Assembly (NCBI GenBank): GCA_020912385.1
Contig: CP087215.1
Coordinates: 310,001-374,000, forward strand
Reading direction: 5' to 3'
From: Neofusicoccum parvum
Lineage: Eukaryota; Ascomycota; Dothideomycetes; Botryosphaeriales; Botryosphaeriaceae
Length of the DNA stretch: 64,000 nucleotides
Positions within the stretch are counted from its first letter, which is position 1. The number at the start of each line of letters is the position of its first letter. The notes beneath the pieces were generated by a model that was given only the letters and a program-made list of their open reading frames with translations, was not told where the DNA came from and did not search any database. The position numbers and the translations under genes were made by a program. This document shows positions 1-64,000 of the stretch, piece after piece.

Positions 1-1879
1 CTTCAGACGCACCGTCTACCAACGTTAGCGAGTCAATGGCCGAGGCTGGCTGCGATGGCGTTGTCGTTGTGGTGAGCGCTGAGCCTGAGTTTTTGCCTGA
101 GGCGGCGTTCTCCTTCTCCCTCTGGCTCTCTTCCACGAATGCCACTAAACGCTCGATACGGTTGAACAGGTCTCTTCCCAGCGCCGCAAATCGCGAAGCG
201 GTTGGTATGCGAGGTGCGATTGTGTCGAAGACAGCCAGGGCGGTTGGAAAAAACCGACGTGCCCTGCAAGAGTAGCGGCAGAGCGGGTACGACAGGATGA
301 AACCGGCCATTGTCAACAGCGAGTCCCAAAGCGCCTGATAGATGTCGCACCATCCATAGAGCAAGTCACTGCGCTTGAAACTCTCGATGACCGTTGCCGT
401 GAGCGCGAGGCCATGCGAGATGGCGCAGGTAGCGTGTCTGTCAACATAAGGGCTCCGCGCCGGGCTGATGGACTTGAAAGGGAAGTGGATGAAAGAGCGG
501 AAGAGGCCCATGAGGCTGTTGTGGTAGTGAATCTTTAGAAGGACGGCGTGCATCGAATTGGCAGGCTCGTGCACTTCGTCCGGGAAGACCAACGCCAGCT
601 CCTGATCCCGGTCGAATGCAGCCACGGTAGCCTCGGGATCCAGCTCCAAACAAGAAAAAGCATCCGTGCTGCGCACAGAAGTTTCCCATTCGAGAATGGG
701 CCCCAGCTGGTCTATAAGGCTCCTGGCATGCGCTTCGCTGAGGTTCAAGTCGCTGTCGGGATCCAGCTCACGTTGGCGAGCGCTGGCGCTAGCCACGGAG
801 AGGACAGCAGCAGTGAGCCGGACGGAGTGGATGTGGAAACTCCACTGGTTGTCCAGATCGGCGGGGAAAGGACAGGACATGTCCGAGCGGTGGAAGGCTG
901 TAGGGCGGGCCAGAAGGAACGAGCATTTCAGATCCAGCTGGACGAGACACCACCAAAGACGGCGGCACAGCTCCTCATCGCGGCCAGGGGCGGGCCGGTG
1001 GAGGTCAAGACAGAAGGCGATGCGCACAGCGGAGCCGAGCAGGTTGTAGGCAGCCTTGAGCTGGCTGGCGTTGACCAGGTAGAGAGCCATGAGCACGTGG
1101 CACTGCAGGTCGGTAAGCGAAGGCTCAAGAGAGTCGGCAGCAAGGAGGCCTCGGTGGCGGGCGATCAGCTCGTAGCCGGCCAGCGAGGCGTCGGGGCAGG
1201 CGGCAATGCCGGGGATCTGCAGGTCGAGCATGCGGCTGGCGAGGCCGGAGCAGGCGGCATACTGGATCGACAGCGCAAACACGGCGCGCAGCAGCGGGGA
1301 CGAGAGCTCGCCCGGGTCGTCATGGCAGGAGAGGCGCAGCTGGTCGAGGTCGACGACGGGGACGACGGCGTGCAGGCGGCGCAGGTAGAGGCGCAGCAGG
1401 GCGCCCCGCTGGGCCGAGCTGAGGTGGAGCGGAGGCTGGTCGGCGCTCTGCAGCGCGGAGGCGAAGGCGCTGTACTGCGGCGGCGGCGAGGTCTCGAGGA
1501 CCTGCTCGGGCACGACGGCAGCGATGGACGAGAAGTAGTGGTTGATCTTGGCCGCGAAGGCGGTTGCAGGGTCTGGGCTCGGCGACGAGACGGGCGCAGT
1601 GGCGGGAGCGGGCGCGGGAGCGGGAGCGGGAGCGGGAGCAGGCGCAGCAGCGGGGGCGGGGGCGGGCGACGGCGGCGCGCGAGACTGCTGGCGCTGCGGC
1701 GAGCGGTGCAGGTACAGGCAGCGGCGCTGCTGCGAGCGGCAGCGCGCACAGGGCTGCAGGCCGTCGCAGCGCACGCGGAACAGGCGGCAGTGCTCGCAGG
1801 CATGGCGCACGCGCGAGCGGCCCTTGGAGCCGGCGCGCGGGCGGGCCCTGCTGGAGGTCGAGACGAAGGTGAGGAACAT
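1..1879 (-). CDS. Zn2Cys6 fungal-specific transcription factor, C-terminus beyond left edge
   Basis: The frame is open from ATG at 1879 to the left edge (about 626 codons) without an intron. The N-terminus has a Zn2Cys6 cluster at Cys28, 31, 38, 44, 47 and 54, the last four in a compact CARC-type spacing. It is followed by a low-complexity Pro-Ala run (about residues 65-85). A long region then resembles the fungal-specific transcription-factor middle homology domain (for example a QFSYxxxx-like helix pattern and the stretch around SLTDLQCHVLMALYLVNA). It should act in the nucleus as a DNA-binding regulator, possibly of this cluster. The C-terminal end is outside the window. Very high GC makes long shadow frames on the opposite strand; the Cys pattern and the Leu-rich middle domain support this strand. 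Confidence 0.85.
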   Translation of the reverse strand, partial: MFLTFVSTSSRARPRAGSKGRSRVRHACEHCRLFRVRCDGLQPCARCRSQQRRCLYLHRSPQRQQSRAPPSPAPAPAAAPAPAPAPAPAPAPATAPVSSPSPDPATAFAAKINHYFSSIAAVVPEQVLETSPPPQYSAFASALQSADQPPLHLSSAQRGALLRLYLRRLHAVVPVVDLDQLRLSCHDDPGELSSPLLRAVFALSIQYAACSGLASRMLDLQIPGIAACPDASLAGYELIARHRGLLAADSLEPSLTDLQCHVLMALYLVNASQLKAAYNLLGSAVRIAFCLDLHRPAPGRDEELCRRLWWCLVQLDLKCSFLLARPTAFHRSDMSCPFPADLDNQWSFHIHSVRLTAAVLSVASASARQRELDPDSDLNLSEAHARSLIDQLGPILEWETSVRSTDAFSCLELDPEATVAAFDRDQELALVFPDEVHEPANSMHAVLLKIHYHNSLMGLFRSFIHFPFKSISPARSPYVDRHATCAISHGLALTATVIESFKRSDLLYGWCDIYQALWDSLLTMAGFILSYPLCRYSCRARRFFPTALAVFDTIAPRIPTASRFAALGRDLFNRIERLVAFVEESQREKENAASGKNSGSALTTTTTPSQPASAIDSLTLVDGASE

Positions 1880-1994
1880 TGTGGATTGATGCTGGGGGGC
1901 GCCGGGGTACTACGTAGCGGGAGCGGACCCCCAGCGAGCGCCCGCCGATTTCTAAGCCGCCACCTTGGCGATCACGTCACCGTCCGCGTCCGCG

Positions 1995-2973
1995 TCACTC
2001 GTCCTTCTCCGCCTCGTGCACCCCGTTCGTCTTCGCGCGCACCACGTACTGCTCGGTGCCGCCGCCGCCCACCCACGCCGCCGTCCGCTCCTGCAGCGCC
2101 GCCCACGAGCTGGCCGCCTGGTACGATGTCGCCACGTGCAGCCGCAGCATCCAGTGCGACCGCATCTTGGCCACCGCCAGGTCCCAGTCCGTCGTGTACT
2201 CCTTGAAGAACGGCTTGTATCCCAGCAGCCCGCCGATCCACCGCCCCAGCACCACTCCTCCCCACTGTCCGATTGCCTTGCGCGCCCAGAGCGGCAGCGG
2301 CAGCTCCGGCACCAGGTAGCAGTCTCCTCCGTCGAATGTCTGGCCCTCGCCGTCAGTCTGTGCTCCGCCTGCGTTTCTCGGGCCCACTCACGCTCAGCAG
2401 CTGGATCAGATCGAACTTGCCGCCGTTGCTGACTATCCCGTCGTGCCACATCCCGTACCAGTTCTCGAAGAAGATGCGGTCCAGCATGTAGTTGTCCCCC
2501 GTGTCGGACGCCGACAGCACCACCGTCATGTCTTCGGTGCTGTCCGGCGCCAGGAACTGCCTCGCTGCGTCAGCCTGCCGCTCCACCACCGGGCTGCCCT
2601 CGACTCACAAAGCGATGCACGCAGCCCGCCCGTCCCATGATCTCGCCGTCTTCCGGTGTCAGGATGCGCGTTTTCCCGTCAATCTCGATTCCCATCCGCC
2701 CGGACACGCATCGGAACCATTCATTCTGCCACGGATGAAAGTGCAGTGGCGGCCCTGTCGGCTTGTTGAAATTGAGCTCCACCGGCGCTTTCAGCTTGTA
2801 CGTCTGTCGAAAAGCAAAGCAACGGCCAGGCGGCGGCTCGAGGAACTCGGTGATGAGAGCCCCGTGGAACCTGTTTTCCCCGTCAGCGCCCTGTGCACCC
2901 TTTGGTCTTAGTGCACTCACGATATAACGGGGTTGGTGCCGGTCGAGACGTGGTTGGGAATATGAGGTGCCAT
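1995..2973 (-). CDS. Cupin-domain protein of unknown function
   Basis: Four exons (2973-2921, 2870-2609, 2556-2392, 2339-1995) with three GT-AG introns of 50-52 nt give a 274-residue protein. The central part has a cupin metal-site pattern: [14 protein letters not shown] (HxH...E) followed by a Gly-rich turn and a hydrophobic strand ending in [10 protein letters not shown]. Cupins hold a metal in a small beta barrel and range from dioxygenases to isomerases and storage proteins, so no reaction is assigned. No signal peptide or membrane segment is evident. It lies tail-to-head before the regulator at 1-1879 and shares a 0.4-kb divergent promoter with the flavin monooxygenase at 3388, which suggests common control. 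Confidence 0.75.
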
Positions 2974-3387
2974 TCTTCTTCAGCTGCAGAGTGCTTTTCC
3001 TTCACTACAAGATCCCTCTGCAGTCTGGTTCCTGTTATATCGGGCTCACCCAGACCCCGCCCCCGTCTTGTTCCTGACATGAGACGCCATCGTTTCCACT
3101 TTGGCGCCGCAGCCTGTCAACGCTGGCATCTCAGACCACTTGAACAACTCCGACTTCCGTATCTGGCTTCCGATCCGTGGCTGCCTGGCTGATGCACGAG
3201 ATACCCCGCCTTCAGCGGCAAGATAGACCGGGAACTCGATAGCTTCAGTTGTGTGTAGGCTTGGTCAAATGGCTTTTCCGTCGGCGAGTTTCTCCTGATC
3301 AAAGACGAACAGAGATGCACATAAGAATGAGGTGGCCTGGCGATTGAATCTGAGGCATAACGAGCAGTTTCCAGACACCTCAGCAAC
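2974..3387. promoter_or_regulatory. Divergent promoter between cupin gene and flavin monooxygenase
   Basis: Intergenic DNA between two divergent start codons. No open frame here looks coding. A TATA-like tatat stretch near 3035 could serve the cupin gene; I see no convincing TATA box for the monooxygenase. Confidence 0.4.
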
Positions 3388-4799
3388 ATGTACACCAGGA
3401 AAGACCTAAGCATTGCCATTATAGGCTCAGGTTAGTGCCCATGTCATTATAACCCGCTCCTACTGAACAAATTACTCCAGGTATTGGCGGCTTGACCTGC
3501 GCACTGGCACTAGCTCACGCTGGATTCCAACGTATCCATGTCTTTGAAGCCGCACCAGAGCTCTCTTTTGTCGGTGCTGGAATCCAGCTCGCGCCAAACA
3601 TGGCCCGCGTGCTGGACAGACTGGGCGTGTGGGACGAAGTGGTGAAGAATGCTGTCCCCATCGATGAAACGCATATCAGGGACGGCCCGTCAAACACTGA
3701 ACTGACCCGCGTGGACAACACCTCCACCAAACGCCTCTATGGCTATGCGCAAATGGTTGCGCACCGGGCCGACCTGATCGAAAGTCTGTTCAGCGCCTGC
3801 AGAGCTCACGGTCCTGCCATCCAATTCCACTTTGGGACGTCTGTCGAGCAGATCCTCTCATTTGGCCCTGCACCGAAGCTGCGAGCCGTGCCTCTCAACG
3901 GCGTTCCTTACCACAGGCAATTCGACGTGGTTGTTGGTTGCGACGGCATCAAAAGCAAAACCCGCGAACAGCTCCTCCAGCACCTCAACCTCAGCGCCGC
4001 CATCGAAGACACGGGCTACTCGGCGTACCGCATCGTCCTGCCGCGCTCGCACTTCGAACATGAGCCATCCCTCATGCACCTCATCACAACCCCGCGCGCG
4101 ATCCGCTGGACAGGCCCAGACCGCCACATCATCGCCTACCCCATCTCGGCGCACACGCTCTACAACATCGTCGCCGTCCAACCCGACACCACCTTCGCCT
4201 CCGCTCCCTCCGCCACCTACACCACACGCGGCTCCAAAGCCGCCATGCTCTCCGTGTACGCCGACTTCGACGCGTCCATCCAGCGCCTCCTCGCGCTCCT
4301 CCCGGACGACGACATCGTCGAGTGGAAGCTGCGGGTGCACGCGCCGCTGCCGACCTGGACGGCCGGCCACGTCGCGCTGCTGGGCGACGCGTGCCACCCG
4401 ACGCTGCCGTTCCTGGCGCAGGGCGCAGCCCAGGCGGTCGAGGACGCGGCCGTGCTGGCCGTGGCGCTCGCGCAGGCGGTCGACGCCGACGCGCCCGCCG
4501 CCGTCGAGCACGCCCTGCGCGCCTACGAGCGCCTGCGCAAGCCCCGCGCCGAGCGCCTCGTCGAGATGGCCGCGGAGAATGGGCGCGTGCTGCACATGGC
4601 GGCGGGGAAGGAGAGGGAGGAGCGGGATAGGGCGTTCAGAGAGGGCGGCAAGGCCGTGCCGGATAAGTGGGTCGATCGCGGCGTGCAGGATATGGTGTTC
4701 GCGTTCGACTGCGTGAAGGATGCGATGGAGAGGGGCGTGGGGTTGGCGGAGGAGCGCGGGGTGCGCGTCGGTGGCAGGCCCATCGCGGCGGGGCTTTGA
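3388..4799 (+). CDS. FAD-dependent monooxygenase, salicylate-hydroxylase-like
   Basis: Two exons (3388-3430 and 3481-4799; 50-nt intron) encode 453 residues, normal for group A flavoprotein hydroxylases. The N-terminus has the dinucleotide-binding motif GSGIGG at residues 13-18. A DG motif (GCDGIKSK) starts near residue 167, and the FAD-ribityl motif GDACHP lies at about 316-321, followed by the helix QGAAQAVEDA. The family uses NAD(P)H and O2 to hydroxylate aromatic or enone rings. It has no membrane anchor and is probably cytosolic. The first exon is needed to complete the GxGxxG motif, so the start is well supported. Neighbouring O-methyltransferase and shikimate-entry genes make an aromatic or cyclohexenone substrate plausible, but this is inference. 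Confidence 0.88.
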
Positions 4800-5910
4800 T
4801 GGGGGGGCTTGAGGTGTTCCTGTTAGAGTTGTAAATTGCGGTCCAGCGCTGCGTGGTGTGGAAATGCTTCCGGCGGACTCGGATGTTATCACTGTGCTGT
4901 TTGATCCCATCTCCCGAAGCTTTGCGTGACCTGAACTCGGCTGTGCCTGCGGCGTCGGCAAAATCGTCGGGTGGCTGCTTGGCACTCGGCTCAAAAGGTC
5001 AAGGCGTACCAGCTCCCAGGAGCTGATTTGCACGCTGGTACTCAGAACATGCTAAATTGCGCCCATCCGTTTTCGCAACCAGTGCAGGATGCTTCGACGT
5101 CCACGGGAGAAGCGAGGTGGTCTGACTGTCGACAACAAACTCGAGCTGTCTCGCCCGGCTGTTATACCATTCTCTCGCGACGTGCTTCACGGGCCAGAGG
5201 AAAGCGCCAACCGTGATTTGCCGAACGGTCTGGTGGGAGGGTACAAGATTGGGGGCCGAAAGCATGCTGTGTGGCCCGAAGCACGCAGTCGCATTGGCCA
5301 GTAGCTTATCCGGGAGCGCATGCAATTGCCGTGCAAGTTTCCTACCCGACGGCGGCCCGCAAACCGCGCGATCGACGTATAATGCCCCTTCGCTGTCGCG
5401 CCGAGGGGAGGATGGAATTCTAGCTCCTTTACAAGCCCGAGGCTCCCAATGGTTCTTCCGTTGTACTCTGGCTCATCCTTCATCCGCTCGCCTTGTTGTT
5501 CAGATTTCCATTGTCGCCATGCGAGATTTGCTTTCTTCCATCACGTTTAGTGCCGGGCATTTGTTGCGTGGATTTTTACTGGATTCGAGCAGCGGAAGGT
5601 AAGTGCAACCGTCATGTCGTAGAAACCCCAAGCAGCTGTTTACATTGAGTCTTTATCAACAGGACCGGATGAAGTGACAACTGAATCTGGAGTATTTCCA
5701 GGTTCGGTTAAAGCCTGATGATTCAATTCGTGGGTACCAACTTCAGCAGCAGAAAACGGGTCCATTGCTGAGGCGTCCCATTGTTTGAGCAGATCACCGG
5801 CTACAGGGCTTTCCAGGCCTATTGAAAATAGGAAGTCGTGATCTATATAGAGGACGGACATCTATCTTCCTTGCTCTCTGTCCCAAATCTACACCGTCAT
5901 CACAGCCTGT
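4800..5910. other. Intergenic region before AflR-like regulator
   Basis: 1.1 kb with only short, unrelated frames. It is presumed to hold the monooxygenase terminator and the promoter of the regulator at 5911. I see no recognisable gene. Confidence 0.5.
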
Positions 5911-7008
5911 ATGTTCCGATCGAAGGAGAGCAAGCCGGATAAATTCAGAAGATCCTGCGAGGCCTGTTACCAATCCAAAGTCAGGTGCAATCGGTCTGAC
6001 AAAGGCTCTTGCGCGCGATGCCAGGCTCGGGGAAATATATGCGTCCGCGGCATTACAAAACCGTTTGGACGCCCAGGAACCCGGAACAGGAAGAAGAGGA
6101 TGACTTCGTTTGAGAAATCGTCTCAGTCAACAACCACACCGATGTCCGCGATTGACGACAATCTCTTTTCCGCCAAGAGCGGCGACGATGACAACCAGTC
6201 GCAGCGCTGCTGGGAGTCTCCAATATCCTTGGTTGACTTCGAGGATTTTCTCAGGACATCGGCCGACTCAACACCCTCATTTGACAGCGTTGTTTCAACC
6301 AGCGCGACGGATTGGGCCAACGACATGTCAAACACATGCATCTCCCCACCAGCCACAACATCCTCGAAGTCAGCATCGCCATCCTCAACCAGCCCTTCAT
6401 CAACCGACCACACCATCTCCGACATCCCCACCACGCCCTTCGTCCTCGACACCTTCACCAGCGTCTTCGACCTCCCCGACCACCCCCAGCCCCCAGCCTG
6501 CGCCTGCCGCCAGCACCTCCTCGCCACCCTCTCCGCCACCCAACCGCCCACCGCCCCCACCACCACCACCACCATCCCGCTCGACAAGCTCCTCTGCGCC
6601 AACAAAACCACCCTCACCGCCATCCGCGCCGCCCTCGCCTGCCCCAGCCACCCCGCCCACCCCCTCACCCTCACCCTCCTCCTCCACCACCTCCTCCTCC
6701 GCACCATCGCCGCCTACCACGAAGCCTGGCTCTCCGCCCTCGCCTTCGCCCACCCCGCCGCCCTCACCGCCGGCCGCGCCATCGCCTTCGGCGCCTACCG
6801 CCTCACCGACGACGACGACGGCGGCGCGCGCGCGCTGGTCAGGCAGATCGTCGCGCTGGATCTGCGGCGCGCGGGCGAGGTGGCGGAGGGGCTGGCGGCG
6901 GGGAGGGGGGAGGGCGGGGCGGATGGCGGGGCGGAGGTGCTGGCGTTTTTGGGGGCGGAGGTGGAGAGGGAGCTGGGGCGGGTGGTGCGGGTGGTGGAGG
7001 GCGGGTGA
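5911..7008 (+). CDS. AflR-like Zn2Cys6 transcription factor (copy 1)
   Basis: A single-exon 365-residue protein. The Zn2Cys6 cluster uses Cys16, 19, 26, 34, 37 and 44 and is followed by a basic linker ending in GRPGTRNRKK, like the GRPR-type linker of AflR. The C-terminal half (from about residue 195) has the pattern of the aflatoxin-regulator domain: a Cys-rich start (ACACRQHLLATL) and a long helical Ala/Leu-rich region. AflR-type proteins bind cluster promoters and activate them. It lies between the flavin monooxygenase and the O-methyltransferase, so it may control the left-hand gene group. The C-terminus is very GC-rich and Gly/Glu-biased. Confidence 0.87.
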   Translation: MFRSKESKPDKFRRSCEACYQSKVRCNRSDKGSCARCQARGNICVRGITKPFGRPGTRNRKKRMTSFEKSSQSTTTPMSAIDDNLFSAKSGDDDNQSQRCWESPISLVDFEDFLRTSADSTPSFDSVVSTSATDWANDMSNTCISPPATTSSKSASPSSTSPSSTDHTISDIPTTPFVLDTFTSVFDLPDHPQPPACACRQHLLATLSATQPPTAPTTTTTIPLDKLLCANKTTLTAIRAALACPSHPAHPLTLTLLLHHLLLRTIAAYHEAWLSALAFAHPAALTAGRAIAFGAYRLTDDDDGGARALVRQIVALDLRRAGEVAEGLAAGRGEGGADGGAEVLAFLGAEVERELGRVVRVVEGG

Positions 7009-7685
7009 GGCTTGCGTGGTTTGCTTTGGATCAGGGTGGGGAGGGGAGGATGCTGCGAGGGCGTCATCAGTCTGGATCGCGCGCTGAGGGTCGCGTTCTT
7101 TTTTCTCGTTTGGCTGGTTGTTGGTGCTGGCGGTGTGGATCGGGGGTGGATGTTTTGGGGGATCAGGGGCGTCGCTGTACGGCAGGTGGTGTTGTGATCC
7201 AGTTCTTAAGGCAATAATCAAATAAATTCAAATGTTGCAATTGCATGATCTTGAAAATGTACAGGACTCTTCCTATTGAATATGCAAAGTCCTTACCCAC
7301 TATACACTTTAACGTCTATTTTTCATAGATATAAGTCTTTATCGTACGGCTCTGCTAGCTACAAGACATCAACTGAACACAAAATCTGTTACTATACACC
7401 AACGATAATACTGCATCGTTCTACGTTTAACATGATTTCAGCTCTCAGCGCGCTTTTTCTCATAACCGTTTCCAGCATTTAGTTAATTATCACCAACTCC
7501 TGATCCACACAGGTTGATTAATCCAATATATAATGACTCACGGATCTCAATACGTGGCCAAAACGTTGATATATAACATAGACATAGTACATAGTATATA
7601 TTCAAGATAATTGCACCACTGTTATCCTGCGAAATTCCAAGAAACAACCAGCAACCTCAATTTCCTTGTAAATATTCTAACTCAG
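7009..7685. other. AT-rich intergenic region
   Basis: Convergent intergenic DNA between the regulator (+) and O-methyltransferase (-). The first 180 bp are GC-rich, then it turns strongly AT-rich from about 7200. No coding signal was found; it probably holds both terminators. Confidence 0.5.
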
Positions 7686-8981
7686 TTAAACTTTCGAAGC
7701 AACCTTCCCAATACCGAGAACTTGAATGCTATCTCCATGACTTGTATACCTTACGAGGCTTTGTCGCTCTAGCCCAACAGCCCCGATGATCTTGTCCCAC
7801 TCGGAAACTGACCTCTCGCGCGATCCATAGTTCGCCATCATCAAAAGATCAAACGACGCACCGTACCAAGGCGCACCTACGTCTGGAAGCACCAGGTCAT
7901 CGACCAAGATGACCGAATCAGGCGCCAGAGCATCCTTCAGATGCAACAGGATGGACTCGCAGACTTCCGAAGGCCAGTCGTGCAAGATGTTGCGCATGTA
8001 GTAAACACGAGCTCCCTTGACAACCTGTGGCTTCATGAAGTCATGTTGGAGCACCTCCACCCCCTCGATGGATTTGGCTGACTCGAGCGCACCAGCGTCA
8101 TTCTCCTCCAGCACGATCCGTCCGCTCAGGAACGGATACTTCTCCAGGATTCCTTTGCACTGATGGCCGTGACCGCCGCCAACGTCCACAAAGAGAACCC
8201 TGTGGGGATCGCGGACCTTGAGGTGCTCGGAGAACGGGAAGACGTCCAGCCAGCTTTGTTGCCCAACCCGCTGGAACGCCATGTACTCGTTGAAAGCCTT
8301 TTGGTGGTCGGGATGGAGGGCCAGCCAGTCAAAGAAATGAAGGTCTGTATTCTTGCTCAGGTGGAAAGGCAGGTTGGAGTTGTTGCTCGGACTCTTGTAC
8401 TCGTTGCGCTCCATCCACTCGGGCAAGGAGTTGTACACTCCGATGTTTCTCCTGGTCCTGCGCCGACCTTCAGCACACGAGCGGGATAACAAGCCGGACT
8501 GGGGTACTTACACATGGAACAGAACAGACTTCATGCCAGACATGGCGAGGTGGTGCGTGACATTGGACGCCCGGAAGGTGTCCGGCCCAACCTGCTCGAC
8601 CATCCACTGCGTCGCAGCGTACCGCAGAAGCCTCGCCAGCAGCTCTTCCTCTGCACCGGTCTCCTTCGCCAACTCAGAAACGGAAGCAGCATTGCCACGC
8701 CTCGCGGCGAGGCGATCCCAGAGACCAAGGTTCACCCCGACTTGCGCGATGTGCGGGGGCAGCGCGCAGAAGATCAGTCGTTGCATTGTGTCCCATGGTT
8801 TTTCCAGCCTGAGGGAGAGGACTCGGGCTGCTTCCACCAGGCGCAAGCGGTTGCTTTCATCGTTGCGGAGGTCCGAGGGGATGCTGCCTGAGGCAAGGCG
8901 TTCGAGCGACTCGATGAGTCTGTCTGTGGTTTGCACTGGCCCACTCGTGACGGCATGCTCAAGAGTCTGGATGGAGGACAT
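7686..8981 (-). CDS. SAM-dependent O-methyltransferase (plant-type class, AflP/OmtA-like)
   Basis: Two exons (8981-8512 and 8457-7686; 54-nt intron 8511-8458 with a gtaagt donor) give 413 residues. The N-terminal half resembles the helical dimerisation domain of fungal O-methyltransferases. The SAM motif DVGGGHGHQ lies in the second exon, followed by the acidic loop and the catalytic-His context NILHDWP. The family methylates phenolic or enolic hydroxyls of small molecules in the cytosol, with S-adenosylmethionine as donor. A TATATAAA box on the minus strand at 9038-9046, about 60 bp upstream, supports the chosen start. Its neighbours (flavin monooxygenase, DAHP synthase, DHQ synthase) suggest an oxygenated cyclic substrate. 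Confidence 0.88.
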
Positions 8982-10039
8982 TGCGAAGATTTCCGTGCTG
9001 CTTTGCTAGAGCATCTGATGATATTCACCGACGCTTCTTTATATATCGTAGGGTCTCGTTGATCAATGACTCTACTTAATGGTGGAATGCAGAGATCATG
9101 ACTAAAGAAAAAGCACGTGCTTCAACCCGCTCATTAAGAGGTCGAATTGCGAACCAGTGGACAATTGTTAGTTGAAAACAGCAGTATGCAACAGCTTGTG
9201 CGGTGTGTGTGCAACGTCTTCCGGATAGGCTGATATGGATTCGCGGAATTTCAAGTCTTGGCCTACTTTCGAGGGTGACTGCTACTTATAACGGGATTTC
9301 ATTTACCCTGTTCGTTTCAAAGCTTAATTCTATTAGACCCACGTGGAAGAAGTTTTATCAAATCAGCTCTTAGGAGCTGTTTAATTTTTGCCCACTAGTA
9401 ACCTTCAAGGTCAGGTCAATGATAGAGAAGTGAATGTTTTACATAGTACGTTATCCTAACCACATGCCATCAAGAAGCTCGGCTCTTTAGACTTTCAAAG
9501 CAAAGACAGGGCCTTCATTATTATATAAAATGCAGGCTGCCCTCGAACCGCTCTTAAGACTCGGTATAATTTGTGAAGTATTTCTCGATGCTAATCACTT
9601 GACGATGACTACTTGAGGCTATAGCTAGGTTCCATCTATATCTATTCTCTTCCAATTCGTCCTCGGATTTCAAGTGGGCGCGCAACGCTCAATGTAAGGA
9701 AGTGACATGTGGGCATGATAACATTCATGTTAAAGGATGGAAAGCAGAACGACCGCTTTAACGCGTATGAACGGTATAAAGAATTAAATACACTCCGGCT
9801 CAAGCTCCTGATCTAAAACCTAAGTACAAGTCCACTCTGCATCGAGTCCGTCATTGTTTGTATCAAGTTCAAAAGAAAGAGTCTTAACTTGGCCCGTCAC
9901 TGTAAGAGGTGTGAATTACTGTCCGTATACATACTTGATAGAGCAATGATCGAGAGGTCACGGGTCTGGGGAAAGCACCAATGCGATACCTAAAGACGCG
10001 AGAACAGAATTTATTTTTGCAGTGATTTACATGCCGTCA
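8982..10039. other. Intergenic region upstream of O-methyltransferase
   Basis: About 1.06 kb, rather AT-rich. It contains the O-methyltransferase promoter (minus-strand TATATAAA at 9038-9046) and the 3' region of the AROM-like gene. No gene recognised. Confidence 0.5.
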
Positions 10040-14683
<4,644 letters not shown>

Positions 14684-15707
14684 ACCGACTCACGGCGTAG
14701 ACAGCAACCCTTGAGAAATTGAATGAAAATTCTATCCTGCAAAGTTTCACTTGGGACTTCCAGTTTCCATGAAATCTACTGAAATCCGGTGGATACGCTT
14801 GCTTCGTTCAGCACGAAGTAATCCTCGGTCATTTTGACGTATGATGACGTCACTAAACACTCCAAGAGAATTTGTTATTGCGGAAAAAGACGGGCTGATG
14901 CGGATTTTTGGCAACCAAAAGCAAATGTTGAAGTAGCCTCCCCTGATTGCTCATCTTGAAGTCATCCCTTGGGGCTGTGTCGAGCTTCTCAGCATCATGC
15001 AGTGAGGTTGACAAGTCACCAAACGAGCGGGAGTTAAGATCAGAGTATTTCGCTGCACACCTGTGAAATAGAAAATGAGAAAGCAAGTATGTAGACTAAG
15101 AAAACTTAGGAAGCAGGAGCATCGTAATCAAAGAATACACCAGTGGAATCAAAGCCGAAATATTACAACATTTCTTCGACGGCATGTAACGCAGAAGACA
15201 CCTCTGCCAGACCTGCGGGAAGCCATGTTTGACGCTGTAGGCGGACGTTCGGTTTAACTTTCCGGCGTGAGGAACAGATCTAGCCATTCGTGGCAATTCG
15301 ACCGACCAATAATCGCGCGCCTGTCCGGGACCTCTCCGGCCGATCATCCCCCTGGAATACCGTCCAGAACGCCGGCGGGAAATAAAATAAAGGGAAAAGA
15401 CAACGCGCACCATGGCGCGGAGTCTGGAATTGCGTGGGCAGTGTGGGGCTTGTGAGGTGTGGCCGCGGAATACGTAGGGTAAAACCACATACCATGTCCC
15501 TGAACGAAAAATACATTTCTGTTCTGCCCTGCGCCGTCGCTTCGTCCGTATTCTCAACGATGTTGCACGACTGCCAGTTATGAGCGGGCCTAGCGACGAA
15601 AAATGTGCAACACAGCAGTCGAGAAACACAAGAGTAGGTGTCAGTGTCTGTGTTCTATGCTGCTGCCCACCGCCTCCCCGGCATAGAAAAACAACTGGAC
15701 AGCAATT
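14684..15707. other. Intergenic region without recognised gene
   Basis: About 1 kb downstream of DAHP synthase. A 177-codon minus-strand frame (15096-15629) is basic and low in complexity, and I do not accept it as a gene. No other signal seen. Confidence 0.4.
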
Positions 15708-16268
15708 TTACATTTGCACGCTTCCTACGCTCTCTGTCATCCTCTTCCTACTCCTCCCGTCATTTTCATCGTCGTCCTGAGCGTTGTGCAGGGCCCACTC
15801 GTTCGCTATACCCGCCGGCGTGCCCTCGTAGTACTTGTACCCATAGTCGCAGGGGATGGCGCGCTCGAACACCGATGATCGCTCAAGCACCTTGTCTGGC
15901 GTTGACGGGAGGATTGCACCTACGTCCGGCGTTCTGGTTAGCTCTGTGCCCGTGGCGCGGCGGCGTCTCCGCCGACTGCCGCCGTTTGCTTCTCAGGGGG
16001 AGCATGACGAACAGCGGATCATGAGCCCAGCCGTGATGCTCACGCCAATCGCAGTGCCCGTGAGCACCAGGAACTCGGCGCAGAGGGGCGCGAAGAATAA
16101 CGCCACGGTGCAGATCCAAATAAGCATCCCCTCAGCCCGCGAACACGAGTCCAAGCATACCGGAACATCGGCCTCCAGGAAATCTACCCATGGATCTGTT
16201 ATGCGTGGCATTCTGTCAATTTTGAAAGATGGTAAGATAGTGTGAAGGAGGAAGAATATTGTAGCCAC
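15708..16268 (-). CDS. Possible multi-exon gene for a small integral membrane protein, 5' part unresolved (may be a pseudogene)
   Basis: Two segments join well. Exon 16268 to about 16010 encodes a hydrophobic start (ATIFFLLHTI), a soluble loop with DPWVDFLEADVPVC, and two membrane-type stretches (MLIWICTVALFFAP; EFLVLTGTAIGVSITAG). A gttcgt donor and a cgtag acceptor with a gctaac branch site then lead, in phase, to a 3' exon (about 15918-15708) encoding PSTPDKVLERSSVFERAIPC and a polar acidic tail. Upstream, frames between 16940 and 16410 (for example TAWIKKSISEFLREFSEHSK) look partly coding, but I could not connect them in one frame. No family was recognised. Either the start lies further upstream with several introns, or the gene is decayed. 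Confidence 0.35.
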
Positions 16269-16940
16269 GCTATGTGAGTGAGGGCTCGAAGCATGTATGA
16301 AGATGGTGAGGCGATTTGGTGTATGCGGAACCAGTTTTCATATTTGTACGCGACTGTTACTCACATGCCACGGCAATGAGTCAAGCGGGCTCCGCTACAT
16401 ACATCTGGGTTAGAAAACGCGCCGAGGAATTCCTACCATGAAATCCTCAAGCTCATCGACAAGACTGTAGACAATGGTGCTCGTTGGGCAGTCGGAGTCT
16501 GTGCAACTTCTCCAACATCTGGAGGAGAAAGAGTTGGGATAAAAAGAAATTGGAACAGCAGTCCATATACGCTGGAGCTTAGAATGCTCGGAAAATTCCC
16601 TGAGAAACTCGCTAATGGATTTCTTAATCCAGGCCGTAGAAGCAGCTGTATCCTCCACATTAGTGAAGGGGCTCACGAGTGGAGATGGGTCGGAGAATGG
16701 ATTCACGCTTGGTCAGTCCAAGCCTCATTAGCGAAACCGATGGCGGGGCACGAGGTTGTGGAGAAGGGTGGAGACGATACAAAGACCGAAGATAAGAGCC
16801 GGTCGGATAAGAGGAAATGTGAAAGTGCCCGACAGCATATTGCCGAGCCGATGACAACCGCCGCACCAAGCGATGCATAATCTTATCAAACGTTGATGTC
16901 CATCATACCGATCAGCTTTCCTAAGCGTAAGCCAGTCCAA

Positions 16941-17580
16941 GAAAGCTCAACAGGTCACTTTTCTGACCGCCACACACGCGGTTGAGGACCGAGTTGATTC
17001 GCTTGCACTCATGCTCTGCCGTGGCTCTGACGCTTATACTGCCGCACACGTTCCTGCCTGCTCGACGTGGCTGATTCATCTTATCTTGTCAACAACGCTT
17101 CCATCTATCATGTCTGCTATGCTCGGATCGTTGGACTGGGCAACCCTTGGTCCAAAGGCTGCGTTAGGATGACTCTCCGAGTACGATCTGAGAAACCCAC
17201 TAAATAGTCTGGGACGTTTCATGACAAATTGGCCATGTTTACGGTCGGAGTCCGAGTCGGTAGTATTTCCTCACGGGAAGTTCTCTCAGCCACCTTTTGT
17301 TCGTTATCTACAATAAGCTTGCAGTCAAATCAGATGCTCGTCAAGTTCATAGAAGTGCAGAAATCGCTATCAGAAAGTCAAGAGGAGTACCAGCTTGCCA
17401 TACGGCCTGACTTGACTTACTTTCGGCAGCCTTTGAACTATCAGCGTCCGGAGGTCTTGGAAGGACTTCACAGACCAGTTCAGTGGTAAGTCCTCAGAAA
17501 CGTCTAAACCCATTCACTGTGAATAAAGGTTACCGGTTCTATAATCATTGTTTCCTCCTCTTTCTTGTATAGACTGACAG
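16941..17580. other. Region upstream of P450-A
   Basis: 0.64 kb. A short plus-strand frame at 17229-17489 (86 codons, hydrophilic end) has no recognised relative and ends before P450-A. The rest is presumably the P450-A promoter. Confidence 0.35.
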
Positions 17581-19430
17581 ATGAAGATGTTCAATACATA
17601 CACTACAAACGCGACCGACGCTTCGACAAGCGCTTTGAGCATTGCAAGGACAGGCTTTGAGATGCCATCAGCTCCCATTGTCACAAACGTTCTATGTCTT
17701 CTGGCAGCTTCAATAGTCTTCCTGATTGCGTACGCTTTCCAGGAGTCTAAGTCGAATGCGTCGATTCTGAATCCGAAGCGACCGTTTGAACTTACCTATG
17801 CGAGGGCTAAAAAGCAATTCGGCATCAGTGCCCGTGAGTTGATTCAAGACTGGTTCACCAACCATCCAGAGGAGCCAGCTCGCGTTATGGCCGACATTGG
17901 CATGATAACGATCCTGCCCCCGAAGATGGCGAACGAGATCCGGAACGACCCACGCCTGAACTTTTTCAAGACACTTCACCAGGTATTTGTGGCACCATCC
18001 TTGTCCACTCGTGATTTATTTCTAAACATACCAGGTTTTCCATGCCGAGCTTCCCGGCTTCGAGGGTTTCAAGGAGAGCTCGAGAGACACGCAAATCGTT
18101 CAGCAGGTCCTCATGAAGGAGCTTACCAAACATCTTGGTGAGAATTGGCTTTGCAAAGTCTGGGAAGCTGCTTGGTTGGCCACTAACGATATTTGTCCGG
18201 GTAGACCAGGTCACGGAGCCCTTGGCGGAGGAGACAGCCCTTGCACTCGATGATATTTTCCATGCCGATCAAGGCGAGTATCATCTGCAATCCAGAGAGA
18301 ATGCGCACTGATATTAATAACGAACTCAGAATGGCATCAAATCGAGCTGAAGAACAACATTTTGCAGCTAATCGCGCGCATATCTTCCCGTGTATTCCTC
18401 GGCGAGCAGCTATGCCGTAATGAGGAATGGCTTACAATCACCAAGGAGTACACCACGAGCGCCATTGCTGCAGCCGAGCAGCTTCGTTCGTGGCCTGGGT
18501 TCACCCGCTTGTTTGTGCACTGGTTCCTTCCACGTTGCCGCAAGCTTAGAATGCTCGTCAAGAAGGCACGGGCGGTCATCGGCCCCGTCATAGAGCAGCG
18601 CCGAAAGGAAAAGCTTGCTCTGAAAGCAGAAGGAAAGACCGTCAAGTTCAACGACGCAATTGAGTGGTTTGAACGAACTTCCGGCGGACGCTACTACGAT
18701 CCTGCTAACGCACAGTTGTTCATGTCAACTGCGGCCATTAACTCCACTACGGATTTGATATGTCAGGTTATGACGGATCTTGCGCAGCATCCAGACGTAG
18801 TCGAGGCCTTGCGCGAGGAAGCCGTCACCGTCGTCGCCGAGAACGGCTGGAAGAAGGTCTCACTATATAAAATGAAGCTCCTGGATAGCGTCCTGAAAGA
18901 GAGTCAGCGCTTAAAACCAATCGCGACTGGTAAGCTTGCTCGTTCACTCCCACAGCAATTTGCAGCCCCATCACAATATGCCCCGGCTGAAAGTTGATTG
19001 GCTCGTAGTTTCGATGCGCCGGCTCGCACTTGAAGACGTCAAGCTCTCTGACGGCACTCTGGTCCGTAAGGGCCAGATGTTGGCAGTGTCATCTCATCTC
19101 ATGTGGGATCCTCGCGAATACGATAAGCCATATGAATGGGATGGGTATCGCTTCTATCGGATGCGTCATACGCCAGGAAAAGAGAATGTGGCCCAGTTTG
19201 TCAGCACCAACCCGAACCATCTCGGCTTTGGCCACGGCATACACGCATGTCCCGGCCGATTTTTCACCGCCAACGAGGCCAAAATTGCGCTCATTCACAT
19301 TCTGCTCAAGTATGACTGGAGGCTTCTGCCTGGGTCGGCTCCGAAACCACGCCCCTCCGGGATCTTCCTGTCCGTGGATCCGCTCACCAGAATTGAGATT
19401 CGCAGACGCCAGGAAGAGGTCAAACTCTAG
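17581..19430 (+). CDS. Cytochrome P450 (P450-A), ent-kaurene-oxidase-like, paralogue of P450-E
   Basis: Five exons (17581-17982, 18035-18137, 18205-18273, 18330-18929, 19009-19430) give 531 residues. An N-terminal membrane anchor (about residues 35-52) is followed by the NPKRPFEL hinge. The I-helix region has AAINSTTDL, the ExxR helix reads KESQRLKP, and the heme loop reads FGHGIHACPGRFF with the Cys ligand. The enzyme is ER-bound and oxidises a terpenoid-type substrate using P450 reductase and perhaps the cytochrome b5 encoded at 23.6 kb. The third intron (18274-18329) starts with GC (aag|gcgagt); the paralogous intron in P450-E starts with GT. Exons 2, 3 and 5 are 103, 69 and 422 nt, exactly as in P450-E, which shows descent by duplication. 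Confidence 0.92.
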
Positions 19431-20147
19431 GCTTACGGAAGCGTGACGGGCTTTCGTCGTGAGACCTTTCCGTCTGCACATCTCAGCTTGAACTTTGCGC
19501 GAAAGAACTACTGCTGGCGTCATTTAGTGGTTCATAGCCTGTATATAGTAAATTACAGTGTTCCTGAGTGAATAAAATCAAGGGCTGGCTGATAGCAAGG
19601 CCTGTTAGCACTTGATGTCAGTTCACCAGTGTGGTCATTGTTTTGATATCGTACGGGATGTTTAATAAGACCAATATCCATTTCCAAAAAAAAAAGAATC
19701 CCGAGGTCTACATGAAAAAAATCACGGCGTCGTAGCGTCCGAATGACAGGGAAAATTTCAAATGGCAAAATTACAGTTTCTTCGTAATCTTTCATGGCAG
19801 GGTTTGTTCCTCGCTCTCCTCGATTCGACACTGTTCCATGCCTTCGAAAAGAGAAGCTAATTGCGCCGTAAAATCACCGTCTCCGCAAGGAAGATTTTTG
19901 TGCAGGAGCTACGAAAATGACCGGTCGGTAGATACTTGAGCTACCACGCATGTATTCTTGTCCATCCGGACCTACAGCGGTACTTTGTTGGGTCCGTTCT
20001 TAGAAATGAAAATGTCCGGTGCCAAGCCCTCTATGGCGTATTTTTGGCGCAAAAGATCACGATATCATCGTAGAAATTATCATATAAATGATTGGACGCT
20101 TGGAGCATGCATGTTCTTTAAAATTATTGACCTTGCAGGCGTCCAAG
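19431..20147. promoter_or_regulatory. Intergenic, with promoter of diphosphomevalonate decarboxylase
   Basis: 0.7 kb between two plus-strand genes. TATAAAT at 20083-20089 lies about 60 bp upstream of the next start. No gene seen. Confidence 0.5.
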
Positions 20148-21364
20148 ATGGGTGACCAACGCATCTACAGTGCCGTTGCCACAGCTCCAGTCAACATCGC
20201 CACGATAAAGTCAGCAACAAGAAGCATTCGCATTCAGCAAGTACTGACCCATGTTGCAGGTATTGGGGCAAACGCGATGAAAACCTCAACCTACCAACCA
20301 ACTCCTCCCTCTCCGTAACCCTCTCACAGGATGATTTGCGCACGCGCACTACCGTGTCGTGTTCAGCGTCCTATTCGGGAGATACTATCGTCCTCAATGA
20401 CCAAGTGGGAGACGCTTCCGCACCCCGTCTCCAGAAATGCCTCACCGATCTTCGCATCCTCCGCCGAAAGCTGGAGGCTACAGACCAGACGCTGCCTCCC
20501 TTGTCCCGCTATGGCATCCACATTGTCAGCGAAAACAACTTTCCTACGGCCAGCGGCTTGGCTAGCAGCGCGTCAGGCTTCGCTTGCTTGGTTCGTGCCA
20601 CGGCCGAACTTTACAGTCTCTGTGCCACTGTGTCGGCCGCCGAGCTGTCCGGCATTGCGCGATTGGGGTCCGGCTCTGCATGCCGCAGCCTGATGGGCGG
20701 TTACGTAGCCTGGGACCTCGGCAACGAGCGGGATGGATCTGACAGCAGAGCGAGGCAAGTGGCGGCGGCAGCGCACTGGCCAGATATCCGGGCGCTCATT
20801 CTCGTCGTGCGTGACCGGAAAAAGGACGTGAGCAGCTCGAGCGGCATGCAGCTGACGGTGCGAACAAGTGAACTAGCAGCGTACCGAGCAGAGCGGCTTG
20901 TGCCGGTGCGCATGCGGCAGATGGAGGCCGCTGTGATGGGGAGAGACTTCGAAGCTTTCGGAAGGCTTACTATGATGGAAAGCAACTCGTTCCACGCTCT
21001 GTGCTTGGACACACACCCGCCAATCATGTACATGGACGACTCCTCTCGTGCGGCGATCAGAATCGTGGAGCACCTCAACGCTCGAGCTGAGAAGATAGTG
21101 GCTGCATATTCGTTCGATGCAGGACCAAATCCTGTCATTTTCTATTTGGAGGAACACCAGGCCCGCGTTGCTGGTAGCTTCAAGGCCCTGCTCCCAGGAA
21201 AGCAAGGCTGGGACAGTGGCCGTGGCAAGGAGATCTACACCAATGATACCTTCGCTCTGGCTTCGCTGGATGCAGACGTGGCCGTGTTGAACGCCTCCGT
21301 CTCCAGAGTCATCTTGACTGCCGTAGGTGATGGTCCAAGGTGCATCGAGAGCACAGTTTGTTAG
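20148..21364 (+). CDS. ERG19: Diphosphomevalonate decarboxylase (cluster copy)
   Basis: Two exons (20148-20209, 20260-21364; 50-nt intron) give 388 residues, close to the 396 of the yeast enzyme. It decarboxylates mevalonate 5-diphosphate to isopentenyl diphosphate with ATP, in the cytosol. The splice joins ...IATIK to YWGKRD, recreating the family N-terminus (APVNIATIKYWGKR). Other marks are NSSLSVTL, the ATP-binding loop PTASGLASSASGF, the region SGMQLTVRTS, and the catalytic Asp in YSFDAGPN near the C-terminus. It is convergent with mevalonate kinase, 290 bp away. All catalytic landmarks are present, so I expect an active enzyme. Confidence 0.96.
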
Positions 21365-21653
21365 GTTCGCGAAGACGGGACATGCATACTCAATGAATAC
21401 ATCAATCTATCCTTATTCCGCCTCCACCTTCCTCTCGATAGGGAATCATTCCAGCGTTTCTCAGCGAGGTGGTCGAAGAAAGAAAACACCGCTAACCACC
21501 CATTCATTCTTATATCCCACTGTTCTTTGAGGACAATTTTTAGCAATTCGCAGATAAAAAATGGAACACAAACCGCTCCCACACTTACAGGGCGTGCGCT
21601 CGCCTGCTTCAAGCCGTTTACTGAGTATCTCCGATGACAATATCCACCGCCAA

Positions 21654-23141
21654 CTACCTCCAGAACTTCCAACCCTCCCAACACTTGCTAATAGCGTCTT
21701 CGGGGAATGCCTTTTGACTAATGCTCACCAATGCCTCCACGCCCTCGCAGCCTGCTGCGTTCAGAAAGCTCTCCTGGTCGATTTCTTTGCCATTGCGTTG
21801 GACAGCGGGCCACAGCACGCCGACGCCATCGCCAGCAAGCGTCGCTTCGTACTTTTTGAATCCTTCATTCGCCAGCGTTCTTTCCAAGTCCAAGAGTGTC
21901 TGCAGAGTTTTCGTCGCGCTCATATGGATCTCATCGGTCGAATCATCCCGGAAGAGGTCCCGACTGTCGATTCCGGGCTTGAGGAGCGTGATGGTACAGC
22001 CTCCGCCGCCGGCACCAGTAAGCTTCGTCCAGCCGATGCCGGTGTGATCAATGAGCGCGCGGATCCGCTCCAGTCGTGGGTGGGATACACCAAGCGCCAC
22101 AAGAAGGCCGTGATTTGCAGCCATCAGGTCACCAAGGTGCTGGCGTATTGCTGAATCCCCGCATTCCGGATCTCTGCTGGTGATGATACTGTACGCGGAT
22201 TTCGAAATGCCGTGGATGGCGTCGAGAATGTGCTCTACAATGGCCGGATACGCATTTTTGAAAGCCTGGACTCTAGCAACCTCAATGGCGGTGCTACGGG
22301 GCGTTTCCGTGTTGACGATTAGGAGAGGGAACTCCGGAAAGTCGCGCAATGATGTGACGAGCGGAAGCCCTCCCTTCGTGTTCTGGAAAAGAACAGCTTT
22401 CCCACCGCTGGAAACTGTGTTGTCTACGCCTGATGGGTTACCGTGATAACACAGCTCGCCGACAAAAGCCCACCTATTTATGTATTTCAGGTGCAGCTCT
22501 GACTCGATGGGAGACTGGTTGTTGCAGGGCCTACTGAGTGCTCTCTGTTGAAGTAGCAGCGCAGTAGCTAGGCACACTGTGACGCTGGCGCTGCTTCCCA
22601 AGCCTGCACCAATCGGTATCGAGGAGCGAAGAGTGTAAGTGCAGGCAGCCGACTTCTGGGAGCTTAGCGAGAGGAAAAGGTAGAGAAATGCAGATACAGA
22701 GGCCAGATGAGCTTTACGGACGCACTGTGGCTTGCCTAAACTGACAGCTTGTACGTGCGGTTGAAGCGCCTCAGTAAGATCAGGATCGAGAGCGGTGACG
22801 AGGTCGTAGTGATATTTCTTCTTGCCAGGAGCGGAGAAAGCCACCCATGGTAGTTCTTTGATATCCCAGCTGTGGCAAAGCCCAATGTCGGGGAAGTGGA
22901 GGGATACAGTAGTACGGCTCGAATTAGAGGGAAAGGTGACAAGTAGGTATGAGCGAAGCGATATCGCTGCAGCAATCGCAGCCTATTGTTCCGTTAACGA
23001 TCAATCTCCCCGTGAAAAAGGCCTTCTCACCTTATCATAGACCACAGCATGCTCCCCATACAGAATAACCTTGCCAGGTGCGGAGACCATAAACGAAGAT
23101 ACTAAAGGCTGGGAGGGGCTAATAACGACATGCGTATTCAT
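21654..23141 (-). CDS. ERG12: Mevalonate kinase (cluster copy)
   Basis: Two exons (23141-23031 and 22982-21654; 48-nt intron) give 479 residues. The three GHMP-kinase motifs are intact: SAPGKVILYGEHAVVY at the N-terminus, IPIGAGLGSSAS for ATP, and KLTGAGGGGC near the C-terminus; NPSGVDNT is also typical. It phosphorylates mevalonate to phosphomevalonate in the cytosol. A TATATAG at 23153-23160 is only about 12 bp before this ATG, so translation may start at the second Met (ATG at 23090), which would give the MVSAPGKV start seen in related enzymes. It is convergent with the decarboxylase gene and tandem with cytochrome b5. Confidence 0.95.
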
Positions 23142-23595
23142 GCTTCCCGAGTCTATATAGTGGAGGAACTCAGGAGCAAGTGTGTTGATAATGCGTACGG
23201 AGGAAGTTTATCAGCGGCCCGCAGAAGCTAAAGCGTTCAAACTCGTGGTGATCTTAAAGTGTAATGATTGCGCGGGTTTTCGGCATTTTAAGTACAAGGT
23301 GCGATATAAAGGACAATCTTCGGAATTCTCAAAAGCCGAAGAGATCCATAAATCGCAATTAATGACATTTCTACACGGAGCTTTTGGGTCCACCGGGTTT
23401 CCATTTTCTTCTAAGCGTTATTACCCTCAGAGAAAATCTAAGAACAATATACACGCCATAAAGACAACCATTGATCCTGAAAAAACAATGGTTCCGAAGC
23501 CGTGTATCAAATTCTTTAAACCTAAGCGTTGATTCATTCAAAGTACACAAAATGAAGCAAAAAAGGACTATCTAATACTTGTACTGGATGCCAAT
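23142..23595. other. Intergenic between cytochrome b5 and mevalonate kinase
   Basis: 454 bp holding the mevalonate-kinase promoter (minus-strand TATA at 23153-23160) and the cytochrome b5 3' end. An open plus-strand frame (23182-23532) is Lys-rich and unrecognised; I treat it as chance. Confidence 0.45.
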
Positions 23596-24290
23596 CTAGA
23601 GGGAGTAATATGCAAGAAATATTAAGCCGCCACCTATCAGCAGTGCCGTGTACACGCTAATACCAGAATCATTGACATATCTTGCATCAACCGACTTCGA
23701 AGGCTCCCAACTGGATTGGACAATGTCTCCAGGCTATAGGAAAGAAGTGAGGGCATTAGCATTTTTAGTCTCTTTCTTTTTCTACCCAGAGGCAACACGC
23801 GACACCCGTTATCCCTATAACTTCTCTACGGGGCAGCTTTCCCAATTCGTTGGAACAGAAGACTAAAGGTTTTAAAGACCATAATGAAACACTGGATAGC
23901 ATACTAGAAGAAACCCAAACCGAAGTCCGGGGTGCCACGTACCTGTCTCTTGAGGGTTCCAACGAGCAAGTTATTCAAGATTTCATGGGCCTCATCGCTA
24001 TGCCCAATATCCTTAAATGCATCCGAAGCATCCTGACCGGCGATGTCTAGCAATACCTCTTCACCACCCCTAGTCCAGGTTTCAGAGTTAGCATGTGTAA
24101 ATCGATAGCATGTGTAGCTGGTTGGGAGGCGCGCTCATACGAGGCACGGGAACTAGAGCGCATCGACTTACGGGTGTTCCTGGAGGAAGCTACTACAACT
24201 ATATACTTTATCGTTCACGATAATATATAGATCATCCTTGGTAGTATGCTTCGAAACGTCAGAGAGGGTGAACTCTTGAATTGCGGACAT
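23596..24290 (-). CDS. Cytochrome b5, tail-anchored
   Basis: Three exons (24290-24172, 24069-23943, 23733-23596) give 127 residues, in phase throughout. Exon 1 starts MSAIQEFTLSDVSKH, a classic cytochrome b5 opening. The first splice rebuilds the heme-binding EHPGGEE, and the second heme His lies in DIGHSDEA. The last exon ends in a hydrophobic anchor (YTALLIGGGLIFLAYYSL), so the protein should sit in the ER membrane facing the cytosol. It passes electrons to P450s or desaturases. Only the first exon is visible as a simple ORF. The last intron (23942-23734) is long at 209 nt. Placement among six P450 genes suggests it is a dedicated redox partner. Confidence 0.9.
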
Positions 24291-25129
24291 TTTTATCCGT
24301 GTAGAAGGGTTCCGCGAAATGACTGAGAAGTCGAAAATCAAATGACCGTAAAATGATGATTGTTCCTCTTGAAACAAAATGTACATAATTTAAATATAGT
24401 AGTAGCTCGTTCCTAAGCTGAAGTCAAAAAGCAACTATCCGACAATGTAAATCAGCCGACCAAAGGCTTGCTGTGTTAGATTCCGCTGAACCGTCGACTA
24501 AGGAGCATGCGTCCCAGCTCTTCCTCCTAACAAAAAAGAGTTCTTTAATAAATTATCTCTGTCCTCTAAATCACTCTATCATAAAGCTCAGGCTGTGCTA
24601 GCAGGGTGATGCAGGAGCCCAACGAAACTAAATTCGCCGGGCTCGGACTCCGGCGACGGAATTCTTACCGGGGCCAACGCACGGTCAATTTGCACGTATC
24701 GGTATAATACTCCCCTTTCAAACTGCAAAATTACTAGAAGGATTCTAAATGTGAAAAGGCACGCAGTTCGGTGAAGTCTATATCTGTGCATTCGAAGTTC
24801 CGCTGATACGGTTGGATTTGAGAGCTGTCGTGGCCGTAAGAGACGGTGGATTGACAAGGCGCGCTAGAAACTTCGAGTTCGAGACTTGTGATTGGTCAGA
24901 CGCAGGTGAATGGGCGATAAGATTCAGCGGTGAAGGATAGGGCAGTGACAGCATTTGTAACAGTTTGTGCAGAGCCATCCATCCCAAGTACCTCCAGGAA
25001 TTCGAGTTCTGTTGCTTTTCAGAGGCAGTTTCTGAGCCAGATTAAGTTGCAGTGCGTAGCCTCTCGGCTTCAAAATGCTCAACAATAAGGCTGACCAATC
25101 TTGCAGAACCCACAATACACACAAAAAGA
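24291..25129. promoter_or_regulatory. Divergent promoter between cytochrome b5 and MFS transporter 1
   Basis: 0.84 kb between divergent genes, fairly AT-rich in 24300-24600. No gene or strong box recognised. Confidence 0.45.
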
Positions 25130-26849
25130 ATGGACGCAGGTTCGGGCAGCAGCACAGTCCCCAGTGCTGTCAACGGAGCTTCCAGGGCTGAAAACCGGGA
25201 TGCACAAGCTAGCCCTGCCACCGCAATGGGTGATATCGCAATACAGGATCCAAATACTGTATGGTGGGATGGTGACGCGGATCCTGGAAATCCGATGAAC
25301 TGGAGCCAGCCAAAGAAATGGACGAACATCTGCCTGGTGTCCTTCATCTGTTTCGTCACACCCCTTGCCTCCTTCATGTTAAGCCCCGGAGTGCCCGACG
25401 TCATGAGAGAATTCGAAAGTTCCAGCAACTTCGTGGCTTCATTCATCATTTCAATTTACATCCTCGGCTTCGCTATCGGGCCCTTGGTCCTCGCTCCCCT
25501 CTCAGAGATCTACGGACGCTCGCCGGTCTACCATGTAGGGAATCTCGGCTTCCTGGTCTTTACCATACTCTGCGCTGTCTCAAATAGCATGGAAATGCTG
25601 ATGATTTGTCGGTTTTTCTCGGGAGTCTTTGGGGGTCCAGCTGTGACAATTGGGGGAGGGACGGTGGGCGATCTGATGCCCCCAGAAAGCAGAGGTCGTG
25701 CGATGGCTATTCGTACGATTGGACCAATTATTGGGCCTGTGATAGGCCCAGTCAGTGGGGGTTTCTTGATAGAAGCCGCCGGATGGAGGTGGGTGTTCTG
25801 GCTCATGGCCATTTTGGTATGTCTTCGGCGCAAGCCCGTCTTTGTATCTTCCCCTTCATGCGGTTGACTACCCCTTCCGATCGCTGTTATGCTAGCTTCA
25901 TGGCACTAACGGAAAATTGGTGTTCAGACTGGCGTCATGACCGTGGCATGCCTGTTCTGTCTCCCAGAAACGTACGCACCCGTGCTTCTCGCCCGCAAAG
26001 CCGCTCGTCTCCGGAAAGCTACGGGCAATCAAGCTCTTCGTTCTAGACTTGATAATAACACGTCCACGAGAGAGCTTTTCCGTCGTTCGATTATCCGGCC
26101 CATCAAACTACTCGTCCTTTCGCCAACAGTTACGTTCTTAGCTCTTTACATCGGGGTTATATATGGAACATTTTTCCTGCTCGCCACAACATTCACCTTT
26201 GTATTCCAGGAACAATACGGTTTCAGCAGCGGAATCGTCGGTCTTACATACCTCGGTACTGGCGTTGGTCAGCTGCTTGCGGTTCTATTATCTGGGCCTT
26301 TGTCCGATTACGCAGTGATAAGGGCCAAGACGCAGAACGGGACTTTGAAGCCAGAAGATCGGTTGCCTTTGTGGCTAATCGTGCCACCTGCGATGTGCAT
26401 CCCGACTGGACTCTTTTTGTATGGCTGGACGGTACAGCACCAGACCCATTGGATCATTCCTCTTCTTGGCAATGCGATTTTCGGGTATGGGTTGGTTTCC
26501 TGCGTGGTGAGATGCCCTCGAGAATCAACGGAAGATATGGACTACATGTCATTTTTAAACTCGTAGCCGTGAAGCTAACGGACTTCCACAGACAACAATT
26601 CAAACTTACCTCGTCGATGCCTTTACTTTATATTCTGCTTCTGCAATGGCCGCCAATACAATTCTACGAAGTTTCTTTGGAGCATTTTTGCCACTTGTGG
26701 GCCTGGATATGTATGAAATCCTCGGTTTCGGGTGGGGCAACTCACTCTTGGGCTTTGTCACGCTGGCCCTGATTCCAATTCCGACGATATTTAGCATTTT
26801 TGGCGAACGCATCAGAAAGAAAGGCACATCTTGGTATCGAGTTAATTGA
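25130..26849 (+). CDS. MFS transporter 1 (drug:H+ antiporter DHA1 type)
   Basis: Three exons (25130-25816, 25928-26506, 26592-26849), all phase 0, give 507 residues. A hydrophilic N-terminus with the DPGNPMNWSQPKKW signature precedes about 12 membrane segments. The loop motif APLSEIYGRSPVY and the antiporter motif C region (TIGPIIGPVIGPVSGGFL) are clear. Family members export small molecules across the plasma membrane by proton antiport. In this cluster it is the likely exporter of the end product, and may contribute to self-protection. Introns of 111 and 85 nt are longer than the local norm. Confidence 0.92.
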
Positions 26850-27556
26850 ATCAGGGACTATGTGACGCCACGAAGCGGAGAAGCGAAAGTTGGACAAGGT
26901 AGTCATGCGCACAAAGTTTCGTTTGTAGGAAAAGGGAACGGCATACTCTCGTCTGGACAAAGGACAAATTTCGGCCGTAGAAGAGAGGGGCACTGAGGTC
27001 TATTCTAGAGTTAGTATGAAAAGACCCCAGGTCTCACCTGCGCTTCAGCGTGCAGGACACATCGATATTCGAAAGTCAAAATGATCCCTACAAGCCAAAT
27101 ATCTTATATAAGGTGACTGCGAAAAGGTAGCTCCTATCTAAGTCGACGAAGCCCAACCATGATGTCGTGAAGGGAATTGCGGATGGAAGAGTGGAAATTG
27201 ACTGGATTACTACTAATTGAAAATATTCTTAAATCTCTACTAGCCCAGATATAATCGAAGTTCTACCAATGAGAGTCCAGATTTCCCGGCAAGAGAATGT
27301 ATCGTTGTTCTGATTAGCACCCACCAACTACAGATAGAAGTGTAGGCGATGTCATATAACTAATTCTAAAGCTCGGTATCCGAGACAGTTGTGGAAAACT
27401 GCCGACTCAGGATTTGAAAACTCGGATCTGTGGGTCTAGCGTGGTAAATATATATCGCAGTACCTGATATTCGCGAAATAGCCTGCTGGATACCGACAAC
27501 GGGCCCTCTACTACCCTTTTTCAATTATTTTCGGCGACGAGGCCTCCTTGGGACAG
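26850..27556. promoter_or_regulatory. Intergenic, promoter of MFS transporter 2
   Basis: 0.7 kb between two plus-strand transporters. ATATATAT at about 27447-27455 lies roughly 100 bp before the next ATG. No gene seen. Confidence 0.45.
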
Positions 27557-29228
27557 ATGGCATCCAATTCCACGCGGGTTGAGATCCATGATCTCAACCT
27601 ACCATCAACGACCTCAGATGCACTCGAGGCATCGAAAACGGAGCACGAGATGACATTTTTACAGGCCATTCGCATCCATCGCAAAGCGGTGGTTTGGTCT
27701 GCCGTTGTATCATTGGCAACTATCATGGACGGTTACGATCTGCAGATCATGACTGCTTTCTACGGTTACCCAAGCTTCCAGAAGAAATATGGTGTGCAAC
27801 TCGATGACGGCTCCTACTCCATACCAGCATCCTGGCAACTAGGACTCAACCTGGCTTCGAATTTTGGTCTGATTGTCGGCGGATTCTTCAACGGCTGGCT
27901 CGTCGAGCATGTTGGGCCAAGACGAATGATGATCTACTCCTACATCGCTTTGGCTGGATTCATATTCATTTCCTTCTTCGCACCACGAATCGAGGTACTA
28001 CTGGTTGGAAGTTTGTTCTGCGGAATTCCTTGGGGTGTCTTTGCTACGATCGCACCGCTCTACGCTGCTGAGGTATGCCCACTCGTGCTACGAAGCTACC
28101 TTACGACCTACGTCAGCGCAACCTGGATTATCGGACGCATACTTGGCACTGGAGTCCTCCAAGCTATGATCCATAATCCAACGGAATGGTCTTACCGCGT
28201 CCCCTTCGCACTTCAATGGATATGGCCTTTACCATTAGCTCTTACGATTTATTTTGCACCTGAGTCCCCCTGGTGGCAAGTGCGTCGAGGAAATCTGGTT
28301 GCCGCCGATGCCACGATGAGACGGCTAACCAGCCGAGCTTCCCGAGTGGAAGAGGACGAAGCAGCCAGACAAGCTGTCGCCTTGATGTTCCACACAGTCC
28401 AGACCGAAAGGAACCTCAAAATTGGCAGCAGTTACATTGATTGCTTCCGCGGCACCAATATTCGGAGGACCGAGATCGCATCCGTTTCTTGGGGTGGCCA
28501 AGTCCTTACCGGATTTGCGATACAGAACTACATCACGTATTTCTTTACGCTCGCCGGACTGGCCTCCAGCAACGCGTTCAAGCTGACCCTTGGAGTTTTT
28601 GGTGCTGCCTTGTTGTGCACCGTATTCTCTTGGCTCCTGCAGTCTCGGTTTGGACGGAGAGAGATATACATCATCGGGCTCTGTGTTATGACCCCAATAA
28701 TGCTCCTTGTCGCTTTGCGTACGTCATCCCAAATTTCGCAGCAAGCACTGCCTTCGGCGATCTGACTTTCTTCGCGTAGTGGACTTCACCGCTCCCAGTT
28801 CCGCACGTAACTGGGGCCAATGTTCGATGATAGTCGTGTGGTACGGTATTTTTGGCCTCTCCGTTGGTCCCATCCCATTCGCCATCGCGACGGAAGTTCC
28901 AGCCAGCCGGCTCCGCACTAAAACCATCGCCATCAGCCGGAACACGTACTACGCCTTGTCCACGATCAATATCGTTGCCACCCCGTATCTGATCAACCCG
29001 ACAGCAGGTAATCTGAAGGGTAAAGCGGCTTTCCCTGCTACTGGCTTCTCACTGATGCTGCTATTTTGGGCTTGGTTTCGATTACCGGAAACAAAGGGCA
29101 GGACATTCGAGGAACTAGATGTCATGTTTGAACAAAAAATATCGGCGCGGATATTCGGAAGCATTGTTCTCAATGCTGATGAATTAGAACGAAGTCACGG
29201 CACCACGGTAGAGCAGTCGAAATGTTGA
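27557..29228 (+). CDS. MFS transporter 2 (sugar-porter family, maltose/quinate-permease-like)
   Basis: Two exons (27557-28718, 28780-29228; 61-nt intron) give 536 residues with about 12 membrane segments. Sugar-porter marks are MDGYDLQIMTAFYG in the first segment, the VGPRRMM loop, PESPWWQVRRG at the central loop, and PETKGRTFEELDVMFE at the end. The family takes up sugars, alpha-glucosides or polyols such as quinate by proton symport. This is unusual for a terpenoid cluster, where DHA-type exporters are expected. It could import carbon for the pathway or carry a cyclitol-like intermediate; both ideas are inference. A TTG nine bases upstream opens the same frame, but ATG at 27557 is the likely start. 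Confidence 0.9.
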
Positions 29229-30122
29229 CAGATTGCAAGTGGAGTATGAACCCGGGAGCATATGAAGCCGAGCTCTCAAAGAAGACTCCTCCCTTTCTTA
29301 CTTCAAACATCAACACAGGCCTCGCCAAGTTAGTAGCGTTTGAAAAGGTGTCCGCGTCTTCGCTGGGAATGATGCCTTCTAAGGATGACGGGACTTGAAG
29401 ATCACCTGCCATACGGTCATTCGTAAATTGGTGTTAGAGAAGGCGTTTAAGGTTGCATTTGATTGCGAAATTTCCATGTGCTTCAAATCAATCTTGTGTC
29501 TGAAAAGGCAATCGATGGCGCCTAAAGATGCCAACGCATTTTGAGCTTTGTCATTAGTCCATATCAAGTGATGTAACCGTATGCCAGATAGCCCTTGATT
29601 GCTTCCCGTGCCATTTTCACCTCATTAGGAAAATAAGCAGTTGATTTGCTAAAGGTTGTCATCGCGTCAGCTCCCGAGAATTTAGTAAAAGGCGGTGCAC
29701 GTACTTTGTAACCGGAAAGAACTACCATCACTGGCTCAGCGCCAGAACGTTTGTTTTAGAATAGATTTCTTGCCATTCAACTGGTGAGGATTGGTGCAAT
29801 GCTCCACGGTGCCGACTCAAACCCAACGTTTCTTTTTTTCTCCCCACAATCATGACAGCTTGAAGTCCGAGTAGAGAGCAGTCGGTACAAAATATGTACC
29901 GATAGCCGAAGCTAGCTACGACGCTTTAAAGTGAGCTGAAGCTTAACATCCGACACTCTATTTTGGCTGACGGAAAACCTTCCGATTAACACTATTCTGC
30001 TTTGTTAAATACTGCCTGCTCAGGTTCACGGTGCCATTCGAGTCTCATTTCCTCCTGCAGTTGACCTTCATCCCGGAATCGTTATTTCTCAACAAACCAC
30101 TTCTTGTTTCCGAACACAAACT
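29229..30122. other. Intergenic region before P450-B
   Basis: 0.9 kb without recognisable genes. It presumably contains the transporter terminator and the P450-B promoter. Confidence 0.45.
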
Positions 30123-31910
30123 ATGACTCTCGTGCCAGCTGTTGTGTTGGGCTCCGAAGTAGCTGCTTCAATATTTGTATTTGGTGTTCTCGTGACTTCT
30201 CATTACTTCATGTGCTGAAGCTCTTCATAGCTCCTTTACGCCATCGGTTCAATAGTATACAACCTTTACTTCCATCCATTACGCAAAATTCCGGGGCCAA
30301 GACTTGCTGCTGCCACCGAATTTCCGTTTATATTCAACCGCTGTTTTGGCTTTCAAGTTCGATGGACGAAACGGCTTCACGACAAGTACGGAGAAGTTGT
30401 CCGTGTGGCGCCAAGGCAGCTGTCTTACGCGTCTGCTGGTGCTTGGAAGGACATCTACGGCCACAGGATCGCAGGGAAGCCTGCATTGCCCAAAGGTACT
30501 TGTTCACCTTCGTTGATAGAGATAGTTCTGACTTTTGTGATAGACTTGAACTTCTACGGGCCGGATCTTGTCGGGTCGAATGGCATTACAAGGTGAGTTG
30601 CGAAAGTTTGACAGAAAAATGAAGGGAATCGAGTCACCTTACAGTCTTTTCATTTCTTGTCGAGGTTGTTTCCATGTTTCGTTAACGAATCATGCCACGA
30701 GCAGGTCCAACGAAGAGGATCACGCCCGTCAGCGTCGTCTTCTATCTCATGCATTCTCCGAGAAGGCGCTGCACGATCATCAAGCTGTGATGCAGAGACA
30801 CGTCGATATTCTGATACAAAAGCTCGGTGAGCTTGGTGCAGTGGATGGCGTTGATATGTCACAGATGTACAGCTATTGTGCATTTGATACCATCGCTGAC
30901 ATGTTGTTTGGGGCGTCTCTCAATATGCTGGAGAGTACAGATTATCGCCCGTGGGCTGTGGCCCTCATCGGCGCTGTCAAAACATTCGCACTTCTGCCTG
31001 CCATCAAAGCCAGCTACCCCGTCCTCAGTGCAACTCTACGGCGTATCTTCGTTCCTGAACAGCTCTTCAAACAACGCGACTTACACGGACAATATACTCG
31101 ACACTTCGTCGACACCCGTTTGCAGAGTAAAACAAATAACCAGGATATCTGGAGCTTCATGGTAAATCGCAATGGAGAGAGCAAGGACGTACCGCTGCAT
31201 GAGATGTATGCAATTGGGGGTGTTTTGATGGGCGCTGGTGGTGAAACCTCGTCTACTCTCCTTTCTGGATTGACGTACCACCTCCTCAGGAATCCGGACA
31301 AGATGGCTACCCTGACCGAGGAAGTGCGTGGTGCCTTCAAAGACCCATCAGAGATGGACTCTGCACGCCTCGGACAGCTGCCATACCTACGTGCCTGCAT
31401 CCAGGAGGGATTGCGCATTTATCCGCCGGCGGCAACGGGCATGCCCCGTGTCGTGCCACCGGGCGGCAGCGTGATTTCCGGGACGACCATCGCGGCGGGA
31501 ACGACCGTCTATGTGAGCCCCTTTGCAGCACACCGTTCTAGCGCAAACTTCTACGAGCCGGACCAATTCTTGCCTGAACGGTGGTTTGAAGAGCCGGAGG
31601 AAAAGTACGCGAATGACGTGCTCGATGTGATGCAGCCATTTCTCTATGGGCCGAGGAATTGCATCGGGAAAAAGTAAGCATCACACCCCCTGCCTTCTCC
31701 ATCGCTTTGCGTTTTGTGTCCGAGCAGAGGTTGATTCGACTTGCACACAGTCTGGCCAATATCATGATGCGGCGGATCCTGGCGAACGTGCTCTGGCATT
31801 ACGATCTTGAGCTTTGCCCAGAAGTGGGAAAGTGGGACGATCAGATCGTTTTCACAAACTGGCAAAAGCCCCCGTTGATGTGCAAATTGAAGCCTGTTGT
31901 GCGGGAATAA
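30123..31910 (+). CDS. Cytochrome P450 (P450-B), isotrichodermin C-15 hydroxylase-like
   Basis: Five exons (30123-30176, 30231-30495, 30544-30592, 30705-31673, 31751-31910) give 498 residues. The anchor exon is followed by YFHPLRKIPGPRLAA (Pro-rich hinge) and the VRVAPRQLSY region. The I-helix reads GAGGETSSTLL, ExxR is in EGLRIYPP, PERW is at PERWFE, and the heme loop is FLYGPRNCIGKN. The last intron (31674-31750) must be removed to restore GKNLA after the heme loop. The family (CYP65-like) hydroxylates sesquiterpenoid skeletons, so it is a likely tailoring enzyme here, bound to the ER. It resembles P450-F more than the other P450s of the window. Confidence 0.9.
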
Positions 31911-32856
31911 GGCACACGTGTAGCAGGGATGGACTCGGCTCTGGGAATTACGCTTAGAACCCTTATCATCTATTAACCAATTCATTTCTCTTACTCGTCT
32001 CAACGAAATAGATCTGATAAATCTATTTATACTACGATCTATTATATTTAGTGGCTAGATTTCTAGCTCCTCCTTTTGAAACTTGATTCCCTCCCCTACT
32101 TAATTGGAATAAATGTACTGTAACTGAAATGTTTTTAGAATATAGGTAAGCGAGTTGTAATTAGTGAAGGGATACAAGTCTTACGATAGAACGTGTCTTG
32201 GAGTTACAAGTACAGTTCCTCCCGGCTTGACTAACGTTAATAAAGATTATCTTCTATTCGACCGACCTCAGTCAGAAACATAAATTTAATGACCGACAAA
32301 TTGTCCGAGCCATCGGTAGATTTCGCGAGGCTTTATCCAATCATTGTAGTCGGACCTCGGAAAAAAGTCGGCTGTTTTGATGCCAATGCACCGGCCATCG
32401 AGACTCTCAAGCGCGCTGTCTCTCTTTGCGGAATCATACTATAGTGGTCTATGTGGTATTGGGCGAAAGCATAGACCGCAATAACCCTCAGTTCTACGCC
32501 TCGCTCGGACGACTACCGGATCGCGTGGACTTCACCTCACTCCTGACGTAGCAAAAGTTAGTCCGTCGGTAAACTGATCGACGGAGCTACAGCGGAATGG
32601 GCAAGTGTGACGTCCTGTGATTGAGCTCACTACAGGATGTCATGATATGGCGTCCGTCAGCAATAGTTATAGCCGTAATTTGACGTGTGACCGCGGCGTA
32701 CCAACATTAAGTAAGCACCACCTTGCAGGCTTAGGGATAACCCACGGTGCTAGCAACAATATGGCTGTGTCTCAATTGCACTAGGGCTAGTGGAAGAGAA
32801 ATTCAATGCTGTTGAACGTTCATACACCCACGACAGTACCGGAGCGCTAGCGGCAC
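31911..32856. other. Convergent intergenic region
   Basis: 0.95 kb between P450-B (+) and the aldehyde dehydrogenase (-), AT-rich from about 31980 to 32320. No gene found; both terminators should lie here. Confidence 0.45.
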
Positions 32857-34712
32857 TTATCCAATATGCACTGTCTTTGCCTCCATATACGCCATCAAGC
32901 CATCACGCCCCATCTCCCTCCCTTGCCCGCTCTCCTTCCAGCCGCCAAACGGTGCCTGGACGCTCGGAACAAACATGTTGTTCACTCCCACCGTCCCTGC
33001 CTCCACCATCTCGGCCACGCGGAGAGCTCGAGGAATAGACGATGTAAACACGGTCGCTGCACCCTATATCAGCCATTTCCAGGTCTCGGTAGAAGAATAA
33101 GCACTAGGGGGTTACTGGAAAGCCCGTAGAAGCTGTCATTCGCCTCGCAGATGGCTTCTCGCTCCGTCTCAAACGTTCGCACCACCCCCACCGGCCCGAA
33201 GATCTCTCGTCGGTAGATGTCGGCGTCTGGCCTGGGGTCCACGAACAGCGTGGGCTCCACATAATAGCCTTTCTCACCGACACGTCTGCCTCCGACAAGG
33301 AGAGTGGCCTCATGCGCGCGCTCGGCGTTTTCGATAAAGGACATGACACGGTCGAACTGCTCGCGGTCAGCGAGCGGGCCCAGCTCCTCCAGCGGCGAGC
33401 GGAGAAGAGCCGGGTCGCGCATGGCGGCTGCGATGGACGAGAAGGCGGTCTGCAGCGCGGCCAGGAAGCGCGGGGCGACGGAGCGCTGCACCAGGATGCG
33501 TGACGACGCGAAGCAGGCCTGGCCCGAGTTGACCAGAAGACCCGCAGTACAGCTGCCGCACCGAGTCAGCCTGGTCGCCGCGCCGAAACCGTGCCCGCGT
33601 CGGAGGGTGCGTACTGCCTCACCGCATTCTCCAGGTCCGCGTCGTCGAACACGATCGCTGGGCTCTTGCCCCCAAGCTCCAGGGTCACCCGCTTCAGGTT
33701 GCTCCGCGCCGCCGCCGCGTGGATCTTCTTGCCGGTGGCCACGGATCCGGTGAAACTGATCTTGGCGATGTTTGGATGCTCGGCCAGCAAGGCACCTGTG
33801 CTGCCAGGCCCGGACAGGATTTGGACAACTCCCGGGGGGAAGCCGGCAGCTTTAATGAGCGTACCCATGGCGGCGAGCCCCAGGGGCGCTTTCTCCGACG
33901 ATTTGAAAACGACCTGCATGGGAGGTGAGCGTCGGATGGGATAGGCATCCAGCGAGTGCACAAACCGTATTTCCCGCCGCTAGAGCAGGAGCGGCCTTCC
34001 ATGCGAAGGTGCTGTTCAGTGTGAATTAAAGAAAGAGCGTCGAAAAGTATCGCCATTGGAGTCAACAAGCGGCCTACCTGTGGCTGGAATTCCAAGGCGC
34101 AATGCCTGCGCACACACCCAACGGCTGATACGTCACAAACCGCCAGGGGCCGCCTGCCTCCGGTCTGAATGAAGAGCCGGCGATCTTGTCCGCCCAGCCG
34201 GCATAGTCTGTCGGTTGCTACGCATAAGCGGGATATTACATCCAGGCCTACTCGCCGAAATGGCGACACTCACACCTCCAAGCATCCACCGTCGCCGTCT
34301 TGATCATTTCCTTGAGACCGGCTGGCTGACCCATCGTCAGTGTCTCCAGGGCCACAAGCTCCTCGATATTCTCCTCGATCAGGTCTGCCAGCTTCAACAT
34401 GCGTTTCGCTCGCTCTGCGCCGGTGAATGTGCTCCACGGCCCATTCTTGAACGCTTCCCAAGCGCCAGCGACGGCGGCATCGACCTCGGCGCGGCCCGCG
34501 ATGGGGACAGATGTGATGAACTCCTCGGTGGCCGGGTTGTAGAGAGGAATGACATTGTCATCGCTGGGGGGTGTGTACTGCGGGATACGCGCAAGTGAAC
34601 GACGGGTAAGCTAGTGCCATTCAGACCAGAGCAAGTACAGGCATCCACTTACCTCGTTATTGATGAAGAAATCGCTTTTCAGTGACGAACCTTTGTCGGC
34701 GGCAGCCATCAT
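32857..34712 (-). CDS. NAD(P)+-dependent aldehyde dehydrogenase
   Basis: Seven exons (34712-34653, 34577-34274, 34207-34078, 34011-33966, 33913-33615, 33552-33116, 33056-32857) give 491 residues, the normal family length. Landmarks in order: IAPWNS near the substrate tunnel, cofactor Lys in [22 protein letters not shown], the general-base Glu in LELGGKSP, the catalytic Cys in [16 protein letters not shown], and the C-terminal [13 protein letters not shown]. It oxidises aldehydes to acids in the cytosol. In this cluster it could oxidise a P450-made terpenoid aldehyde to a carboxylic acid. The start follows an ATG pair (34712 and 34709). Splice borders at 34077/34012 leave a slightly unusual NSSHST segment. 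Confidence 0.9.
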
Positions 34713-34940
34713 GCGGTGATAGTTCCGACCCGGGGTATGCGTGAGGGGAACACGCTCGTCTTGAATTGGGTTGGTTTACGGACTCCGGGGTTTCTCTCCG
34801 AGCCATGCTCGTATCTCGGACGATTCCTGAGCCGCGGCCCATCTGCCTGCTTGTTGAATGCCGTGGATATATTGTGCGATCTCGCATCGGAACTTGGACT
34901 GCCACCGCCTTGTCACGCGTCTACCGTATTCCACTCCCAA

Positions 34941-36817
34941 ATGTTCACTACAACAGCGTTTGGAGCGCTCCTTGGAGCTGCTGCAGCAGGCTACGTCATT
35001 TATCAGTGTCTTTTTGCGCCGTTAGCTAAGTTTCCAGGCCCGTTCTGGGCGAAACTGTCCAAGGTGTGGCGAGCGTACAGCACTTCCCGTGATCACTTCC
35101 ACCGAGATTTAGTAGAGCTGCACCGGAGATATGGGGACGTCGTGCGGATTGGACCCAATGAACTGTAGAAGCTGCCTGAACCTGAAGTTCAGCCGTTCGT
35201 TGCTAATCATGGCGAACAGGAGCGTGGGCGACCCAATGGCGTTTAGAGAAATCTACAGTGAGTCGTCCATTTACTCTTTCACCTGCTCGCCGCTGTGCGA
35301 TTGGCTGAGTTCCGGACTAGAGGCAGGAAACAAGTTTCCCAAAGCGGAGTCGTACAGTGTAATTCAAGGCCGCCGGCCGTTTGATTTGACCGGGGAGAGG
35401 AGTGAGAAGGTGCATTCGGAGCAGCGGAAGCTCGTCGCGCGTGCCTACTCGATGGACTCCATGGTCTACCTCGAACCAAAGATCAATGCGGTCGTCGAAT
35501 CCCTGACAATGAAGCTGGACCAGCTCTGCGGCCAGACGATAGATCTTGGAGACTGGCTGCAATTCTTCGCGTTTGGTGGTGCTCTCCGCTGTCCGAAGCC
35601 GCCGTTCGCAGCTAACGTTCCCTTTTCGCCGCAGATGTCATCGGATCCGTCAGCTTCTCCAGAGAGTTTGGATACGTCGAGGCAGGAGACGACCAAGGCG
35701 TATTCCAGCGCATTCAGAACAGCATGGGTTCCGCGGCGTGGCTTATGCACGCTGGGTGGTTCTTCCGCGTGCACCAGCGGCTGCAGCCTCTGATCGGCAA
35801 TTGGCTTGCCTGCAACGACCGCAACGGATACTTCCACAACGTCGCGCGCAGGGAAGTTTTCGCACGCATGGATCGGGGTGGTGACAACAAGGATATCCTT
35901 GGTCAGCTCCTCACCGTGCAGAAGGAGAAGCCGCAGCTCAACAACATCAACATCTCCTTCATGATGACTTCAAACGTCTTTGCTGGGTCGGACACAACCT
36001 CAATCGCACTTCGCAGCATACTATACCTACTTCTAACGCATCCATCCGCACACGACCGGCTCATGTGCGAGCTGCAAGAAAGAGAGAGCAAGGGCGACCT
36101 GAGCGAGCCCGTCACCTTTCAGCAGGCCGAGTCTTGGCCCTACCTGCAAGCGGTCATGCACGAGGCGCTGCGCCTCTACTCGCCTGCCGGTTTCATCTTG
36201 GACCGTGAAGTCCCACCAGGAGGCATGACGATCGGTGGTCGCCACATACCGGAAAGGGCGAGTGTTCTTCGCTGTCCGTGCACTGTTATCAGCCAGCTAA
36301 GGTCCACAGGTTGTCGTTGGCACGAGTGCCTGGGTCATTCACCGTCTCCCAGAGATATGGGGTTCAGACGTGGATGAGTTCAAACCCGAGCGGTGGTTGG
36401 ATGGGGACAAAGAGGGCGATCTGAGTGAGTTTTATTTGGATATGGATAAACCTCCTTGCTGACCGTGCCAAACAAAGAACGGCACTTTTTCGCTTTCGGA
36501 GGAGGGTCAAGGACATGTATAGGCAAAAGTACTTGCTCGTGAAAGTCTCAGAGGCTGCATACTGACATATTTCATCCAGATCTCAGCTGGCTCGAAATCG
36601 GGAAAGTGGGTTTCTCGCATCCAGACGTTCCCTTCACGCAGCAATTCTGACAGGCATCCAGTTGATTCCGACTTTGATGATGAGGTACAAAATAAAACTT
36701 GCGGACAGCACGCCAATGAAGGAAGAGTACGGGTAAGTGCGAGCCTCATTTGAGCTCAATAAAATTACTTACTTTAGGATGCAGCGCTCTAGTATTTCTG
36801 AAAGGCCTAAAGGTTGA
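34941..36817 (+). CDS. Cytochrome P450 (P450-C), pisatin-demethylase-like
   Basis: I model nine exons (34941-35164, 35220-35257, 35321-35575, 35635-36257, 36310-36424, 36478-36528, 36580-36605, 36662-36732, 36778-36817), 480 residues. An anchor and the hinge FAPLAKFPGPFWAK open the protein. The I-helix has AGSDTTSIAL, the ExxR motif is in HEALRLYSP, PERW is present, and the heme loop reads FAFGGGSRTCIGKN. The fourth intron (36258-36309) uses a GC donor. The family is CYP57-like and acts on diverse ring systems. The C-terminal end is uncertain: without the last intron the frame stops at 36736, and neither ending matches the usual FVKP tail, so the 3' end may be drifting. Confidence 0.85.
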
Positions 36818-37502
36818 GCTGAGCCCTCGAAGAATATAAAACTGCTCTGCTTGTGTTTATATATTTCCTGTAAACTGTTTGAGAGGAGTATGCGGTGGTA
36901 CACTATTATAACGTCCATAGTCTAAGCTCAGCTCGAGGAAGTAAATAAATGCAAGTTTTCAAGTTCTTCGTAAAATATTATGCAAAGTAAATTAAGTAAT
37001 TTACCAGAAAGGTATCTCTTTGTAGCAAAAGACTACGGAAAGACGTAATAGCATATCTGATATACCACTCTCTGACGTGAACTACCAAATTATAATTCAA
37101 GGGTATTACAAGTATACAGGTCGTTATGTAATAGCCATATAGCTTGATTCTATAGGCATTGATTCAATCATCAACTTTATCCGTGCTCGGCTCCAAGTCT
37201 CAACTCCGTCGGACTCATCATCGCTCTCGGAAGTGAGTGCGTGGTATCTAGCTTCGTCCCTCGTAATTCTGGCAGTGTGATTTCTCAGCAGTAGCATTTT
37301 AAAGATCTGGAAAGGAGAGAGAGGGGAGAGGCGAAATTCAATGAAGTCAAGATTCACCAGATGAATACATGAAATGATGAGACGTCATTTCTCTTATGCT
37401 ATGGAAATTCTAAATTCTTCAATGTAATGGAGCGCATTGTGACAATCTGGATAGCAACATCTTGACCGAGCCGCCTTGTCCGGCGGCGCAACGAACCATA
37501 CT
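36818..37502. other. Convergent AT-rich intergenic region
   Basis: 0.69 kb between P450-C and the terpene cyclase 3' ends, strongly AT-rich. No gene recognised. Confidence 0.45.
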
Positions 37503-38939
37503 TCAAACCTTTATCAGCATACCGCCGTCAGCGTCGCGCGGAACGTCTCCCAAACCATATCTCGTTGTAGTGAGGCTTTTTCGTGTCAGCAAACTGGGTG
37601 CGCTCCTCGATGGGAAGAGTGTCAAATACCTCCATACAAAATTAGCCATTTGATTGTAACGGCAGCCTTTGATAAAGCTCGTGACATCAGGAACCTTTCC
37701 CGGCTCAGACGCCTTCACATCTTCCAAAAGCTCCTCGCCGATCTGATCGAAACGCTCGATATTGACCTTGAGCTCTTGGATGGTATGTTCGATGGCTTGC
37801 TGCAAAGTCATACCGCGGGTGTGGACAAGGACGGGAACGATGCTGTCAATGTCTCCATGGCGCTGAGTAGAATACCATTATCAGTGCTTTATCCCTTCAG
37901 CTTTGTTCGATATACGTACGATCTCCTTGCGCAATGACAACATGTCGTTCGACCTTTTCGGAAGTCAGATGAGAAGCCTTGAAAGCTGGGGTGCTGGTCT
38001 TTCTACTCACAAAGACATATTCATGTTGACTTCGTGCCACAGGGCCCGCATCTTCGGGTGCGTCATAATCCACCGCGGAATATCATCTCCATCGGCATAT
38101 CTACTGCGCATTAGTACAGCACCAGCACCGAAAGGGAGAACGAGGGTACGCTACTCGTTCAGAGCCAGCATGGAGGTTACGGCACTGGTGCCCATCCTCG
38201 TCTCCCAGTAGACGTCCGCAAGCGGCATTGCTCCCGTGAGCTTCCTGGCTTGCTCGCGCTGCTGACAGTCCATGTAGTAGTCGATCTCCTCGACGAAACA
38301 CATGATCTGGTCTGAAGCCTGGCCGTCAGCGATCTTGAATGCACTCGAGCCGGGTACGAGCACTCACCTTTGTTGTATACTTCCTGCAGCTCGGCACCAA
38401 TGATATCCAAGCTGCGGATGAGCTTGTTCGTCGGTACGTTGACATCAAAGTTGAACTTGTGCGTCTCTTCGTCAGGCACGCCCAGCGAGTACCTGGCGTA
38501 GTGGAAGGACTCCCGTCTGAATGCATTCGCGTGGTCAAGGTTGATGAAGAGCTCCGACGTGGACTGATCAATCTCGTCGTCCCAGGTGAAAAGCCATAGG
38601 AACCAAAAGGTCACCGTCTTCAGCCTCTTCGCGTTCGCACGAGGCCACCACATGGAAGAAAGAAGGGCATAGTCACCCTTCTTCAGCGCAGCGGCCCTCT
38701 CGGGAGGGTAGAGACTGTACAAAGTGTTAGCCCGAGGAAGCCGAAGCTTACGCACTCTTTCCATACTCATCGATCCTGGCTGCCAACGCTTCCTTGAGCT
38801 CGGGATAGTTCGGGTTCACAGCTTCGGGCCAATCCTTGTACAGGGGGCGGAGGTTAGGTATGTAGTATGGATTGCGGCTGAGCTCAGCCTTCAGAGCCGG
38901 TCTCGGGTTGACGATTGGCTGGACTGCTACGGAAGCCAT
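37503..38939 (-). CDS. Class I sesquiterpene synthase (terpene cyclase)
   Basis: Seven exons (38939-38752, 38714-38368, 38311-38155, 38100-38011, 37953-37920, 37862-37630, 37575-37503) give 373 residues. The aspartate-rich motif is DDEID at 108-112 (context LFTWDDEIDQ). The NSE-type metal motif NDMLSLRKE lies at 263-271, and the product-proximal RY pair is at 355-356 in TTTRYGLG. These ionise farnesyl diphosphate with Mg2+ and cyclise it in the cytosol. The FPP synthase at 61.3 kb can supply the substrate. The first intron is only 37 nt (38751-38715) but has a ctaac branch site, and it is needed because the frame otherwise stops. The cyclised skeleton cannot be read from sequence. Confidence 0.94.
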
Positions 38940-39389
38940 GTTTGGGAGGTTGTGGACGAGTTAGTAGTGGATCTTTGTAATGCTTGCGTGACGTGCCTTT
39001 CGTCAGAGTCTGGATTTGAGGCTGCTTTTTATACCTCTGCCTGATCCTTTAGACTGCGGTTAGGGACATGATCGTAGGTCTGAGTTGGAGCATCTCATGC
39101 ATCCGAAAACGCTGGCAAATCTGCCGACGCAGCTTACCCAGTCATGAGATAGCGGACCTGCAGCGCCGACAGTGGAGCTAATACGGCTGGTTGTCGGGCT
39201 ATGCTGCTAATAGTCCGAGGGAAACGGCCTCCGACATGCGGCTGTAGTGCCGATTGGAAAACACTCCGGACTATGTGAGGGTTCGTCAACGCCGCAGATG
39301 GAGAGGAGCAGCCGAAGTGGTATAAAGCGGCCCAATCAAAAATAATAGTGGCCAAAGGCTTGATGACCTCTCGGTGGAACAGGCGAACG
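38940..39389. promoter_or_regulatory. Divergent promoter of terpene cyclase and P450-D
   Basis: 450 bp between divergent starts. A minus-strand TATAAAAA at 39027-39034 lies about 90 bp before the cyclase ATG, and a plus-strand TATAAAG at 39321-39327 lies about 65 bp before the P450-D ATG. Between them are six plus-strand CCGA tetramers (39103, 39124, 39166, 39215, 39231, 39250), candidate sites for a cluster-specific Zn2Cys6 regulator. Confidence 0.65.
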
Positions 39390-41321
39390 ATGGCCGTAAT
39401 CCCCTACTCAATGTCTGCCGCGAGTGCATTGTGGACTGTGGTGGGGCTGGCATTAACTTGCGCGGTTTCTTTGATCGTCTACCGTCTTTTCATCCACCCG
39501 CTGGCCAGATTCCCTGGGCCCAAACTCGCGGCCGCCACGAGATGGTACGAATTCTACTTCGAAATAGTCAAAAGCCCCGGCGGTCAGTTCCACCAGGAGT
39601 TGAATCGCATGCATGATCAGTACGGTAGGCCGCGCGTCTTTTCACCTCGCAAGGCCTCATGGGTGACTAACTGGACACGTCAGGACCCATCATACGCATC
39701 ACGCCAAACGAGCTCCACGTGAGGGATTCATCGTGGTTTGACGTTCTGTACGCGTCCAACCCCACGCACCGCGATAAATACCCCCCAGCGGCGCAGCTGG
39801 CCGGCTTGCCTTTAGGAAGTGAGTGAACAGCAACTGCTAGAGAGTCAGTCTCGGTGCCTGACACGAGGAGCTCCGCAGCCCATGGAACGGTTCAGCACGA
39901 CCTCCACAGGAAGCGAAGAACAGCCAACGCACCCATGTTCTCGAAACGGGCCGTCGCGAGCGCCCAAGACTTGATACGCGAGCATGTCAACGAGCTTGCC
40001 GATGTCTTCGCAACAAAGGTGGGGAACGACGAGCCCGTCGAGCTGCAAACAACGTTCCTTGCGTACACTACAGACACCATTTACCATTACATGTTCGACA
40101 AGGACTCCGGGTATCAACGCAATCCCGAGGCTGCCAAGAGCTGGCGCCGCTCAATGCTAGCGGTCTCGCAGGCGACGCCCTTCATGAAGCAGTTCCCGTG
40201 GCTGCTGTCCAGGGTCATGCTGCTGCCTGACTGGGTTTTGCAATGGGGCTTGACCCGAGCGCAGCCGGACGTCGCCGGCCTGCTGGGAACCCACAAGGTA
40301 CGTGCGCTGGCTTCACCTCCCTTCCGGCTGGCGTGTAACAGGGCTTAGCTCATGGCGGAAATTGTGTCAAACTACGTCGCGACGGGCCGCACACAGCCAG
40401 ATGCCGACAAAAAGATCCACGACGAGGAGCGCGCTTTCACGAAACCAAAGACGATATTCCAGGCCATTGAGGACAGTGCTCTTCCAGCCCACGAGAAATC
40501 TCCCTCCCGCTTGGCGCAGGAGGGTCTTACCGTCTTGTTTGCTGGCGGAGAGACGGGTTCTCGCGTGCTGGCAAACACTGTCTACCATCTGCTGGCGAAC
40601 CCGGACGTACTGAACAAGGTGAAGGAGGAGATATTCGAGGCGGCGGAGGGCTCCGAGAAGCTGCCCGACGTGAAGGTCTTGGAGAGGCTACCGTGGCTGG
40701 TAACCCGTCCCTGAGCCATGCGTGTCGGCAGGTGCTGACGCGGTGCTTCGACAGGCGGCCTCCGTTCGAGAATCAATCCGGCTCAGGGCACCGACGACTT
40801 CCAGGCTCCCTCTGGTTTCCGACAAACAGCTTGTTTATGGAGACTGGGTCATTCCACCCGGCGTAAGCGATGAAGTGGCCCTTCACCCCGGAGGCAGCAC
40901 CAAGCTAACTCTTTTCGCGATCAGAACCCGGTCAGCATGAGCATCCCAGACATTGTGCACAATGAAAGCATCTTCCCTGAGCCCATGAAATTCATGCCCG
41001 AGAGATGGTTCAACGCGACAGACCTTCAGAATCGATACTTCGTACCCTTTGGAAAGGGCACAAGGATGTGTGTAGGGATGGAGTAAGTGGATACGGCTCA
41101 TCTTAGATGGGAGCAGTGCTAATTGTCTGGCAAGCTTTGCGTACGGCGAGATATACATAAGCTTGGCGACGATCATCTGTCGGTTCGATCTTGAGCTTTT
41201 CGAAACGGATCGCGCAAGGGACGTAGACTACAATCGGGACTGCTTCCTGGGAGAAAGTGACCCGTCTAGCCCTGGAATTCGCGTCAAGGTCTTGAAGGAT
41301 TCCAGGGCGTTTGCCACGTAG
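39390..41321 (+). CDS. Cytochrome P450 (P450-D), trichodiene-oxygenase-like (CYP58 type)
   Basis: Seven exons (39390-39624, 39684-39818, 39879-40297, 40349-40699, 40755-40862, 40925-41082, 41135-41321) give 530 residues. An N-terminal membrane segment precedes [15 protein letters not shown]. The I-helix region reads [10 protein letters not shown], ExxR is in [13 protein letters not shown] is in MPERWFN, and the heme loop is [15 protein letters not shown]. Tri4-type enzymes oxygenate sesquiterpene hydrocarbons several times. Sharing a promoter with the cyclase makes this the best candidate for the first oxidation. An in-frame ATG at 39348 is only about 20 bp after the TATA box, so ATG at 39390 is preferred. 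Confidence 0.91.
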
Positions 41322-42388
41322 ATCCGAGGTTGCGCATGGCCACCACCTTTAAGTCTGCCAACACTATGTAGATGTCCTGTCCTATTCGTGTCTCCGAATG
41401 GTTGATTACAGGCTTTATTTGTAAAATGCTCCGTACATATGGCCTAGATAATAATCCAAAGGCGTCTCCCTTTTTCACACCATTCGACAAAGCATTATCT
41501 CCTGGAATTTGTGCAGATGGTACGTGCGATTCAACTAAATCAGACCCTGCAATCCGACTTCCTAGTCGAGCATTGAAATACGATTCAGTTTAGCCAAGGT
41601 AGGGTGGGCGTTCGCGCGTCCTTTCGCGCAAGTGATCTCGCCGCCTGGGTTTTCCGCAAAGCCAAAGCAGAGCAGACACTGCAACTGCCAGGAAACGGCT
41701 TCCAATGCGGCACTGTCGCGCCGGCAGCCTCCGGGCTACTGTGAATGCGACTCGGCGGCGACCGAAGCGGTAATCTGAGAAGTAGATAGCCCCAGCTTTC
41801 TAAAGGCTCGGAAAATTATATTTTCGGGCAAAACGACCGATCTGAGACGGCTTGACAGGGGCTATCCATACTCATACTGTAGACGAAGCACCGCGCAGCG
41901 GAATTGAATCAGTAGTACGACTGGAGCTCACTGCTGCATTACCAAGCCTCTTGGTGGCTGTGGAATACTTAGTAAGCATAGTGCCCCAAAGCGGCACTAC
42001 ACATGTAGGCTTGGTTGAGGGACTGACCCTGCGAGCGGCGGCGAAGAGTTTGGCATGAGGTGGATTGTCTTGGCTGTATCAGTCATTCCATAGATAACAG
42101 CGCTGGGTCGTGGTCCTGGAAGTCAAGCAGTGTTGACCATTACCCAGGGACCGTGGTCTAGACTGCGCAAGTGTGGTACTTCTGGGGAAGGAGTATCCTA
42201 ACGTCCTTTCCAACGCGTTGGGCCCTCTCGAGTCAGCTATCCGAGTAATGAAACGGACCGAAAGAGGATCGTGTCTAGCTGCAGTGTACCCTTGCTCTTG
42301 AGGAGTTACGGCCTCAGATCGACCATACTACGTGCCTAGTATATAACCAGAGCGCGCAAAGAAGCTTCCCGGTAGCACTTTCGACACC
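41322..42388. promoter_or_regulatory. Intergenic, promoter of AflR-like regulator 2
   Basis: 1.07 kb with no gene recognised. TATATAA at 42340-42346 lies about 45 bp upstream of the regulator start. Confidence 0.5.
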
Positions 42389-43534
42389 ATGGACGCGGAC
42401 CACAGGGTAAAATCACCTAAACATCGGTTGACCTGCGATAATTGCAAGAAGTCGAAGGTGCGGTGCAGCCAGGACCGACCCGTGTGCTCACGCTGCTCGA
42501 GACAGAGCGTCGAGTGCAACTATAGCTTGTCGCGCCGCGCAGGACGCCCTCGCTTGAACCGGTCCTTCTCCAAGCACACCCCACAACGAGCCACACAGCT
42601 AGCCTCAAGAAGCTCGTTACAGCCCGGCCCATCCTCAAGTCCGAAGACGGCCAATTCCAACGCCAACGTCAGCACCAATACGGACTCGACCGCAAGCACA
42701 GACGCCAGCGTGGACGGTACAGACACCAGCACCGACACCGGCACGAACACCACCGCGCTGACCAGCATCGGAACCGAGACCGAGACCGCGGACGTCGAGT
42801 TGCCCTCGCTCTCTCTCGCCGGCCTGGAGCTCCAGTGGGATGTTCCCACCTCAGCGTTTGACTTTCCGCCCCTCGACACCGCCACCACCCCTGGAGTGTT
42901 CAGCTGGAACCTCGACACGATATTCGCGTCAGAGCCACCCAACACGCAGCCTGACGGTGGACTCGACTCGATCGGCGCAGATCCACGTCCGGCGGAGGAG
43001 AGCGCATGCAGCTGCGCGGCCGAGCTGCTGGACTGCCTGTTCCAGGTGGCGGCCGAGCTTGGCGCCGCCGAGGACGGAGCGTCGCGCGTCCTCCACGCCA
43101 TCACGGCGTCGCGGCGGGTGCTGGACGTCTGCCAGACGGTGCTGTGCTGCAGCCGGTGCGTGGCGCGATGGTCGACCACGCTGCTGCTGTGCCAGGCCGC
43201 GGACCAGATCGCGCTCGCGCTGGACCTGGGCTCGGTCTGGACCGACTCCGCCAGCCCGCGCTACTACCTGCAGGCCGACGGCTTGGCCCGCGAGAACGTG
43301 CTGCTCCGCTTCGGCAACTACACCGTCAACGGCGCCAACCGCCGCCTCGTTCTCAGGAGCATGCTCGTCCGCCGGCTGATAAGCCTGCAGGAAGTCATGG
43401 ACATGGCCCGGTGTGCCATCGACGCCCTCGACCTCGGCACCATCACCCCATGCGAGAAGACCCTTGTCGGCCTCGTCACGGAGGTTGTCGGGGTGGTCAG
43501 CTCTAAGGTAGACCTTGTTAGCACATCGCTTTAA
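42389..43534 (+). CDS. AflR-like Zn2Cys6 transcription factor (copy 2)
   Basis: A single exon of 381 residues. The zinc cluster uses Cys16, 19, 26, 33, 36 and 43, spaced as in AflR, and is followed by the linker SRRAGRPR. Residues about 75-135 are a low-complexity Ser/Thr/Asp region. The C-terminal half has the AflR domain pattern: a CSCAAELLDCLFQ start, a central VCQTVLCCSRC stretch and helical repeats ending LISLQEVMDMAR. It should be nuclear and activate cluster promoters. Its position next to the terpene cyclase, P450-D and GAPDH makes it the leading candidate for the pathway-specific regulator of the terpenoid genes. Confidence 0.91.
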   Translation: MDADHRVKSPKHRLTCDNCKKSKVRCSQDRPVCSRCSRQSVECNYSLSRRAGRPRLNRSFSKHTPQRATQLASRSSLQPGPSSSPKTANSNANVSTNTDSTASTDASVDGTDTSTDTGTNTTALTSIGTETETADVELPSLSLAGLELQWDVPTSAFDFPPLDTATTPGVFSWNLDTIFASEPPNTQPDGGLDSIGADPRPAEESACSCAAELLDCLFQVAAELGAAEDGASRVLHAITASRRVLDVCQTVLCCSRCVARWSTTLLLCQAADQIALALDLGSVWTDSASPRYYLQADGLARENVLLRFGNYTVNGANRRLVLRSMLVRRLISLQEVMDMARCAIDALDLGTITPCEKTLVGLVTEVVGVVSSKVDLVSTSL

Positions 43535-45240
<1,706 letters not shown>

Positions 45241-45372
45241 GGATCGAATCGCGTAGATTAGCATTTTCTTTTCGTAGAATTCAACATCTGAGCCCACCTG
45301 CACCGCACCTCATTCGTGCAAAAATGGCTGAATGGAATGCGTCTGATAGTGAAGGGCCATCGCGTGTTGCCA

Positions 45373-45427
45373 GAGAGGGTTTGGACGCTCGTACTCGGGC
45401 GTCCGGCCTATAAACGCGATCGGACGC
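45373..45427. repeat. Three GGACGC elements forming inverted repeats
   Basis: GGACGC occurs at about 45373-45378, its complement GCGTCC at 45399-45404, and GGACGC again within CGGACGC at 45421-45427. The outer pair GCGTCCG/CGGACGC is a perfect 7-bp inverted repeat with a 15-bp spacer containing TATAAA. It may be a dimer-binding operator. Confidence 0.45.
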
Positions 45428-45566
45428 TGAAGTGCAGGCATCCGCATTAAACTTCAAGTTGGGCTCGCCTGGATTGCCGGCCGCACCCGCGACTACATCT
45501 TAGATTCTGACACGCTGGTTAGCGAGTTTCGTGTATTCTCTGAAGCCCGCTGCGTCGGGATCTATA

Positions 45567-45584
45567 TAGACCCTCGGGGGTCTA
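45567..45584. repeat. Small hairpin
   Basis: TAGACCC, loop TCGG, GGGTCTA: a perfect 7-bp stem with a 4-nt loop. Function unknown. Confidence 0.4.
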
Positions 45585-46332
45585 CTAGCCGGAGCATTGA
45601 TTGGCTCAGATGCATCTCTACGCTTGAATACATGGGCTGTGCTGGGCTTGGCTGACACGATGCCGTCGGCAACCCCGCGCCCAGTCTGGTTGAGGCGTGC
45701 AAGCGAGGCGCCGCATGCCATGTTTCACAGATCCTGGGCAGCGAGCTGGTGGTGCCACTTGACCCCTGGATGATGCCCGCCAATGCTTGATGCCGGTGAA
45801 TGATCCGCCGTGGCGCAGTCAGGGTCTGTGTCATGCAGATGCAGCGCATACCGTGCCCCCTGCGCGGTGATCGGCGCAGCCTCCCGCCCGCCATCCTTCG
45901 AGCGGTTCGTTCCCCTCACCCGACGGCCTTGCGTACGCCGTGCCCGAACTGCACGACGTCGGGCAGCCTTTTTCGCCTAAGATCACTCATTGGGGCCATT
46001 TGCTTTGTCGTGACGGGAAAGCCCGTGCCACATTAACTTTCACTGCCGCTGCTCGATGCCATGGAAGAGCGCTTCGATCTCGTGGTACAGGTCACATCGA
46101 CTCGCTGATGCTCGAAGCGCGATGTCAGTGGCTGCATAAGAGAGCGCCTCTACAATATGACGTTGCTTGACTCGCATAAGGCGCCTAGAACGGCCCTATA
46201 TCCTTGATGCACTCCCGCCGTCCGTCCAAGCTCCACCACAGCGGATCTGTTTGCCGCAAATGTCTGAAATCTCCACCCCACCCCCACACTACCTCCCCTC
46301 GGAGTCCGACGTCGTCCCCCGCGCAACTTGTT

Positions 46333-48137
46333 CTAGACCTCGACCTCTGCATCCCGCCGGCGGATCATCAGCTTGGCCGCGGGGTCTGCGTAGTACGACG
46401 CCCCCGCGTAGCGATGCTGAACCACCGCCGCTTCAGGGAGCTTGAGGTCGTATTTCATCAGGATGTGGCAAAGCGCGACCTTTAGCTCGCTGCTAGCGAA
46501 GAAGCGCCCCGGGCACGCGTGCTTGCCGTGGCCGAAGCCAAGATGGCGCTCGCTCGTGGAGACGAACAGCGCCTCCTTGTCTTTGCCCGGGACGTCGCGC
46601 ATGCGCAGGAACCTGTAGCCGTCCCACTCGTCGGGCCTCGCGTACACCGCGGGGTCCCACATCCGGTGCGAAGACACCGCCAACTTCGTGCCCTTGGGCA
46701 GGTACGTGCCATCTGTCAGCTTTACATCCTTGGTGGCGATCCGTCTCATCGAAACTGGGAATCATTGTCAGCATCGCTGACCGCGCGGCGAGAGGCGCAG
46801 CTCGACATACCCACAGCTATCGGCTTTAGGCGGAGAGACTCCTTGATAACGCTATCGAGCAGCTTCATGTTGTGCAGGGATGTCTTCTTCCAGCCGCCGT
46901 CCCGAAGCACGTCGGTGATTTCTTCCCGCAGCGCGTCGATGATCTCCGGGTGGCGGACGATGTCCAGCATGGTCACGGTCAGGAGGTCGGATGTCGTGTG
47001 GATCGCGACCGTCGAGATGAACAGCTGCACGATCTCGGGGTCGTACGAGCAGCCTCGGGCCTTGGCCGCCTGCTCGAACCACTCGATGGCGTCGTTGTGC
47101 TCCACGGGCACCTTGCCCTGAGCCTCCAGCGCCGCCTTCTCGGCGCGCCGTTTCTCGAGCACCGGGCGAATGATCTCGCCGGCCTGCTTCACCTCGGCGC
47201 GCAGTTTCTGGGCCTCGGGGAGGAACCAATGCACGATGCGTCGCAGGGACCCGGGAACCCGGCGAAGCTGCTCCGCCGCGAGCATGATGTCGACCGTGTA
47301 GTTCACCGTAATCTTGAGCCAATCCTCATCTCGACAGAGTTCCTCGCCGAGAAAGATCCTGGACGAAAGCCGGGCGACCAGATCCAGATTTACGCTCTTT
47401 AGATTGACCTCATGCCACCCTGCCCAACGTCAGCGAGTCACGGATAAGCACACACGTGTCAAGGCAGCAATTACCCTTGTTGTCTGTATAGATCTTCTTG
47501 AGCGCGAAGTCCGACTCGTCAGAGAGCGGTTGCGTCATCCTGACTGCCGTGCGGGAGGATATTAGCCGCTCGCCTACAACCGGAGCACCCGAGGGCTTGA
47601 GACGTACCGAGGTTCTGAGTCAGCCACTTCTGGATGACGAGGATGCCGATGTCGTTGTCGAACATGCCCTCTCGAGTGGGCTCGAAGCCGGGAAGCTCGC
47701 TGAAGAACAACTGGTGCGCCGGTTAGCCTCGCACCCTACGCGACCACCCCGCGACCGAGCCTTACATGTGCCATGAACGCCACGAAGCTGAGATTGGGAT
47801 CGTTTCTGATCTCGTTGGCGTATTCGGGCGGAAGAATGGTGGTCAATCCAACGTCGGCTCCTATCATGTTGAAAGGCTTCTTAGGAAACCGCTCAATTCC
47901 CTGCTGGATGATCTGTCTCGCTTTGACCAGCCACTCCTTCTTCACTCGGCTTGCTGTCAGCTCAAAAGGTTTCTTCGGGTTTATCAAAGGGAGCCGGGTA
48001 GCATTCGGCATGCTGAGGCGGTAATAGGCGATGACTAATAAGCCCATCAGGGCACACAGGATGGAGTTGGCCCGGGAGAAGTCCTCCCGCACAATTCCCG
48101 CCTCCCCCAAGGTTGTGACGTTGTACGGATTGTTCAT
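46333..48137 (-). CDS. Cytochrome P450 (P450-E), ent-kaurene-oxidase-like, paralogue of P450-A
   Basis: Five exons (48137-47766, 47710-47608, 47543-47475, 47419-46811, 46754-46333) give 524 residues. A membrane anchor at about 28-43 is followed by INPKKPFELTASRVKK. Further marks are VAIHTTSDLL in the I-helix, KESLRLKP (ExxR) and the heme loop FGHGKHACPGRFF. It is alignable with P450-A along its whole length, with intron positions and three exon lengths (103, 69, 422 nt) identical. A minus-strand TATATAAG at 48203-48210 lies about 70 bp upstream of the start. It is divergent from P450-F and probably co-regulated with it. It should oxidise a terpenoid intermediate at the ER. Confidence 0.93.
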
Positions 48138-48693
48138 GTTTGCCGGGATAGATATGCCAGTTGGTGAGTAGATCTGTAGTGGGAACAGCAGCCCGTGAAC
48201 TCTTATATATTAACGTCACACCGGTCATATTTGCGTGAATCAAAAGCAAACACGTGGATGACGTTTCGAACCTAGGGGGCTGGGATTTTACGTTCGTAAC
48301 GTGCATCCTAAGCGTGCGCGTCGATCGTCATCTAGCGATGCGTGACTGCAGTTGCTGTTCTTGCAATTCGTTATTGCCGGCAACACTTCAAGACATCCCC
48401 CAGGTAGAAATCACTGTCATCATCCAAAAATTCCCATATGGTAGCCTTGGTGTCTCTACATTCGTCGCCGTCGCCATGATGGGTGTATTGTTACGGAAAA
48501 AAAACTTCTATTAGCAACGTGAAGGAGTCGGGAGTACCGAGAGCGAGCAGCACTTTCGGAGTCCGAGCCGTCAAGTTGTGACCACATTCCACTTCTTGCC
48601 GAATTGAGCCAAATGCACCGATCATAAAAGACACTCACGTAGCTGGAGTAGTGTACAGTCTCCAGACCAGCTTGCGTCGCCAACCTGCCCAAA
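48138..48693. promoter_or_regulatory. Divergent promoter of P450-E and P450-F
   Basis: 556 bp between divergent starts. TATATAAG on the minus strand at 48203-48210 serves P450-E. Several CCGA/TCGG tetramers lie in 48535-48570. No gene inside. Confidence 0.5.
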
Positions 48694-50503
48694 ATGGATT
48701 CGACTACTCTTTTCACTCCTCGAGACCTTTATGCTATACAGTGGTCTAAGGTCATCGTCGCGCTTCCTGTCATAACTCTGATAGTATGTGCCGTTTGCAG
48801 GTGCTAAGCCTGTCTTGAAACTCACTGGTTTATACAGTACATTCTCTACCACTGTAGCATCTACGCCTACAATCTCTACTTTCATCCCCTTGCTGGATAT
48901 CCGGGGCCATTGCTATCTCGTGCGTCGTCCCTGTGGTACGCTCGCTCGCTTTCTCGCGGGAGAATTGCTCAAGATACGCTGGCCTTGCACGATCGCTATG
49001 GCCCAGTCGTCCGGATCGCACCAGATGAGCTTTCATACATCAACCCAGAAAACTGGAAGGAAATCTACGGACTTAAGCCCGGGAAAGGCGAATTGATCAA
49101 AGATCCAAGATACCACGATACTGTCAAGCCAACACCGACGATCCTGACCGGAAATTGGGAGGAGCATAGCCAATATCGCAAAATGTTATCCCCCGCCTTT
49201 TCCGAAAGAACTCTGAAAGACCAGGAGCAGATTTTGCACACATACATTGACCTTTTCATCAAACGACTGCACGAAGTGTCAGAGGAGGGTAAGAAGCCCA
49301 TGGAAATGACGGTTTGGTGGAACGTTTGTCACCCCCGCCCTCCGGACGAAGATTATTTGAGCTGACAATCAATGGCACCGTAGTCCCTTACGTTTGATGT
49401 CATCGGATACCTCGGTATGAAGCGCCCACGGGTCAAAAGAGCTGAAACATCCACACGCTTACACTTTCGACAGCTTATGGAGAATCTTTCAACTGTCTTA
49501 CCAGCCCCAAGCTCCACGATTGGATAGAGGCGACGCTGAACATTGCAATTCTCATGTCCCTTGGCCAGGCTGGCCGCCAGCTGCCCGCGCCGTTCAACAA
49601 GATGTACAAGAAGTGGGCCATCCCAGAATCAGTGCGCAGGAACGCAAAGCTGCATTCAGATCTGACCAAGGTATAACCCCCTCTTGTCACACGGCACCGT
49701 GAAACTAAGCACGACTGCCCAGGAAAAACTTCACAACCGTCTCCAGAACGAGCCCAGTCACATGGATGTGGTGAATCGCATGATCGCCGCCTACAAGAAT
49801 GGTGAAGTGCCATATGATGTGCTGAAGGAGCACGCATCCATCCTTACCATCGGCGGAAGCGAGACCACAGCCACCTTGCTAGCAGGTGCGTTTTGAGAGA
49901 GCAAGCAGGCCGCCGAACCGAATCGCAGCTGACGCAAGATCAACAGGAGCGACCTACTACCTGGGCACGAATCCCGCCGTGTTCCGCAAGCTCGCCGACG
50001 AAGTGCGCGCCGCCTTTGCCAGAGATGAGGACATCACCGTGGCAGGCACCAACGGGTGCCCGTACCTCTTGGCATGCATCGAAGAATCGCTCCGCATATA
50101 CCCGCCATCGCCGGCCAACCACACGCGCATCACCCCGGCCGAGGGAATCGTCCTGGACGGCCGGTTCGTCCCGGGCGGCATGGCGGTGGGCATGCCCATG
50201 TACGCGGCCTTCCGCAGCGGCAGCAACTTCCGGAATGCTGACCGCTTCGTGCCCGAACGCTGGCTGGGAGACGAGGAGTATGCCCAGGACAAAAAGCTGT
50301 CTCTGCAGCCCTTCTCGGTCGGCCCGCGCAACTGCCTCGGCCGCGCCCTTGCGTACCAGGAAATCAAGTTGGCTTTGGCGAAGCTGGTGTGGCATTTCGA
50401 TGTAGAGCTTCGCCCCGAGAGTAAGAACTGGTTGGACCAGCAGAACTTCACGTTTTGGGTGAAGCCTCAACTGTGGGTGAACATTACTCCTGCGCGCAGA
50501 TGA
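48694..50503 (+). CDS. Cytochrome P450 (P450-F), isotrichodermin C-15 hydroxylase-like
   Basis: Six exons (48694-48783, 48838-49323, 49384-49414, 49474-49670, 49723-49885, 49947-50503) give 507 residues. An N-terminal anchor lies within residues 18-45, then YFHPLAGYPGPLLS. The I-helix reads IGGSETTATLL, ExxR is in EESLRIYPP, PERW is in VPERWLG, and the heme loop is FSVGPRNCLGRA. It belongs to the same broad CYP65-like group as P450-B, with a similar layout but different intron phases. It is likely to hydroxylate or desaturate the sesquiterpenoid at the ER membrane. Confidence 0.92.
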
Positions 50504-50899
50504 TGAGGGGCGCCACATCTGGATTCCTTTTAAGACAATCGTAGGTGTCATGGATCATTAAATTGAGACACCACAAATCCAGTCTTCCGGATGAACGAAT
50601 TCCACTTTCTTCCCCTCACGCATTGATGTGATGATAAATGCTTTCGTGCCTGAACTACATGCACACTTGCGTCCCGATGAGGCTGTGATTGTAGAGACTT
50701 CCACGACGTTGATTGGAGCTATGAGGCATTTTCCTCACGTCAGAAACTGCGATGGTGCCGGTCGGGAAATGAGTGCACCTTTTAATTCTCCGAGCATCAA
50801 AATTGACCGGTCGAATACACCAATATGAACACGGACTGTCTAATAGCACACGTTTGCCAAACAGCATCAAATTCACCAAAGCTGCAGACACCAAGAGCA
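50504..50899. other. Intergenic between P450-F and small barrel protein
   Basis: 396 bp without recognisable features; P450-F terminator and promoter of the next small gene are expected here. Confidence 0.4.
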
Positions 50900-51333
50900 A
50901 TGCCTATCCATGTACTCAACACCGTGGCTCCTACAGAGGGCAAAGAAGAGCGCGTAAGACAGCACGCAAAAAAAGTGAAATCTATTGACATCATCTCAGG
51001 CGAAAGAATTACTTGAAAATCTGATTAGGGAAATGGAGAAGCACGAGCCCAACACTATACAGGCAAAAGTCTTTTGGGACGCCGATGCACGTGTTTTCTA
51101 CGTGTTCGAGGTGTAAGATCCGCTCACGTCTGAGTGAAGGCGCGGGAAGCTGACGCCTTGAGGACAGGTTTTCCAGTGAAGATTCGCGGAATCACCACCA
51201 CAATCAGACGTACACTGCAAATCTTCGACAACTCGCGCAAAAGGAGAAGCTTTTCACATCCAGGATGGAGGTTCGGGTGCTCGATGGGGTGGCGGGATTT
51301 CTGAGGGAAACCTCTGATCGCACGCCGACTTGA
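50900..51333 (+). CDS. Small antibiotic-biosynthesis-monooxygenase-like (dimeric alpha/beta barrel) protein
   Basis: Three short exons (50900-50953, 51000-51112, 51168-51333) joined by canonical GT-AG introns of 46 and 55 nt give exactly 111 codons. The product has the pattern of ABM/ferredoxin-like barrel proteins: a first strand (IHVLNTVAPTEGKEER), an amphipathic helix with KELLENLIREMEKHEP, two strands (TIQAKVFWDAD; VFYVFEVFSS) and a second helix. Members are cofactor-free monooxygenases, decarboxylases or cyclisation helpers about 100 residues long. No exon is visible as a long ORF, so automatic callers may miss it. The function here is unknown; it may be a small tailoring or rearrangement enzyme. 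Confidence 0.72.
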
Positions 51334-51918
51334 GGAAAAGACCTGAGACGGTAACTTCAGCTGGTTGATGGGAGTAATCAATGCGAAGATACGTGTCCAT
51401 CTAGCGCTCACCAGGAGAAGGAATGGAGAGTGTCAACTACATCTTCGTTCTGTTTCCTCATAGAGAGCTACAGTTACTTGCACAATTCATCAGAAAGAGA
51501 AAACATCAAAGCGAAGGCAAGGAGAGTGAAGGAAACGGTAGTGAAGCCAATAAGTATGGAAACAATATTGATGCATGGAAGCTAAACCTGCGAGCCAGTG
51601 ATTTCAGTTGGCTGTGCCGAGTTTCTGCAGCCCCTTATCCCCACTAACTAGCCATAATACCTATCTCGCTTCGGAGTTCGAAGAACTCACTGAAGAAGGC
51701 TCATAGTGCGTATATTTCTTGCTACAGTAGTCTAAGATCTTAAGCCGCATGCTCGATATGACGTAAGTGATGATGGTAGCAGAAGCGTGCGCTGAAAAAA
51801 ACAGCGTGTCCGATCACCAGGGAAATTCAAGGTGAAATCTTCACCATCAACACGGCTTCGAACTAGCATAAAAAATGGAAAGCTTCTCGTATTCTCACCT
51901 CCCTATCCTTTACTACAT
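51334..51918. other. Convergent intergenic region
   Basis: 585 bp between the barrel protein and IPP isomerase 3' ends. A short Lys/Glu-rich plus-strand frame (51423-51647) is not recognised. Nothing else seen. Confidence 0.4.
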
Positions 51919-52697
51919 TTATTTTATCCTTCTGATCGTTTCATCTCCACACTTCTGAAGCCCCGATTCTAGGTGGTTCCACCACTCAAACAGCATGCCC
52001 TCGCAAATTATTTTGAACCATGGCGTAAAACTTAGCGCCGGGTCGCTGAGCATTTTCCGTAACTCCTCCGGCACTACCCATCTCGTATCCCTCACCTCGT
52101 TCGGATTAACGGTCAGAGACACACCGCTCTTCTGAGGTCTGATGAATAAGATATAGTCCATCTCATGTTCGCCCCATTTGTCATCATAAGGTGCTAGGTA
52201 GTGGATACGTGCCAAGAAGTTGAACTCCTCCAATGGTACTTGTTCCTTCTGGAAGCCCAACTCTTGAGCCAGCTTGCGTTGAGCAGCGCGCTTAACCCCA
52301 GCGACGGAGGAGGATAAATCATCTCCTGTTTCGGAGGGAACGTGAAGCGGATGCGAGCAGCATGTATTCGTCCACATATTCGGGAAGGTGATTTTCTCCG
52401 AGGCGCGTTGTTGCAGGAGGAGGCGGTTACGTTCGTCGAAGAGGAAAACGCTAAAAGCACGATGGAGGAGGCCCTTGTTGATGTTCTCCATTAAATGACC
52501 TGTGGAAAGTGCAAAGTAGCTGATTAGAAGGACATGTCTACGTGTAATTGTGTGTATGCCCGGGTTTTGAAGGGTGGCATACAGGACTTTTTGGTGGCAC
52601 TGCCTACGGGTACATCATTTTCGTCTATGACAATGCACATCTCATCCATGAGGCGAGCCTGCTCCTGATCAGAGCCGGCGAGGTCGACGTCAACCAT
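51919..52697 (-). CDS. IDI1: Isopentenyl-diphosphate delta-isomerase, type I (cluster copy)
   Basis: Two exons (52697-52583, 52499-51919; 83-nt intron) give 231 residues, close to the 227 of fission yeast. The splice restores [21 protein letters not shown]. The catalytic Cys is in WTNTCCSHP and the catalytic Glu in WGEHEMDYI, both within a Nudix-like fold; FNFLARIHYLAP is also typical. It interconverts IPP and DMAPP in the cytosol. The chosen ATG begins MVDVDLAGSDQEQ; the frame stays open upstream without an ATG, so a further 5' exon is possible. It is tandem with the acetyl-CoA acetyltransferase gene. Confidence 0.93.
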
Positions 52698-53538
52698 GCT
52701 GTTGGCACTGCTGTCGGCCGAGGGTTGCCGCCGAACTGGTGACGGATGCTTTCGGCAAAAGGCGCTATGACTTGCGTTCCTTCCAGGAAGTAGAAATCTC
52801 AACCACTATAACAGGGGACGAACAAAAATGTCGAAGCTGTATGCCACCGGCGGGTAAGTGCTCAGGAGACATGATTCGGCCGAAACCACCGGCATAATCT
52901 GGCCGCTGATCGGCTGATTCTTAGCGGCACCGCCTTCGGTTGATATTCTATGACAAACCCTGATAGCGCATGATAAATGTGCAACCGTGCGCAAATATGT
53001 AAGTTCCAGGTCTCGAGGGAACTGAAGGGGCACAAATCAGACCGAAAGGGCCTTGCACCTTGTTCCCTTCCTTGCCAGCAATGCAAGCCATGCCGATGGA
53101 AGGTTTGATCGCTAACATCCGATAAAAAATAACCGAGATGCACACAGTGTAACGTCTCATCTTATCTCGGCGGATTGGAGGATCTACTCCAGGGAACAGC
53201 ATTTGATTCTGTTGTGGCTCGGAGCCTCGGATTACAATTCATTCCAAGACAGCGTTAAGTTTCACAGATGCAGAACGACTTCAAGAGTTATGATCGGAAC
53301 GGATGCGATGGGTGCATCGGGCACACGTCACACTAAAGAGCTGCTAGTTTTGATGATTCGGCATAGCGCGAAGACACGTGCATGCCAGGCGTGAGTACAC
53401 TTGGGACCTCATGGAAGCATTTGTGTCAGCACCTATTCTACATTTAGCATGTCATATTGGGGGTCTCAGGGTTGGAACGCTATCTTCTGGAAGAATAATG
53501 ATATCTATCGATCAATTTTGCCTACACCAATCGATATT
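52698..53538. other. Intergenic between acetyl-CoA acetyltransferase and IPP isomerase
   Basis: 0.84 kb. It may contain a missed 5' exon of the isomerase gene near 52750-52870. No other gene recognised. Confidence 0.4.
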
Positions 53539-54884
<1,346 letters not shown>

Positions 54885-55417
54885 TGTGAGATCTGAGTAG
54901 ACGTCGTCGCTGGAAGACCTTTCCCTTTCTCCTGTGCTAATCGAATGAATGATGAAAGCGAGTATGGCTTCGGCGAGAATGCGGACGAAGGGAGGATCTG
55001 CTGCAATATAAGCGTATGGAGGTTTGGTAGCGTCGGAAAGTAAACACAACCCTCGGCCTTTTCTTTCGATCTGTCACGTCTCCACCATCAGATAGACTGA
55101 TCCTCCTGTGAAATTTCGTTCATCTTACCGAGGTTTTCCTCGGAGTCATTAAAGCCTTCAATACATAGCCTCTTAGTGCTGCTAAAGTACCCACCATGTC
55201 ATGCTAGCTAAAAAGATAAATTGTCTTTTAGAGCCATTGTGACATTTTAACATAGCTTTCGTCGCGTCTTTCACCCAGCGACCAGCTTTCTCGATAAAAC
55301 TGCAACGATATACATCCGTTTCGGCAGCCTGGTACAAAAGAACCACCTATCTAACAAGACACGAGAAACATAACGTGTACAAGAAGAGTTGAAATGTAGG
55401 AACTGCGCATGATCTCA
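54885..55417. other. Intergenic upstream of acetyl-CoA acetyltransferase
   Basis: 533 bp holding the acetyltransferase promoter and the 3' end of AflR-like regulator 3. No gene seen. Confidence 0.4.
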
Positions 55418-56808
55418 TTATCCAATAGATATCTGAGAAACTTCTTCAAAATGGCTGATTACATCGCGGAGGCGGCCCTGTAGCATCTCGAACATCTGGG
55501 CTTGAAGCTGATCATGTGATTCGTCAATGAGAGATCTCCCCTGTGCCAACATCTCCTGAAGACGTGTGAGCTGGAGGGAGAGTAAAGCATCCATGATCCG
55601 AGCCCGCTCCTTTGGGGTGTTTGCGTGGTAGTCTCCGACAAAGATAGGCTGCTCTGATAGCTCGTCGCGGAGAGGCCCGTCCACCTGTTGCTGGACGGCT
55701 CTCTTCGTCCAAGAAGTGTATGTTGCGTGCAGCCGTTGCAGAATGCCGATCGCTTTATCCGCGACAAGAAGCGTCAGCAGCGTTGCCACCGACGAGCGGC
55801 ACCGATCACAGCTCAGAAGCGCCTCACAGTCCGCCATCGTCCTTTTGTTCGCCGCGAGCGTGGCCTCGGCTGTCAGCGGAGATATGATCTCTGCCCAGGC
55901 TATAGACTCCTCGAGATCTAAGATTGCTTGCTTGACGCATTCGCAGCTCGGTGTCGAGATCTCGTTGTTTGATCGACCGTCTGCCGGGTTGACGCTCGTA
56001 GCTTCGGTATCGACCGGAAACGCGGTGCCCGTTTCGCTAGTGGAGGCAAAGAAACTACAAGTTTCGAGAGAGAAGTCGTCGGCAGCAGCAGCAGCAGTGA
56101 ACGTGTTGGGAGGTTGACGTTGCGTGGCTTTTCCCAAACACGTCAGCAAAAAGCGAAGCGTCGAACGGGGAACGAGAAACGTACCCGGCGATAGTAAGCT
56201 ATCATCCGCATGAGGCCTCGCACCAAAATCACCTTTGACACCGTTGCCATACCCGGCTGATGGCGCTTCCAGATCTCCCCGTCTCCCATCCGCCGCAGCC
56301 AGTCCCGTGCCGTATTCAGTCAGCATAAAAACGCTGAAGCCGCGTTGCTCTTCCTTGGCCAGGCGGGCGGATCCTCCGTGCGGCGAGCAATCTTGTGGAT
56401 TTTCAGGAGACATCTTGTTCACGGGCTTTTCTTGGACCAAATCAGCCTTATCGTCCGGAGTCATCGGCTTCCGCTCCTCACCCGACGGCCATCCATCTTG
56501 CGAGCATTTGATCTTGCGCGGAGACTTTTGTTCTTTCTTCGAGGTGCGCTTTCGTTTCTCCGTGTACGTGCACTCGCGCCCCTTGGACAAGCATCGTTCG
56601 CATGCTGGATTCTCGCCACTGCAGCGCAGCTGCACGCGTCAGCGAGTTCCGAGAAGAAAAGATGTTCGAAATCGCGGGGTGCTACCTTTTTCACTTTACA
56701 GCTGACACATGCGGCATGTCTCCCGATCCGGGGCGCTGGCCTGGGACGTGAAGCACAAAGCACGCCACGTGGACTCTTCTCATGTTGCGGCAGCAAAACG
56801 GTGAGCAT
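55418..56808 (-). CDS. AflR-like Zn2Cys6 transcription factor (copy 3)
   Basis: Exon 1 (56808-56686) and exon 2 (from 56629) are joined by a 56-nt intron that splits the zinc cluster: Cys34 and 37 lie before it, and Cys44, 51, 54 and 61 after. A second, frame-neutral 57-nt intron (56184-56128, gtacgt...aaaag) is likely, giving about 425 residues. The C-terminal half has the AflR domain marks: CECVKQAILDLEESIAW, then ALLSCDRCRSSVATLL and a final long helical region. It probably regulates the right-hand mevalonate genes around it. A TTG upstream (56856) opens the frame further, but the first ATG is at 56808. Confidence 0.87.
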
Positions 56809-57483
56809 GATAGTTGATGGTCCTATTTTGGGGGGCCACTGGCGATCTGGATGCAAAGACAGCCTCTTCGTAAATTTGTTTTTTAAATAGCTGATCTAAC
56901 TCGATGTCATGCTGAGCACGTAAAGTTTTTTTTTTTTCCGCTGCGAAGCCCATTCCAGGATCCAGTACATGAAGCCGACTTGGGGTGGTCGATGAAAACA
57001 TCCGAGAGCGGCCACAGGGGAAAGTCACCGGCCTTGACGATGCAAGTCGGCCGATTTGCTGGTCTTCGAACGTGGGCCAAGACCATTGAACGGCAGCGGC
57101 GTGCGTACAAGACGGTGCCGAGTTGTCGAAGTACCGGATCGTCACCGACTCGGGTTGCAGAAAGCCGGCTCCCGGCGGGATACGACGCCGACGCTGCCGT
57201 TGCGATCGCAGACGCGACTCAGCATGCCGGTCCACGTCTGGCCGCCAGCGTCAAGAACTTGCTACAGAGACAGATTGTATGTGTTCGCTACCGACGTGTC
57301 TACCCGGTCCACCAAGAGCCGTCCCGCGCCGCGCCGCACCCCGCCACCCCCTGCAGCCCACCCCGCCCATCGTGCAGCAGCCCCTGCGGCCGCGGGCTCG
57401 GAGCATTCACACCCGAGGCTTGGCTGCTTTGTCAGATAGCGGATGCGGTCGACAGCTAACGCCGGAGGGGCTGGGCTGCCTTG
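56809..57483. other. Intergenic region between AflR-like genes
   Basis: 0.68 kb with a T10 run near 56927 and GC-rich DNA after 57000. No gene recognised; it is the promoter side of regulator copy 3. Confidence 0.4.
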
Positions 57484-58086
57484 TTAGGCGGCGCACGCGG
57501 TCGACAGCCGCACCTTGAGGACCTGAAGCTGGTCCAGGTTGGAGCGGATGGCCTCCAGGCACGACGCGCGGTCAGCGTGGTCCAGGCCGGCGACGACCGA
57601 CTCGAGGGAGCGCTGCATGCCGGCCATGTTGTCGAGGTGGAAGGACATCAGCTCCAGCAGCAGCGGAACCGTGTCCGTCCAGTCCAGCGTGCCGCCGCCG
57701 ATCGACACGGCGACGGCGTGCTGGTCCCACGCGCTCCAGCTGTCGCGCAGCAGCTGGACGGTGCGCGTGCTGACGGCCGTGGCGCACAGCAGCGGGAAGC
57801 GCTGGGCCCGGCAGAGCGCGCACGCCAGCATCGCCGTGCACTGCGTCTCGCACAGCTCGGCCAGCTCCAGCAGCGTGTCCATCGCCGCGCCCTGCTCTTG
57901 CACCCGCTCAACCCGCAGCATCACGCGCAGCGCGTCCAGAATGCAGGTGCAGGTCCTCGCCATCCGATCCTGGCCCACGTCAGTCCTTGTCCAGCAGCAG
58001 CCGCGGTTGCTCCCTCTGCACATACCTATCCGACGCACGGTGTGGTTGCCTTTCTCGCCCCGGCCGCAGGGTGGGCCGCTGGCCAT
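57484..58086 (-). CDS. AflR-like C-terminal domain protein without zinc cluster (truncated regulator or pseudogene)
   Basis: A 200-codon frame matches only the C-terminal part of AflR-type regulators. From about residue 43 it has the Cys-rich start (ARTCTCILDALRVML), the central TAMLACALCRAQ stretch and a long helical tail to the stop. The first 40 residues look like leader or intron sequence; an acceptor (gggccag) just before ARTCTC suggests a lost or unrecognised 5' exon. Only about 240 bp separate this frame from the HMG-CoA synthase start on the other strand, and no Zn2Cys6 motif is there. It may be a relic, or a regulator lacking DNA binding that pairs with the other AflR-like proteins. 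Confidence 0.55.
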   Translation of the reverse strand: MASGPPCGRGEKGNHTVRRIGMCRGSNRGCCWTRTDVGQDRMARTCTCILDALRVMLRVERVQEQGAAMDTLLELAELCETQCTAMLACALCRAQRFPLLCATAVSTRTVQLLRDSWSAWDQHAVAVSIGGGTLDWTDTVPLLLELMSFHLDNMAGMQRSLESVVAGLDHADRASCLEAIRSNLDQLQVLKVRLSTACAA

Positions 58087-58269
58087 TTTGTAACCGCCCC
58101 CTTCGCGGACGACAGAGCAGAATCTGAGCAGGCCGCGGCGGACTCTGGCCGTTTGAGAGACTTGTGGCCTGATGTTGGTCCTGCCGTGCGGCGGTCACCA
58201 CCTCCACGCGAATCAGCACTGCGCTCCGCCGAGCCGACCCGAGCAGGCCATAATGGACCGACGCTCGTA

Positions 58270-58290
58270 CGCTCTCTCCATAAAAGGGGC
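58270..58290 (+). promoter_or_regulatory. TATA-like box of HMG-CoA synthase
   Basis: CATAAAAGG about 45 bp before the HMG-CoA synthase ATG at 58327, inside a GC-rich stretch with several CCGA tetramers. Confidence 0.45.
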
Positions 58291-58326
58291 TGGCCGGTGC
58301 GTGCGGCATCCGGGCAAGCGGACAGC

Positions 58327-59871
58327 ATGGCCGGACCGGCTCGGCATGTGGGCATCAAGGCCCTGGAAATCTACTTTCCCAACCAGGTCAGCGCTCACCA
58401 CACCTCACGGGCTCGTCAGCTAACGCACAGGGCCAGTGCGTTGATCAGACCGAGCTCGAGCGCTTCCAGGGCGTCGCCCCGGGGAAGTTCACGGTCGGGC
58501 TGGGGCAGACCAGAATGGCCTTCTGCGACGACCGCGAAGGTGAGCCGGACATGCGGCCGCGCGTGGCGGCGGGAGGGCTGACCCGTGGACAGACATCTAC
58601 TCGTTCGCCCTGACAGCCGTGTCGTCGCTCCTGCGCAAGCACGGCGTTGACCCGAGGTCGATCGGCCGCGTGGAAGTGGGCACCGAGTCGCCGCTCGACA
58701 AATCAAAGTCGTGCAAATCGGTGCTAATGCAGCTCTTCGAACCCTCCGGGAACCTCAACATCATGGGCTGTGATACCTTCAACGCCTGCTACGGCGGCAC
58801 CAACGCCCTGTTCAACGCGGCAAATTGGATCGAGTCGGCGAGCTGGGACGGCCGGGATGCCATCGTGGTGGCGGGGGACATCGCCCTGTACAACCAACCC
58901 GCAGCCCGTCCTACGGGCGGCGCTGGATGCGTGGCTATGCTCGTCGGAGCAGACGCGCCGCTGGCTCTTGATGCCGGACTGAACGGCTCGTTCTTCAAGC
59001 ACACTTACGACTTCTACAAGGCTGACTTCAAGTCCGAGTACCCGATAGTTGACGGGCAGTACTCCATTCAATGCTACACCGAGGCTGTCGACGCTTGCTA
59101 CAAAAACTACAACACCCGCAAGGCAGCATTGACTCAGTCACGCTCCACCACTGAGGGCATCGCGCTGGACTTCTTCGACTACATGGCCTTCCACGCTCCA
59201 ACCTGTAAGCTCGTCGAGAAGTCATACGCCCGGCTCCTGTACAACGACTACGTTGCCGACCCCGACAATCCACGCTTTGCCTCGGTTCCGGCCGAGCTCC
59301 GCGGTCTTGGCTTTTGGGAGAGCCTCAAGAACAAGGCTGTCGAGAAGGCCTTTGTTGCGTTGGCAAAGGAGAATTTCACCGCGCGCGTGCAGCCCGCCCT
59401 CACGGTGCCTACTTTGTGCGGCAACATGTACACGGCGAGCGTCTACGGGGCGCTGATCGGCCTTCTGTGCAGCGTTGGAAGCGAGAACTTGCAGGGGAAG
59501 CGCATAGGCATTTTTAGCTACGGTAGCGGCCTCGCCAGCTCGTTGTTCAGCCTGACGGTGCGCGCCGACGTGTCTGGCATGCTGCGCAAAATCGACTTGC
59601 AAGCGAGGCTCGACCAGAGGCACATCTTGCCCCCAGACGTTTACGATAAAGTAAGGACCCGCGACACCCATGGGGCGAAAAAGGCTGACTTTCGCAACAG
59701 GCTTGCCAAATTCGGGAGCAGGCGTACCAAAAGAGCGATTTCACGCCTGTGGGGGATACTGCGAGGCTTCTCCCCGGAACATACTACCTCACGCACGTCG
59801 ATGATATGTTTCGGCGCACGTATCAGGTTAAACAGACGTCGAAGTGCTCTCCGTCCATAGTTCATCGCTAG
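58327..59871 (+). CDS. ERG13: Hydroxymethylglutaryl-CoA synthase (cluster copy)
   Basis: Four exons (58327-58386, 58437-58539, 58593-59650, 59701-59871) give 463 residues. It joins acetyl-CoA and acetoacetyl-CoA to HMG-CoA in the cytosol. Conserved marks are [19 protein letters not shown] after the first splice, VGLGQTRM, Glu in EVGTES, the nucleophile Cys120 in [18 protein letters not shown] and the His loop [12 protein letters not shown]. The last intron (59651-59700) is essential: reading through gives a basic nonsense tail, while splicing restores [20 protein letters not shown], the true family ending. Divergent from the truncated AflR-like frame. Confidence 0.95.
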
Positions 59872-61291
59872 AGCATGTCTCGAGATGGTTCCACTTCTGC
59901 GCCTTTCAATTCTTTATGCATCCTCGTGTCCGATATCCTAATCGTCCGTTGGGCCGGCGGTTCAGCTGAGCATGGGGGAGCAAGAAAAATCCCCTGCAGC
60001 TTATTGGCTCCGCGGCAGCTGAACTATTTGCAGCCGTGCAAGGGATCCCGGGCTGTGCTCAAGCGAGGCGGAGAGTGGCTGACTCATAATCCTGTCCCAC
60101 GCGTGTTCCTGGAGCGCCGGTGCCAATTGTCCTCCTGCGTCGAGCGGCATGTAGCAGGCTTGATGCCGCATTAAGCATCGAAGAGGCATATTTCCCTCCG
60201 CGTGAACCTTGCCGCTGATATGGGTGCACCCGACTCACCAGCTCCCTGGGCCCGCTAATCAATCCGCGGCCCCGCTCGTTCGTATCGGCGAGCTGTGAGT
60301 TTTAGCTCGAGGTCGCGGTGATTTTTGCTCCGCGTGCCCAAAGCACGCCATCTGCCGGGCCCGCATACAGCCTCACCCGCAGGGGTGGGTGAGGAGGGCC
60401 TCCAATGATCTCGACGCCCAAGACGAGAGGGTTGCCCATGCTTTAGCGAGCCGTGGAGCGCCCTTGTCGGTTGGCGAGTAGGGGAGATGTCTGATCCACT
60501 ACGCTGGGAGCTAGGCAAGATTGGTTCCACGGAACGCGGGTGTGCATTGGGAGGGCGGAGCGCCACTCCCTATCTTCCGAGTCCAAACAAATCCCCGTAG
60601 CGTGATCTTCGCTGCGAGCGCTCACCCACAGATCGTGCCACACTGCATGATGCATGCATAGAGCGCAGCTGCATTCGATGCGCGTCTTCTCAGATATTTG
60701 CAGTTATTCCACCAATCATCAAAACGTTTGTGTGCGTAGTATTGTAGCCAAATCAGGAAACCCGAAAATACTCTCGCGTAGAGCGATCATCGCGCTATGG
60801 TAGATCCGACGGGAAATACGAAGCCTGCTTGTTGATCGTTGTTGTAAGGCTGATTAGCATGATTGCAAGCACCCTAGTCCACGCGGAACATTTCGGCGGA
60901 TTTATTGAACATGTCGGCCATTATGCAAGACATCGCTGGCTCACAGCCAACCTGGCATCGATGCAATTACGCTTCCCGAGCGGTCATTCGTGGTTTTGAA
61001 AGGGAAACGGCGGCCACTCGGAACAGAGTCTGCATAACCACCGAGCGAACTGCGGTGAGACATGCTCGGAGAAGCCCTCGACAATCCGCTTCAGACATAT
61101 CCGATTGTCCCTTCAAATGAGTACAATCGCTCTGAAGTCTACGCGTTGAAGAACAGCACTGGTCGCCGACTTGAGTGGCCCACGCAGTGCCTATCGCCGT
61201 TAATAAATCTATCACATTGCTTGCGTCATCTCCGGCCATTCAAGCCATCTTTTGCATTCTGCTTCAATATTCAGCATCGCCAGCTGTCACA
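59872..61291. other. Long intergenic region upstream of FPP synthase
   Basis: 1.42 kb between two plus-strand mevalonate genes. Only short antisense frames are present. It contains the FPP synthase promoter (CCGA tetramers in 60980-61170). No gene found. Confidence 0.45.
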
Positions 61292-62373
61292 ATGACCGTC
61301 TCGCTTAGCGAGTTCCACAACGTCTTCCCGCGGCTGGTTGATGATCTGCTTGCTCACTGTAAGCAGTACAACCTGCCCGAAGTTGCCCTTCGTCGGGTCA
61401 CAGACGTAAGCAATTACGACCGGACAATATTCCCACGAAAGCTGACAAGCCGTCCTAGAGCTTGAACTACAATGTTACGGGAGGCAAATGCAACCGTGGA
61501 ATATCTGTCATCGACACCGTGTCTCTCTTGCTCGACCGTGGCCTGACCGAGGACGAGTTCTTCCACGCCGCGACTCTCGGCTGGATGGTTGAGCTTCTCC
61601 AGGCCTTCTTCCTGGTTTCCGACGACATCATGGACCACTCAACGACGCGCCGCGACAGTCCCTGCTGGTACCGTCACGTCGGCCTGGAGGCGATCAACGA
61701 CGCCTTCCTGCTCGAGTCCGCCATCTACATTCTGCTGAAGAAATACTTCCGCGACACGGAGGCCTACGTCGAGCTGTTCGAGCTGTTCCACGAAGTCACG
61801 TTCCAGACCGAGCTGGGCCAGGCGTGCGACCTTCTCACGGCCTCGGAGGAGGCGGACCTCGATGATTTCTCGCTGGAGAAATACGACTTCATCATCACCT
61901 ACAAGACAGCGTACTACAGCTTCTACCTTCCGGCCGCCCTCGCCATCGTGTTCTGCAAACTGGCCTCTCCTGAAAACCTGCAGACGGCGAAGGACATACT
62001 CATACCGATGGGCCAGTACTTCCAGATTCAGGATGACTACCTCGACTGCTTTGCGGATCCAGCAGTGCTCGGCAAGATCGGCACGGATATTCAAGAGAAC
62101 AAATGCTCATGGCTAATCAATCAAGCATTGAGGATTGCTACGCCCGAGCAACGCAGAGTGCTTGAGGAGAACTATGGCCGCGAGAATTGTGAAAACGAAG
62201 CGAAGGTGAAGGAGATCTACCAACAATTAGAGCTAGATAAGATTTACGCCGATTTCGAGGAGAAGCGCGTTGATGAGATCAAGAGTCATATCTCAAAAGT
62301 GTATGAGGGTGGTGGCCTGAGAAAAAAGGTGTTCGAGGAGTTTCTAAGGAAGATCTATAAGCGTGGCAAGTAG
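61292..62373 (+). CDS. ERG20: Farnesyl-diphosphate synthase (cluster copy)
   Basis: Two exons (61292-61405, 61459-62373; 53-nt intron) give 342 residues, near the 352 of yeast Erg20. It condenses IPP with DMAPP and geranyl diphosphate to make farnesyl diphosphate in the cytosol. The first aspartate-rich motif is DDIMD at 93-97, preceded by LQAFFLVS with the aromatic residues that limit chain length to C15. The second is DDYLD in [17 protein letters not shown] and the C-terminal basic KIYKRGK also fit. It gives the cyclase at 37.5-38.9 kb its substrate. It is the last recognisable gene of the window. Confidence 0.96.
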
Positions 62374-64000
62374 CTACATGAATACATGCATATGAGAATA
62401 TGATTTTGATAAATTGTACGGCCTACTCTTCATGCTCTGCAACGTTCCTTGCAAATGCTACCAAAGTTAATCACGGTCAGAACTTATGGTATTAACAACG
62501 ATAGGGAATAAGTCTTCACTCATAATCTCATTTGGGCTGACAGATATCCAGTAGTCTCAGTTCTCATGGCTACTAGTATTGCGTATCCTGATCAACGGTC
62601 TCAGCGGAGAAAGCCCTCACATGGCGTTGGGCTGGTTGTTCATTACATATACTACATTTCCATCATTCTTCGTCTTTTAGGGCCTACAGCCGCACTGTCT
62701 GACATTACCGAATCCACCTGATTGATGAAGGCCGGCAAGTTCTCTCGTGGTATGTTACTAAGTAAAAGTCAAGAAAACTTTACAAGCCGTGATTTTATCC
62801 ATGCCCTAGCTCGATTTCTTGGTCTGTCGAGAGGGCGTTGAAGGGAAGATACCAACGTCGCAAACAGTGTAGATCAAGCCTTCTATCGAGACGAAGGCTT
62901 TCCAGAGATTGACCTTGTATGCCCAAGCCTCAATAGCCGTCTCGTTGAAAAATCACACTTCATCGGGCGTTAATACGGTCAAGATTGTAGGGACTGAGAG
63001 TGACTTCTCTTTTCGCATGCTTCCTGATAAGTTGCTCAGCCGACTTTACATCTACAGATTTCTCCATTGAGGACGCTATAAAGTACTGAGGCGAGAGCAA
63101 CCCTGTTATTTACGCGGCGTAGGATATATGCCCAGCGTTTGGGCGGCTACGCAGGGTCGAAGGACATATATGCGGCGCAGCTCTTAAGTACGGCTTACAT
63201 GGCGACTGTGCCCCATTGACTCTTCAAATAGTAGCGTGACGCAACTTCCAGCACCGACACCAGCTGAGACATGGAGGTATCATGCCAGAAAAATGGCGAG
63301 CCTCTCCAACTCACGGTAAGTAAGGTGTCTGGTCGAAGAGCAGACTGCCGGGGAGTCCTGATGCTCGAGAGCTCTATGATCGACGATGAGACGGATACAT
63401 AGATTAACCAGCGGGAATGTTTGTACCGTTTACGTAGATGTGCTGCTTTGAGAGCATACGAGAACACGAATGGTCACGTACTTCTGAACACAATACTACA
63501 GCACTTTTTCCCTCCATTCCGACCTACATACCTACTTCAAAAGCCCCCGTCATCATCATTCATTTCTTTTAACACCTAAACGCTATCTGATCAGTCCAAA
63601 ATTCTGCATGATGCCCTATGCGGTACCACGTATAGTACACAAGGAAATCCTCGAAGAAGACCGTGGGTGAAAACACATGCCAAGCAAGGCCGTACACCAT
63701 CTTCAATAATGCCACCTTACATCTACCGTCACAAATGGTCATTGGGTTAGAGAGGGCTGGCGCGGCTGCAGGAAGACTTCCGCTATGAGCACTTTCAAAG
63801 TTGCGAGGCGAACGCGGAGTGGTGGTGCGAGGGATAACTGACCGCGTGGCTGGCGCCCGGGCCAACCCCACGACCTCCCCCATCATCCTATCGGTCTCGA
63901 ACCACCTGTCTCCAGCTCCATGTTACTGGAGCAGTCAGTATCATGCTTCACCATTATGTTCATCTAACTGTGAATGCTACTTCTTCACCAAAGCCTATAT
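62374..64000. other. Right-end region without recognised gene
   Basis: 1.63 kb, mixed AT content. A minus-strand pair of short frames (about 63067 to 62806) has some coding look but no clean splice or family. Otherwise nothing seen. Confidence 0.4.

Follow-up and report, generated by a model that had tools for sequence, protein, structure and literature searches.

The window, the whole stretch of 64,000 nucleotides of Neofusicoccum parvum DNA that was analysed, carries between 20,148 and 62,373 second copies of six genes for enzymes that lead from acetyl-CoA to farnesyl diphosphate (FPP):

20148..21364, + strand, diphosphomevalonate decarboxylase (MVD), second copy; Pfam PF18376/PF22700, TIGR01240 above cut-off
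21654..23090, - strand, mevalonate kinase (MK), second copy; PF00288/PF08544, TIGR00549 above cut-off
51922..52697, - strand, isopentenyl-diphosphate isomerase (IDI), second copy; PF00293, TIGR02150 above cut-off
53539..54884, - strand, acetyl-CoA acetyltransferase (ACAT), second copy; PF00108/PF02803
58328..59871, + strand, HMG-CoA synthase (HMGS), second copy; PF01154/PF08540, TIGR01833 above cut-off
61292..62373, + strand, farnesyl-diphosphate synthase (FPPS), second copy; PF00348

The presence of all six enzymes in this range, claimed in an earlier note, is borne out by Pfam matches for 6/6. In the NCBIfam profile comparison, which covered the five enzymes other than FPPS, HMGS, MK, MVD and IDI score above the curated cut-offs of equivalog models and ACAT above that of a thiolase subfamily model. 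The terpenoid cluster core and other genes at the locus are:

17578..19427, + strand, cytochrome P450 (1), just beyond the 20,148-62,373 range; PF00067 on 18254-18994
25046..26772, + strand, MFS transporter, rough gene model; PF07690 on 25046-25864
27482..29225, + strand, sugar-porter-type MFS transporter, rough model; PF00083 on 27557-28762
30231..31907, + strand, cytochrome P450 (2); PF00067, E 1e-47 on 30580-31674
32857..34712, - strand, aldehyde dehydrogenase; PF00171 on 33072-33851
34950..36650, + strand, cytochrome P450 (3), ends approximate; PF00067 on predicted protein
37503..38939, - strand, class I sesquiterpene synthase (motifs DDEID and NDMLSLRKE), spliced by eye; PF19086 on earlier model
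39390..41321, + strand, cytochrome P450 (4); a 173-aa piece matches PF00067 at E 8e-5, slightly below the Pfam cut-off
42389..43534, + strand, Zn(II)2Cys6 regulator; PF00172, E 9e-9
44124..45240, + strand, second glyceraldehyde-3-phosphate dehydrogenase (GAPDH), candidate self-resistance gene; PF00044/PF02800
46333..48137, - strand, cytochrome P450 (5), paralogue of P450 (1); PF00067 on 46749-47429
48808..50503, + strand, cytochrome P450 (6); PF00067, E 2e-39 on 49883-50500
55418..56808, - strand, Zn(II)2Cys6 regulator; PF00172, E 3e-5, 31% match to a C4-cluster protein

The terpene synthase, tailoring P450s and regulator form one contiguous locus in which the supply genes are second copies (6/6), and on gene content and duplication the locus is a fungal terpenoid cluster with supply genes. 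The terpene cyclase that the earlier note placed among them is the class I sesquiterpene synthase; of the six P450s described there as interleaved, five lie inside the range and the sixth outside it, at 17.6-19.4 kb.

A search of the genome for a second copy of each supply enzyme returned one in all six cases, so that none of the cluster genes is the sole copy and the refuting condition set in the earlier note, a genome without other copies, does not hold. The best identities of the likely housekeeping copies to the cluster copies span 59-83% across the six enzymes. ACAT is 83% identical to C1:3817846, IDI 76% to C5:2638751 and 62% to C4:21345, FPPS 75% to C3:2040000 and 53% to C13:1666525, MK 62% to C11:1085065 and 45% to the C4 copy, HMGS 59% to the C6, 70% to the C4 and 55% to the C10:51 kb copy, and MVD 59% to C11:640880. 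When the 27 pathway copies were placed at random, six within 42.3 kb occurred in 0/200,000 trials; the grouping of the supply genes far exceeds chance.

The catalytic motifs, previously described as intact in each enzyme, read as intact overall, with reservations for MVD and HMGS. The ATP-binding motif of MVD is NFPTASGLASSASGFAC, where the housekeeping copies have NFPTAAGLASSAAGFAA (two Ala-to-Ser changes and one Ala-to-Cys), and in HMGS a Ser replaces the Thr adjoining the catalytic Glu, with the Cys and His motifs unaltered. HMGS retains 179/193 near-invariant columns (93%; 116 homologues compared) and MVD 142/160 (89%; 118 homologues compared). Both are nearly identical (99% and 97%, respectively) to N. 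parvum database proteins of equal length.

Phylogenies of both copies, proposed in the same note for every enzyme, cover HMGS and MVD; these trees place the other copy with the housekeeping orthologues of related fungi. In the HMGS tree the window copy branches with the one at the C4 terpene locus, one from Diplodia corticola and a second one from Corynespora cassiicola (clade support 100/97), and the housekeeping enzymes of N. parvum, Diplodia and Corynespora stand apart from this group; the C10:51 kb model is a long row of unsure placement. The window and Corynespora HMGS are 82% identical, close to the 80% between the housekeeping copies of N. parvum and Corynespora, and we therefore make no claim of horizontal transfer. 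The window MVD has a long branch (1.6) and groups with the Lasiodiplodia theobromae MVD P0171 (100/99), a grouping flagged as possible long-branch attraction; when either is left out, the remaining one is still long-branched. We considered P0171 as a housekeeping MVD and rejected this, as it is 62-63% identical to the N. parvum housekeeping copy, whereas N. parvum and Diplodia corticola reach 89% with each other; judged by its sequence, it is a divergent MVD copy. In 10/160 near-invariant columns both P0171 and the window MVD are altered (2.0 expected if independent), 6 of them to the same residue. Shared descent of the two is likely, although change-tolerant sites would coincide too. The long branch of MVD and the changes in its ATP-binding motif may reflect relaxed or shifted constraint, and the HMGS and MVD copies look like old, separate lineages.

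Between acetyl-CoA and FPP the locus provides 6/8 enzymes (ACAT, HMGS, MK, MVD, IDI and FPPS), and HMG-CoA reductase (HMGR) and phosphomevalonate kinase (PMK) are missing. HMGR is represented by the following feature:

15813..16109, - strand, relic of HMGR, reduced to parts of the N-terminus and linker; matches the C4 HMGR protein at E 4e-7

The DNA-level match of the relic is 73% over 120 and 105 bases. A genome-wide PF00368 search detected no HMGR catalytic domain in the window, with matches only on C5 and C4, and the C4 HMGR protein, searched against the window at permissive settings, yields the N-terminal relic alone and no full HMGR. The genome search found no second PMK; the single copy found is on C1. 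The locus is thus not a complete, self-contained mevalonate pathway, which would require 8/8 enzymes. HMGR is the usual control step of the pathway. The idea that the locus makes its own FPP on demand is only partly supported: the six supply genes are indeed duplicated, but with HMGR a relic and PMK found only on C1, the cluster must use enzymes coded elsewhere. In its available text, a review contains a passage on co-expression that bears on the 'on demand' part (PMC9415585).

The genome contains two GAPDH loci. The cluster copy is ~75% identical to the C13 copy (168 aa compared) and is altered near the active site, where the C13 copy is canonical; a portion of this difference is shared with the solved GAPDH 6m5x and is hence not unique. 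The sesquiterpene synthase is 68% identical to an Aspergillus flavus 'cyclase' over 98% of the query and 60% to a Trichoderma virens protein over 56% of the query, no compared sequence being labelled HepA, HepG or Vir4, and its 27 relatives are spread across several genera. The hep and vir clusters contain P450s and a GAPDH, the dedicated GAPDH of T. virens sitting in the vir cluster, and a co-clustered, sequence-altered GAPDH is their defining trait; the present locus has such a GAPDH as well. The T. virens enzyme reportedly serves sesquiterpene biosynthesis, as the titles of references have it, and the accessible parts of the literature give T. virens and A. oryzae as producers of heptelidic acid. 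The altered GAPDH and the synthase family together suggest a cluster of the heptelidic (koningic) acid type that brings its own resistance. The cluster probably makes a defensive terpenoid, and we give even odds to a product of the heptelidic-acid type. The spread of the synthase's relatives over several genera and the partial sharing of the GAPDH change with 6m5x would count against this. A partial literature search found no paper that brings together koningic acid, a gene cluster and GAPDH.

Two shikimate-pathway genes, whose membership in the cluster is unsure, lie at lower coordinates than the supply genes:

10040..12592, - strand, cut-down AROM; Pfam, alignment to 6hqv
13383..14543, + strand, extra DAHP synthase; PF00793, TIGR00034

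The DAHP synthase is 78% identical to the C11 copy and 70% to the C6 copy. The AROM protein retains DHQ synthase, its kinase P-loop and dehydratase His are altered, and EPSP synthase and shikimate dehydrogenase are without a match in the Pfam comparison and the alignment to 6hqv; the housekeeping AROM candidate is C4:1796310. The earlier note overlooked the GAPDH, the HMGR relic and these duplicated genes at 10-14.5 kb.

We favour, with a probability of roughly 0.7, a heptelidic-acid-like sesquiterpenoid cluster that took up second copies of 6/8 enzymes between acetyl-CoA and FPP. That the supply genes are dedicated to the cluster is quite probable. Upon induction, ACAT and HMGS would drive acetyl-CoA into HMG-CoA, the two absent steps would be carried out by HMGR and PMK coded elsewhere (the housekeeping copies on C5 and C1, possibly also the HMGR of the C4 cluster), and MK, MVD, IDI and FPPS would draw mevalonate on to FPP, which would be cyclised by the sesquiterpene synthase and then oxidised by the P450s. 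The altered GAPDH would sustain glycolysis despite a GAPDH-inhibiting product. The cluster would in this way widen supply on either side of the shared, still regulated HMGR step and not replace the pathway. The incomplete supply, with HMGR lost and PMK absent, counts against this explanation, as do the long branch of MVD and its altered ATP-binding motif.

In a rival account by decay, the supply genes are degenerating duplicates of a formerly complete cassette that was copied among terpene clusters, is shrinking gene by gene and has no present supply role. In its favour, HMGR is only a relic, PMK is absent from the locus, and MVD is long-branched with an altered ATP-binding motif. However, all six supply genes are open and spliceable, HMGS and MVD (the two enzymes tested) keep most near-invariant columns, and both match database proteins of the same length at 99% and 97%, and we consider decay quite unlikely. 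Another account starts from the shikimate genes, and takes these and the mevalonate genes as one larger cluster for a product of mixed shikimate and terpenoid origin, whose two precursor pathways are both duplicated. The extra DAHP synthase is 5.6 kb and the cut-down AROM 7.6 kb from MVD, and an O-methyltransferase and an FAD monooxygenase lie beyond them, but no prenyltransferase or ester-forming enzyme was recognised among the modelled genes, and a Zn2Cys6 regulator of their own beside the shikimate genes fits a separate small cluster; a mixed product seems unlikely.

Target-duplication resistance is a known theme, and the duplicates could be insensitive versions of enzymes that the product inhibits, such as HMGS or thiolase. 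HMGS does differ at 14/193 near-invariant columns, one of them adjoining the catalytic Glu, yet its Cys and His motifs are unaltered, a single inhibitor would not require six insensitive enzymes, and GAPDH alone would be enough for resistance and is the more usual kind of candidate, which makes this explanation very unlikely. There is virtually no chance that ordinary housekeeping genes were merely gathered here. All six are ordinary enzymes by family, but each has another copy in the genome, the other HMGS and MVD copies group with housekeeping orthologues of related fungi, and random placement never reaches six; we reject this explanation on the second copies, the HMGS tree and the random placement.

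Usually a fungal terpenoid cluster draws its precursor from the mevalonate pathway of primary metabolism, or carries one or two supply genes of its own. The preferred reading, a sesquiterpenoid cluster with its own supply genes, has its closest likeness in hep (Aspergillus oryzae) and vir (T. virens): the synthase here has relatives in A. flavus (68%) and T. virens (60%), and T. virens reportedly has a dedicated GAPDH for making sesquiterpenes. Hep and vir differ in that six mevalonate-pathway genes are interleaved here; to our knowledge, none has been reported in hep or vir. In the ent-pimaradiene cluster of A. nidulans, extra isoprenoid supply genes likewise adjoin a terpene synthase, and the available text describes HMGR and GGPP synthase as co-induced with the diterpene synthase by a Zn2Cys6 regulator (PMC3323652). 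That cluster has two supply genes including HMGR and serves a diterpene, whereas the present one has six, has lost HMGR and would serve a sesquiterpene. The Alternaria ACT- and AK-toxin clusters also carry an HMGS within a secondary-metabolite cluster, but the accessible part of that report proposes it for polyketide beta-branching and not for isoprenoid supply (PMC8102738). A partial literature search (titles and abstract starts) found no description of six mevalonate-supply genes in one fungal terpenoid cluster. The earlier view that six together would be exceptional holds for the literature searched, though this genome has two other loci that are milder cases. We judge that supply genes in fungal terpenoid clusters are already known and that what is new here is the nearly whole pathway.

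These two further terpene loci also bear duplicated supply genes; the diterpene cyclase at C4 was labelled by eye from a 262-aa piece without a Pfam match. We see a small but real chance of a portable mevalonate cassette, in which old, separately evolving secondary-metabolism copies were dealt out to terpene clusters in Botryosphaeriaceae and in certain other Dothideomycetes. At this locus the cassette would have expanded to 6/8 steps; its HMGR would since have been lost, leaving flux tied to the cell's control point. The shikimate genes alongside (DAHP synthase and an AROM reduced to DHQ synthase) would be duplicated supply genes too, and the cluster would thus code for both precursor pathways of a single mixed product. 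A locus with 6/8 steps and two similar loci offer a natural test of how secondary and primary isoprenoid flux are separated, and of which steps evolution duplicates and which it leaves shared (here HMGR and PMK). Terpenoid engineering could take the six-gene locus as a ready-made parts list, and from the altered GAPDH a product class can be proposed and tested in a grapevine trunk pathogen. The N. parvum database matches for MVD and for the synthase both lie on contigs of size 178,694, and the two genes are therefore probably together in another assembly as well.

The window occupies C10:310001-374000 of a 44.0-Mb genome in 18 contigs (C numbers denote contigs). Gene models came from a small custom splice-aware predictor, which was also run with flanking DNA, and were checked against Pfam and NCBIfam; the ends of the transporter and P450 models are approximate. 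The left part comprises, in order, a FAD monooxygenase, a Zn2Cys6 regulator, an O-methyltransferase, a cut-down AROM-like gene, a DAHP synthase, a relic of HMG-CoA reductase (HMGR) and P450-1. These are followed by diphosphomevalonate decarboxylase (MVD), mevalonate kinase (MK), two MFS transporters, P450-2, an aldehyde dehydrogenase, P450-3, the sesquiterpene synthase and P450-4, and then by a Zn2Cys6 regulator, GAPDH, P450-5, P450-6, isopentenyl-diphosphate isomerase (IDI), acetyl-CoA acetyltransferase (ACAT), a further Zn2Cys6 regulator, HMG-CoA synthase (HMGS) and farnesyl-diphosphate synthase (FPPS). The range in which the earlier note had placed a duplicate mevalonate pathway with six P450s begins where MVD starts and stops where FPPS ends; five of these P450s lie inside it, and the sixth, P450-1, lies outside. 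Outside the window, directly to its left (C10:304900-309626), reading by eye showed a large gene for a PDR-type ABC transporter, which possibly marks the left edge of the region.

All six supply enzymes have a likely housekeeping copy elsewhere in the genome, with 59-83% identity: ACAT (83%, C1:3817846), IDI (76%, C5:2638751), FPPS (75%, C3:2040000), MK (62%, C11:1085065), HMGS (59%, C6:479829) and MVD (59%, C11:640880). In trees of HMGS and MVD, the database proteins matching the housekeeping copies cluster with the housekeeping orthologues found in related fungi. Direct reading of the sequences gave the motifs DDEID and NDMLSLRKE in the sesquiterpene synthase, DDIMD and DDYLD in FPPS, NACYGG and FHAP in HMGS, GAGLGSSAS and LTGAGGGG in MK, TNTCCSHP and WGEHEMDY in IDI, and, among others, CNGGGG in ACAT. 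MVD keeps YSFDAGPN, but in its ATP-binding motif it has NFPTASGLASSASGFAC where the housekeeping MVD proteins P0149 and P0150 have NFPTAAGLASSAAGFAA. The sesquiterpene synthase is identical to an N. parvum protein over 61% of its length, HMGS is 99% identical to a protein of N. parvum UCRNP2, and MVD is 97% identical to an N. parvum database protein. These matches place the DNA in N. parvum, a grapevine trunk disease fungus, or in a species very near to it.

Chance placement does not produce such clustering. When 27 genomic copies of pathway enzymes (including eight prenyl synthases, whatever their kind, and only the three best thiolases) were placed at random in 200,000 trials, a 42.3-kb stretch held at most five, once, and never six; the actual list has six in the window locus and five at C4:19-53 kb.

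The locus is nevertheless not self-contained for FPP supply, contrary to the proposal that it makes its own, because the HMGR and phosphomevalonate kinase (PMK) steps would rely on genes on C5 or C4 and on C1. The locus holds no duplicate of PMK; the one PMK found, at C1:1533827, scores 249 bits against TIGR01219 with only its open-frame part as query, below the model cut-off of 377. Nor does the locus hold a complete HMGR, which was found only at C5 and C4. Two stretches at 15813-16109 on the minus strand match the C4 HMGR gene in its N-terminal portion (73% DNA identity over 120 and 105 bases; E 4e-7 at the protein level) and lack the catalytic domain. We take them as the remnant of an HMGR formerly in the window cluster. 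We propose that cluster-specific ACAT and HMGS would raise HMG-CoA, that the chain would be completed by HMGR encoded on C5 or C4 together with PMK encoded on C1, and that MK, MVD, IDI and FPPS of the cluster would pull flux to FPP. The synthase, P450s and aldehyde dehydrogenase would then make the product, the MFS proteins would export it, and GAPDH would provide protection.

Supply genes sit in further terpene loci as well, so this genome makes a habit of it and the window locus is the extreme example. MK, IDI, HMGS, HMGR and a prenyl synthase lie together at C4:18.7-53 kb; HMGS, an MK-like gene, P450s and a terpene synthase lie at C10:43-70 kb; and on C13 an FPPS-like gene and a weak match to a terpene synthase (E 1e-6, one internal stop) are separated by about 3.5 kb. 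P450s are also present in the second terpene locus (C4:18700-55400), where a large protein beside the supply genes was labelled by eye as a probable diterpene cyclase; a piece of it had no Pfam match. The 539-residue C4 HMGR model probably lacks the true N-terminus, because matching sequence extends upstream. The C4 HMGS is annotated in the database as one 760-residue N. parvum protein with an alpha/beta hydrolase domain (P0032), probably a fused model of two adjoining genes. Beside the third locus (C10:42800-70000), reading by eye also showed a gene that probably encodes a polyketide synthase. The nearest precedent in the published excerpts is the A. nidulans pimaradiene cluster, which has HMGR and GGPP synthase (PMC3323652). 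The window locus may have been glimpsed before, since a review passage citing Massonnet et al. reports that gene clusters co-expressed by N. parvum in wood 'belonged to the mevalonate pathway' (PMC9415585). Botryosphaeriaceae genome papers count terpene clusters in their available portions (PMC8336260, PMC8012773, PMC8948911); the word mevalonate is absent from those of PMC8012773 and PMC8948911.

The HMGS tree contained 36 sequences: 34 hand-picked from 120 matches listed, window HMGS and the C10:51 kb model. One clade (100/97) unites the window and N. parvum UCRNP2 proteins, one of two Corynespora cassiicola copies, a Diplodia corticola copy and C4 HMGS; 30 others, including the housekeeping copies of N. 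parvum, Diplodia intermedia and Corynespora, are set apart (99/93), and the C10:51 kb model falls outside both groups on a long branch. As the clade is common to the window and C4, the second HMGS lineage appears to predate the split of these loci. For MVD, apart from the 97% N. parvum match, the other 119 of the 120 matches listed (7,344 in total) are 58-63% identical, and none of these 120 is a close relative from outside N. parvum. The divergent Lasiodiplodia theobromae MVD (P0171; 62-63% identical to N. parvum housekeeping MVD, and only 60-63% to both N. parvum kinds) groups with window MVD (100/99), possibly by long-branch attraction; in trees that omitted either one, both lineages stayed on long branches. 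P0171 has both Ala-to-Ser changes of the window ATP motif, and 10 of 160 near-invariant columns are changed in both proteins (2.0 expected if independent), six to the same residue. These coinciding changes make a second MVD lineage in Botryosphaeriaceae likely, not proven.

GAPDH bears on the product class. The genome yielded two GAPDH loci, one in the window and one on C13, about 75% identical over the 168 residues compared. Adjoining the catalytic Cys, CLAPLAK of the C13 protein is CLAVLAK in the window protein; the substrate loop also differs, and NEWGYS of the solved GAPDH 8de5 is NEWAYS. Since TASQK and a 12-residue stretch of the window protein occur in the solved GAPDH 6m5x too, the telling changes are Pro to Val, Thr to Ile and Gly-Pro to Asn-Val. 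6m5x reportedly stems from a heptelidic acid self-resistance study. Heptelidic acid inhibits GAPDH and has T. virens and A. oryzae as producers; according to the titles of cited papers, T. virens devotes a GAPDH of its own to sesquiterpene biosynthesis. The 27 synthase relatives include those of A. flavus (68%), Penicillium, Aureobasidium, Xylaria and T. virens (60% over 56% of the query). Phyllosticta, which belongs to the order of Neofusicoccum, is also a reported source of heptelidic acid. We give a product of heptelidic acid type about an even chance (roughly 0.5).

Two shikimate genes lie left of the HMGR relic:
10040-12592, minus strand, cut-down AROM-like gene with a well-conserved DHQ synthase part
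13383-14543, plus strand, extra DAHP synthase, sharing 78% identity with its C11 counterpart

Aligned to 6hqv, the AROM-like gene has no EPSP synthase part, and its similarity to AROM ends before shikimate dehydrogenase; the kinase P-loop GAGKST is replaced by GDGEQK, and dehydratase ASHHD by ASHYG, altering what is presumably the catalytic His. Together the two genes look like a duplicated early shikimate route, perhaps to 3-dehydroquinate, and they may be part of the terpenoid cluster. To their left, at 3388-9005, the FAD-binding monooxygenase, the Zn2Cys6 regulator (which matches AflR weakly) and the O-methyltransferase are maybe a separate small aromatic cluster.
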